A stretch of 44,263 nucleotides of DNA, taken from Salinisphaera sp. Q1T1-3. Its GTDB lineage: Bacteria; Pseudomonadota; Gammaproteobacteria; Nevskiales; Salinisphaeraceae. This document shows positions 1 to 44,263 of the stretch, one piece after another (the first letter of the stretch is position 1; each line of letters opens with the position of its first letter). Location: contig NZ_QZWD01000026.1 in assembly GCF_003602005.1 (NCBI RefSeq), positions 1 to 44,263 on the forward strand, given 5' to 3'. A model generated the notes under the pieces. The model made no database searches. It saw only the letters and a list, made by a program, of their open reading frames with translations, and was not told the origin of the DNA. A program made the translations under genes and the position numbers.

Positions 1-121
1 GCCGATCACTTGCCTTACTGGCTCCACCACTATAACTGGCATCGACCCCATGCCAGCCTCAACCACCAACCACCCGTCAGCCGATTGTCGCTCTCCGTGA
101 ACAATGTGGTGGGTTTACACA
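1..121 (+). mobile_element. IS481-family insertion sequence, 3' (right) end, truncated by window edge
   Basis: The last 121 bp of an insertion sequence. Read inward, its terminal inverted repeat starts TGTG, followed after 12 nt by ATTGTTCA. The left end of the same kind of element at 44145 has TGTG and ATTGTTCA at exactly the same spacing. It is bordered by CCTAGG, which fits the NCTAGN target known for IS481-type elements. Only the end of the element lies in the window, so family assignment rests on the transposase C-terminus and the target site. Confidence 0.85.
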
Positions 122-126
122 CCTAG
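1..126 (+). CDS. IS481-family transposase, C-terminal fragment
   Basis: Partial gene open at the left window edge; 41 residues are visible. They contain the motif YNWHRPHASLNHQPP, typical of the end of the DDE integrase core in IS481/IS3-like transposases (Y-N-x-x-R-P-H-x-x-L-x-x-x-P-P). The stop codon TAG at 124-126 lies outside the insertion sequence, inside the flanking CCTAGG, so the target site supplies the stop. The convergent lutC gene uses the same CTAG for its own TAG stop on the other strand. The catalytic Asp and Glu residues are outside the window, so activity cannot be judged. Confidence 0.85.
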   Translation, partial: ADHLPYWLHHYNWHRPHASLNHQPPVSRLSLSVNNVVGLHT

Positions 127-127
127 G
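122..127. repeat. CCTAGG target-site sequence at the IS right end
   Basis: A palindromic 6-mer directly abutting the IS end (..TTACACA then CCTAGG). The same 6-mer abuts the IS left end at 44139-44144. It matches the 6-bp NCTAGN duplication generated by IS481-type elements. Whether the two copies belong to one insertion event cannot be decided from the window. Confidence 0.7.
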
Positions 128-740
128 CCGAGCCGTGTGCCGGGATAATGGTCAGCGAGCGGACGCCCTGAGCGCCGCGCACCAGCACGCCTTCGATATC
201 GGCCGTAGCCGAGGGACCGGTATGAAAGACCGTATAGCGGGCGTTTTGATAATCGTCGCGCTGGTAGGCCCGGTGCAGATTGGTCACGATCGTGCGCGGG
301 TCGAGCAGGACGATGAGATGCTGGGCCAGATAGCCGATCGCGTTGACGATCAGTTCGCGTTCGGTGAAGCACACGCTTCCGGTTTCGGCGACCCCGAAAC
401 GCGCCCGCAACACGGCGACGTCGACATCGTGGAGCGGTCGGGCCGCATCGCCCGCGCGTAAGCGGCGGTTGCCCGTGATCTCGGGCACGTTGGAGACGAG
501 CGCCGTGGCCTCGATCTCGCGCTGGGCGAACACGCGACGCATCGTGTCCTCGAGCGTTTCGTCTGCGGTCGGTGCGCACCAGACGCCGCCCATCTTTTCC
601 AGTGTCGTGACAAAGCGCTCGACGAGGCCATCGGTATCGCGCGGGTAGTCGTCGTCGTAATACGGCACGTGCGGCGCCGGCGCGGCGAAGCCGGGTTTGT
701 TGCGCCGGATATCGGCGAGGATATCGTTCTTGCCCCGCAT
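123..740 (-). CDS. lutC: LutC-like lactate utilization protein (LUD domain)
   Basis: Cytoplasmic subunit of the LutABC iron-sulfur L-lactate dehydrogenase complex, which oxidises lactate to pyruvate. The 205-residue product is a stand-alone LUD domain, as in LutC/YkgG. It shows the conserved stretches TALVSNVPE, VAVLRARFGVAETGSV and HLIVLLDPRTIV, and ends with the family-type FHTGPSATADIEGVLVRGAQG. The start ATG at 740 overlaps the lutB stop by one base (TGATG), indicating translational coupling. The gene is last in a three-gene minus-strand operon. Its stop codon TAG lies within the CCTAGG that borders the IS481 copy, so the IS inserted exactly at the end of the gene without truncating it. 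The family and complex role are established knowledge; the substrate could also be another 2-hydroxyacid. Confidence 0.9.
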   Translation of the reverse strand: MRGKNDILADIRRNKPGFAAPAPHVPYYDDDYPRDTDGLVERFVTTLEKMGGVWCAPTADETLEDTMRRVFAQREIEATALVSNVPEITGNRRLRAGDAARPLHDVDVAVLRARFGVAETGSVCFTERELIVNAIGYLAQHLIVLLDPRTIVTNLHRAYQRDDYQNARYTVFHTGPSATADIEGVLVRGAQGVRSLTIIPAHGSA

Positions 741-2227
741 CAGTGGTCCCCTTGTGTGGCGGCATCGGCGGGCATGCGATTTTTCTTGTACCAGTCGTGG
801 AAGGTGCCCTCGGCCGGCACGTCCGGAAAATCGCGGACCTGGCCCCAGGCGTTGAGCTTGTTGTAGATCGCCCAGCCGGGCAGATACTTGAGTGCCGAAT
901 GGGCGGATTTCACGGCCGTGCGATAGGATTTGGGATTGGCCAGCACCTCGCCGGCCGCGGCCAGCGTCTTGCGCTTGGTCCAGGGGATCTGGTCGTCCTC
1001 GGCCAACACCTTGCGCCACTCGAAGATCTGTTCGTGAATATTGATCTTCACCGGACAGACGTTGGTGCAGCTGCCGTTCAACGTGCTGGCAAACGGCAGG
1101 TTGGAATAACGATACGCATCGATCGACGGGTCGAGGATCAGCCCGAGCGGGCCGGTATAGGTCGCGCCATACGACAGCCCGCCGGAGCGCCGGAACACCG
1201 GGCAGGTGTTCATGCAGGCGCCGCACCGAATGCATTTGAGCGATGACCAGAAGCGCTCCTGGCCGAGCCGTTTCGAACGACCGTTGTCCACCAGCACGAT
1301 ATGCATCTCGCCGCCGGGTTTGGGGCTGCGGAAATGCGAGGTGTACTGGGTGATGGGCGAGCCCAGCGCGGAACGGGACAGCAGGCGGATGAACACGCCC
1401 ATGTCAGAGCGTTTCGGCACGATCTTCTCGATGCCGATCGAGGCCACGTGCAGATCGGGCACGTTGGCCGACAGATCGGCGTTGCCCTCGTTCGTACAGA
1501 CCACGAAACCGCCGGTCTCGGCCACCGCGAAGTTCGCGCCCGTCATCCCGGCATCGGCATCGAGAATCAGCGGGCGGGTGTGCTGGCGCTGTTGCTCGGT
1601 CAGGTAATAGGCATCGTCGTTGTCCGGGTCCGAACCGATGGTCTTGGAAAAAACCTCGGCCACGTCGGAGCGCATCTTGTGGACCGAGGGCACCACCACA
1701 TGGCTCGGGTCCTCGGCGTCGAGCTGCTGGATACGCTCGCCCAGATCGGTCTCGACGATATCGATGCCCACGCCCTCCATGTAATGCCGGAAGCCGCATT
1801 CCTCCATCAGCATGGACTTGGACTTGATGACCTTCTTGACCCCATGGTCCTTGAATATCTCGTGGACGATGCGGTTATGATCGGCCGCGTCTCCGGCCCA
1901 GTGCACATGCACGCCGTTGGCCGCGGCGTTGTCGGCGAACTGTTCGAGATAGTCGTCGAGATGGGTCAACGCATGGGTCTTGATCTGGCTGGCCAGATCG
2001 CGCAGTGCCTCCCATTCGTCGATGGTCTCGGCGGCCGTATCGCGGCGCTGGCGCATCGCCCAGACCCGCGTATCGTGGGATTTCGCGTGTTCCGGCGAGT
2101 CCAGAAACTGTCTGGCGGCCTTGCGATGATTCTGGCGTTCGCCCGGGCCGGCCTTGTCGGGGCGCGGCGCGGCCTCGCGGGCGGCCTTGGGCGAGTTCCG
2201 ACTCTTGATGGGATCGGGGGCGCTCAT
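740..2227 (-). CDS. lutB: LutB-like iron-sulfur lactate utilization protein
   Basis: Central subunit of the LutABC lactate oxidation complex; 495 residues, near the usual family length. An N-terminal LUD domain (about residues 80-310) has the motifs GMTGANFAVAETGGFV and VVPSVHKMR. It is followed by a ferredoxin-like module with the cluster motif CIRCGACMNTCP (Cys332, 335, 338, 342) and a second Cys group NGSCTNVCP (around 387-391), expected to hold two 4Fe-4S clusters. The start ATG at 2227 overlaps the lutA stop by four bases (ATGA). The first roughly 60 residues are charged and rich in Arg and Lys and may be a lineage-specific extension. Cytoplasmic or membrane-associated; no membrane segments or signal peptide are seen. 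Confidence 0.93.
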   Translation of the reverse strand: MSAPDPIKSRNSPKAAREAAPRPDKAGPGERQNHRKAARQFLDSPEHAKSHDTRVWAMRQRRDTAAETIDEWEALRDLASQIKTHALTHLDDYLEQFADNAAANGVHVHWAGDAADHNRIVHEIFKDHGVKKVIKSKSMLMEECGFRHYMEGVGIDIVETDLGERIQQLDAEDPSHVVVPSVHKMRSDVAEVFSKTIGSDPDNDDAYYLTEQQRQHTRPLILDADAGMTGANFAVAETGGFVVCTNEGNADLSANVPDLHVASIGIEKIVPKRSDMGVFIRLLSRSALGSPITQYTSHFRSPKPGGEMHIVLVDNGRSKRLGQERFWSSLKCIRCGACMNTCPVFRRSGGLSYGATYTGPLGLILDPSIDAYRYSNLPFASTLNGSCTNVCPVKINIHEQIFEWRKVLAEDDQIPWTKRKTLAAAGEVLANPKSYRTAVKSAHSALKYLPGWAIYNKLNAWGQVRDFPDVPAEGTFHDWYKKNRMPADAATQGDH

Positions 2228-2967
2228 GCCGCGTCTCCGTTGAGGATTTCGGCGATATGCTTGAACTGCACCGGCGCGCCGATGCGCTTGGCGCAGCCCT
2301 GTTGATGCATCAGGCAGGAGGTGTCGGCCGAGACGATGTACTCGGCGCCGGCCGCGCCGTGATCGGTAATCTTGTCGTAGCCCATGCGGCCCGAGACTTC
2401 CGGCTCGGTGACCGAGAACGTCCCGCCGAAGCCGCAGCATTCGTCCGGCCGGGCCGGGCTGACGAGCTCGATGCCGGCCACGGTTTCCAGCAGCGTCCGC
2501 GGCTTCGAGAAATAGCCGCCGGCGAGCTCGCTCGGCTGGCCGTGGCCGAGGTTGCGCAGCGTGTTGCAGGAATCGTGATAGCCCACACGATGCGGGAAAC
2601 GGGCCCAGGGGAATTCGCGCACTCCCAGCACGTCGTGCAGGTACTCGACCAGCTCGTAGCTCTGCTCACGCACGTGCACGACTTCGGGCGTCTGTTCGAT
2701 CGCCGTCAGATTGTCCCGGATCTGATGGATACAGGAGCCGCTGGGTGCCACGATCACGTCGTATTTCGCGAAGTTGTCCACGAACAGCTGCTGGGTCGCC
2801 GCGGATTCCGGATGACACCCGGCATTGACCATTGGCTGGCCGCAGCAGGTCTGGTCGAACGGGTAGGCCACGTCACAGCCGAGTCGTTCGAGCAACTCCA
2901 GCGTCGCGATGCCCACCTTCGGATAAAAGGCATCGATGAAACAGGGAACGAACAGACCGATCGTCAT
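2224..2967 (-). CDS. lutA: LutA-like (Fe-S)-binding lactate utilization protein
   Basis: First gene of the lut operon; 247 residues. It consists of two cysteine-rich (CCG) domains of the GlpC/HdrD type, TCCGQPMVNAGC near residue 40 and DECCGFGGTFS near residue 190, which in this family ligate an iron-sulfur cluster. The start at 2967 (MTIGLFVPCF) matches the usual N-terminus of LutA proteins. A longer in-frame start about 20 residues upstream exists but adds sequence without family character. I see no strong Shine-Dalgarno and no lutR or lactate permease gene next to the operon, so regulation is unknown. Fumarate-reductase-like or glycolate oxidase subunits are the main alternatives, but the LutBC neighbours settle the assignment. 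Confidence 0.92.
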   Translation of the reverse strand: MTIGLFVPCFIDAFYPKVGIATLELLERLGCDVAYPFDQTCCGQPMVNAGCHPESAATQQLFVDNFAKYDVIVAPSGSCIHQIRDNLTAIEQTPEVVHVREQSYELVEYLHDVLGVREFPWARFPHRVGYHDSCNTLRNLGHGQPSELAGGYFSKPRTLLETVAGIELVSPARPDECCGFGGTFSVTEPEVSGRMGYDKITDHGAAGAEYIVSADTSCLMHQQGCAKRIGAPVQFKHIAEILNGDAA

Positions 2968-3505
2968 GGCGGTGTCGGACAGGAGTGCTGACGACAGACT
3001 AGGGCCTGTCGCGCTTTGTTGCGAGTGCATGACGTCCGCGGCCCGGCCCCGATAAGCTCTGCGCCGCGCTGCGGTCAAAGTACCCGCGGGCCTGGTCGCG
3101 ACGCAGTGCAGGTGTTCACCGGGCGGCATGATCGGCGCTATGCCTTGTCAGGCGGGGTTTTGCGAGGTGTGCGGGCGCCGATCGAATCGCGCCCGCTCCG
3201 GCGCAGGCCACACGCGGGCACGGCGCGCGTGCTCTCGATCGATACGAAACCTGCATGCCGGGATAAGCGCATTGAATCAGCCGGCCGAGCCGTATCGTTA
3301 AAACAACGGGGCACCGCGACGCCCTGGCCGCGCGGCGCGATATCGCCGGATGCCCGCCGGCTTGGCTGCTCGCTCTTCGGGTTATCCTCGCCAGCGGCGC
3401 CATGCGGCGGTCTATCTCCCGACGACACGCTCTGGGCTGGCCGGGCCGTCCGGCTCGCGTCGGGACGTGGCGGCCATCATCCTGTTCCAACGATATATTC
3501 TCTTC
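2968..3505. other. 538-bp intergenic region between lutA and the MHS transporter (divergent)
   Basis: No credible gene is seen; the open frames across it lack family character. It must hold the promoters of both the leftward lut operon and the rightward transporter. At 2999-3013 there is CTAGGGCCTGTCGCG, which resembles the terminus of the dispersed repeat family described elsewhere. From about 3290 to 3436 there is a recognisable repeat terminus. I could not identify a convincing operator. Confidence 0.55.
3290..3436 (-). repeat. Dispersed intergenic repeat, copy R1 (diverged)
   Basis: On the minus strand this copy starts near 3436 with AGAGCGTGTCGTCGGGAGA, followed by TAGACCGCCGCA. It matches the termini of copies near 18087 and 32756 (consensus AGRGCSTGTCGTCRGGAGA, then TAGMCCGCCGCA). 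The inner part is diverged and the far boundary (about 3290) is uncertain. Confidence 0.5.
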
Positions 3506-4795
3506 ATGCGCCCGAATTCTGTCTCCGAGGCCCGTCGCGTTGCCGTCGCCGCGATGCTGGGCACGGCCATCGAGTGGTACGACTATTTCGTCTACGGGAT
3601 CGTCGCGGCCCTGGTCTTCGACCGCTTGTTCTTTCCGGCGCTCTCGCCCACCGCGGGCGCGGCCGCGGCACTCGGCAGTTTCGCCGTGGGGTTCATCGCC
3701 CGCCCGGCCGGCGCGGTGTTGTTCGGTCATCTGGGCGATCGCATCGGGCGCCGGGCCACGCTGGTGACGACCATCGTGCTGATCGGGCTGTCGTCGGGCG
3801 CGATCGGTCTGTTGCCGAGTTACGAGACCATCGGTATCGCGGCGCCGATCCTGCTCGTCGTGCTGCGCCTGCTCGAGGGGCTGTCCGTCGGCGGCGAGTG
3901 GTCGGGCGCGGTCCTGATGAGCGTGGAACACGCGCCGGCGTCGTCGCGCAGCCTGTTCGGCGCGATGCCCCAGCTCGGTTCGCCGCTAGGTACATTGATG
4001 TCTTCTGGCGTGGTTGCCCTGGTCGCGCTCATGCCGGACGAGGCCTTCGTGGCCTGGGGCTGGCGGCTGCCGTTCCTGCTGGCCTTTCCGATGACTGCCG
4101 TCGCGCTCTATCTGCGACTGCGTCTGGATGAGTCGCCGGCATTCAAGCGCCTGGCGGCGGCCGATGGCGAAGCCGGTATGCCGCTGCTTGTGGCCGTGCG
4201 CGCAGCCTGGGGGCGAATGCTGGCCGCCGTGGCGGCGGCTCTGATGGCCAGCGGGGCGTTCTACCTGCTCACGGTTTATCTGGTGCATTACGGCACGCGC
4301 ACGCTCGGTGTGTCTCAGCAGACCATGCTCGTGGCCACGCTGGGCAGCGCGCCGGTCGAAGCGCTGGGGATATATATCGGCGCGCGTCTTGGCGATCGGT
4401 TTTCGCCCGGCATCGCTGTGGCGGGTGGTTCGTTGCTCACGCTGGTTGTCGCCTGGCCCTTGATGGGGCTGGTCGCGACCGGGCAGCCCTGGGCGGTGAT
4501 TGCGGGCATTTCGCTGGGCGTCGGCTCGGTCGGGCTGGCCTATGGGCCGCTCGGCACCCTGTTGGCCGATGCGTTTCCCGTGGACGTGCGTTATACGGCC
4601 GTGGCCGTGTCCTACAACATCGCGGGCATGCTCGGCGGGCTGGTGCCGTCGCTGGCTGTGGCTACGGTGGCCGCCGCCAACGGTGCGATCGTCGCGGTGA
4701 CGATATTGTTCGCCGGGATCATGGCGATCTCGGCGATCGGTGCATTGATCCTGATCCGGCTTATGCGGCCGGGCACGCCGCGCCACGCGCCATGA
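3506..4795 (+). CDS. MFS transporter, metabolite:H+ symporter (MHS) type
   Basis: A 429-residue, 12-helix inner-membrane proton symporter of the major facilitator superfamily. The N-terminus AMLGTAIEWYDYFVYG is the hallmark of the MHS subfamily (ProP, ShiA, KgtP, PcaT). The loop 2-3 motif GHLGDRIGRR is the classic MFS signature, and RLLEGLSVGGEWSGAVL is the conserved helix-4 segment. The start at 3506 places the first MHS motif at the expected distance from the N-terminus. The substrate is probably an organic acid: with lut genes upstream and aromatic genes nearby, a dicarboxylate, lactate or aromatic acid is plausible, but the sequence does not decide. It stands alone, with a strong hairpin just after its stop codon. 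Confidence 0.88.
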   Translation: MRPNSVSEARRVAVAAMLGTAIEWYDYFVYGIVAALVFDRLFFPALSPTAGAAAALGSFAVGFIARPAGAVLFGHLGDRIGRRATLVTTIVLIGLSSGAIGLLPSYETIGIAAPILLVVLRLLEGLSVGGEWSGAVLMSVEHAPASSRSLFGAMPQLGSPLGTLMSSGVVALVALMPDEAFVAWGWRLPFLLAFPMTAVALYLRLRLDESPAFKRLAAADGEAGMPLLVAVRAAWGRMLAAVAAALMASGAFYLLTVYLVHYGTRTLGVSQQTMLVATLGSAPVEALGIYIGARLGDRFSPGIAVAGGSLLTLVVAWPLMGLVATGQPWAVIAGISLGVGSVGLAYGPLGTLLADAFPVDVRYTAVAVSYNIAGMLGGLVPSLAVATVAAANGAIVAVTILFAGIMAISAIGALILIRLMRPGTPRHAP

Positions 4796-4800
4796 AAAAA

Positions 4801-4828
4801 GCCGCGGATCGTCGAAACGATCCGCGGC
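4801..4828 (-). terminator. Intrinsic terminator of the M16 peptidase gene, possibly bidirectional
   Basis: A perfect 12-bp stem, GCCGCGGATCGT and ACGATCCGCGGC, around a CGAA loop. The plus strand has AAAAAA at 4795-4800 immediately before it, so minus-strand transcripts get a U tract after the hairpin. It sits between the convergent transporter stop (4795) and the peptidase stop (4854) and could also slow plus-strand transcription. Confidence 0.85.
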
Positions 4829-4853
4829 TGCCGTGCGGTTTCTCAGGTGCCGG

Positions 4854-7640
4854 CTATTCCGGCTTCGGGCCCTGGACCACCCGAACCAGATCGTCCGGCC
4901 GGATCCATTTCTTGAACACCGACTGGATCTCGTCGGCACCGATGGCCTGGTAGGCCTTGGCCGCACGATATGGCTCGTCCAGCGGCTGCCCCAGCTCGAC
5001 GCGGGAGAGCAGTCCGTAGCCGATCGCACTGGCGCTGGCTTCGCCGAGCGGGACCTGGCGGATCAGGCCGGCCTTGGCCCGATGCAGCTCGGCATCCGAA
5101 ACCGGGACCTTGGCCATCTTGACGAGCGCCTTGCGAATCAGCTGGTTGGCCTCGTCGACCTTGTCCGGGTCGCTGCCGTAGCGGAAGATGAGCTGGGTGC
5201 GGGTACGCGAGGTATTGAAGCCGGAGGTCACGTAATAGACCAGGCCTCGCTCGACCCGCAGCTCGCGGTACAGACGGCTGGCGAACATGCTGCCCGTCAG
5301 CACCTGGTTGGCCAGCTTCAATGCACGATAGTCGCTGTCGGTCGTGGTCAGGCCAAGCGTTTCCGCCAGGTGCACGGTGTCCTGCGACTGGGCGTCGTCG
5401 GGCACGTGATGGTTCGACGGGCCGTTGGCCGGCACCGGCGGCAGATCGACGTCCGGCGCATCGCCCTTGGCTTTCCAGTCGCCGAAGCTGGCCTCGATAT
5501 CCTTTTTCACCTGCGCCGGGTCGACGTTGCCGACCACGACGATCGTGGCCAGATCCGGGCGGAAGACCTTGTCGTAATACCGGGTGACATCGTCATGAGT
5601 CAGCCCGCTGATCGAATCCGGTGTGGCGTAGCGCAGGCTCGGATCGTCCTTGGGCAACAGCCCGGTCTGCAGCGCCAGATCCGACTTGAAGTCCGGGCTG
5701 GCGATCACGCCGGCCTGCGTGGCCGCGCTGCGTTGCTGGAGTGCCTTGAACACGGGTTTCGGCAGGGCCGGCGACAGTTCGTTCTCGGCCAGCAGCGACA
5801 GACCGCGACCCAGATGATCGGGCAGCACCGTGAGGCTGAAATCGGTGCCGGCCGACGCATTGGCGCCGATGGCATCGAGCGCGGCCTGATAGGCCTTGCG
5901 GTCGTGCTTCTTGGTACCGTAATCCAGCATCTGGGCCAACACGTCGTCGACGCCGGTCTGGCCCTGGGGCTGCTCCAGGTCGGGCGCGTTGCGGATGTGG
6001 CCGTAGACGTGCACGGCGTGCACCGAATCCGAGGGCACGGTGATCAGCCGCAGGCCGTTGTCCAACGTGGTCTCGACCGGCGAGATGGACTGGGTCGGCG
6101 TGCTGATCTCGGCCAGCGGCTTGGCGGCCCACTCGGGCAGTTTCACGTTGTCCACGTTCTTCGGTGCGAACGATTCGCTGCCGCCATAGCCGCCGCCGGA
6201 CTGCGGCGCGCCCGAGCCTTCGGGCGTGAGCACGGCGAGCACGCTCTGGTCCGGCTGGATCACCGAGGCCAGCATGCGATTCACATCGGCCGGTTTGACG
6301 TTCTTGATGGCATCCAGCATCTCGCCGGGCGAATCCAGGCCGTTGACGGCCACGGCCGTGGACCAGCGCATGGCCAGCCCGTGGATCGAGTCCCGCTGGG
6401 CCACATCCTGGGTGATCAGCGAGCGCTTGGCCGCGGCCACCTGGTCGGCCGTGATGCCCTTGTCGGCAATATCGCCCAGGATCGAGCGCATCTGCTTGAC
6501 CAGCGCATCGGCATCCGCGCCTTTCGGGAAGACGACATAGCTGACACCGAGGCTGGCCTCGGCAGCCGGCAGCGTGCCGAACTGAGCGGCCAGACTCTTG
6601 CCGGAGGCGACCATCTGCGTATAGAGCGGGCCGCGCGGATTATTCAGTACCGATGCCAGCACCTGGGACGTCGCGCTGGCGGCCACGTCGCGGGTGCCCG
6701 GAGCGCGAAATCCGAGGATCGCGAAACCGTAGCCGGAATCCGTGGGCATGCGAATGGTCTTGGCGTCGAGTTTTTCGGGCTTGATCGCCGGGCGCTCGGG
6801 CAGTTTCTTCGAGGGAATCCTGGCGAAGAGCTGCTTGGCCTCGGCGAGGATCTTGTCCGGATCGACGTCGCCGGTAACCACCAGCGTGGCGTTGTTTGGC
6901 GCATACCACGCATCGTGGAAGCGCTTGAGCATCTTGGCCGTGGTCTTGTCGAAGGAATCCCGCGTGCCCAGGGCGTCATGCGAATACGGCGTGCCCGCGT
7001 AGAGCTGCGCGCGCATGCGCTTGATCGCCACCTGAATCGGCGACGACATATCCTGACTGACCTCCTGCTCGATGGCCCCGCGTTCCTGTTGCCAGTCCTT
7101 TTTCGAATCGAGCACGTTTTTCATGCGCTCGGCATGCAGACGCAGCGCGACGTCGGTGAACTGCGACGGCATGGTGAAGAAATAGCTCGTCGAGTCGTTG
7201 GTCGTGAACGCATTCACATCGCCGCCCATCGCCGCGCCGATGGCCGCGATCTGGGCTGCCGAGAGATTCTTCGTGCCCCGGAACATCATGTGCTCCTGGG
7301 CGTGCGCCATGCCGGGGAAACCCTGCGGTACCTCGCGCGAGCCGACATGATAGGTCAGCATCGTGGTCGCCACAGGGGCCAGATGATCCGGCACCACGAT
7401 GACCTGGAGGCCGTTGTCGAGCGTCTCGCGGGCCACGTTCGAAGCGGGCGCCGACATATCGGAAGTCGGCACCGAATCGGGGCCAGCGGCGGCCTCCGAC
7501 GACGCGCTTTTCTGTGGCGCAGATGACCCCGCCGCGGCGTTGCCGGATGCGTTCTGCGAGCCTGAATTCTGGGCGAACGCGGCGGGCGTGCCGAGTAGCG
7601 CACACAGCATGGCGCCGGCCGGCAGGGCGTGTTTGAGCAT
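4854..7640 (-). CDS. Exported M16 family metallopeptidase, two-domain (pitrilysin/PqqL-like)
   Basis: A 928-residue zinc peptidase with an N-terminal signal peptide (cleavage predicted after TPAAFA, near residue 23), so periplasmic or outer-membrane associated. After an Ala/Ser-rich linker (residues 25-70) comes the active M16 domain with the inverted zinc motif HAQEH (His113, Glu116, His117) and the downstream ERGAIEQEV segment that supplies the third ligand. The second half (from about residue 500, starting SPVETTLDNGLRLI) repeats the fold but lacks HxxEH, as is usual for this family. The gene starts at 7640 with a GAGGG ribosome-binding site; an upstream in-frame ATG would bury the signal peptide. 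It is monocistronic and ends at a strong terminator. The role is likely degradation of exported peptides; the natural substrate is unknown. Confidence 0.93.
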   Translation of the reverse strand: MLKHALPAGAMLCALLGTPAAFAQNSGSQNASGNAAAGSSAPQKSASSEAAAGPDSVPTSDMSAPASNVARETLDNGLQVIVVPDHLAPVATTMLTYHVGSREVPQGFPGMAHAQEHMMFRGTKNLSAAQIAAIGAAMGGDVNAFTTNDSTSYFFTMPSQFTDVALRLHAERMKNVLDSKKDWQQERGAIEQEVSQDMSSPIQVAIKRMRAQLYAGTPYSHDALGTRDSFDKTTAKMLKRFHDAWYAPNNATLVVTGDVDPDKILAEAKQLFARIPSKKLPERPAIKPEKLDAKTIRMPTDSGYGFAILGFRAPGTRDVAASATSQVLASVLNNPRGPLYTQMVASGKSLAAQFGTLPAAEASLGVSYVVFPKGADADALVKQMRSILGDIADKGITADQVAAAKRSLITQDVAQRDSIHGLAMRWSTAVAVNGLDSPGEMLDAIKNVKPADVNRMLASVIQPDQSVLAVLTPEGSGAPQSGGGYGGSESFAPKNVDNVKLPEWAAKPLAEISTPTQSISPVETTLDNGLRLITVPSDSVHAVHVYGHIRNAPDLEQPQGQTGVDDVLAQMLDYGTKKHDRKAYQAALDAIGANASAGTDFSLTVLPDHLGRGLSLLAENELSPALPKPVFKALQQRSAATQAGVIASPDFKSDLALQTGLLPKDDPSLRYATPDSISGLTHDDVTRYYDKVFRPDLATIVVVGNVDPAQVKKDIEASFGDWKAKGDAPDVDLPPVPANGPSNHHVPDDAQSQDTVHLAETLGLTTTDSDYRALKLANQVLTGSMFASRLYRELRVERGLVYYVTSGFNTSRTRTQLIFRYGSDPDKVDEANQLIRKALVKMAKVPVSDAELHRAKAGLIRQVPLGEASASAIGYGLLSRVELGQPLDEPYRAAKAYQAIGADEIQSVFKKWIRPDDLVRVVQGPKPE

Positions 7641-7699
7641 GGAATATCCCTCGATGATGGCAGCGTACGATGTAACATACACAGCCTGGGCTTGCACGA

Positions 7700-7757
7700 A
7701 CGTCCGACGCGGACGTGTGCGGAACGTCAACAGGCCCTAGCAGGCTGGCGCAGCATG
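7700..7757. repeat. Partial dispersed intergenic repeat (R2) with hairpin
   Basis: On the minus strand a terminus AGGGCCTGTTGACG begins at 7739 next to CTAG (7737-7740), followed by a perfect hairpin ACGTCCG/CGGACGT at 7700-7716. On the other side, 7737-7757 (CTAGCAGGCTGGCGCAGCAT) matches 16688-16708 inside copy R4 with one difference in 21 bases. It lies between the M16 gene start and the end of the DsbG-like gene. Confidence 0.55.
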
Positions 7758-7767
7758 ACTGCGCGCC

Positions 7768-8538
7768 TCAAGGCTTCGGCCCGAGAATGTCGGTCAGTGT
7801 GCTGCCCTGTGGATTGCCCTGATGGATGGCGAGCGTGCCGTCGGCTTTCTTGTAGATGATTCCAGGCGTGCCGCGGATGCCGAGACTGGCCATCAGCGCG
7901 TTGTTGGCGGTGATCCGGTCATGCAGGGCGCTCGGGATATCGGCCATCGGCTCGATACCGCCGCGCTTGTAGTGTCGCTCGTGTCGCCGGAATGCCGTGG
8001 TCGGGTTCGCGGCCGATAACAGCGCGGCGGCCTTGCCCGGACTCGACGGTTTGAGTACGCCGACCGGAATCTGGCGCAACTGCACCCTGCCGGCCGCCAC
8101 CCACGGCCGCGACGCCTCGTAGAAGGTGTGGCAGTACGGGCAGTTCGGGTCGGAAATCACGTAGACGATACGCGGCGCCTGCGTGGCGCCGTCGCGGATC
8201 CAGTCGCTGTGCTCCAGCTCGGACCAGACATCGACATGATCGGGGTCGGCCGTACCGGTCGCCTTGGCCAGCGCGGCGCGCGAGAGATTCTTGCCGTTGC
8301 CGTCGATCATGGTGCCGACGATGACGTGCTGCCCGTCGGGTGTGAGATATAGCGCGACCGGGGTCTGTCCGGCGCGGGCGGCATAGCCTGTGACCCCGCC
8401 CGGCGCATCGAACGGCCCGAGGATGGTCAGTCCCTTGTCGGCCATGCGCTGGATGGGAGCAGGCCACGACGGCGCCGCCACGGCGACAGCCGACACCAGG
8501 CAGCCGATGACAATGACGAATAACGACAGATAACGCAT
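7768..8538 (-). CDS. dsbG: DsbG/DsbC-like periplasmic thiol:disulfide interchange protein
   Basis: A 256-residue exported thioredoxin-fold protein. The signal peptide covers residues 1-22 (hydrophobic core LSLFVIVIGCLVSAVAVA). An N-terminal dimerisation region is followed by the thioredoxin domain with the redox motif DPNCPYCHTF (Cys133 and Cys136). The CPYC motif and the C-terminal GIRGTPGIIYKKADG (cis-Pro loop) are as in DsbG, which reduces sulfenylated single cysteines or isomerises disulfides. The length is that of DsbG/DsbC. No dsbD partner is seen nearby. The gene is flanked on both sides by copies of the dispersed repeat. The choice between DsbG and DsbC rests on CPYC, since DsbC usually has CGYC. 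Confidence 0.88.
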   Translation of the reverse strand: MRYLSLFVIVIGCLVSAVAVAAPSWPAPIQRMADKGLTILGPFDAPGGVTGYAARAGQTPVALYLTPDGQHVIVGTMIDGNGKNLSRAALAKATGTADPDHVDVWSELEHSDWIRDGATQAPRIVYVISDPNCPYCHTFYEASRPWVAAGRVQLRQIPVGVLKPSSPGKAAALLSAANPTTAFRRHERHYKRGGIEPMADIPSALHDRITANNALMASLGIRGTPGIIYKKADGTLAIHQGNPQGSTLTDILGPKP

Positions 8539-8625
8539 GACGGCCGGGCCTCTGAAGACGACAGGCGGCAGGATAGGGCCGATCAACACTAACGAAATCG
8601 GCGCGTTGCCGGCCATTGTTTTGCC

Positions 8626-8921
8626 AGGGCCTGTTGAGGTTTCGTTCGAGCGCCTTTTCGTCGAGAGACCGCCGTGTGTCCGGCAAGGCGCGAGTTGCCG
8701 ATCGTGGCGTGCCACGATCCAGACTCGCAACGCCGCCGGGCGGGATTTGTGGCCTAACCTGAAGGGACAAGCGCCCCAAAATCAAGAACACGACGGTAAT
8801 CCAGCGTTGTAGCCTGCGGGTGCAGCATGGCGGCACGGCGCGCACGACGCCTCGTCTTGCCGCCCATCGTCAATTTCAGGGCGCGCTTGGCGCGGACTCG
8901 CACGAAACCTCAACACGCCCT
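8626..8921. repeat. Dispersed intergenic repeat, copy R3, with terminal inverted repeats
   Basis: A 296-bp element that fills most of the 598-bp gap between the DsbG-like and DUF4282 genes. The left end AGGGCCTGTTGAGGTTTCGT is repeated inverted at the right end with one mismatch in 20. Inside is a hairpin GATCGTGG-CGTG-CCACGATC at 8700-8719 with outer pairing GCGAG/CTCGC. Long stretches match copy R4 at 16489-16800, such as CGCCTTTTCGTCGAGAGACC and ATCCAGACTCGCAACGCCGC. No open frame with family character is found inside. I see nothing else definite in the rest of the gap (8539-8625 and 8922-9136) apart from the presumed promoter of the downstream gene. Confidence 0.85.
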
Positions 8922-9136
8922 GGGCAAGGCGAACCGAACACCGCGGCGAGACGCGCGCGGGGGCGACTGACATGGGGCAGCCAAAGCGCATGTGCCGACG
9001 GATTGTGTGCCGAAATCCATCCGGCGGCGCCCACGCCGCGTGCGATGACAGTCGGCCGGGCGTGGCGCGTATTCAGCAATCGCCGTGTCGATTGTGTTTT
9101 CATCAATACTCGGCCACAAGGCACGAGGTGATGGCC

Positions 9137-9607
9137 ATGACGGATTCCAGTCGCGACGACACCGCCGGTCGGCCGCGCGGCCAGTTGTTCCGGGCGTTGT
9201 TCGATACGCGTTTTTCGACCTTCATCACGGCTGAGATGGTGCCGGCGATCTATCGTTTCGGCATCGTGGTGTCGGCCTTGACGGCGCTGTCCTCGATCGC
9301 GCTTGCATTCCGGTTTTCCTGGCTGGCCGGGGTGCTCTGGGCCGTTGTGCTCGGGCCGGTCCTGTTCATCGCCATGGTCGTGACCATGCGCGTGGCGCTG
9401 GAATTCGTGCTCTCGGTCTTTCGCATGGGCGACGAAATGCGAGCCATGGAGGCACGCCTCGGCGAGGTCGTACGCGAGCTCGATCGGGCCGATCAGCTGC
9501 TCGGCCGGCTCGACTACAACCTGGATGCGCTGCAGCGGCGCATCGGCGAAATACACGAGGAGATTCCGCGCTTGGCGTTCTGGCGGCGTTCGGGAGAGCG
9601 GAAATGA
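9137..9607 (+). CDS. DUF4282-like small membrane protein
   Basis: A 156-residue protein of unknown function. Residues about 18-100 resemble the DUF4282 family: a LFDTRFSTFITAEMVPAIY lead-in followed by two hydrophobic membrane helices (GIVVSALTALSSIALAF and GVLWAVVLGPVLFIAMVV). The C-terminal third (residues 105-145) is heptad-rich (MRAMEARLGEVVRELDRAD) and probably forms a coiled coil in the cytoplasm. A GAGGTG ribosome-binding site suits the ATG at 9137 (8-nt gap) better than the one at 9131 (2-nt gap). It converges with the lipoprotein pair, ending 13 bp from the neighbouring stop. A function cannot be assigned. Confidence 0.75.
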   Translation: MTDSSRDDTAGRPRGQLFRALFDTRFSTFITAEMVPAIYRFGIVVSALTALSSIALAFRFSWLAGVLWAVVLGPVLFIAMVVTMRVALEFVLSVFRMGDEMRAMEARLGEVVRELDRADQLLGRLDYNLDALQRRIGEIHEEIPRLAFWRRSGERK

Positions 9608-9620
9608 GGCGGCGTCGTGT

Positions 9621-10580
9621 TCAGTCGTCGTCGGAGAGCGGGCCGGGTACGATCGTCAGCCGACCGTCGGTACGCAACTGCAGGTGCCCGGCCGCGATCT
9701 GATCGCGATTGTCGATCAGGCGGAAGATGAGTGGGGTATCGCCCGCGGTGCGCACCAGAATACGCGCTGGCGCGATCCGCTGGCCGATGGCGCGCACGGC
9801 CGGTCCGTCAAGCCACAGATACGGACGTGCCGGGTCCACATCGGGCGGTACCGTATCCGATGTGGTCGTGCGCGTATGCGGCGCCCCGTTGCCGAAACAG
9901 ACGCGCAGTCCGGCCGGCTCGAGATCGACATGCGTCGGCCGAGAAACGAACGACGGGCCGGGTAACACGGCTTTCGTGTCGATGATGATGGTATCGCCGA
10001 CCAGGCGCGCACCGGGCCGCGCCAGGGTGATGAGTCGGTCAAGCGGCGTATGAATCAGGTCGAGCAGGCCGGCGACCGGAATACCGCCGGCCCGGGTGTC
10101 GTGCAATGCCAGGCGGATGAGGCCGTCATCGGTCAGTGCGATAGCGGCCTCGGCCTGAAACGGTATCCAGAACGATGGCAATCGATGCCAGAGCCGCATG
10201 CCGCCGCGAATGGTCATCCGGTCGGTGCCGGGCGAGAATACGAGATCGTTCAGCGACCGCTGCGGATACGCCAGTACATGGCGATTGAACAATCGGCCGA
10301 GCTGGTCGGCCGAGAGCAGCGCGCACCCGGCTACGGCTTCGATCGAGAACGAATTCGCTGCGTCGAGATCGATGACGTCATGGCCGGGGCGAGGTGTCAG
10401 ACGCGCGTCCAGATCGACGAGATGCATGCCAACGCCGTGGCCGAGGCGGATCGTGGCGTCGTGGCCGTCGACGGCCACGACATCCGCGGCGAGCACCGGA
10501 TCTGCCGGTCCGCAGGCCAGCAGCCCGAGCACAAGCCAGAGCGCCCACGGTGAACGGCGCCGTTTCAGGACGATTGCCAC
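9621..10580 (-). CDS. Exported protein or lipoprotein of unknown function, downstream paralogue of a tandem pair
   Basis: A 319-residue exported protein that I do not recognise. It starts with GTG at 10580 and overlaps the upstream gene by 16 bp, so translation is coupled. The N-terminus has a basic stretch (KRRR) and a hydrophobic core ending LGLLACG, a plausible lipobox with Cys23; cleavage after PVLA is the alternative. The rest is predicted beta-rich. Over its whole length it aligns with the preceding gene product: SADQLGRLFNRHVLAY with SATLQTLIQHYFAGG, DRMTIRGGMR with DRLVITGQFQ, GDTIIIDTKAVLP with GNRILLDVLALLP. The arrangement of alternating beta segments recalls lipid-binding DUF2993/LmeA-like proteins, but this is only a fold-level impression. 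Confidence 0.72.
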   Translation of the reverse strand: MAIVLKRRRSPWALWLVLGLLACGPADPVLAADVVAVDGHDATIRLGHGVGMHLVDLDARLTPRPGHDVIDLDAANSFSIEAVAGCALLSADQLGRLFNRHVLAYPQRSLNDLVFSPGTDRMTIRGGMRLWHRLPSFWIPFQAEAAIALTDDGLIRLALHDTRAGGIPVAGLLDLIHTPLDRLITLARPGARLVGDTIIIDTKAVLPGPSFVSRPTHVDLEPAGLRVCFGNGAPHTRTTTSDTVPPDVDPARPYLWLDGPAVRAIGQRIAPARILVRTAGDTPLIFRLIDNRDQIAAGHLQLRTDGRLTIVPGPLSDDD

Positions 10581-11590
10581 GGCGCGAGCGGGACGAGGAA
10601 GGTCGTGTGGGGGACGTCGGGCAGTAGACGCATGGGTTGGCCGTCGAGTTGCTGTCGATAATGGTTCAGCGACAGATCGAGTCGGTCGTTGTCTGCCGCG
10701 ACCAGTTGAATCCGCGGATCGGCCAGGTGCAGCGGGCCGATGATCAGCCGGCCACCGTACAGCAGCCCGTAGGAGCGTGATGTTCGGGCCGGCTCGACCT
10801 GTGGCTCATGGTGTCCGTCGTCGAACGTCAGGTGCAGGCCGCGGGCGTCCAGCGTCGCAGTCGCCAGCATCGCGGTGATCGTGGGCGGCGGCAGCAGGGC
10901 CAGGACGTCCAGCAGGATACGATTGCCGTCGATGCGGATCGCTGGCCCGCGCACGGAGACGACATCGGCAAGGCGGATATTGGAAGCGGCCATCACGGCC
11001 CGTGCCGGTTGCCCGTTGACGGACAGCGTTTGCGGTATCAACGCCAGATGGCGACCGTCGGCACGCTGGACGCTGCCGGTCAGGTGGAAATCGACCCAGC
11101 CGCGTCGTTGAAACTGTCCGGTGATCACGAGCCGGTCATGTGCGATCGCCACTTGGACATCGCGCATGCCCCGATCGCCGCCGGCGAAATAGTGCTGGAT
11201 CAGGGTCTGCAGGGTGGCCGAGTCGAGCGTGACACGGCCCTGGTGGATGCTGATGCCGAAATGTGTCGGGGTATCGAGCCGAACCGGCGCGTCCGCCGCG
11301 CTCGGCACGAGCGTGGCACGCAGATCCGTCACACCGATGCGAATATCCTCGCCCAGCCAGAGATCCGCGCGATGCAGGCGCACGCCGAGCCTGTCCTTCG
11401 GTGCCCCGCAGGCCAGAGTCTGTGCCCGCCGGTCGCGACACGCCGGAGCCGACGGGGCGGTGTCGGCGGGGTGGAGGGCCGGTGCGCGGGCTTCGCCGGG
11501 CCCGCTGCAGCCGGTCACCAGAAGCAGTGCGATGCCCCAAATCGCCGACCTCGAACCACAGCTAGGCGTTCGCGGTCGGCTCGAACGCAT
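10565..11590 (-). CDS. Putative lipoprotein of unknown function, upstream paralogue of a tandem pair
   Basis: A 341-residue protein with a signal peptide ending in a good lipobox, LLLVTGCSG (Cys28), so probably a lipoprotein of the outer or inner membrane. The next 40 residues are Pro/Ala/Arg-rich, then comes a beta-rich body of about 260 residues. The ATG at 11590 overlaps the TGA of the upstream dehydrogenase gene (TGATG), and the gene's own end overlaps the next gene by 16 bp, giving a tightly coupled trio. It is a diverged paralogue of the next gene along its full length. The segment HYFAGGDRGMRDVQVAIAHD followed by RLVITG is the kind of beta hairpin seen in secreted lipid-binding proteins, but no family can be named with confidence. 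Confidence 0.75.
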   Translation of the reverse strand: MRSSRPRTPSCGSRSAIWGIALLLVTGCSGPGEARAPALHPADTAPSAPACRDRRAQTLACGAPKDRLGVRLHRADLWLGEDIRIGVTDLRATLVPSAADAPVRLDTPTHFGISIHQGRVTLDSATLQTLIQHYFAGGDRGMRDVQVAIAHDRLVITGQFQRRGWVDFHLTGSVQRADGRHLALIPQTLSVNGQPARAVMAASNIRLADVVSVRGPAIRIDGNRILLDVLALLPPPTITAMLATATLDARGLHLTFDDGHHEPQVEPARTSRSYGLLYGGRLIIGPLHLADPRIQLVAADNDRLDLSLNHYRQQLDGQPMRLLPDVPHTTFLVPLAPWQSS

Positions 11591-12339
11591 CAGACACCGC
11601 CGTCCACATCGAGAAAGGCGCCGGTCGTGAATTCGGCTTCGGCAAGATAGAGCACCGCTTCGGCGATGTCCTCGGGCGTGCCGATCCGGCCCAGCGGAAT
11701 CCCGGCTGGCGCTTCCTGGGGCTTGTCGGGCTGTCCGCCGCTGGCATGAATCGAGGTGTCGATCACGCCCGGACGCACGGCGTTGACCCGAATGCCCTCG
11801 CCGGCGACTTCGCGGGTCAGGCCCTCGGTGAGCGTATCGATCGCGCCCTTCGAGGCACCGTAATCGATATAGGTGCCGGCACCGGCGCCGCCGCCGGCAT
11901 GGCTGGCGGCCGAGGAGATGTTGACGATTGAGCCGCCCGCGCCGCCGCGTTCGGTGGACATGCGTCGCACCGCCTCTCGGGCGGCCACGAACGGGCCGAC
12001 CACGTTGACCGCCATCATCCGGCTGACCCGGGCGGCCGACATCTCGGCGACCGGGCAGGGCTGGTCGACGATACCGGCATTGTTGACCAGACAGGTCAGG
12101 CGGCCGAGCGTCTCATCGACCGTCTTGAACATCGCGACCACTTCGTCCTCGACGGAGACATCGGCGGCCACGGCGATGGCCTTGCCGCCGTCGGCCTCGA
12201 TGGCGGCGACCACCTTGTCGGCCGCTTCCTTGTCGCGACGATAGTTCACCGCCACGGCATAGCCGTACTTGGCGGCCATCAGTGAGGTGGCCGCACCGAT
12301 ACCGCGGCTGCCGCCGGTCACGAGCATGACTTTATCCAT
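11590..12339 (-). CDS. Short-chain dehydrogenase/reductase (FabG-like SDR)
   Basis: A 249-residue classical SDR oxidoreductase. It shows the Rossmann glycine motif TGGSRGIG (residues 8-15), the NNAG motif (86-89), and the catalytic Ser142/143, Tyr160 and Lys164 (YGASK). The adenosine-side residues NYRRDKEAA suggest NADP(H) preference. The C-terminus TGAFLDVDGGV is typical of the glucose/ribitol dehydrogenase-like group. The start at 12339 (MDKVMLVTGG) was chosen because the beta-strand of the Rossmann fold follows at once; an earlier ATG adds ten residues. It is the first gene of an operon with two exported proteins, an unusual pairing for an SDR. The substrate is unknown. Confidence 0.9.
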   Translation of the reverse strand: MDKVMLVTGGSRGIGAATSLMAAKYGYAVAVNYRRDKEAADKVVAAIEADGGKAIAVAADVSVEDEVVAMFKTVDETLGRLTCLVNNAGIVDQPCPVAEMSAARVSRMMAVNVVGPFVAAREAVRRMSTERGGAGGSIVNISSAASHAGGGAGAGTYIDYGASKGAIDTLTEGLTREVAGEGIRVNAVRPGVIDTSIHASGGQPDKPQEAPAGIPLGRIGTPEDIAEAVLYLAEAEFTTGAFLDVDGGV

Positions 12340-12505
12340 AACCCATCCAAAAACGATTCGGGAATTCATGCCAAGACTAAGTCAGCCGATCGAAACTGAC
12401 CAGTGGCCAATGACACGGTGGCGTCGCCCCCGGGAATCTACGGTTTTTCTTATGCTCGGGGCTTGGGCAAGCTCGGACGATCACACGCAAGATGGCGCCT
12501 CTCCC

Positions 12506-13768
12506 ATGCCCAGCCTGAACGACGGTGCCAGCGCGCGAATCGAAGCCGCGCTGGCTCACATCGATATTTCCGACGACATCGCCCAGGGCCTCGCCCAGCC
12601 GGATGCCGCGCTCAAGGTTTCGGTGCCGCTGCGCCGCGACGACGGCAGTTTTGCGCTCTACCCGGGCTATCGCGTGCGCTATGACACCACGCTCGGCCCG
12701 GCCAAGGGCGGTATCCGCTTCCATCCCGACGTCGACGCTGACGAGGTCTCGACGCTGGCTTTCTGGATGACCATGAAATGCGCGGTCATGGGGCTGCCGT
12801 TCGGCGGCGGCAAGGGCGGCATCACGGTCGACCCCAAAACGCTCTCGCCGGCCGAGCTGGAGCGTCTGTCCCGGGCCTATATCGAGCAGGTCGCGGATTT
12901 CATCGGGCCGGATACCGATATCCCGGCCCCGGATGTGAACACCAATCCCCGGGTCATGGGCTGGATGGCCGACCAGTACCGGATCATCCGGCGTGCGCAT
13001 CGGCCCGATGTGATCACCGGCAAGCCGATCGAGATGGGCGGTTCGCGTGGACGCACCACGGCGACCGGCGATGGCGCCTTTCATGTACTGGCCACGATGA
13101 TGAAACGGTGGTCGCGCGAGGCCGCGGGCACGACCGTGGCCGTTCAGGGGTTCGGCAATGCCGGTGTGCGTTTTGCACGCCTGGCCGCCGAGGCCGGCTA
13201 CAGGGTCGTTGCGGTCAGCGATTCGGCGGGCGGTATCTACAACGCCGACGGGCTGGATCTCGATGCGGTCGAACAGGCCAAGTCGGCGCACGGCGCGGTC
13301 ACCGCGGCCGAGGGCGAGGAAATCACCAACGCCGATCTCGTTACGCTCGATGTGGATATTCTGGCGCCCGCGGCGCTGGAATCGGTGATCACCGCCGACA
13401 ACGCGCCCGCGATCCGGGCCGGAATCATCGTGGAGATCGCCAACGGCCCGATCGCCGCCGAGGCCGACGGGACCCTGGCGGACAACGGCATCGTCGTGTT
13501 GCCGGATATTCTGGCCAATGCCGGCGGTGTCACCGTGTCCTATTTCGAGTGGGTGCAGAATCGCCAGGCCTGGTATTGGGACGCGGAAACGATCGCCGAC
13601 CGACTGGAAAAACGCATGGTCGAGGCCACGGAGCGCGTTGCCGAACGGGCCGAGACGCTGGATATCGGGCATCGCACCGCGGCCTATGTGATCGCGATCG
13701 AGAAACTCGACCAGGCCGCCGAGGCCCGCGGGACGAGTGCCTTTTTCCGCGGCGACGATCACCGCTGA
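12506..13768 (+). CDS. gdhA: Glu/Leu/Phe/Val dehydrogenase family, probable glutamate dehydrogenase
   Basis: A 420-residue cytoplasmic amino-acid dehydrogenase that interconverts 2-oxoglutarate plus ammonia and glutamate. The N-terminal domain has the substrate-binding segment GPAKGGIRFHPDV (Lys67), MTMKCAVMGLPFGGGKGGI with Lys91 and the catalytic Lys103, and DIPAPDVNT. The C-terminal Rossmann domain has VQGFGNAG (around residue 213). Length and motifs match the roughly 420-residue hexameric GDH type rather than the 445-residue NADP type. It is divergent from the SDR operon with a 166-bp gap and ends at a hairpin shared with the convergent ligase gene. Leucine or valine dehydrogenase is less likely given the length. 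Confidence 0.9.
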   Translation: MPSLNDGASARIEAALAHIDISDDIAQGLAQPDAALKVSVPLRRDDGSFALYPGYRVRYDTTLGPAKGGIRFHPDVDADEVSTLAFWMTMKCAVMGLPFGGGKGGITVDPKTLSPAELERLSRAYIEQVADFIGPDTDIPAPDVNTNPRVMGWMADQYRIIRRAHRPDVITGKPIEMGGSRGRTTATGDGAFHVLATMMKRWSREAAGTTVAVQGFGNAGVRFARLAAEAGYRVVAVSDSAGGIYNADGLDLDAVEQAKSAHGAVTAAEGEEITNADLVTLDVDILAPAALESVITADNAPAIRAGIIVEIANGPIAAEADGTLADNGIVVLPDILANAGGVTVSYFEWVQNRQAWYWDAETIADRLEKRMVEATERVAERAETLDIGHRTAAYVIAIEKLDQAAEARGTSAFFRGDDHR

Positions 13769-13782
13769 GCGATTCGTTGGGG

Positions 13783-13812
13783 CCCACGGGCCAGCCGCAG
13801 CCGGCCCGTGGG
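13783..13812. terminator. Convergent hairpin terminator between gdhA and fcs
   Basis: A perfect 10-bp stem CCCACGGGCC/GGCCCGTGGG with a 10-nt loop, placed between the gdhA stop (13768) and the fcs stop (13814). There is no strong U tract, so efficiency is uncertain in either direction. Confidence 0.6.
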
Positions 13813-13813
13813 T

Positions 13814-15304
13814 TCAGTCGTTGCCGAGCTGCTGTTTCATCAGCTTGCCGGCCGCATTGCGGGGCAGGGCATCGACGATGAAAAAGCGCCGCGGCATCTT
13901 GTAACCGGCCAGATGATCGCGACAGTGACGTGCCAGCGCCTCGGCATCGGCGCGGGCGTCGTCGCCGAGGACCACATAGGCATGGCCGACCTCGCCCCAG
14001 TCGTCGTCGGCCACGCCGATGACGGCGGCCTCGATGACATCCGCGTGATCGCTCAGGATATGCTCGACCTCGGCCGGAAACACGTTTTCGCCGCCCGAGA
14101 TGTACATATCCTTCTTGCGATCGCGCAGGGTGATGAAACCGTTGTCGTCGGCCTGGCCAATGTCCCCGGTTCGCAGCCAGCCGTCGGCCGTGAAGGCGGC
14201 CGCGGTCTCGGCCGGTCGCTGCCAGTAGCCGGGCGTGATGTTGGGCCCGCGGGCCAGAATCTCACCCGCCGTGCCGGGCGGCACGTCGCGTTCGGTTTCA
14301 TCGACCAGACGGATGGCGATTTCCGGCGGCGCCAGGCCGACGCTGCCGGCGGTGGCATCGATCACCTCTCGATCCAGCGGGACATGCAGCAGCGTGCCGG
14401 CCTCGGTCATGCCGAAACCGTTGGAAATACACACGCCGTGTGCCAGCCATCGTCGAATCCGTTGCGGCGAAATGGGCGACCCACCGGTGAACAGTGCCTT
14501 GAGGCGATGCCATTGATCCGGCGCGAAATTGGATTGTTCGGCGAGCATGTCGGCCATCTTGGGCACGCAGAAATAGTGCGTGACACCGATCGTCTCGTCG
14601 GCCAGCATCGCGTTGGTGCGGGTCGGGTCGAAGCCGGGCGAGATATGCAGTGTCCCGCCGAACAGCAGCGGCGAGCGCACGCTGGGCAACAGGCCGATCA
14701 CATGGAACATCGGCGCATCGCACAAAAATACGCTGTCGTAGGTCACGCGGCCGAGCACGCCGAAATTGACGGCCGTGGCATGGATGTTCTGCCCGGTGAT
14801 CATGACGCCCTTCGGGCGGCCGGAGGTACCCGAGGTATAGAGCAGGATCTTGACGGCCGAGGCCGGTTGGACAGGCAGCGGTCCGGCCGGCTCGCTGGCC
14901 GCGATGCCGGCCGCCACGTCGCCCATATCGACCATCGGGCAGTCGGCGCCGGATGCGCTTAATGTCTCGCGACGATCGGTCACCAACAGGCGCGGACGAC
15001 AATCGTCGAGGATCACGCCGAGCTCGGCCGGGGCCAACCGGTGATTGAGCGGTACGAAGATCGCGCCGAGGCGTTCAAGCGCGAGCGCCAGCAGGATCTG
15101 ATCGACACAGTTGCCGGAGACCACGGCCAGCCGGTCGCCCGGCCGGATATCGTAGTCGTGCTGCAACAGCGTGACGGCGCGCTGGATGTCGCGATCCAGC
15201 TCGGCATAAGTCCAGTGTCGATCGGTGGCGATGTCCCGGGCGGCCAGCCGGTTCGGCTGGCCGCGGGCATGCAGGGCGATCGGGTCGGGCGTGTGCCAGC
15301 TCAT
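13814..15304 (-). CDS. fcs: Acyl/aryl-CoA ligase, probable feruloyl/coumaroyl-CoA synthetase
   Basis: A 496-residue AMP-forming acyl-CoA synthetase. The P-loop LLYTSGTSGRPKGV (near residue 155), NGFGMTEAG, GWLRTGDIG and DRKKDMYISGGENVFP, plus the catalytic C-terminal Lys in NAAGKLMK, are all present. The gene lies 23 bp downstream of a clear hydroxycinnamoyl-CoA hydratase-lyase gene and has its own GAGGAGG ribosome-binding site. This context makes ATP-dependent activation of ferulate, p-coumarate or caffeate to the CoA thioester the likely role. It is not of the ADP-forming type found in some ferulate degraders. Alternative: a fatty-acyl-CoA ligase, which sequence alone would not exclude. Confidence 0.82.
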   Translation of the reverse strand: MSWHTPDPIALHARGQPNRLAARDIATDRHWTYAELDRDIQRAVTLLQHDYDIRPGDRLAVVSGNCVDQILLALALERLGAIFVPLNHRLAPAELGVILDDCRPRLLVTDRRETLSASGADCPMVDMGDVAAGIAASEPAGPLPVQPASAVKILLYTSGTSGRPKGVMITGQNIHATAVNFGVLGRVTYDSVFLCDAPMFHVIGLLPSVRSPLLFGGTLHISPGFDPTRTNAMLADETIGVTHYFCVPKMADMLAEQSNFAPDQWHRLKALFTGGSPISPQRIRRWLAHGVCISNGFGMTEAGTLLHVPLDREVIDATAGSVGLAPPEIAIRLVDETERDVPPGTAGEILARGPNITPGYWQRPAETAAAFTADGWLRTGDIGQADDNGFITLRDRKKDMYISGGENVFPAEVEHILSDHADVIEAAVIGVADDDWGEVGHAYVVLGDDARADAEALARHCRDHLAGYKMPRRFFIVDALPRNAAGKLMKQQLGND

Positions 15305-15327
15305 GACAGCCTCCTCGATCGCCGCAT

Positions 15328-16158
15328 TCAGCGCTTGTAGCCCTGCAGGCCGGGTTTGATGGATTTATCGTCCAGGAACTGCTTCAGGCCCTGTTCGCGG
15401 CCGTGTTCCGGATCGCGGTGGTTGGCCTGGTCGATCTTGGCGTAGAGATAGTCCTCGTTCTGTTCCCAGGTCAGCTCGCGGCAACGCTTGAAGCCGGTCT
15501 TGGCATAGCGCAGCGTGACCGGATTCTTGTCCAGCAGCGTGCGCGCCAGCGTCATGGTCGTGGTCTCGAGTTCGGCCAGTGGCACGCTCCGGTTGACCAG
15601 GCCCATCTCGGCGGCCTCGGTGCCCGAGAACGTCTCACCGGTCATGATGTAGTACAGCGAGGCGCGATGGCCGACCGTATCGGCGAGCGCCTTGCTCACG
15701 AGGTTGCCCGGCGGGATGCCCCAGTTGATCTCGGACAGGCCGAACACCGCTTCGTCGGCGGCGATCGCCAGATCGCAGGCCACCAGCGGCGAGAAGCCAC
15801 CGCCGAAACACCAGCCGTTGACCATGGCGATGGTCGGCTTGGCGTACATGCGCAGCAGCTTCCACTGCCACTGCGAGCAGTCGCGACGAATACGCTCCTG
15901 CACGATTTCCGGCTGGGAATCGGTCTCGCGGAAATACTCCTTGAGGTCCATGCCGGCTGTCCACGACTCGCCGGCGCCGGTGAGTACGATCACGCCGGCA
16001 TCCGCATCGAGTTCGAGCGTTTCGAGGACGTCGATCATCTCGCGGTTGAGCGTGGGGTTCATGGCATTGCGCTTTTCCGGGCGGTTGAGCGTGACCCGGG
16101 CAATACCATCGGTGACGTCGACCTGCACGGTCGACCAGCGGTTCGTGTAATCAGTCAT
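15328..16158 (-). CDS. ech: p-Hydroxycinnamoyl-CoA hydratase/lyase (feruloyl-CoA hydratase/lyase)
   Basis: A crotonase-fold enzyme of 276 residues that hydrates feruloyl- or coumaroyl-CoA and splits the product to vanillin or 4-hydroxybenzaldehyde plus acetyl-CoA. The segments FGLSEINWGIPPGNLVSKAL and TVGHRASLYYIMTGETF are diagnostic of this subgroup. Ser123, Glu143 and Tyr239, which I recall as the key residues of the Pseudomonas fluorescens enzyme, occur here at the same numbers. It is the first gene of the ech-fcs operon. Upstream lie a small inverted repeat (16205-16221) and a hairpin (16245-16266) that may serve regulation, with a MarR gene 1.2 kb away. The matching aldehyde dehydrogenase is at the far right of the window. 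Confidence 0.95.
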   Translation of the reverse strand: MTDYTNRWSTVQVDVTDGIARVTLNRPEKRNAMNPTLNREMIDVLETLELDADAGVIVLTGAGESWTAGMDLKEYFRETDSQPEIVQERIRRDCSQWQWKLLRMYAKPTIAMVNGWCFGGGFSPLVACDLAIAADEAVFGLSEINWGIPPGNLVSKALADTVGHRASLYYIMTGETFSGTEAAEMGLVNRSVPLAELETTTMTLARTLLDKNPVTLRYAKTGFKRCRELTWEQNEDYLYAKIDQANHRDPEHGREQGLKQFLDDKSIKPGLQGYKR

Positions 16159-16204
16159 GGGTGAGGTCTCTTGATCGATTCCCGAACAGACTGCGCGTGA
16201 ATAA

Positions 16205-16221
16205 AGTTATTGGATATAACT
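16205..16221. promoter_or_regulatory. Candidate MarR-type operator upstream of ech
   Basis: A perfect inverted repeat AGTTAT-TGGAT-ATAACT, AT-rich within GC-rich DNA, 47 bp upstream of the ech start. Its size and position fit an operator for a MarR-family repressor, the usual regulators of hydroxycinnamate genes (FerR, CouR). The MarR gene at 17337-17816 is the obvious candidate. This is inference from position and symmetry only. Confidence 0.45.
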
Positions 16222-16244
16222 AAATCGTCGTATGAAAAGTGCCA

Positions 16245-16266
16245 CCCCGAGCCTGTAAGCTCGGGG
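16245..16266 (+). terminator. Terminator-like hairpin in the ech upstream region
   Basis: A perfect 8-bp stem CCCCGAGC/GCTCGGGG with a 6-nt loop, followed on the plus strand by TTTCT. No plus-strand gene precedes it, so it may end antisense transcription or lie in the ech leader. The adjoining stretch up to the repeat (16267-16488) shows no gene. Confidence 0.4.
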
Positions 16267-16488
16267 TTTCTATCCATCGGAGTCGGTGATGACCGTGCCC
16301 ACGCCCGTCGAGACTGTTTGCGAGCGCCAGGTTGGCGACCCGTCATCGGATCGAACCCGCCACGCGTGGGCCGCTCGATACGGCCGGGCGTGACCTGGAA
16401 TGCCATCTGGCGCGGACATTGCAGCCCGCCGCCCAGTCGCGTTAAGTCGCGCGGGGCATCATTCGGCGTCGGTGTATCACGATGCGCT

Positions 16489-16800
16489 AGGGCGTGTTGA
16501 GGTTTCGTCCGAGCGCCTTTTCGTCGAGAGACCGCAGCGTGTCCGGCAAGACGCGAGTTGCCGTATCGCGGCGTGCCACGATCCAGACTCGCAACGCCGC
16601 AGAGCGCCCATCGTCGATTTTTCATGGGCGGCTCAACCCCAAGGGACAAGTGCCCCAAAATCAAAAACACGACGGCAATACAGCGTTCTAGCAGGCTGGT
16701 GCAGCATGGTTGCCCGGCGCGTGCGACGCCCCGTCTTACCGCCCATCGTCAATTTCAGGTCGCGCTTGGCGTGGACTCGCACGAAACCTCAACAGGCCCT
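16489..16800. repeat. Dispersed intergenic repeat, copy R4, with terminal inverted repeats
   Basis: A 312-bp element with ends AGGGCGTGTTGAGGTTTCGT and, inverted, AGGGCCTGTTGAGGTTTCGT (one mismatch in 20). CTAG is at the left boundary (16487-16490). The internal sequence matches R3 over most of its length, including GTGTCCGGCAAG, CGTGCCACGATCCAGACTCG, the CCCCAAAATCAA segment and CCCATCGTCAATTTCAGG. No open frame with family character is seen. It ends about 50 bp before the DUF3237 gene and may affect its expression. Confidence 0.85.
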
Positions 16801-16851
16801 GGGGTTGCCGGCGGTCCATTTTTCAGAGGGCGCCGGTCGGCGCGGATTCGC

Positions 16852-17340
16852 ATGACACAACAACCGACCCTTGAGGCAACGCTTGTCGGTCATCTATCGG
16901 TGGCGATTGCGCCGCCCGTGGACCTCGGTTCAAACAGCGCCGGGCGACGACGGTTCGTGCCGATCACCGGCGGGACGCTGACCGGCGCATGGCGGTCCGG
17001 CCACGTCCGCCCGGGCGGGGGCGACTGGCAGACCATCCGCCCCGACGGCGTGGTCGATCTCCGGGCGCAGTACGTGCTCGAACTCGACGACGCCAGCCTG
17101 ATCGAGATCGACAACCGCGGGCTGCGGCATGCCCCGCCCGCGGTCGCCGATCGTCTGGCGGCCGGTGCGCCGGTTTCGCCCGACGAATACTATTTTCGGA
17201 CCGCGGCCCGTCTGCACACCGCAGCCCCCGAACACGACTGGCTCAATCGAACCGTGTTCGTCGGCAATGCCGCCCGCCACGCTGACCGGGTCGAAATCGA
17301 TCTGTTCGCGATCGGGCCGCTGATCGGGAGCCCGGCATGA
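16852..17340 (+). CDS. DUF3237 (UPF0311) family protein
   Basis: A 162-residue protein with the pattern of DUF3237: RRFVPITGGTLTGAW near residue 28, GGGDWQTIRPDGVVDLRAQY near residue 53, and YYFRTAARLHTAAPEHDWLN near the C-terminus. Members form a small beta-barrel fold; the biochemical role is not established, though genes of the family often lie among aromatic or organic-acid catabolic genes. No signal peptide. The start at 16852 is the first after the repeat element; its ribosome-binding site is weak. The stop overlaps the start of the MarR gene (ATGA), so the two are translated together. Confidence 0.85.
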   Translation: MTQQPTLEATLVGHLSVAIAPPVDLGSNSAGRRRFVPITGGTLTGAWRSGHVRPGGGDWQTIRPDGVVDLRAQYVLELDDASLIEIDNRGLRHAPPAVADRLAAGAPVSPDEYYFRTAARLHTAAPEHDWLNRTVFVGNAARHADRVEIDLFAIGPLIGSPA

Positions 17341-17816
17341 GCACTGCGTCGCCGGAACCCGAAAGCCCGCTGGCCCCGCCGGATACGGTCGACGACCGCA
17401 GTCTGCGCGGGTTGGCCGGCTACCAGCTGCGCCGTGCGGACCTGGCCATGCAGCAGTATTTCGTACGCGAGATCGGCGAGCCGTTCGATCTGCGTCAGGT
17501 CGAGTTCTCGGTGCTGATCCTGCTGGCCGCGAACGCCGCGCTCACGCACAAGCAGATCAGCGAATCGCTGGGCGTGGCGCCGTCGAACATGGTTGCGGTG
17601 ATGAACAAGCTCGCCGGGCGCATGCTGATCGAGCGCCATGAGCATCCGCACGACGGTCGATCGTTTCTGTGGTGCCTGACCGCTGCCGGGCAGACGCTCG
17701 AGGCCGAGGCCTCGGGTGCCGTGGCGCGCATGGAGGCCCGGGTGCTCGGTGATGCGGCGGGAGTGGTGACGACGCTGGACGCACTCTGGTCGACCGGCGC
17801 CGCTCGTCGGGACTAG
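17337..17816 (+). CDS. MarR family transcriptional regulator
   Basis: A 159-residue winged-helix regulator. The recognition region (residues about 65-100) reads LTHKQISESLGVAPSNMVAVMNKL, followed by the wing ERHEHPHDGRSFLWCLT, as in MarR proteins that bind short palindromes as dimers and release them on binding phenolic or aromatic-CoA ligands. It is coupled to the DUF3237 gene by an ATGA overlap. The likely target is the ech-fcs promoter with its AGTTAT inverted repeat, 1.1 kb to the left, by analogy with FerR/CouR. The TAG stop codon straddles the beginning of repeat copy R5, so the repeat borders the gene exactly. Confidence 0.88.
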   Translation: MSTASPEPESPLAPPDTVDDRSLRGLAGYQLRRADLAMQQYFVREIGEPFDLRQVEFSVLILLAANAALTHKQISESLGVAPSNMVAVMNKLAGRMLIERHEHPHDGRSFLWCLTAAGQTLEAEASGAVARMEARVLGDAAGVVTTLDALWSTGAARRD

Positions 17817-18087
17817 GGCGTGTTGAGGTTTCGTTCGAGCGCCTTTTCGTCGAGAGACCGCAGTGTGTCCTGCAAGGCGCGAGTCGCCGATCGTGGCCGT
17901 GTCCCGGTCAAGGCGCGCAACGCGATGCGGCGCGGCCGGCAGGGGCAGCCTGAAGGGGCAGCGTCCAAGCGACGACCATCCGGCGTTATCGCGCTCCCGT
18001 GGCCGGGCCATGCCACGGGAGCGATGCCTTGTCTTGTCGCCGCTTGGCCGCGGGTGCGGCGGTCTATCTCGTGACGACGCGCCGTAG
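17815..18087. repeat. Dispersed intergenic repeat, copy R5, with two different end types
   Basis: Left end AGGGCGTGTTGAGGTTTCGT as in R3 and R4, followed by CGAGCGCCTTTTCGTCGAGA. The right end, on the minus strand, carries the other terminus type, CGTCGTCACGAGATAGACCG, as in R1 and R6. The middle is diverged and has its own hairpin, GCTCCCGTGGC and GCCACGGGAGC, around 17991-18024. It fills the 290-bp gap between the MarR gene and the convergent terC gene and supplies the AG of the MarR stop codon. Confidence 0.75.
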
Positions 18088-18106
18088 GGCCGACCGAGGC
18101 GGTCGG

Positions 18107-19078
18107 TCAGTCCGAGCGCGCCGAGCGCATGAGGCTGGCCACCGTGGTCACCACGAGAACCGCCAGGATCACTGACAGGCTCAGCCAGATCGGGATTTCG
18201 GGCAGTGCCGTGATGTGATGCCCGCCGTTGATGAAGGGCAGCTCGTTGGTGTGCAGGGCATGGATGATCAGCTTGATGCCGATGAAGCCCAGAATGACGG
18301 CGAGCCCGAAGGACAGATAGACCAGCCGGTCGAGCAGGCCGCCGAGCAGGAAATAGAGCTGGATCAGGCCGAGCAGGGCGAAGGCATTGGCCGTGAAGAC
18401 GATGAACGGCTCCTTCGTCAGCCCGTAGATCGCCGGAATCGAGTCGAGCGCGAACATCACGTCGGTGGCGCCGATCGCAATCATCACCAGCAGCATCGGC
18501 GTGATCACGCGCTTGCCGTCGATGCGGGCGGTGAGCTTGTTGCCGTTGTATTCATCGGTGGCGGGCAGATATTTCTGCGCCGTGCGCACGAGGAAGTTCG
18601 GTTCGTATTCCTCGTCCTCGTCGTGTGACGACGTGGCCAGGCTCCAGGCGGTATAGAGCAGAAACAGCCCGAACAGATAGAACACCCAGGAGAAGTTCTC
18701 GATCGCTGCGGCGCCGAGCGCGATGAAAACGGTGCGCAGGAGCAGCGCGATCACCACGCCGACCAGCAGTACCTTCTGCTGATAAGCCTTGGGCACGTTG
18801 AACGAGCCCATGATGATGACGAACACGAACAGGTTATCGACCGACAGACTCTTTTCGGTGACATAACCCGCGAAGTACTCGATGCCATGGTCGGATCCCC
18901 AGACCACCCACAGGCCGGCGCCGAACAGCAGGGCGATGACCACGTAGAAGATCGACCAGCCCCCGGCCTCCCGGAGCGAGGGTTCGTGCGGTGTGCGCAC
19001 GTGGGCGAAGAAATCGAAGATCAGCAGCGCCAGTATGCCGGCGATCGTGCTGGCCCAAATCCAGACGGGTACGTCCAT
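18107..19078 (-). CDS. TerC/Alx family integral membrane protein
   Basis: A 323-residue inner-membrane protein with about eight or nine hydrophobic helices. The family signatures EKSLSVDNLFVFVIIMGSF and AIGATDVMFALDSIPAIYGL carry the conserved Asp residues in membrane helices. TerC/Alx proteins are linked to Mn2+ export and to metalation of exported proteins; older work tied them to tellurite resistance. A charged cytoplasmic loop (SSHDEDEEYEPNF) separates the two halves. Expression in other bacteria is often controlled by a Mn2+-sensing leader RNA. The upstream region here has hairpins but no recognisable yybP-ykoY core. Confidence 0.92.
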   Translation of the reverse strand: MDVPVWIWASTIAGILALLIFDFFAHVRTPHEPSLREAGGWSIFYVVIALLFGAGLWVVWGSDHGIEYFAGYVTEKSLSVDNLFVFVIIMGSFNVPKAYQQKVLLVGVVIALLLRTVFIALGAAAIENFSWVFYLFGLFLLYTAWSLATSSHDEDEEYEPNFLVRTAQKYLPATDEYNGNKLTARIDGKRVITPMLLVMIAIGATDVMFALDSIPAIYGLTKEPFIVFTANAFALLGLIQLYFLLGGLLDRLVYLSFGLAVILGFIGIKLIIHALHTNELPFINGGHHITALPEIPIWLSLSVILAVLVVTTVASLMRSARSD

Positions 19079-19422
19079 CGGTCGTTCATTCTCGGTTGGC
19101 GCGGTACGGCGTACCGCCGAATACGTAACCGAGCTTACGTGACGTGTCGGCCTGCTGCAGTCGATACCGGTGTGATGCAGATATTGGCCCATACTGCGAT
19201 TTTCGCCGTCGGGCGGCGCGCGGCACGGCGTCGGGCGAACGTCGCGCCGTGTGCGTCGTCGGTGGCACATGGCCTCATCATCGGCTTCGTCGCGGCGTCT
19301 GTCAGGCGGCGATAGAGCGTGGCGCCGCCTTGATGCACAATGCAGGCACGGCGCGCAGCGCCCCGGTCGTCACAGGGCACCGACGGCCGGTTTTCCACGA
19401 CACGACAACAGACTCCGGGCGG
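19079..19422. promoter_or_regulatory. Divergent intergenic region between terC and LOG gene with palindromes
   Basis: A 344-bp region holding both promoters. Close to terC it has two inverted repeats: CGGTACG-G-CGTACCG at about 19103-19117 and ACGTAA-CCGAGC-TTACGT at about 19123-19140. On the terC transcript both could fold as leader hairpins, or they may be protein-binding sites. I looked for the conserved core of the Mn2+ riboswitch and did not find it. Nothing recognisable is seen nearer the LOG gene. Confidence 0.4.
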
Positions 19423-19992
19423 ATGAACGATAGCAACGAGCGCTACTGGCTTTGTGTCTATTGCGGCTCGCGCGATGGCGTCGACCCGCGCTTTCGTGCG
19501 GCTGCCGAAGGACTCGGCACGGCCCTGGCCGCGGCCGGGTTCGGTCTCGTCTACGGCGGCGCGCGCGTCGGCCTGATGGGCGCGGTGGCCGACGCGGCGC
19601 TGGCCGGTGGAGCACCGGTCCACGGGGTCATTCCGCGCGGGCTGTCCGATCGCGAGCTGGCCCATCACGGCCTCACCCGGCTCGATGTGGTCGAGACGAT
19701 GCATCAGCGCAAGATGGCCATGATCGAGGCCGCGGATGCCTTCGTGGCGATGCCCGGCGGGTTCGGTACGCTGGAGGAATTGTTCGAGGTGGTCACCTGG
19801 GGCCAGATCGGCTGGCACGAGAAGCCGGTCGGGCTGCTCGATGTCGCCGGGTTCTATCAGCCGCTCGTGACCTGCATGCGCCACATGCGCGACCAGGGCT
19901 TCGTCGCCGAGACACATGTCGAGCGGATCGTCGTCGAGGCCGAGCCGACGCCGCTGGTCGAGACCCTGTTCAGCCGGGTGGCCGTTCGCTGA
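19423..19992 (+). CDS. LOG family protein (cytokinin riboside 5'-monophosphate phosphoribohydrolase-like)
   Basis: A 189-residue cytoplasmic Rossmann-like nucleotide hydrolase. The N-terminal VYCGSRDGVDP and YGGARVGLMGAVADAAL, and the catalytic signature PGGFGTLEEL (residues 111-120) with the upstream MHQRKMAM (Arg96, Lys97), are as in LOG enzymes, which release free base from nucleoside 5'-monophosphates. The length is typical of type I LOG proteins. In non-plant-associated bacteria the physiological role is probably nucleotide salvage or clean-up (as for PpnN); cytokinin production is not implied. It precedes the anion symporter by 72 bp. Confidence 0.93.
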   Translation: MNDSNERYWLCVYCGSRDGVDPRFRAAAEGLGTALAAAGFGLVYGGARVGLMGAVADAALAGGAPVHGVIPRGLSDRELAHHGLTRLDVVETMHQRKMAMIEAADAFVAMPGGFGTLEELFEVVTWGQIGWHEKPVGLLDVAGFYQPLVTCMRHMRDQGFVAETHVERIVVEAEPTPLVETLFSRVAVR

Positions 19993-20026
19993 TACGAAAG
20001 TCGCAGGTGGCCGACGGACCGCGATT

Positions 20027-20049
20027 GCTACCGTGTTGCCATCGGTAGC
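20027..20049 (+). other. Hairpin immediately upstream of the DASS symporter ribosome-binding site
   Basis: A 7-bp stem GCTACCG/CGGTAGC with a 9-nt loop ends 5 nt before the AAGGAG ribosome-binding site of the gene at 20065. It could be a weak terminator of the LOG gene or a leader structure that affects translation. No T tract follows it. Confidence 0.35.
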
Positions 20050-20064
20050 AGGCAAGGAGTCATC

Positions 20065-21543
20065 GTGGCGCCGTCCCAGGATAGCGTTTCCAGTCGCGCG
20101 GGCTCGGACAGCCGGGCCCGCGTGCGTCAGATCGGTCTGCTGCTGGGGCCGCTCTGGCTGATCCTGGCTCTGTTGCTGCCGGCGCCGAGCGGTCTGCCGA
20201 TCGCCGGCTGGCACTGTGCCGGTCTGGCGCTGCTGATGGCGACCTGGTGGGCGACCGAGGCGATTCCGATTCCGGCGACTGCGCTGTTGCCGCTCGCGCT
20301 CGGCCCGCTGATTGGCATCGGCGAGTTCCAGACGCTGGCACACGGCTATGCCGATGACATCATCTTCCTGTTTCTCGGCGGGTTTCTGATCGGTCTGGCG
20401 ATGCAGCGCTGGAATCTGCATCGTCGAATCGCGTTGACGACCCTGCGTGTGGTCGGCAGCCAGCCGCGGCGTCAGATTGCCGGTTTCATGATCGCCACCG
20501 GTTTCATCAGCATGTGGGTGTCCAATACCGCGACATCGGTGATGATGCTGCCGATCGGCACTTCGGTGATCGCCCTCATGGCCGATCGGGATCTGCCCGG
20601 CGTGGATCGGTATGCCACGAATCTATTGCTCGGCATCGCCTATGCGGCTTCGATCGGCGGCACCGCCACGCTTATCGGCACGCCGCCCAATGCCCTGCTG
20701 GCCGGTTATCTTTCCTCCGACCAGGGCATCGATATCGGGTTCGCGCAATGGATGCTTGTCGGCGTGCCGACGGCGTTGTTGATGATGGCCGCGGCCTGGG
20801 CCTGGCTGACCCGTGGCGGCTTTGAATTCGGGGCCAGTGACGACACACGGCGGATGCTGGATCATGAGTTGACCAAACTCGGATCCGTGAGCCCGGCCGA
20901 AAAACGCGTGGGTCTGATGTTCCTGCTGGCGGCGGCGCTTTGGATCACGCGGCCGCTGATCAACGATGCCGGTGCGGATTTCGTCTCCGACGCGTTGATC
21001 GCCATGGTCATCGGCGTGGCGCTGTTCATCGTGCCGGCCGGCGACGGGCCGAGCATGGCACGCAGCAATCGCCTGATGAGCTGGGAGAACGAAGCCAACG
21101 TGCCCTGGGGTGTCCTGCTGCTTTTCGGGGGCGGGCTGGCCCTGGCCGGTGCGATCAAGTCCACCGGGCTGGCGGCCTGGATCGCCGATTCGATGGAAAT
21201 CTTCGCCGTGCTGCCGATGCTGTTGCTGATCGGCGCGGTGGCGTTGACCATCATTCTTTTGACCGAGGTGTCGTCGAATACCGCGACCGCCGCCGTCTTC
21301 ATGCCGCTACTCGGCGCGCTGGCGGCCTCGGTCAATGTCGATGTGCTGCTGATGACCGTACCGGCCGCACTGGCGGCCAGCTGTGCCTTCATGATGCCGG
21401 TGGCCACGCCGCCCAATGCGATCGTTTTTGCCTCGGGGCGGATCACCATCGGCGCCATGGTCCGCGCCGGCGCAGTGCTCAACGTCGCCTGCGTCGTTCT
21501 GGCGACACTCATCCCCTATGCCGTGATCACCTGGGTCTGGTAA
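20065..21543 (+). CDS. SLC13/DASS family anion:sodium symporter
   Basis: A 492-residue inner-membrane symporter of the divalent anion:Na+ family. It has the two SNT signature motifs, SNTATSVMMLPIG in the first half and SSNTATAAVFMPL in the second, and GGTATLIGTPPNALL and MPVATPPNAIVFASG in the two reentrant loops that bind sodium and substrate. About eleven membrane helices are visible. Translation starts at GTG 20065, 5 nt after a strong AAGGAG. Likely substrates are succinate, malate, fumarate or sulfate; a C4-dicarboxylate importer suits the organic-acid lifestyle of the neighbourhood, but the sequence does not fix this. Confidence 0.92.
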   Translation: MAPSQDSVSSRAGSDSRARVRQIGLLLGPLWLILALLLPAPSGLPIAGWHCAGLALLMATWWATEAIPIPATALLPLALGPLIGIGEFQTLAHGYADDIIFLFLGGFLIGLAMQRWNLHRRIALTTLRVVGSQPRRQIAGFMIATGFISMWVSNTATSVMMLPIGTSVIALMADRDLPGVDRYATNLLLGIAYAASIGGTATLIGTPPNALLAGYLSSDQGIDIGFAQWMLVGVPTALLMMAAAWAWLTRGGFEFGASDDTRRMLDHELTKLGSVSPAEKRVGLMFLLAAALWITRPLINDAGADFVSDALIAMVIGVALFIVPAGDGPSMARSNRLMSWENEANVPWGVLLLFGGGLALAGAIKSTGLAAWIADSMEIFAVLPMLLLIGAVALTIILLTEVSSNTATAAVFMPLLGALAASVNVDVLLMTVPAALAASCAFMMPVATPPNAIVFASGRITIGAMVRAGAVLNVACVVLATLIPYAVITWVW

Positions 21544-21579
21544 AACCAAGCGCCGAATCGCTCACTGCAGGCGTGTCCC

Positions 21580-22170
21580 ATGGTGTCACCGATCGCCTCG
21601 CCGGCTGATCCCACGGCCTTCATTGCCGTGGACGTCGAAACCGCCAATGCCGATGTTGGCAGCATCTGTCAGATCGGCTTCGCGCGGTTCGCGGGCGGGG
21701 TACTCGTGGACAACTGGTCATGGCTGGTCCATCCGCAGACGTATTTCGCGGCGGGTAACATCGCCGTGCACGGCATCCGCCCGATGGACGTCAGCCATGC
21801 GCCCGATTGGGCCGCGCGGCACGCTGAGGTAGCCACGCTTCTGCGCGATCAGGTGGTGGTCTCGCATACTACCTTCGATGTCGCAGCCATGAGCCGGGCA
21901 TGCGAAACCCATGGCCGGCCCATGATCCAGGCCCGGTGGCTGGACTCGGTGCGCGTCGCGCGACGCGCCTTTCCCGCGCTCAAGGGCGATGGGGGCGGTC
22001 ACGGCCTGGCGAATCTCCAGCGGGTGCTGGGTTTTGAGTTCGCCCATCATGACGCGGGCGAGGATGCCCGTGCGGCCGGCTGGGTCATCGAAGCCGCCGT
22101 CCGGGCTACGGGCCTGTCGGTCGCCGACTGGCTGACCGCCGCGCACCGGCCGGTGGCGGCCTTTCGTTGA
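21580..22170 (+). CDS. DEDDh 3'-5' exonuclease (DNA polymerase III epsilon-like)
   Basis: A 196-residue stand-alone exonuclease domain. The motifs are Exo I VDVETAN (Asp18, Glu20), Exo II in VVSHTTFDVAAM, and Exo III HHDAGEDARAAG with the catalytic His and Asp. This is the DEDDh arrangement found in DnaQ-like proteins that act without the polymerase. It starts at an ATG 36 bp after the symporter gene on the same strand, with a poor ribosome-binding site. Involvement in DNA repair or RNA turnover is possible; no neighbour points to one role. Confidence 0.88.
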   Translation: MVSPIASPADPTAFIAVDVETANADVGSICQIGFARFAGGVLVDNWSWLVHPQTYFAAGNIAVHGIRPMDVSHAPDWAARHAEVATLLRDQVVVSHTTFDVAAMSRACETHGRPMIQARWLDSVRVARRAFPALKGDGGGHGLANLQRVLGFEFAHHDAGEDARAAGWVIEAAVRATGLSVADWLTAAHRPVAAFR

Positions 22171-22400
22171 GACGGTTCGCGGATCTGTTTTGAGCGTGGA
22201 CCCTGGGTCTCGTTCACGAGCGGGTTCGATCGGGCAGTGTCGTGATGTCGCCATCCGTCGGGCCGTTTCATACCCTGAATTGGATAGGCCGGCACTGTGA
22301 TTTGGCTTGCCGAAAGACTGCTTTCGAGGCATTGATGCCTGTCGGACCACGCGAGGTGACGCGTGTGTCAACGCACAGCGTGATGCGCCACGCAGGACGA

Positions 22401-22424
22401 GCCGGGCCGCGCCCACGGCCCGGC
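22401..22424 (-). terminator. GC-rich hairpin after the MetE-like gene
   Basis: A 9-bp stem GCCGGGCCG/CGGCCCGGC with loop CGCCCA, 11 bp beyond the stop of the minus-strand gene ending at 22436. It marks the downstream end of the long leftward aromatic cluster. No U tract, so strength is uncertain. The rest of the 265-bp gap to the exonuclease gene shows nothing definite. Confidence 0.5.
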
Positions 22425-22435
22425 CTGCCGGGCTT

Positions 22436-23554
22436 TCATCGCCCCCAGACAGTCTCGGCGGTCTCCACGACCCGGGCCAGTTTCGCCCACTGGGTTTCCA
22501 TGGTGATCTCGTTGCCTTCCGCCGTGCTGGAGAAACCGCACTGCGGGGACAGGCAGAGCTGGTCGAGCGGGGCATAGGCCGCGGCTTCGTCGATGCGCTT
22601 GGCCAGGGTAGCCACCGACTCCAGTGCCGGTACCTTGGACGACACCAGTCCGAGCACCACGGTCTTGTCTTTCGGCACGAAACGTAACGGGGCGAAATCG
22701 CCGGAGCGCTCGTCGTCGTATTCGAGGAAATAGGCGTCCACGTTCAGTTCGTTGAACAGGACCTCGGCGACCGGCTCGTAGCCGCCTTCGGCGAACCAGG
22801 TGCTGCGATAATTGCCGCGGCACAGGTGGATGCCCACGGTCATATCGTCCGGGCGATCCCGGAGCGCGTCGTTGATCAGGGCGGCGTACTGGCGCGGCAG
22901 CTCGTTCGGATCGTCGCCGCGATCGGCGGCGGCCTGGCGCATCTGTGGGTCGCAGAGATAGGCCAGATTGGTGTCGTCGAGCTGCAGATAACGACAACCC
23001 ACGGCGTGCAGGGCCGCGATCTCGTCGCGATAACAGGCTGCCAGATCCGCGAAGAAGGCATCCATTTCCGGATAGGCCTCGATATCGATGGCAGCCCGGC
23101 CGCCGCGGAAATGCACCATGGTCGGCGACGGGATGGCGACCTTGGCGGTGCCGTGCTTGATCTTGGAGTCGAGGAAGGCGAAATCCTCGACCTGGATCGG
23201 GCGGGCATGGGCCAGCTTGCCGCTCACCGACAGCTGCGGCGGCTTGAAGCCGTCGTCGGCCGATTTCGCGCTCTGGTTGGCGTTGATGCCGCCGGTCACG
23301 GTCACGCCGTCGAGCTGCTTGAGGAAATCCAGGTGGAAATAGGCGCGGCGCAGTTCGCCGTCGGTGACGTCCTGCATGCCGACTTCTTCCTGACGCCGGA
23401 CGATCTCGGCGATCGCGACGTCCTCGAGCGCGCGCAGTTCGGCGGCACTGATATCACCCTCGGCATAACGCCGTCGTGCGGCCTGGACCTTCGGTGGTCG
23501 CAGCAGGCTGCCGACCTGTTCGGCACGGAAGGGCGGGTTCACGCGATGGGACAT
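22436..23554 (-). CDS. Cobalamin-independent methionine synthase-like protein (MetE C-terminal core family)
   Basis: A 372-residue TIM-barrel protein equivalent to the catalytic C-terminal half of MetE, without the N-terminal half (YxjG/YxjH type). The zinc ligands are visible: GIHLCRGN gives His243 and Cys245, and LSPQCGF gives Cys339; the fourth ligand is probably Glu278. It opens with FRAEQVGSLLRP, as usual in this group. The enzyme would transfer a methyl group to homocysteine or another thiol. It follows pobA on the same strand after 160 bp that include a hairpin (23585-23602). The link to aromatic catabolism is unexplained: it may handle methyl groups released by O-demethylation, or simply be a hitchhiker. 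Confidence 0.85.
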   Translation of the reverse strand: MSHRVNPPFRAEQVGSLLRPPKVQAARRRYAEGDISAAELRALEDVAIAEIVRRQEEVGMQDVTDGELRRAYFHLDFLKQLDGVTVTGGINANQSAKSADDGFKPPQLSVSGKLAHARPIQVEDFAFLDSKIKHGTAKVAIPSPTMVHFRGGRAAIDIEAYPEMDAFFADLAACYRDEIAALHAVGCRYLQLDDTNLAYLCDPQMRQAAADRGDDPNELPRQYAALINDALRDRPDDMTVGIHLCRGNYRSTWFAEGGYEPVAEVLFNELNVDAYFLEYDDERSGDFAPLRFVPKDKTVVLGLVSSKVPALESVATLAKRIDEAAAYAPLDQLCLSPQCGFSSTAEGNEITMETQWAKLARVVETAETVWGR

Positions 23555-23714
23555 GCGAAGCTCTCTTCTTCGGGGAATACGAAGGCCCGGTCATGGCCGG
23601 GCGCGATAAAGGCGCGGGCTGCAGCACAGCATGGCCGGCCCCGTTTGGCAAACGAGTGGCCGCGGCCTGTCGGCCCGCGCTGATCGACGGCGGCATGGCC
23701 GCTCGTGGCCGGTC

Positions 23715-24950
<1,236 letters not shown>

Positions 24951-25598
24951 TCAGTAGTCGAAGAACACGGTCTCCTCGGGACCCTGCAGGCGAATGACGA
25001 TTTCGTAGCGTGGGTGTCCGGCGTCGCTCTCGCCGGCCCGGCGTGCGATGAGGGTGTCCCGTCGATGGGGCGGCACTTTGTTGAGGAACGGGCAGTCCGC
25101 GTTGTCGTCGGCTTCGTCGTCGAAATAGATTCGGGTCTGCAGATGGATATTGATGCCCCGTGCGAACAGCGCGAGGTTGATGTGCGGGGCCATGTCGATG
25201 GCGCCCGGATAAGGCACGCGTCCGGGCTTGATGGTTGAAAAGACCCAGCGCCCGGCATCGTCGGCGCCGGGGGCGGCACGGCCGAAACTGTTGAAGACGT
25301 TGTCGAAGGCGAAGTCGGTGACATAGGCGCCGTGTGCATCCGCCTGCCAGGCCTCGACCAGGATGTCGGCGACCGGCTGGTCGGCGCCGTCGAGGACCAC
25401 GCCGGCCAGCTCGATGAATTCGCCTTCGGCCTCCGGTTCGGCCAGTCGGTTGTCGATTTCGTGGTCGCGCTCGGGCAGGCCGGCGACGTCCAGCGCCAGG
25501 CCGATATGCACATAAGGCCCCGCCGTCTGCGACGGCGTCTCCGGCAAAAACACATCGCCCGGATCGCGCGGTTGTCGGTAATCGTCGTGTCGTGTCAT
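24951..25598 (-). CDS. pcaG: Protocatechuate 3,4-dioxygenase alpha subunit
   Basis: Alpha subunit of the non-heme Fe(III) intradiol dioxygenase that opens protocatechuate to 3-carboxy-cis,cis-muconate; 215 residues. The start of the intradiol core, ETPSQTAGPYVHIGLAL, is diagnostic, followed by VLDGADQPVADILVEAWQADAHGAY and the barrel region GAIDMAPHINLALFARGI. It lacks the full set of iron ligands, as expected for the alpha chain, whose residues complete the active site of the beta chain. The start at 25598 has an AAGG-type ribosome-binding site and lies 10 bp after pcaH. Confidence 0.95.
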   Translation of the reverse strand: MTRHDDYRQPRDPGDVFLPETPSQTAGPYVHIGLALDVAGLPERDHEIDNRLAEPEAEGEFIELAGVVLDGADQPVADILVEAWQADAHGAYVTDFAFDNVFNSFGRAAPGADDAGRWVFSTIKPGRVPYPGAIDMAPHINLALFARGINIHLQTRIYFDDEADDNADCPFLNKVPPHRRDTLIARRAGESDAGHPRYEIVIRLQGPEETVFFDY

Positions 25599-25608
25599 GG
25601 CCTTGTCC

Positions 25609-26343
25609 TCAAACGTTCTCGAACCAGGTCTGCAGGGCGCCTCGTGTGACGATGTCAAAGCGATAGACCAGTGAATCGAAGGCGCGCGAGCGAGCCATGT
25701 CCAGCCGGGCCGTCAGGGTCTCGACCGCATCGGCATCCCGAATGGTGTTGACGATCGGGCAGCGCGGGATCAGCGGATCGCCCTCGAAGTAGAGCTGCGT
25801 GATGAGGCGCGTGGCGACCGACGGGCCGAATACCGAGACATGGATATGCGCCGGCCGCCAGGCGTTCGGATCGTTCGGCCAGGGGTACGGGCCGGGCCGG
25901 ATGGTGCGAAAGCGATACCAGCCCGCGGGGTCGGTGACCGTCCGGCCGACGCCGCCGAAGTTCGGGTCGAGCGGGGCGACGTAGCTGTCTTTCTTGTGCC
26001 GATAGCGACCGCCGGCATTGGCCTGCCACATCTCGACCAGGGTATTGGGCACCGGCGCCCCGAACTGATCGATGACCCGGCCGTAGACATGGATCCGCTC
26101 GCCGATCGGCAGGCCGTCGGCGGCGGTGCCCGGACGGTGATTCATCAGCAGATCGTTGTCGTGAGCCCCAAGCGCCATGGCGCCGAAATCCGGGCCCGTA
26201 CGCTCCGATGCGCTCGGTGTCTGCAGGCTCACCAGCGCCTGTTTCGGATGGCGCAGCACGGTGGTTCGGTACCCGACCGCCGCCGGGTCGGGATGCCAGT
26301 TCCGGTCGCGCTGGACGAAGTCGATGTGTCGATTGTCTGCCAT
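25609..26343 (-). CDS. pcaH: Protocatechuate 3,4-dioxygenase beta subunit
   Basis: Iron-carrying beta subunit of protocatechuate 3,4-dioxygenase; 244 residues. The four iron ligands are visible with the spacing of the Pseudomonas putida enzyme: Tyr114 (GGRYRHKKD), Tyr153 (GPYPW), His166 and His168 ([11 protein letters not shown]). The N-terminal arm (about residues 1-75) and the intradiol core follow family order. First of the pcaHG-pobA-metE-like stretch, with a 102-bp gap to the LysR gene upstream that contains a candidate PcaQ box at 26434-26449. It oxidises protocatechuate produced by PobA. Confidence 0.96.
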
Positions 26344-26433
26344 GGTCTGCCCGGTTTGAATCGCGGCTCTGCTCGGAAACTTGAACATGCCGGGGCACAG
26401 ACACGGCGCCAATTGAAAAGACCGATATCCGAG

Positions 26434-26449
26434 TTATCGCTCCGGTTAT
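26434..26449 (-). promoter_or_regulatory. Candidate PcaQ-type operator upstream of pcaH
   Basis: On the minus strand the site reads ATAACC-GGAG-CGATAA, close to the ATAACC-N4-GGTTAA box I recall for PcaQ of rhizobia (left half 6 of 6, right half 4 of 6). It overlaps the stop codon of the LysR gene and is about 90 bp upstream of the pcaH start, a normal position for LysR-type activation. Not tested. Confidence 0.4.
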
Positions 26450-27384
26450 GTCTCAGGCGAATCCAGCCAGTCGGGATCGGCGTGACGAAGCGCGGTCAGA
26501 CGTACGAAATCGCAGAATAGACGGGTGCTTGGCGCCATCGGATGGGTGTTGTTGACGGCGATGCCGACCGATCCGCCACGGCGTTCGATCCGTGGCCCTA
26601 CTACGACCATTTGATGAGCCGAAACCAGGGCGCGCACGGTATCGGCCGGTGTCACCCAGACTGCATCCGAGCCGTTGATGTAGCCTTCGGCGAGCGGCAG
26701 CGAAAGCGTTTCGAGCACCGTTTTCGGGCTGATCGCCGCCTCGACCCGAAAACGCTCGAGCTGCTCACGCAGGGTCGTGCCCCGCGGCGGTATCACCCAT
26801 GGGTAATGGGCGATCGCCTGCAGATCGGGGGCGGGTTCGGCGGCCAGCGGGTGCGCGGCACGAACCGCCAGTACCAGCGGTTCGTGATAGAGGTGCTCGA
26901 AGGACAGATCCCGGATCTCCTCGGCCTCGGCCATGCGTCCGAGCACCAGATCCAGCGTGCCCAGACGCAGCCGCTTGAGCAGCGCCGCGCTGGTACCGGT
27001 CTCGACTTCCACCCGGAATTCGGGGTGGGCATCGTGGAGGGCATGCAGCACGCTCGGCAACAGGCCGCCTTCCACGTTCGACAAGGCCCCGAGCCGTACC
27101 ACCGACTCGGGCACGGCCTGGGTGACCGCTTCGATACCCTCGGCGATCGAATGGAGTGCGGGGGCGGTATAGCGCAGCAGCGCCCGCCCAGCCGGTGTAA
27201 GAGTCACGCCTCGTGTGCCCCGCTCGAACAGCACCGTGCCGAGCGCGGTCTCCAGCTCGCGGATGGTCTTGGACATGCCGGGCTGGGTGATCGACAGCGC
27301 CTCGGCCGCGGCTGCGAACTGGCCGTGGCGGGCCACCTCGGCGAAGGCCGTCAGATGGCGCAGTTTGACTGGCGAATGGATCAT
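26446..27384 (-). CDS. pcaQ: LysR family regulator, probable PcaQ
   Basis: A 312-residue LysR-type transcriptional regulator. The N-terminal helix-turn-helix (residues about 15-60) reads VARHGQFAAAAEALSITQPGMSKTIRELE; the Arg-His-Leu lead-in and the TKTIRELE-like recognition region resemble PcaQ. The C-terminal two-lobed effector domain starts near residue 90. PcaQ responds to 3-carboxy-cis,cis-muconate or its lactone and activates pca genes in alphaproteobacteria. Here the gene lies directly upstream of pcaHG on the same strand instead of being divergent, so it may be co-transcribed with what it controls. An aromatic or sugar-acid LysR regulator of another subgroup is the alternative. Confidence 0.75.
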   Translation of the reverse strand: MIHSPVKLRHLTAFAEVARHGQFAAAAEALSITQPGMSKTIRELETALGTVLFERGTRGVTLTPAGRALLRYTAPALHSIAEGIEAVTQAVPESVVRLGALSNVEGGLLPSVLHALHDAHPEFRVEVETGTSAALLKRLRLGTLDLVLGRMAEAEEIRDLSFEHLYHEPLVLAVRAAHPLAAEPAPDLQAIAHYPWVIPPRGTTLREQLERFRVEAAISPKTVLETLSLPLAEGYINGSDAVWVTPADTVRALVSAHQMVVVGPRIERRGGSVGIAVNNTHPMAPSTRLFCDFVRLTALRHADPDWLDSPET

Positions 27385-27445
27385 GACGACGACACGCGCC
27401 CGGTGGTTTCGGCACACCGGTCGACCGACGTGAGGCGGGCGGCGT

Positions 27446-28585
27446 TCACGGCCCGGCCGAATCCATGGTCAGGATCGGTTTGAGCGTGATGCCCTGTTCA
27501 CTGTCGGCAACTACCTGATTGATATCCGCGAAATCGTAGTAGCGCACCAGGCGGTCGAAGGGAAAACGGCCGGCGAGATACAGATCGACCAGCGCGGGTA
27601 TGAACCGTCCGGGCACGCTGTCGCCTTCGACCACCCCGCGGATCTGCTTACCCCCGATGAGCAGATCGTTGACGTCGAATTGGCTTTCGGCGCCCAGCGC
27701 CGGTGCGCCCACCACGGCCACCGTCCCTCGTTTGCCCAGTACCGCGATGCTCTGGCGCAATACCGTCGTATTGCCCGTGGATTCGACCGCGAAGCGAACG
27801 CCGTTTTCGCCGGTCAGTCGGGCGATGACGTCGAGGGCATCGTTTTCACCGGCATCGACGATATCGGTCGCGCCGAGCTCGGCGGCCAGCGCCAGACGCG
27901 AGGCGAGTCGATCGACCACGATGATCCGGGCGGCGCCGGCCGCGCGGGCGGCCAGCACGGCCGACAGCCCGACCGAACCGGCGCCGAAGATCGCAATATC
28001 GCTGCCGGTCGCCACCTGCAGCGTATTCATGACCGCACCGGCCCCGGTCTGGATGCCACAGCCCAGCGGCCCGAGCAGCGCCAGCGGCGCATCGCGACGT
28101 ACCGGCACGACGCTGTTCTCCCGGCTCATGGCATGCGTGGCCAGCGACGACTGGGTGAAGAAATGATCGTTCAGCGCCTTGCCATCGGCATCGGTCAGGA
28201 CATGCGCGCCGGTCGGGCCGGCGCCGCCGAAATTGCGGCCGAAGAAATCGTCGCAATAGGTCGGCGCCTCGTCCCGACAGTGCCGACACTGGCCACAATG
28301 GCCGAAGGTCAACACGACATGATCGCCGGGGGCCACATGCCGGACATCCGGGCCGATCGATTCGACCACGCCGGCGCCCTCGTGGCCGAGCACGGCGGGC
28401 AGCGGCACCGGATAGTGCTGATCACGCACGATCAGATCCGTATGGCACAGCCCCGTGGCCACGATACGAACCCGCACCTCGTCGCCGCGCGGGGCACGCA
28501 GCCGTACCGGCTCGATGACGAACGGTGCGCCCGGCGACCGGGTGACCGCCGCCCGAATGTCCAGTGTTTCGCCAGGCTGACTCAT
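27446..28585 (-). CDS. Zinc-dependent aryl-alcohol dehydrogenase
   Basis: A 379-residue medium-chain alcohol dehydrogenase. Catalytic zinc residues occur in TGLCHTDL and VLGHEGAGVVE; the structural zinc loop is GHCGQCRHCRDEAPTYC with four Cys. The NAD-binding glycine motif is IFGAGSVGLSAV, followed by VVDRL, whose Asp indicates NAD preference. Overall it resembles benzyl-alcohol (XylB-type) and aryl-alcohol dehydrogenases. The start overlaps the pcaDC stop (ATGA), so it is translated with the pathway genes. A likely role is oxidising a benzylic or hydroxycinnamyl alcohol to the aldehyde for entry into the same funnel. The exact substrate is not readable. Confidence 0.88.
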   Translation of the reverse strand: MSQPGETLDIRAAVTRSPGAPFVIEPVRLRAPRGDEVRVRIVATGLCHTDLIVRDQHYPVPLPAVLGHEGAGVVESIGPDVRHVAPGDHVVLTFGHCGQCRHCRDEAPTYCDDFFGRNFGGAGPTGAHVLTDADGKALNDHFFTQSSLATHAMSRENSVVPVRRDAPLALLGPLGCGIQTGAGAVMNTLQVATGSDIAIFGAGSVGLSAVLAARAAGAARIIVVDRLASRLALAAELGATDIVDAGENDALDVIARLTGENGVRFAVESTGNTTVLRQSIAVLGKRGTVAVVGAPALGAESQFDVNDLLIGGKQIRGVVEGDSVPGRFIPALVDLYLAGRFPFDRLVRYYDFADINQVVADSEQGITLKPILTMDSAGP

Positions 28586-29769
28586 GACTGTGATGTTGCC
28601 GTATCCGGTGCCTCGCCCCAGCCGTGTTGCCGGGCCAGTTTGAAGGCATGATTGGCGGCTGGCACGCCGGCATAGATCGCGACATGCATCAGCGCCTGGC
28701 GCAGTTCGGCTTCGGTGATACCGATGCGATGGGCGGTCTTCAGATGCAGTTCCAGCTCGCCGTCGCGTCCGAGCGCGGCCAGTATCGCGGTGGTGATCAG
28801 GCTGCGCTGTCGATGGCTCAGATCCGGATTACCCCAGAGCTCGCCCCAGGCGTTGCGGGTGATGAAATCCTGGAACGGCGCATCGAACGCGGTGGCGTTC
28901 TGCGTCGAGCGGGCCACATGGGCCTCGCCGAGCACCGACTTGCGGATCGCCAGCCCATCCGCGTAGGCCACCGGCGGCTCGGTGGCCGCAGGGGCAAGCG
29001 TTCGGATCACAATGCGGGCCAGCCGTTCCGGCGCTTCGACCGAGCTGACATGGCCGACGCCGTCCAGAACGGCGACTTCGGCGCTTCTGAATTCCCCGGC
29101 CATGGCCTGAAGGGCGGCGGGCGGTGTGGCGACATCGTCGGCGCCTGTGACCAAGGCAACGCGACCGGTGAAAGCGTCCAGTCGGCCCCGAAAATCGGCT
29201 GCTGCGAGGAGTTCACAACAGCGGGCATAGCTTTCGGCATCGGTGCGGGCCAGCTGGGTCTGCCAGCCCGCCAGTGTGGCTGGCTCAGCGGCCACGAAGG
29301 CCGGGGCGAACCAGCGACCGGACAGGGTTTCGGCCAGGGCGGGCAGGCGCTGCTCGCGAACCCGGGCCGCGCGCTCGTGCCAGGCCTCGCGGGTGCCGAT
29401 CGGCGTCCCCGTGTTGGTCAATACGGCGGCCTGCAGACGCTCGGGGGCGACGACGAGCAGCGCCTGGGCGATCACCCCGCCGATGGAGGTGGCGACAACG
29501 TGTGTCCGGTCGATACCGAGCGCATCGAGCAGTGCCAGGGCGTCGTGGGCCATGTCCTCGGCGGTGATCGGCCCGGTTGCGGCCGCGCTGGCGCCATGGC
29601 CCGGTAGATCCCAGCTGATCAGCCGGAATCGATGCGACAGGCGGGCGACGATGGCATCCCACACGCCCTGTGACATCCCCAGTGGGTGCACGAGCAGCAC
29701 GGGCGGGGCAGTCGGCGCGCCGTTGTCGCGATAGGCGATGGCACGGCCTTGATGTTGAATGAACGGCAT
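28582..29769 (-). CDS. pcaL: Fused 3-oxoadipate enol-lactonase / 4-carboxymuconolactone decarboxylase
   Basis: A 395-residue bifunctional protein that performs two consecutive beta-ketoadipate steps. Residues 1-265 form an alpha/beta-hydrolase (PcaD): the nucleophile elbow is VATSIGGV with Ser95, the acid is probably Asp211 or Asp212 in VTGADDVATP, and the base is His240 in DGVGHVSS. Residues about 275-390 form a carboxymuconolactone decarboxylase (PcaC) domain with ITRNAWGELWGNPDLSHRQR and ELELHLKTAHRIG. The same fusion is known as PcaL in Streptomyces and Rhodococcus; separate genes are more usual in gammaproteobacteria. The start at 29769 has GGAGG four bases upstream. The downstream alcohol dehydrogenase gene overlaps by 4 bp. 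Confidence 0.93.
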   Translation of the reverse strand: MPFIQHQGRAIAYRDNGAPTAPPVLLVHPLGMSQGVWDAIVARLSHRFRLISWDLPGHGASAAATGPITAEDMAHDALALLDALGIDRTHVVATSIGGVIAQALLVVAPERLQAAVLTNTGTPIGTREAWHERAARVREQRLPALAETLSGRWFAPAFVAAEPATLAGWQTQLARTDAESYARCCELLAAADFRGRLDAFTGRVALVTGADDVATPPAALQAMAGEFRSAEVAVLDGVGHVSSVEAPERLARIVIRTLAPAATEPPVAYADGLAIRKSVLGEAHVARSTQNATAFDAPFQDFITRNAWGELWGNPDLSHRQRSLITTAILAALGRDGELELHLKTAHRIGITEAELRQALMHVAIYAGVPAANHAFKLARQHGWGEAPDTATSQS

Positions 29770-29785
29770 CGAGCCTCCGGGGTCG

Positions 29786-31099
29786 TCAGGTGAAAACAGA
29801 CAGGGCAACGAACGTCGCCACGATGGCCGTGCCCGACACGCAAAGCCAGATCAGGCAGTAGCCCATGATGTCTCGGGCCGACAGGCCGGCGACGCCCAGC
29901 AGCGGCAGCGCCCAGAACGGCTGGATCTGATTGGTCCAGCCATCGCCCCAGGCGAAAGCCATGACGGTCTGGGCCGGATCCGCGCCGATCTCGTGGGCCG
30001 CCTGGATCATGATCGGCCCCTGGATCGCCCATTGACCGCCGCCGGACGGAATGAAGAAATTCACGAATCCGGCCGACAGAAACGTCAGCAGCGGGAAGGT
30101 ATGCGGCGTGGCGATTGCCACGAACGCGGCCGAAAAGGCATCCACCAGCCCCGAGTGCGTCATCATGCCGGCGATGCCGGCATAGAGCGGGAACTGCACG
30201 ATGATGCCGCGTGCTGCGCCCACCGCCTGTTCGGTGGCTGCGAGATAGCGGGTCGGCGAGGCATGCAGCAACAGCCCGGCGGTCAGAAAGATCAGGATGA
30301 CCGTGTTGAGGTTGATGTTGAGCCCCTGACCGGCGATCGATCCGACCAGATAGGTCAGGGCGATGAGCCCCAGAAGCAGCGTCGGCCAGCGGCTGTTCTC
30401 CAGACGCGCGGCGGGCGTGTCGCGCGCCGTCGTCGGCCGCTCCGGCGTCTCGCGCTCGGGCCTGAACGCCACGATCTGGGAAGATGGCGGTCGCATCACC
30501 AGATAGAGCCCGACGAGCAGGACCACCAGGGCAATCGTCAGCGCGATATTCCACCACGCGTACAGCGTGGCCGAGACCGGCACGACGCCGATCAGGTCCG
30601 ACATGAAGTTATCCGGCGTGGCCACCACCAGCGGGATCGACGACGAAGGCCCGCGAACCAGTTCGCCGCCGTAGGCGGCCGCCACCAGCAACGGAAAATG
30701 CAGACCGGTGACGCGTCGCCCCATCTCGCGCGCCAGAATGGCACCGACCACCATGCCGAAACCCCAGTTGATGTAATAACAGGCGAAGCTGACGAGGATC
30801 GTCAGGATCAGTGCCTGTTTCGGGGTGCTCGGGATGCGGGTCAAGCCGTTCAGCGCCGCTTGCATGGCCGGTGTGAGCGCCAGTACGTAGCCGGTCAGCA
30901 GCACCAGCGTCATCTGCATGCCGAACTTGAAAAGGCTCGAAAACCCCTCGCCCCAGTGGTTGGCCATCGCCAGCGGCGACTGATGCGTGACGCCGATACC
31001 GAGCGCAAACACGGCCAGCGTCAGAATCACGGCCAGCACGAACGCATCCGGCAGCCAGCGGCTGATGATGCGCACCGAGGCGTTGGTGATGGCTTGCAT
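29786..31099 (-). CDS. AtoE-type short-chain fatty acid permease
   Basis: A 437-residue inner-membrane protein with about twelve hydrophobic helices, of the AtoE (short-chain fatty acid transporter) family. Characteristic stretches are SRWLPDAFVLAVILT at the start, WGFGMVVGAILAREM in the middle, and NFFIPSGGGQWAIQGPIM and WGDGWTNQIQPFWALPLLG near the end. The gene sits between pcaF and pcaDC, only 16 bp from pcaDC. AtoE proteins carry acetoacetate and butyrate; here the neighbours suggest a 3-oxo acid such as 3-oxoadipate or a similar carboxylate, which is inference. The ribosome-binding site GGGAG suits the start at 31099. Confidence 0.9.
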   Translation of the reverse strand: MQAITNASVRIISRWLPDAFVLAVILTLAVFALGIGVTHQSPLAMANHWGEGFSSLFKFGMQMTLVLLTGYVLALTPAMQAALNGLTRIPSTPKQALILTILVSFACYYINWGFGMVVGAILAREMGRRVTGLHFPLLVAAAYGGELVRGPSSSIPLVVATPDNFMSDLIGVVPVSATLYAWWNIALTIALVVLLVGLYLVMRPPSSQIVAFRPERETPERPTTARDTPAARLENSRWPTLLLGLIALTYLVGSIAGQGLNINLNTVILIFLTAGLLLHASPTRYLAATEQAVGAARGIIVQFPLYAGIAGMMTHSGLVDAFSAAFVAIATPHTFPLLTFLSAGFVNFFIPSGGGQWAIQGPIMIQAAHEIGADPAQTVMAFAWGDGWTNQIQPFWALPLLGVAGLSARDIMGYCLIWLCVSGTAIVATFVALSVFT

Positions 31100-31291
31100 T
31101 GCGGTTCTTCTCCCGTCGGTTTCTTCTTCTATCCGGGGCGGGGCCTCGATCGTCGCGCTTACCGACGGGCCGGGGACGCGTTTCTCACGAGGCGTTCGCT
31201 TCGTTCTCTAGACCGAGCGCCGGCGCGATATGGATCGGAAATGGGCGATTCCATCGACAGCATCGTCGGACGGATTGCCCCGTGAGCCGGG

Positions 31292-32500
31292 TCACACCCG
31301 CTGCAGAACGGTCGCGATCCCCTGGCCGACGCCGATGCACATCGTGGCCAGCGCGTATTCCGCGTTGGCCCGTTCCATTTCATGCAGTGCCGACTGGATG
31401 ATGCGCACGCCCGACATGCCGAGCGGATGGCCGATCGCGATCGCGCCACCGTTGGGGTTCACGCGTGGGTCGTCGTCGGCCAGGCCCCAGCCCCGGGTCA
31501 CCGCCAGGGCCTGGCTGGCGAAGGCTTCGTTGAGCTCAATCACGCCCATCTGCTCGATGGACAGCCCGAGCCGTGCCAGGAGCTTGTTCGAGGCATGCAA
31601 GGGTCCCATGCCCATGATGCGGGGCTCGACCCCGGCGGTTGCCGTGCCGACGATGCGGGCCATGGGTTTCAGGTCGAAATCCCGGAGCGCCTGTTCGCCG
31701 GCGACGAGCAGTGCACCCGCGCCATCGTTCACGCCCGAGGCATTGCCGGCCGTGACCGTGCCGTTGTCCCGAAACGGCGTGGGCAGCTTGGCGAGTTTTT
31801 CCAGCGTGGATTCCGGACGCGGATGCTCGTCGGTATCGAAGATCAGCGGGTCGGCCTTGCGCCGCGGAATCTCGATCGGCGTGATCTGTTCGGCCAGCCG
31901 CCCGGCCTCCAGCGCGGCCCGTGCTTTCTGCTGGGAGCGAAAAGCGAAGGCGTCCTGGTCCGCCCGCGAGACACTGAACTGCTCGGCCACGTTCTCGCCG
32001 GTGATCGGCATGGAATCGACGCCGTACTGTTTCTTGAGCAGCGGATTGATGAAGCGCCAGCCAATGGTCGTGTCTTCCATCGTCTGCCCACGCGAGAACG
32101 CCGACGGTGCCTTGGAGACGACATACGGGGCGCGCGACATGGATTCCACGCCGCCGGCCAGCATCAGTCCGGTCTCGCCAGCGCGAATCGCCCGGGCAGC
32201 GGTGCCCACGGCATCCATGCTCGAGCCGCAGAGTCGGTTGACGGTCGCGCCGGGCACGGTCTCGGGCAGCCCGGCCAGCAGGAGCGACATCCGGGCGACA
32301 TTGCGGTTGTCTTCACCGGCCTGATTGGCACAACCGGCGATCACGTCGTCGATGGCGGCCGGGTCCAGATTCGGCGCCTCGGCGAGCACGGCCTTGAAGA
32401 CATGGGCCAGCATGTCGTCCGGCCGGACGCTGGCCAGCGTGCCGCCGAACCGCCCAACGGCCGTGCGACGGGGGTGACAGAGAAAGACATCGTTCGACAT
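31292..32500 (-). CDS. pcaF: 3-Oxoadipyl-CoA thiolase
   Basis: A 402-residue thiolase that cleaves 3-oxoadipyl-CoA with CoA to succinyl-CoA and acetyl-CoA, the last step of the pathway. The nucleophile Cys91 is in NRLCGSSMDAV, and the C-terminal active-site motifs are NEAFASQAL, NGGAIAIGHPLG and CIGVGQG. The 3-oxoadipyl-CoA type is indicated by length, by the context next to pcaIJ, and by the segment GRFGGTLASVRPDD at the N-terminus. An acetyl-CoA acetyltransferase is the alternative on motifs alone. A clear AAGGAG ribosome-binding site precedes ATG 32500. It is separated from pcaJ by a dispersed repeat and from the AtoE gene by 192 bp. Confidence 0.93.
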   Translation of the reverse strand: MSNDVFLCHPRRTAVGRFGGTLASVRPDDMLAHVFKAVLAEAPNLDPAAIDDVIAGCANQAGEDNRNVARMSLLLAGLPETVPGATVNRLCGSSMDAVGTAARAIRAGETGLMLAGGVESMSRAPYVVSKAPSAFSRGQTMEDTTIGWRFINPLLKKQYGVDSMPITGENVAEQFSVSRADQDAFAFRSQQKARAALEAGRLAEQITPIEIPRRKADPLIFDTDEHPRPESTLEKLAKLPTPFRDNGTVTAGNASGVNDGAGALLVAGEQALRDFDLKPMARIVGTATAGVEPRIMGMGPLHASNKLLARLGLSIEQMGVIELNEAFASQALAVTRGWGLADDDPRVNPNGGAIAIGHPLGMSGVRIIQSALHEMERANAEYALATMCIGVGQGIATVLQRV

Positions 32501-32595
32501 TTGGGACTCCTTCTTATGATTTCGCGGGCGGTTCTTTTTCTATCCACAGATGACGTCGATGCGCATGCTTATCAGCGCACCGAGATGTCTCGTTG

Positions 32596-32756
32596 AAGCC
32601 TTTCCCGAAGGGTTGGGCCACCCATAAACAATCGACAATGGCCGCCCTGCGGCGTTGCGAGTCTGGATCGTGGTACGCCACGATCGGCGGCCCGCGCCTT
32701 GCCTGACACCATCGGCGGGGCAATGCGGCGGGCTATCTCCTGACGACAGGCTCTAG
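32596..32756 (-). repeat. Dispersed intergenic repeat, copy R6, within the pca cluster
   Basis: Reading the minus strand from 32756: CTAGAGCCTGTCGTCAGGAG, then ATAGCCCGCCGCA, then a stretch that closely follows copies R3 and R4 (GGCAAGGCGCGGGCCGCCG, CCACGATCCAGACTCGCAAC). The hairpin GATCGTGG-TACG-CCACGATC at 32666-32685 keeps both arms intact while the loop differs from the other copies. The far boundary near 32596 is approximate. It occupies most of the 301-bp gap between pcaJ and pcaF, inside what otherwise looks like one transcription unit; the rest of the gap has only the pcaF ribosome-binding site. Confidence 0.75.
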
Positions 32757-32801
32757 GCGAGCCCATCGGCGTCATCCGTGGTTTGTCTTATCGTCTTCAA
32801 G

Positions 32802-33575
32802 CTACGACGCCGCGTGATGTGTCTCGGTGCGGGCCTTGAGGGCCCGCAGGACGTGGAGTTCTTGGTCGCTGGGCTCCGCAGTGTCCGTGACGTCGTCGGC
32901 AAAGGCGATCGCCCAGCCGGTGGCCTCGATGATCTCGTCCCGGCCAACGCCGGGATGGATCGAGGTGACGGTGAGCTCGCGGGTTTCGGGATCGGGCTGC
33001 ATGACACAGAGGTCGGTGATCACGCGGGTCGGGCCGGCACCGATGTGGGGTACGCCGTCCCGCGCGGTGCCGTCGCGGCCGAAGCCGACAGTGGTCACGA
33101 AATCCACGGCCTCGACGAACGTGCGCTTCGAGTGCTTGAGCGTGATGAATATCTCGCCGGTGCAGGTCGCCATCTCCGGTGCGCCGCCACCGCCGGGCAG
33201 CCGCACCTTGGGATCGGTGTAGTCGCCGATCAGCGTGGTGTTGAGGTTGGCGTACTTGTCGATCTGGGCCGCCCCCAGAAATCCGACATCAATCTTGCCG
33301 CCCTGGACCCAGTACCGGAACATCTCGGGCACGGACACCGTGGTCAGCGCGGTTTCGCACAGCTCGCCGTCGCCGATGGACAGCGGCAACACCTCCGGTT
33401 TGGTTGCAAGCGTGCCGGATTCATAGATCAGCACCACGTTCGGAGCGTGGGTCAGGCGTGCCAGATTGGCGGCCTCGCTGGGCAGCCCGATGCCCACGAA
33501 ACAGCTCTGACCGTCGCGCAGGGCGCGTGAGGCGGTGACCGTCATCATCTCGCCCGATGTATAACCGTCGCTCAT
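32802..33575 (-). CDS. pcaJ: 3-Oxoadipate CoA-transferase beta subunit (glutaconate-CoA-transferase-like type)
   Basis: A 257-residue subunit of the transferase that moves CoA from succinyl-CoA to 3-oxoadipate. The segment VLIYESGTLATKPEVLPLSI carries the family's catalytic Glu in ESG, and RLPGGGGAPEMATCTGEIFI is the glycine-rich substrate loop. It is about 40 residues longer than the classical PcaJ of Pseudomonas and Acinetobacter and looks like the GctB-like subgroup found in actinobacterial and betaproteobacterial pca clusters. Its AGGAGG ribosome-binding site is inside the end of pcaI; only 2 bp separate the genes. Another dicarboxylate could be the acceptor, but the pca context favours 3-oxoadipate. 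Confidence 0.88.
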   Translation of the reverse strand: MSDGYTSGEMMTVTASRALRDGQSCFVGIGLPSEAANLARLTHAPNVVLIYESGTLATKPEVLPLSIGDGELCETALTTVSVPEMFRYWVQGGKIDVGFLGAAQIDKYANLNTTLIGDYTDPKVRLPGGGGAPEMATCTGEIFITLKHSKRTFVEAVDFVTTVGFGRDGTARDGVPHIGAGPTRVITDLCVMQPDPETRELTVTSIHPGVGRDEIIEATGWAIAFADDVTDTAEPSDQELHVLRALKARTETHHAAS

Positions 33576-33577
33576 GA

Positions 33578-34399
33578 TCAGGCCTCCTGATGGGTCTTGC
33601 CGTGGACGTGCTCGTCGAGCCAGGCGGTGAACGCCTCGCGATCGCGGGCGATCGCATCCCAGTCTTTATAGAATTTGTTCGAGCGCGGGTAATAGCCGTG
33701 GGTATAGGACGGTTTGGCGCCGCCGGGTGCCCTGGCCACGGCGTTGATGACCCAGCCCGGAATCACGCAGGCATTGGGATGGGTGTCCAGCGTGTCGACG
33801 ACTTCCTCGACCGTGACGATGGATGTTCTAGCGGCCATGACGGCTTCCTTCTGGACGCCGACGATGCCCTCGACCAGCACGTTGCCGTGCCGGTCGGCCT
33901 TCTGGGCATGCACGATCGATACATCGGGCCGGATCGACGGCACCGCAGCCAGCCGTTCCCCGGTGAACGGGCATTCGATGAACTTGATCTGGTCGTTGAC
34001 CTTGGGCAGGTCCGAGCCGATATAGCCGCGCAGCACGGCCAGCGGCAGGCCGGCGGCGCCGGCCTCGAAGGCATTGGCCATGGCGGCATGGCTGTGTTCC
34101 AGGATGTCGATGCGGCGGGGCCAGCCCTTTTCGACTGCGTCGCGCAGGCGATGCAGCGAGCCGACGCCGGGATTGCCGCCCCAGGAGAAGATCAGTTTCT
34201 TTGCGCAACCGGCGCCGATCATCTGGTCATAGATCAGGTCCGGTGTCATGCGGATCAGCGTCAGGTCACGTTTGCCCTGGCGAATGATCTCGTGGCCGGC
34301 AGCGAACGGAATCAGATGGGTGAAGCCCTCCAGCGCGACAGTCGCCCCGTCGTCGACGTATCGGGCGATGGCGTCCGGCAGGGACAGGAACTCGGCCAT
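33578..34399 (-). CDS. pcaI: 3-Oxoadipate CoA-transferase alpha subunit (glutaconate-CoA-transferase-like type)
   Basis: A 273-residue alpha subunit of a class I CoA-transferase. It has DGATVALEGFTHLIPFAAGHEII at the N-terminus (CoA-binding glycine region), followed by FSWGGNPGVGSLHRLRDAVE and VHAQKADRHGNVLVEGIVG. As with its partner, the length (classical PcaI is about 230) points to the GctA-like subgroup. The start at 34399 has AGGAGA upstream. Directly upstream, between pcaB and pcaI, are two candidate IclR-type boxes (34421-34454). It is co-transcribed with pcaJ. Confidence 0.88.
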   Translation of the reverse strand: MAEFLSLPDAIARYVDDGATVALEGFTHLIPFAAGHEIIRQGKRDLTLIRMTPDLIYDQMIGAGCAKKLIFSWGGNPGVGSLHRLRDAVEKGWPRRIDILEHSHAAMANAFEAGAAGLPLAVLRGYIGSDLPKVNDQIKFIECPFTGERLAAVPSIRPDVSIVHAQKADRHGNVLVEGIVGVQKEAVMAARTSIVTVEEVVDTLDTHPNACVIPGWVINAVARAPGGAKPSYTHGYYPRSNKFYKDWDAIARDREAFTAWLDEHVHGKTHQEA

Positions 34400-34420
34400 C
34401 GATGGTCTCCTGACTAAAAG

Positions 34421-34454
34421 TTCGTTATTCGAACCATCGTTTGATATACGAATA
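34421..34454 (-). promoter_or_regulatory. Candidate PcaR-type (IclR family) boxes upstream of pcaI
   Basis: The site 34421-34435 is a perfect inverted repeat, GTTCG-TTATT-CGAAC. It matches 12 of 15 bases of the PcaR box I recall from Pseudomonas putida (GTTCGATAATCGCAC). A weaker copy, ATTCGTATATCAAAC on the minus strand, lies at 34440-34454. The region is only 22-55 bp from the pcaI start, so binding near the promoter is plausible. The inverted GTTCG arms recur upstream of 36077 and 42186. No IclR gene is in the window. Confidence 0.5.
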
Positions 34455-34457
34455 AAA

Positions 34458-35849
34458 CTAGAGGGCAGAAGTGTTTGCGTCAACCTCGGCTTTGGTCGGA
34501 GCGGGGGCGAGCATGCCGGTTCGCGCGATCGCTGTGAGCATGTGATCGACCTGGGTGGCACTGCTGCCGGTATAACGGGCCGGGTCGAGCGCAGCTAGTA
34601 CCGTCTCGACATCCAGGCAGGCCGCGACTGCCGGCTGCTCGGCCAGAGCCTCGGCATAGGCACGCCCGGTTTCGCGGGCATGCTTCACGGCCGCGGCGAT
34701 GGCCGCTTTCGCCGTGGCATCGTCGAGATGAGGCGCCAGCAGGGCACGGCTTGGGGCACCGAGGTTGGCGCCGGCCGGAATCGCCAGATTGCGACGCATG
34801 GCCGTGGCGTCCAGCACCAGGCCGTCAAGCAGGGTCGCCAGTGTCTCGAGTGCACCCTCGACCAGAATCACCGCATCCAGCAAGGGCGCCCATTCGGCAT
34901 GCCATTCGCCAAAGGCCCGCTCGTGGGGCTGGGCCCCGGCGCCATGCAGCGTGGCCACCGCCGCATGCACCTGGCGCGCTGCCGCCCGAATCCGGGTGCT
35001 GCCCACGGGGTTGGCCTTGTGTGGCATGGAAGACGAACCGCCGCTGCCCGTCGCCGCCGGTTCGCGCGCTTCGGCGACTTCGGTCTGGGCCATCCAGGCG
35101 ACATCCGTGGCGATCTTCTCGGCCGCCACGGCCACGCTGCCCAATGCATCGCCGATGGCCAGCACCGGCTGGCGGTCGGTATGCCAGGGGAGCAACGGGC
35201 AGGCCAGGGCGAGCTCGGCGGCCAGCGCGCCCATCTGATCCAGGCCGTTGTCCAGGCCGTGGTGGGCCCCCACGGGCCCGCCGAACTGTACGAATAAACC
35301 CGCGTCGTGCACCGCGCGCAGACGCAGGCCGGCCGCGAGCAGACCGTGCATCCACTGGGCGATCTTGGCCCCGGCGGTAATCGGCAGGGCCTGCTGCGTG
35401 AGCGTTCGCCCGGGCATGGGTGTGCCGCGATGGGCCGTCATCTGTCGGCCGCCGGCAGCCAGGGCCGTATCGAGATGCGCCAGACTTGCACCCAGTCGCG
35501 GACGAATGACGAGCATCAGCGCGCTGTCGAGCACATCCTGGCTGGTGGCGCCGACATGCAGGCTGGCTTGCCATTCGGCCGGCAACAGGGCCTTGGCATG
35601 TTTGACGAACGCGACGGCCACATTGCCGCCGTCCGGTGTCTCGCGAGCCAGCGCATCGAGGTCGAATGCTTCGGGGCGCAGTGCATCGGTGATGGCCGGC
35701 GCTGCTCCGGGGGCCAGCACGCCGCGTCTTTCCTGAACCGCGGCCAGTGCGGACTCGAAACGACACATCGCGGCCACGAGATCGATATCGCGGGTGGCCC
35801 CTCGGGCGATCGAACTGGCAAACGGATCGCGCAGCAGATGTTCGTACAT
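34458..35849 (-). CDS. pcaB: 3-Carboxy-cis,cis-muconate cycloisomerase
   Basis: A 463-residue enzyme of the fumarase/argininosuccinate lyase superfamily, which cyclises 3-carboxy-cis,cis-muconate to 4-carboxymuconolactone. The superfamily signature GSSSMPHKANPVGS is near residue 275, and HVGATSQDVLDSALML and MPGRTLTQQALPITAG provide other active-site segments. An N-terminal LLRDPFASS and the length fit bacterial PcaB. It is the first gene of the leftward aromatic cluster and lies only 58 bp upstream of pcaI. The divergent outer-membrane protein gene starts 227 bp away. Confidence 0.94.
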   Translation of the reverse strand: MYEHLLRDPFASSIARGATRDIDLVAAMCRFESALAAVQERRGVLAPGAAPAITDALRPEAFDLDALARETPDGGNVAVAFVKHAKALLPAEWQASLHVGATSQDVLDSALMLVIRPRLGASLAHLDTALAAGGRQMTAHRGTPMPGRTLTQQALPITAGAKIAQWMHGLLAAGLRLRAVHDAGLFVQFGGPVGAHHGLDNGLDQMGALAAELALACPLLPWHTDRQPVLAIGDALGSVAVAAEKIATDVAWMAQTEVAEAREPAATGSGGSSSMPHKANPVGSTRIRAAARQVHAAVATLHGAGAQPHERAFGEWHAEWAPLLDAVILVEGALETLATLLDGLVLDATAMRRNLAIPAGANLGAPSRALLAPHLDDATAKAAIAAAVKHARETGRAYAEALAEQPAVAACLDVETVLAALDPARYTGSSATQVDHMLTAIARTGMLAPAPTKAEVDANTSAL

Positions 35850-36017
35850 GGCAAGGCTCGTCGGGCTTGAGAACAGACACGATGAATCAGCCGGTGGCTG
35901 GCGTCACTCTCGATGGTCGCCGCACGTCTTCGACTTACGGCCTAAGACGAACGCCGACTGTTCAGTCAATGTATGGCACGCGCAGTATGTTCGCAGATCG
36001 GAGCTTAATCCGCTATA

Positions 36018-36032
36018 CGAACGCGCCGTTCG
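36018..36032. promoter_or_regulatory. GTTCG-type inverted repeat between pcaB and the outer-membrane protein gene
   Basis: A perfect inverted repeat CGAAC-GCGCC-GTTCG in the 227-bp divergent intergenic region, 44 bp before ATG 36077. It has the same 5-bp arms, in opposite order, as the site upstream of pcaI. It may be the operator of one or both divergent genes; AT-rich sequence (GCTTAATCCGCTATAC) just to its left could hold a promoter. Confidence 0.35.
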
Positions 36033-36076
36033 GGTCATCGATGCGGCGCGACGCCATCGTCAAACAGGGGGACACC

Positions 36077-37078
36077 ATGAGTCGCGATCTCGAAATCAAC
36101 GGGCTGCTGACGGCGCCAATGCGGGTGGGCCTGGCGCTCGGTCTGCTGGCCACGGGCCTGTTCGCCGCGCTGCCGGCGGCGCAGGCCACCGAGAACGGCA
36201 CGACGCATTATCCGGTCGGGGTGAACACGGTCGGCGACGGTTACATGCCGTTGCCGGGCACGTTGTCCTGGCGCAACTACACGCTGGTGCAGTGGAGCGG
36301 CACGCTGGCCGATGATTCGGGCGACGAGGAGCTACCCGGCTACGGCCTCAACGCCGAGGTCAATGCGGCGCGTTTCCTCTATACGTTCAAGCAGCCGATC
36401 GGTCCGTTCCATTATTCGATCGGCGCGGTGCTCACGCTCGTCCACAACCATCTGGATATCGGCCCGATGTCGGATCAGGCCACGGGCCTCGACGACATGG
36501 ATTTCCAGAACTATCTGTCCTGGCATTCGCCGGATGAACGTCTGTTTATCTACTCCGGGCTGGATATCTATGCCCCGACCGGCCGCTACGACGCCGACGA
36601 TCTGGCCAATGTGGGCAAGAACTACTGGTCCTTCGACCCGAGCATCAATCTGACGTATCACGCCACCGACAAGCTCACGCTCGAAAGCGCGGTCTATGCC
36701 GAGTTCAATACCAAGAACAGCGCGACGCGCTATCAGTCGGGCAATTCCGTCGACTGGGACTACGCGGCCAACTATCAGCCTTTCGTGAATCGCTCGCCCG
36801 ACGATTTCGCTCAGCATCTGGCGTTCGGCATCCAGGGTTACCTGCTCCGGCAGTTCAGCGACGATGAGCAGTTCGGCGAGACCGTCGGTCCGGACGGGCA
36901 TCGCGCGGAAGCGTTCGCCATCGGCCCGCAGGTGATCTACAACACGCGGTTCGGCGGCGCGGCCCTGAAGTGGCAGCACGATTTCGGCGTCAGAAACCGC
37001 GCCGAGGGCGACACTGTCTGGGTCCAGTTCGCTGTGCCGTTGCTGGGGACCGCGACGCACGTCGGCCCCCACAGCTGA
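36077..37078 (+). CDS. Phenol_MetA_deg-type outer-membrane protein (putative aromatic uptake channel)
   Basis: A 333-residue exported protein with a signal peptide (core VGLALGLLATGLFAALPAAQA, cleaved near residue 37) and a beta-barrel-like body. The mature start TENGTTHYPVGVNTVGDGYMP and the segment YSGLDIYAPTGRYDADDLAN resemble the family called 'protein involved in meta-pathway of phenol degradation' (SphA-like). Such proteins are thought to be outer-membrane channels for aromatic compounds, though direct evidence is limited. The ATG at 36077 was chosen because it starts the signal peptide. The MFS gene starts 1 bp after its stop, so the two form an operon that could move a substrate across both membranes. 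Confidence 0.85.
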   Translation: MSRDLEINGLLTAPMRVGLALGLLATGLFAALPAAQATENGTTHYPVGVNTVGDGYMPLPGTLSWRNYTLVQWSGTLADDSGDEELPGYGLNAEVNAARFLYTFKQPIGPFHYSIGAVLTLVHNHLDIGPMSDQATGLDDMDFQNYLSWHSPDERLFIYSGLDIYAPTGRYDADDLANVGKNYWSFDPSINLTYHATDKLTLESAVYAEFNTKNSATRYQSGNSVDWDYAANYQPFVNRSPDDFAQHLAFGIQGYLLRQFSDDEQFGETVGPDGHRAEAFAIGPQVIYNTRFGGAALKWQHDFGVRNRAEGDTVWVQFAVPLLGTATHVGPHS

Positions 37079-37079
37079 G

Positions 37080-38345
37080 ATGGTCATGCCCAATACGACC
37101 CAGCGACATCCCGCGCCGGGGCATGACAGCGGCTATGAGGCCTTCGTCGTCGCGTTGATGTTTCTGACCTGGGGGACCGTGTTTCTCGACCGCATGGCCG
37201 AGCTCTATCTGGCGCCCTTCATCGCCGCGGATTTCGGTCTGTCTGCCGGGCAGATCGGGGCGCTGGCCTCGGTGCTTGCCATCACCTGGGCGTTCTCGTC
37301 CTTCGGGCTGGGCGCGTTATCGGATCGCGTCGGACGCAAGCGGGTGCTGGTGCCAGCGGTCTTCGTCTTCGCCGGGTTGTCGTGGCTCTGTGGTGCCGCG
37401 CGCAATTTCGGCCAGCTGTTGTTGTTGCGCGGGGCGGTCGGTGTTGCCGAAGGCCCCTGCTGGTCGATCGTCAATACCGTCACGGAGAAGGCCTCTCATC
37501 CGAAACGGCGTGGCCGCAATACCGGCATCGTGGTATCGGCGGCGGCCCTGATCGGTTTCGCCGCGGCGCCGGTGCTGACCACCCAGATCGCTGCGCGCAT
37601 CGGCTGGCGCTGGGCGTTCGTGGTCGCCGGCGCGCCGGGCGTGATCCTTGGATTCGTGATCTGGTTCGTCGTTCGGGAGCCAGCCCACGCAGACGAGCGC
37701 ACCGCGCGTCGACATCAAGCCGAGCGCCCGGGGTTTCGCGATTTCGCCACGCTGCTGAAATATCGCAATATCCGGCTGGCCGCCCTCGGCAACGTCGGGT
37801 TCGTCGGCTGGCTGATTCTCTACAACACCTTCTGCCCGCTCTATATCACCGAAGTTGCCGGTGAGCCGGCCACCACCGCCGGTTTTCTGATGGGCGCCGC
37901 CGGGCTCGGCAGTTTCTTCATCGGCTGTATCGTGGCCACGGCATCGGATGTGATCGGCCGACGTGCGACGCTGCTCATCTCGGGCCCGATCTGCATGGTG
38001 TTGCCACTCATCCTGCTCTGGCCGCCGATGTATCATCATCTGTGGCTGCTCGCCGGGGTGCTGTTTGTCAGTCAGGCCGGCCAGGCGGTGGCTGCCATTC
38101 TCATGGTGCTGGTGCCCACCGAAACAGCGCCGCCGGCCATGGCGGCCGCGGCGATCGGCCTGGTGACGCTGTTCGGGGAATTGATCGGCGGGGCCGTGGC
38201 GCCGACGGCCGCCGGCATGCTGGCGGATATGTGGCCCCGGTTCGGGCTGGCCATACCGTTATGGATGGCCGGCGGTGGCGCCCTGCTGGTTTTCCTCGTC
38301 GCGTTGTTCATGCGCGAGACCTGCCCGGTCGCGGTCGCCGACTGA
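37080..38345 (+). CDS. MFS transporter, probable aromatic or organic acid permease
   Basis: A 421-residue inner-membrane transporter with twelve predicted helices. The MFS signature between helices 2 and 3 is GALSDRVGRKRV, repeated in weaker form as ASDVIGRRATL in the second half. The N-terminal LDRMAELYLAPFIAADFGLS is like that of anion:cation symporters (ACS) and related aromatic-acid carriers. The start is ATG 37080 or 37086; both immediately follow the upstream stop, so translation is probably coupled to the outer-membrane protein gene. The substrate is unknown; a hydroxycinnamate or other lignin-derived acid is a reasonable inference from the context. Confidence 0.88.
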   Translation: MVMPNTTQRHPAPGHDSGYEAFVVALMFLTWGTVFLDRMAELYLAPFIAADFGLSAGQIGALASVLAITWAFSSFGLGALSDRVGRKRVLVPAVFVFAGLSWLCGAARNFGQLLLLRGAVGVAEGPCWSIVNTVTEKASHPKRRGRNTGIVVSAAALIGFAAAPVLTTQIAARIGWRWAFVVAGAPGVILGFVIWFVVREPAHADERTARRHQAERPGFRDFATLLKYRNIRLAALGNVGFVGWLILYNTFCPLYITEVAGEPATTAGFLMGAAGLGSFFIGCIVATASDVIGRRATLLISGPICMVLPLILLWPPMYHHLWLLAGVLFVSQAGQAVAAILMVLVPTETAPPAMAAAAIGLVTLFGELIGGAVAPTAAGMLADMWPRFGLAIPLWMAGGGALLVFLVALFMRETCPVAVAD

Positions 38346-38367
38346 TCGTTCGAGGCGACCTCGCAAC

Positions 38368-38418
38368 GCCCGGCTTTCGGCCGGGCCCGTGGGCGTTTCG
38401 GGCCGGTTGAGCCGGCCC
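38368..38418. terminator. Double hairpin between convergent genes
   Basis: Two stems in an 83-bp convergent gap: GCCCGGC-TTTCG-GCCGGGC at 38368-38386 and GGGCCGG-TTGAG-CCGGCCC at 38400-38418. They probably end transcription of the MFS gene (plus) and of the hydrolase gene (minus) respectively. There is no long T tract. Confidence 0.6.
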
Positions 38419-38428
38419 GGCGCCGCGC

Positions 38429-39352
38429 TTACTCGAAGACGTCCAGATCGTTGGCCAGGACGACGTCGCCCTCGTAATCCTTTCGGACTTCGGTGAGCGT
38501 GCTCTTCTCGTCAGCCCCGTAGAACAGGTTGTGCACAAGAATCAGCTTGTCCGGCCGGGCCTGGTTGGCGATCCGGGCGACCGCGTCGCTCGGGGTGTGC
38601 GCGGCGTGATGATAGCGTTGCCATTGTGCCGGCAGAGCCGATAGCCCGGCCTGCGAGGCCGCCTCGTGTATCAGGATGTCTGCATCCCTGGCCTGCGCGG
38701 CGACGTGCGGATCGTAGGCGGTGTCACCGGAGAGGACGATCGTCTTGTCGGGCGTCTCGATTCGATAGCCGAAGGCTGGCTTGACCTCGCCGTGGGAGAC
38801 CTTGAACGCCGAGATGCGCACGCCGTTCTCGGCCAGTACGACGCCGTTGTCGCGGAACGCGTGTGTATTGGCCCGATAACCCGCCGGATCGCTGATCGGC
38901 TGGTTGCCGGCTTTTCGGGCCGCAATGTCCGGCGCGAGCATTTGATAGACCCCCTGGCTCATGGCCTCGATGCCCGGCGGGCCGTAGACCTCGACGTGAT
39001 GATCGCGGCGCCACCAGTACGTATTGAGCAGTGCCGGATAATCCAGCATGTGATCGCTGTGCAGATGCGTGAAAAAGACTCGATCGATACGGGTCGGGGA
39101 CAGAGCTTCGATGCCCATGTCCTGGCTGGCCCGGATCGCATTGCGTATCGCTCCGTCTCCGAGATCGAAGACATAGGCCTTGTCGTCGTGGACAACCGCG
39201 ACACTCTGGCCGGCGCGATGGCTGTCGGGCACCGGTGTTCCGGTGCCCAGCATCACCACGCGGGTTTGGGCCGCGGCGGGCAAAGCCATGCCCAAGAGCA
39301 GACAGGCGGCTGCCAGTCCCTGCCCGTATCGATACATGCGGTCGCGTTTCAT
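38429..39352 (-). CDS. Exported metallo-beta-lactamase-fold hydrolase
   Basis: A 307-residue protein with a signal peptide (cleavage near residue 28, ALPAAAQ) and an MBL domain. The zinc motif is FFTHLHSDHMLD (HxHxDH), with later ligands in FKVSHGEVKP, LSGDTAYD and the C-terminal LVHNLF. The domain start TRVVMLGTGTPVPDSHRAGQS resembles RNase Z and arylsulfatase-like MBL proteins, but the signal peptide makes RNA processing unlikely. It lies 11 bp downstream of an AAHS aromatic-acid transporter gene on the same strand, so it may hydrolyse an aromatic ester, lactone or sulfate before uptake. The substrate is inferred only from context. Confidence 0.85.
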   Translation of the reverse strand: MKRDRMYRYGQGLAAACLLLGMALPAAAQTRVVMLGTGTPVPDSHRAGQSVAVVHDDKAYVFDLGDGAIRNAIRASQDMGIEALSPTRIDRVFFTHLHSDHMLDYPALLNTYWWRRDHHVEVYGPPGIEAMSQGVYQMLAPDIAARKAGNQPISDPAGYRANTHAFRDNGVVLAENGVRISAFKVSHGEVKPAFGYRIETPDKTIVLSGDTAYDPHVAAQARDADILIHEAASQAGLSALPAQWQRYHHAAHTPSDAVARIANQARPDKLILVHNLFYGADEKSTLTEVRKDYEGDVVLANDLDVFE

Positions 39353-39363
39353 GATTTATCGTC

Positions 39364-40686
39364 TCAGGAAGCCTGGCGTTGATCGTTCTGTAGATCGGCG
39401 GTGCGTAGCAGCATCAGGCAGACGGCCGCGATCAGCGCCCCGCTGGCCATGATGATAGCCACACCCTGTAGACCGAGACCGCCGTCGAACAGGAAGCCGG
39501 CGAGAATCGGCGAGAGTGCGGCGCCGCCGCGCCCCACGCCGATGGCGAATCCGGTGCCGGCGCCGCGCACCTGCGTCGGAAAGGCTTCGGCGAACAGCGC
39601 ATAGAGGCCGACCACGCCCGAGTTGGTGAAGAACCCGGCAATCGCGGCGATCAGTGACAGCTGGAAGATCGTGCTCTGGCCCATGCCGAAGACGCTGACC
39701 ATGACGAAGGCCCCGAGCAACGCGATGATGGTCATCAGGCGCGTGGGCAGGCGCCGTGTGATGAAGCCCAGGGTGATGCCGCCGATCGCACCGCCGACGT
39801 TGGCCCAGACCAGAACACCGGCGGCCGACGACGCCACGAAGCCCATGTCCACCACGATCTTCGGTACCCATTTGAGGATGAAATAGAAGGTCGCGATGTG
39901 CAGGAAGTAGGCGAGCGTGACCAGGATGGTGCGCCGGATCAGCGTTGGCGCAAACAGCTCGGCGGTTGGGGTCTTGAACTCGGCCTGGCGTGGTACCGGC
40001 AGCTGATCGACCGCAGCATGGCCCATGCGCGCGAGGATTCGATTGATTCGCGAGAGCGCATTGCGGGGCTGCTTCTGGGCCAGATGCGCGATCGTCTCCG
40101 GCATCCCGAGCCAGACGATCGGGAGAAAGACAGCGGTAATCGTGCCACCGAAGATGAAGACGGATCGCCAGTCATAGAGCGAGAGCAGCCAGGCGGCGAC
40201 ACTGCCGCCAAGCACGGCACCGATCGGATAACCGATCGCGCTCAGTGCCACGCAGAAACTGCGGTTCTTTTCGTTGCTGTGTTCGGCTGCGGTCGCGGTG
40301 ATGGCGGCCAGCATGCCGCCGATGCCCACGCCCGTGGCGATACGCCAGATCGCCAGTGTGAGCACCGAGTTGGCACTGGACGAGCCGAACATGCCGAGGC
40401 TCATGGTGAGCAGGCAGAACAGGATCAACGGGCGGCGGCCGAGCTTGTCGGAGAGACTGCCGAGTACCACCGAGCCGACGCTCATGCCGATCAGCTCGGC
40501 GGCGAGCACGAAGCCCAGCGCGCTGCGGTCGATACCGAATTCGCTGGCAATGCCCGGCGAGGCGAAGCTGATCGCCAGTACGTCGAACCCGTCCAGGCCG
40601 TTGAGCAGGACCGTGAGCGTGATGGCCACGATCTGCAGGGCGCCCATGGGGGATTGTTCAATGATCTGTGTCGGTGCGCGGCTCAT
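39364..40686 (-). CDS. Aromatic acid:H+ symporter (AAHS family, PcaK/VanK-like)
   Basis: A 440-residue MFS transporter of the AAHS family. The helix-1 motif LNGLDGFDVLAISFASP carries the Asp residues essential in PcaK, and the helix 2-3 loop is LGSLSDKLGRRPL. About twelve membrane helices are present. AAHS members import protocatechuate, 4-hydroxybenzoate, vanillate or related acids. The AAGGA ribosome-binding site fits ATG 40686. It lies between an AlgE-like outer-membrane protein gene and the exported hydrolase gene, all on the minus strand, forming an uptake operon. The exact acid cannot be read from the sequence. Confidence 0.9.
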   Translation of the reverse strand: MSRAPTQIIEQSPMGALQIVAITLTVLLNGLDGFDVLAISFASPGIASEFGIDRSALGFVLAAELIGMSVGSVVLGSLSDKLGRRPLILFCLLTMSLGMFGSSSANSVLTLAIWRIATGVGIGGMLAAITATAAEHSNEKNRSFCVALSAIGYPIGAVLGGSVAAWLLSLYDWRSVFIFGGTITAVFLPIVWLGMPETIAHLAQKQPRNALSRINRILARMGHAAVDQLPVPRQAEFKTPTAELFAPTLIRRTILVTLAYFLHIATFYFILKWVPKIVVDMGFVASSAAGVLVWANVGGAIGGITLGFITRRLPTRLMTIIALLGAFVMVSVFGMGQSTIFQLSLIAAIAGFFTNSGVVGLYALFAEAFPTQVRGAGTGFAIGVGRGGAALSPILAGFLFDGGLGLQGVAIIMASGALIAAVCLMLLRTADLQNDQRQAS

Positions 40687-40724
40687 GTCGTGATTCCTTG
40701 CGCGAAGAAAATGGGGGCAAACGG

Positions 40725-40740
40725 CCGGCCGGACGGCCGG
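40725..40740 (-). terminator. GC-rich hairpin after the AlgE-like gene
   Basis: A 6-bp stem CCGGCC/GGCCGG with a 4-nt loop, immediately downstream of the AlgE-like gene's stop on the minus strand, followed by CCGTTT. It may only attenuate transcription, since the AAHS gene begins 54 bp later. Confidence 0.4.
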
Positions 40741-42186
40741 TCAGAAAAGCAGGTGGGTACGTACCGAGAAATACTGCGAATCCTCGCCGCCGGCCCGTTC
40801 GATCGCGCCGTCGACGTCGTAGTACTGGTATTCGAAATCGATCGTGATCAGATCGGTTGGCGTCCAGCGCGCGAATAGGTCATAGGACATGCCGATATGT
40901 CGGCCGCCGGTGTCCTGCGTGCCCGGTACCGTACGCATGGCCGGTAGATAGACGGCATCGTTTTCGGCCTGTTTCCACAGCGACAGGATCGTCGGTGAGA
41001 ATGTCAGCGTCTTGAACGGCGAGACTGCGAACTGCGGGCCGACCACCACGAGATTGGCGAGCGTCGTGTACTCGCCGTTGCCGTAGAAACGCCCGTTGGA
41101 CGGGAACAGCGGGTCGAAGGTGCGCAGGGTGCCGTCGTTCGGATCGTCGTCACCGCTGGCGGCATCGAGACGCAGCGCGATGCCTGGATGAGCCGGGGCG
41201 TCCTTGAACGTATAGCCATAGGAACTGGACACGCCCCAGGCCGAGATATCGCGATCGTCGAAGTCACCGGTCTGGTACATCAGATCGACCGTGTAGTCGA
41301 CGTTGGCCAGCGTGCCGAACAGGCGCGTACCCAGCGTGTTGCGGGTTTCGTCGCCGGTCTGGCCGGCAATCGTGCGCTGATCACGCTTGTAGCCGAAGGC
41401 ATAGAGATCCTGCGAAATCCCGTCGTGCCAGGCCACGGTGCCGTAAAGCCCGTAGAACGAACCCGCATTCTGCGAGCTGTCGTCGAAGCTGCCCGTGCGC
41501 AGATTATCTACCGGGCGCACGGCAAAGGCGTCCAGTGAATCGCCTCGGTCGTCAGCGACCGACAGCCGGAAACCGTCGAAACTTAGGCGCACATTCGGCA
41601 CCAGGCGTGTGGTCACCAAGACCCCCTCGCCGAACGACATCTGCTGACGCCCGAAGCGCAGCGTGCCCTTGCCGGGGCCGCTCTGAGGGAAGCCGAAGTC
41701 GACAAATGCCTGGGCCACTTCTGTATGGCTCTCGTCGACGGGACCACGCAGTTTCTTGTCCCAGGACCGGGTGTCGTTGATCTGTACGAAAGCGCGCAAG
41801 GCATCATCCAGCAGATGCAGGTCGGCATGCAGCTCGGCACGTGTCTGGAAGTAACCATCGTGATCGACGCCGGCCAGACCGAAGGCCGGGTTTTCGTAGC
41901 TTTCATAACGCGCGCGTCCACCGCCGCCGAGGCTGAGATACGAATCCCGCGGCAGTTCGATGAAATGCAGGCTGTCCAGCCAGGTGCGTGCCGTCGTATC
42001 GGTGTCGGCCAGATACTTATACTGGTCGAGATAACGCGGCGGGCCGGGCCGCAACGGCTTGGATGGCGGCGGCTTCGCGGTCCGCGCCGAGTCGGTCGGG
42101 TCGGCGGCGAAGGCCCCGGACGAGGCAAGCGCCAATGTGAGCAGGGCGCGGCCCGCGATAGAAAAAGGATGTCTTCTGAGCGGCAT
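40741..42186 (-). CDS. Alginate-export-family (AlgE-like) outer-membrane beta-barrel protein
   Basis: A 481-residue outer-membrane protein. The signal peptide ends SSGAFAADP (near residue 28). A Pro/Lys-rich linker leads to SLGGGGRARYESYENPAFGL, followed by many alternating beta strands such as TLRFGRQQMSFGEGVLV; this pattern is seen in Alginate_exp family barrels. The C-terminus ends YFSVRTHLLF with the terminal Phe used by the barrel assembly machinery. Despite the family name, members next to catabolic genes probably act as specific channels; here an aromatic acid destined for the adjacent AAHS symporter is likely. A GGGGAG ribosome-binding site precedes ATG 42186. Confidence 0.85.
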   Translation of the reverse strand: MPLRRHPFSIAGRALLTLALASSGAFAADPTDSARTAKPPPSKPLRPGPPRYLDQYKYLADTDTTARTWLDSLHFIELPRDSYLSLGGGGRARYESYENPAFGLAGVDHDGYFQTRAELHADLHLLDDALRAFVQINDTRSWDKKLRGPVDESHTEVAQAFVDFGFPQSGPGKGTLRFGRQQMSFGEGVLVTTRLVPNVRLSFDGFRLSVADDRGDSLDAFAVRPVDNLRTGSFDDSSQNAGSFYGLYGTVAWHDGISQDLYAFGYKRDQRTIAGQTGDETRNTLGTRLFGTLANVDYTVDLMYQTGDFDDRDISAWGVSSSYGYTFKDAPAHPGIALRLDAASGDDDPNDGTLRTFDPLFPSNGRFYGNGEYTTLANLVVVGPQFAVSPFKTLTFSPTILSLWKQAENDAVYLPAMRTVPGTQDTGGRHIGMSYDLFARWTPTDLITIDFEYQYYDVDGAIERAGGEDSQYFSVRTHLLF

Positions 42187-42676
42187 GATCTTGTTCTCCC
42201 CCGAGTGGCGATGACAGCGCGATGCCGGTATTCCCGAGTACGCCAGTGCGCTGTGCTTGTCATGTAGTCCGTTTTGCGAACTTTTGTTCGTGTATCGATA
42301 TCATCCCGATTCAGCACCGCACTCCAATGCGACATTGGTTGCGCGACGAAAGGCTAACTCGTTATATGTAATAGCCAGTTTGGTTGGCACGATCGGTAGT
42401 CAGCCAGTGCCTTGACTGGTCTCGATCGGCATATCGTCGCGGTTTGAAAACCCAGGCTCGCAAAGACTTCGCCGGAGACGAACGGACTGGGTACGGGCCG
42501 CGTATGGCTGGCCGACCGATCTTGTGAAAGCGGCGCGGAAGGCTATTGTGAATGCCGGCAAGACGAGGCTGTACGTCTTGCGGCTCAAAAGTCGCCATGC
42601 GAACTTCGGGTGCGTCTGAAGACGCAATACAGGCCGGTCAGCAGTCATGCGCGGCTGGACAGATGAGAGGGTTGAA
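42187..42676. promoter_or_regulatory. 490-bp divergent intergenic region between the AlgE-like gene and vdh
   Basis: It holds promoters of both divergent genes and no credible gene. The inverted repeat CGAAC-TTTT-GTTCG at 42277-42290 continues into GTTCGTGTATCGATA (42286-42300), again resembling a PcaR/IclR box (9 of 15). An AT-rich stretch (CTAACTCGTTATATGTAAT, about 42354-42372) could be a promoter. The rest shows no repeat-family copy or clear structure. Confidence 0.45.
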
Positions 42677-44131
42677 ATGAATGAACTGAAACTGTTGATC
42701 GGGGGGGCGGCACGTGCCGCCGAAAACGGTGCCACCTTCGATCGGGCCAATCCGGCCGGTGGAGATGTCGTTACCCGGGCGGCCGCCGCACAGATGGCGG
42801 ATGCGGCCGCTGCGGCCGAGGCCGCGGGGGCCGCGTTCGAGGCCTGGTCGCAAACCGGGCCGGGCGAGCGCCGCCGCAAACTGCTGGCCGCCGCCGATGC
42901 GCTGGAGGCCCGTGCTGCGGATCTCACGACGGCCATGATCGAGGAGACAGGCGCGACGGCGGCCTGGGCCGGCTTCAATGTCCACGTGGCAGCCGGCATG
43001 CTGCGCGAAGCGGCGGGTCTGACGACCCAGATCCAAGGGGCGACGATCCCGAGCGATGTACCGGGTAATCTGGCCCTGTCGAAACGTGTGCCCTGTGGGC
43101 CGGTTCTCGGCATCGCCCCGTGGAACGCGCCGGTCATCCTGGGCACGCGGGCACTCGCCACGGCACTGGCGTGCGGCAACACCGTCGTGCTCAAGGCTTC
43201 CGAGCAGTGCCCGGCCGTGCATCACCTGATCGGCCAGGCGCTCACCGAGGCCGGCATGGGCCAAGGTGTGGTCAACGTCGTGACCAACGATCCGGCCGAT
43301 GCGGCCGACGTGGTACGTACGTTGATCGAGCACCCGGCGATCGCCCGTGTGAATTTCACGGGCTCGACGAGCGTCGGACGGATCATCGGCCAGACGGCGG
43401 CCGGGGTGTTCAAGCCGGCACTGCTGGAGCTGGGGGGCAAGGCGCCCTTCGTGGTCGCCGACGATGCCGATCTCGATGCCGCGGTCGCAGCGGCCGCCTT
43501 TGGCGCCTTCTTTCATCAGGGCCAGATCTGCATGTCCACCGAGCGATTGATCGTCGCGGATGCCGTGGCCGACGACTTTGCCGAGAAACTCGCAGCCAAG
43601 GTCAAGACATTGAAGGCAGGGGATCCGCGCCACGAGGACACACCGCTCGGCACGCTGATCGGTGAGCCCGCGCGCTGCCATCTCAACGAACTGATCGAAG
43701 ACGCCGTCAACAAGGGCGCGCGGCTACTGGCCGGCGGGCCGGCCGATTCGGTGGTGATGCAGCCGACCGTGCTCGACCATGTCACGCCCGAGATGCGGCT
43801 CTATACCGAGGAATCGTTCGGCCCCGTGGTCGCGATGATCCGAGTGGCCGGAGGCGACGAGGCCCTGGTCGCCTCGGCCAATGACACCGAATACGGATTG
43901 TCGGCCGCGGTCTTCTCCGGTGACGGCGCCCGCGGCATGGCGATCGCCGATCGGATCCGTTCGGGCATCTGTCATATCAACGGCCCGACCGTGCACGATG
44001 AACCCCAGATGCCCTTCGGAGGCGTCAAGGCCAGTGGTTACGGACGTTTCGGCGGCCAGGCCGGCATTGCCGAATTCACTGATCTGCGCTGGATGACGTT
44101 GCAGTCGGGCGATCGGCACTACCCGATCTGA
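42677..44131 (+). CDS. vdh: Aldehyde dehydrogenase, probable vanillin/4-hydroxybenzaldehyde dehydrogenase
   Basis: A 484-residue NAD(P)-dependent aldehyde dehydrogenase. Catalytic residues are Asn150 (APWNAP), Glu251 (LELGGKAPF) and Cys285 (HQGQICMSTE). The text PAVHHLIGQALTEAGMGQGVVNVV and the C-terminal MPFGGVKASGYGRFGG resemble the vanillin and salicylaldehyde dehydrogenase subgroup. It completes the route from ferulate or p-coumarate: Ech releases the benzaldehyde and this enzyme makes vanillate or 4-hydroxybenzoate. The start at 42677 has AGAGGG upstream; an ATG 30 bp earlier is weaker. It is 26 kb from ech-fcs but would have ended next to lutC if the two IS-bordered window ends were once joined. 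Confidence 0.88.
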   Translation: MNELKLLIGGAARAAENGATFDRANPAGGDVVTRAAAAQMADAAAAAEAAGAAFEAWSQTGPGERRRKLLAAADALEARAADLTTAMIEETGATAAWAGFNVHVAAGMLREAAGLTTQIQGATIPSDVPGNLALSKRVPCGPVLGIAPWNAPVILGTRALATALACGNTVVLKASEQCPAVHHLIGQALTEAGMGQGVVNVVTNDPADAADVVRTLIEHPAIARVNFTGSTSVGRIIGQTAAGVFKPALLELGGKAPFVVADDADLDAAVAAAAFGAFFHQGQICMSTERLIVADAVADDFAEKLAAKVKTLKAGDPRHEDTPLGTLIGEPARCHLNELIEDAVNKGARLLAGGPADSVVMQPTVLDHVTPEMRLYTEESFGPVVAMIRVAGGDEALVASANDTEYGLSAAVFSGDGARGMAIADRIRSGICHINGPTVHDEPQMPFGGVKASGYGRFGGQAGIAEFTDLRWMTLQSGDRHYPI

Positions 44132-44138
44132 GCGATGC

Positions 44139-44144
44139 CCTAGG
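44139..44144. repeat. CCTAGG target-site sequence at the IS left end
   Basis: The 6-mer directly before the IS481-type terminus TGTGACC at 44145 and identical to 122-127. It matches the NCTAGN preference of the family. Confidence 0.7.
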
Positions 44145-44263
44145 TGTGACCTCTCAGTAGATTGTTCATCCGAGCCGCGACCCTTGAAGCTGATGGGTGC
44201 TGAAATCCAGAAGCCAAAGGAGCCACCCGGATGAACACGCACAAGAATGCGCGACTCAGCGTT
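44145..44263 (+). mobile_element. IS481-family insertion sequence, 5' (left) end, truncated by window edge
   Basis: The first 119 bp of an IS: terminus TGTGACC, ATTGTTCA at offset 17-24, then a short leader with AAAGGAG and the transposase start. The terminus pairs with the right end at 1-121. Orientation is the same as at the left window edge, so the two form a direct repeat or are the two ends of one element in a circular molecule. Confidence 0.85.
44231..44263 (+). CDS. IS481-family transposase, N-terminal fragment
   Basis: Eleven codons are visible, MNTHKNARLSV, which is the typical start of IS481-type transposases (MNxHKNARLT). AAAGGAG lies nine bases upstream. The gene runs off the right edge. 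The same gene's last 41 codons are at 1-126, from this or another copy. Confidence 0.8.
   Translation, partial: MNTHKNARLSV

Follow-up and report, generated by a model that had tools for sequence, protein, structure and literature searches.

The window, a 44-kb contig (C18; 44,263 nucleotides) of the genome of Salinisphaera sp. Q1T1-3 (hereafter G000; 3.87 Mb in 59 contigs), carries six copies of a dispersed repeat with two types of ends, A and B. All six had been pointed out in an earlier note made from the letters alone, and all six exist, some with limits tighter than given there. They are listed below together with the stop codon on which one of them begins.

R1, 3335-3433, no strand assigned: B-family relic whose B end (minus strand, 0 mismatches) occupies 3412-3433; left end not found
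R2, 7708-7765, no strand assigned: A-end remnant at 7719-7738 on the minus strand and a 29-bp fragment of the A-family core at 7737-7765
R3, 8627-8920, plus strand: A-A MITE of 294 bp
R4, 16490-16799, plus strand: A-A MITE of 310 bp, with TA on its left and TG (decayed) on its right
Stop codon TAG of a MarR-family gene (17337-17816), 17814-17816, plus strand: R5 begins on the final base of this codon
R5, 17816-18084, plus strand: A-B chimera with TA on both sides
R6, 32595-32753, minus strand: reversed A-family core (approximately positions 153-44) with a B end at 32733-32753; left end missing

The inverted A ends of R3 and R4, the mixed ends of R5 and the B ends of R1 and R6 were all as the note had described them. 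R1 is homologous to B-B elements over 3335-3432 only. The A-end remnant and the core fragment of R2 abut through TAG, and R2 is possibly a decayed insertion at the internal CTAG of the core. In R5, positions 17816-17923 resemble the left third of the A family and 17943-18083 the B family, so that A-family positions 1-108 are joined to a B-family element. R3 is 99.7% identical to a copy on another contig of the same genome (C22:174976-175269), differing at about one of 294 positions, a likeness that suggests recent movement.

Searching G000 with the type-A end, allowing up to two mismatches, we found 308 occurrences (153 + 155), and with the type-B end 23 (10 + 13), while the reversed pattern gave none in either case (0 + 0). 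A DNA search with R4 returned at least 61 matches, 40 of them of approximately full length; 40 of 281 first-look candidates were scored, which makes this copy number a lower bound; counting ends gives a better measure. To look more closely at the elements we used an 804-kb sample, made of the window, C11:1-400000 and C22:1-360000. It contains 115 ends (97 A and 18 B; reversed pattern, 0), which form 41 pairs and 33 single ends. Terminal inverted repeats are the rule among the 41 pairs, which comprise 34 A-A, four B-B, two A-B and one B-A. Our first listing of ends used a looser pattern (72 ends and three reversed matches in 444 kb); counts given here are from the stricter census unless stated otherwise. 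The 41 paired elements measure 129-396 bp each and add up to 10,718 bases, 1.3% of the sample. Only 203 of these bases overlap called genes, where random placement would give 83%, and a single element (C22:207108-207416) supplies 176 of the 203; genes were called by our own simple codon-usage script and not by a published gene finder. Thus the view of a dispersed, MITE-like family with two end types was borne out, its placement between genes proved essentially right, and further copies, on whose number the earlier note had made that view depend, are very many in G000.

The main A family is approximately 310 bp long. Sixty-four elements with lengths of 255-330 bp share a consensus of 308 bp; their mean pairwise identity is 85% (range 55-99.7%), and shorter A-A elements (e.g., 174, 218 and 236 bp) are internally deleted forms of this element. 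A search with the A consensus (E 1e-3) brought up no B-B element, so that the cores of the two families appear unrelated. Inspected by eye, the reading frames of the A consensus gave no recognised protein; most are broken by stops, and the longest open stretch, of approximately 100 codons, occurs in single frames. A set of 93 paired elements was also compared with insertion sequences (ISs); its loci were largely picked by a match to R4 or to the end pattern, so that its shares of A-A and B-B elements are biased.

The earlier note had left the mobilising partner unknown and proposed a search for a full-length element with the same ends and a transposase. Such an element was found for each end type within the genus. 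Eight matches to PF01609 (DDE_Tnp_1) were obtained in G000, and one of them (locus L092) lies between inverted A ends:

IS-A, contig C58 of G000, 85631-86490: 860 bp between TAs, with one open frame for a 267-aa DDE transposase

The 267-aa product scores 248.6 bits against the NCBIfam model of the IS5 family (NF033580; cut-off 110). G000 yielded a single complete IS-A, another copy being cut by a contig end, and the left end of the complete copy has a mismatch (GGCCC for GGGCC). Three copies, approximately 95% identical at the DNA level, are present in G005, a genome of the same genus. Relatives with approximately 50-64% protein identity occur in Pseudomonas, Methylomonas, Nitrosomonas and others, mostly with similar ends (TAGGG-N-CTGTT); IS-A-like ends were examined at 27 of the 66 relative loci and at L092, and a few (e.g., L128, L131, L153 and L161) had no such pair as their best. 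For the B ends, matches to PF13340 were found in eight of the 14 Salinisphaera genomes, and in two sister species, G005 (L193) and G011 (L186 and L196, the same place seen twice), such a match lies between inverted B ends approximately 836 bp apart. In L193 this element, IS-B, has two overlapping ORFs of 167 and 122 aa, whose frames are offset by -1 and score 146.4 and 118.8 bits against NF033580 (cut-off 110); its transposase is probably made by frameshifting. An intact IS-B was not found in G000, which holds a relic alone (C9, 70% identity over 219 bases). Both helpers may belong to the IS427 group of the IS5 family. A helper of the IS630 type was considered as well, and PF13358 (DDE_3) had no match in G000.

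When IS-A and IS-B were compared by BLAST with the 93 paired elements, the shared sequence was confined to the 17-20 bp ends among the best 25 matches. A match to a known IS, which would have spoken against an undescribed family, thus exists at the element ends, and none was seen in the cores. Palindromes are abundant in the cores and the repeats are extragenic, as would also be true of REP-type palindromes that lack transposon ends, or of chance similarity. Such an origin is contradicted by the end matches to IS5-family ISs, and defined inverted ends common to these ISs, lengths of approximately 310 bp with parts in a fixed order, and the 308 type-A ends against no reversed ones leave it next to no credence. 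We conclude that the repeats are, with high probability, non-autonomous MITEs that carry the ends of the IS5-family helpers IS-A and IS-B, and that a helper transposase would bind the MITE ends of approximately 20 bp and move the element in trans.

The elements sit at TA, mostly within CTAG. At the 115 ends of the 804-kb sample the flanks are CTAG in 49, CCAG in 26, CTCG in seven, CGAG in five and TTAG in four. TA is kept on both sides in eight of the 41 paired elements, and in the others it has changed to CA, TG and the like. Very-short-patch repair was considered as the cause of decay from CTAG to CCAG (26 of the 115 ends), but no match to Vsr (PF03852) was found in G000, although two of the 14 genomes of the genus have one, and the idea was dropped. 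CTAG is depleted about 10-fold: C11 has 137, where base composition would give 1328. Among 21 distinct helper-like ISs, C and G stand outside the two TAs in 13 and something else in eight; TA was required by the pattern of this count, and a separate listing without that requirement gave the same ends. As eight of the 21 lack C and G there, the duplication would be that of TA and not of CTAG, with CTAG preferred. A MITE would accordingly insert at TA, preferably within CTAG, and duplicate the TA.

Sites without the element were sought at orthologous places in relatives, as the note had suggested. Three of seven tested sites are empty, namely C11:67605 (in G005, G007, G009 and G013), C22:112365 (in G003, G005 and G007) and the site of IS-A (in G013); the other four gave no clean empty site. 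At the three empty sites the intergenic DNA has diverged, with no exact pair of empty and filled sites from which to read the duplication, so that this check upheld the absence of elements at orthologous places but not their exact boundaries. Copies cleanly split by another element were also looked for, and none was found.

Two A|B tandems in the sample share one dinucleotide between their elements, at C11:83011-83491 (now TC) and at C22:163977-164495 (TA), and at L193 of G005 IS-B is wedged in the same manner between A ends, with TA on both sides. The CTAGs at element ends may thus serve as targets for further elements, and deletions inside the resulting tandems would leave A-B chimeras such as R5. 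Copies with mixed ends are probably of this kind. Of the two ideas offered in the earlier note for such copies, mobilisation in trans agrees with the picture given here, while modular swapping of ends gives way to secondary A/B chimeras.

The junction of R5 with the MarR-family gene is not isolated. In the 804-kb sample, 20 of the 115 ends coincide exactly with the stop codon of a called gene, whereas each other offset within 60 bp occurs at most once. At these ends the element provides the last base of the stop codon, which is TAG in 19 cases and TAA in one; the codon with its preceding base reads CTAG in 17 (18 counting CTAA), and GTAG or TTAG in the others. About a quarter of the elements examined (20 of 74 putative ones) are hence on a stop codon, with the gene not destroyed, and 14 of the 41 paired elements directly follow one. 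From the side of the genes, an element end coincides with, or falls within two bases of, 18 of the sample's 58 CTAG stop codons. IS-A itself is flanked by two convergent genes, presumably murI-like and pdxY-like, whose ORFs both end in TAG at its borders. The pattern recurs in G005 (four of 29 ends; the reversed control gave two matches) and was not seen in G007 (none of nine). Among helper ISs of other genera, three of 21 distinct copies have at least 100 open codons before the TAG (L120, L132 and L155), but the other two frames give such runs too at L120, L125, L129 and L154.

The sharp peak at the stop codon could be read as the work of a mechanism that directs elements towards stop codons or the ends of genes. 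Of the 164 free non-coding CTAGs of the sample, 40 are stop codons and 124 are other sites, and the share of elements on stops (20 of 74) does not differ from that of stops among these sites (40 of 164; Fisher p = 0.75, an approximate comparison, since three of the 20 docked elements are at stops other than CTAG). An active preference for stop codons is not supported by these figures. Of 50 CTAGs at element ends one lies in a called gene, whereas 51 of the 215 free CTAGs do (p = 1.2e-4, with ends that are not independent), and this avoidance of genes is explained by the removal of genic insertions by selection. We regard a targeting mechanism as very improbable. The docking rate fits the availability of CTAG and looks like neutral docking: CTAG is rare and gene stops (C-TAG) make up about a quarter of its non-coding occurrences, so that many copies would land on stops, and, as the element begins with G, the insertion would rebuild TAG and leave the gene intact. 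It is this rebuilding that makes stop codons harmless sites.

A position directly behind stop codons would also suit elements exapted as structured RNAs or 3′-end signals, such as terminators or mRNA stabilisers, and kept there by that use. The fold of R4 is more stable than those of 100 shuffles (z -3.9), variation at paired core sites is half that at unpaired ones (0.051 versus 0.101), and 50 aligned copies show 29 double changes that keep pairing in the core, where the shuffle mean is 11.8 (maximum 19 of 200). However, 25 of these 29 come from two column pairs and look like subfamily differences, and the shuffles ignore relatedness. No Rfam family reached its gathering threshold in the window (0 matches), and a terminator scan of 16400-18200 gave one site, outside the elements, against 0.9 expected. 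Docked stops have no preferred element end (six left, four right and 10 unassigned), the occupancy of stop codons is no higher than that of other non-coding CTAGs, and relatives do without copies at the orthologous sites. The evidence for an RNA role is weak; the role is unproven and is not needed to explain the elements, and we consider it improbable. A further possibility concerns the gene ends themselves: by filling a large share of the rare non-coding CTAGs, the elements would supply the last base of the stop codon and the whole 3′ UTR of many genes, whose ends would be partly transposon-built and under selection as such. This we think unlikely.

To see how far the MITEs extend, we searched related genomes for R4-like DNA, which was found in all 14 Salinisphaera genomes, in one of three from other genera of the family and in none of 24 from other families of the order. 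Three loci of G005 are identical to Salinisphaera hydrothermalis C41B8 over their whole compared length (3213, 3213 and 3159 bases). Some genomes, e.g., G007, carry MITEs with no match to PF13340, as one would expect if the elements persist longer than their helper.

The note had not recognised the repeats as a described element, and no description of this Salinisphaera family was found among the open-access papers that our search covered; those on Salinisphaera that came up deal with other matters, judging by title and abstract. The MITE families are new but of a known kind, and their helpers have been identified. Among the closest parallels is RUP of Streptococcus pneumoniae, which, in the passages of PMC2229807 and PMC3049150 that treat it, is a high-copy, short, non-coding intergenic element found at TA, with ends matching those of a resident IS, and is proposed to be mobilised by IS630-Spn1. 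Except for its proposed helper, RUP shares these traits with the Salinisphaera MITEs but is 107 bp long and tied to an IS630-type IS, while the helpers here are of the IS5 family. Correia elements (NEMIS) of Neisseria, as outlined in PMC2229807, also have TA at their ends and occur in several related types of different length, but they differ in their ends and host, and in Salinisphaera each end type matches an IS of the genus. E. coli IS5 is described in PMC5493358 as using the target Py-T-A-Pu, most commonly CTAG, and duplicating the tetranucleotide; the CTAG-type target and the placement of our helpers in NF033580 agree with it, whereas the Salinisphaera sites fit TA alone and the MITEs lack a transposase. 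In S. pneumoniae, BOX elements supply the stop codon of 36 neighbouring CDSs (PMC3049150), as the Salinisphaera MITEs do for adjoining genes, but BOX is a different element, and the CTAG/TA logic is not met in the part of that paper concerned. MITEs of Haloquadratum walsbyi share only terminal repeats with the IS presumed to move them and live in a CTAG-poor chromosome, according to the account in PMC3119063; they resemble ours in both respects and differ in being archaeal and of other families.

Salinisphaera thus offers a bacterial MITE system with a named type of helper in the genus for both end types, and a target, CTAG, that is scarce enough for every site to be counted. The hits on stop codons come down to a simple arithmetic of site supply and selection. 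Although the kind of element is itself ordinary, the genus is a tractable one in which to measure how mini-transposons fill the harmless sites of a genome.

R2, the A-end remnant in the window, looks like a decayed insertion at a CTAG that the core of the main MITE family (A family) itself carries:

Window 16688-16691, CTAG within the A-family core, inside a hairpin

Among element ends in contigs C11 and C22 and the window, the border TA is frequently CA on the left and TG on the right. This is the pattern expected from very-short-patch repair, yet a search of the Salinisphaera sp. Q1T1-3 genome (G000) found no Vsr match (PF03852).

The following IS loci were recorded in G000 and in three other genomes:

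G000:C7:88838-89191, second copy of IS-A, the IS with type-A ends (L093), interrupted by a contig end
G000:C56:181872-182552, another IS5-type locus (L091/L189), with a DDE match
L190 (G006), L191 (G004) and L192 (G002), three ISs of the IS5 family whose ends are of a variant form, GGGCGTGTTGCCGTTTC

The interruption of L093 indicates that the assembly breaks at copies of the helper, the presumed transposase source, and their number is therefore a lower bound. At L091/L189, where the DDE match contains a TGA, the patterns used for A and B ends detected neither. L190, L191 and L192 share about 67% identity with IS-A and are possible helpers for additional MITE types.
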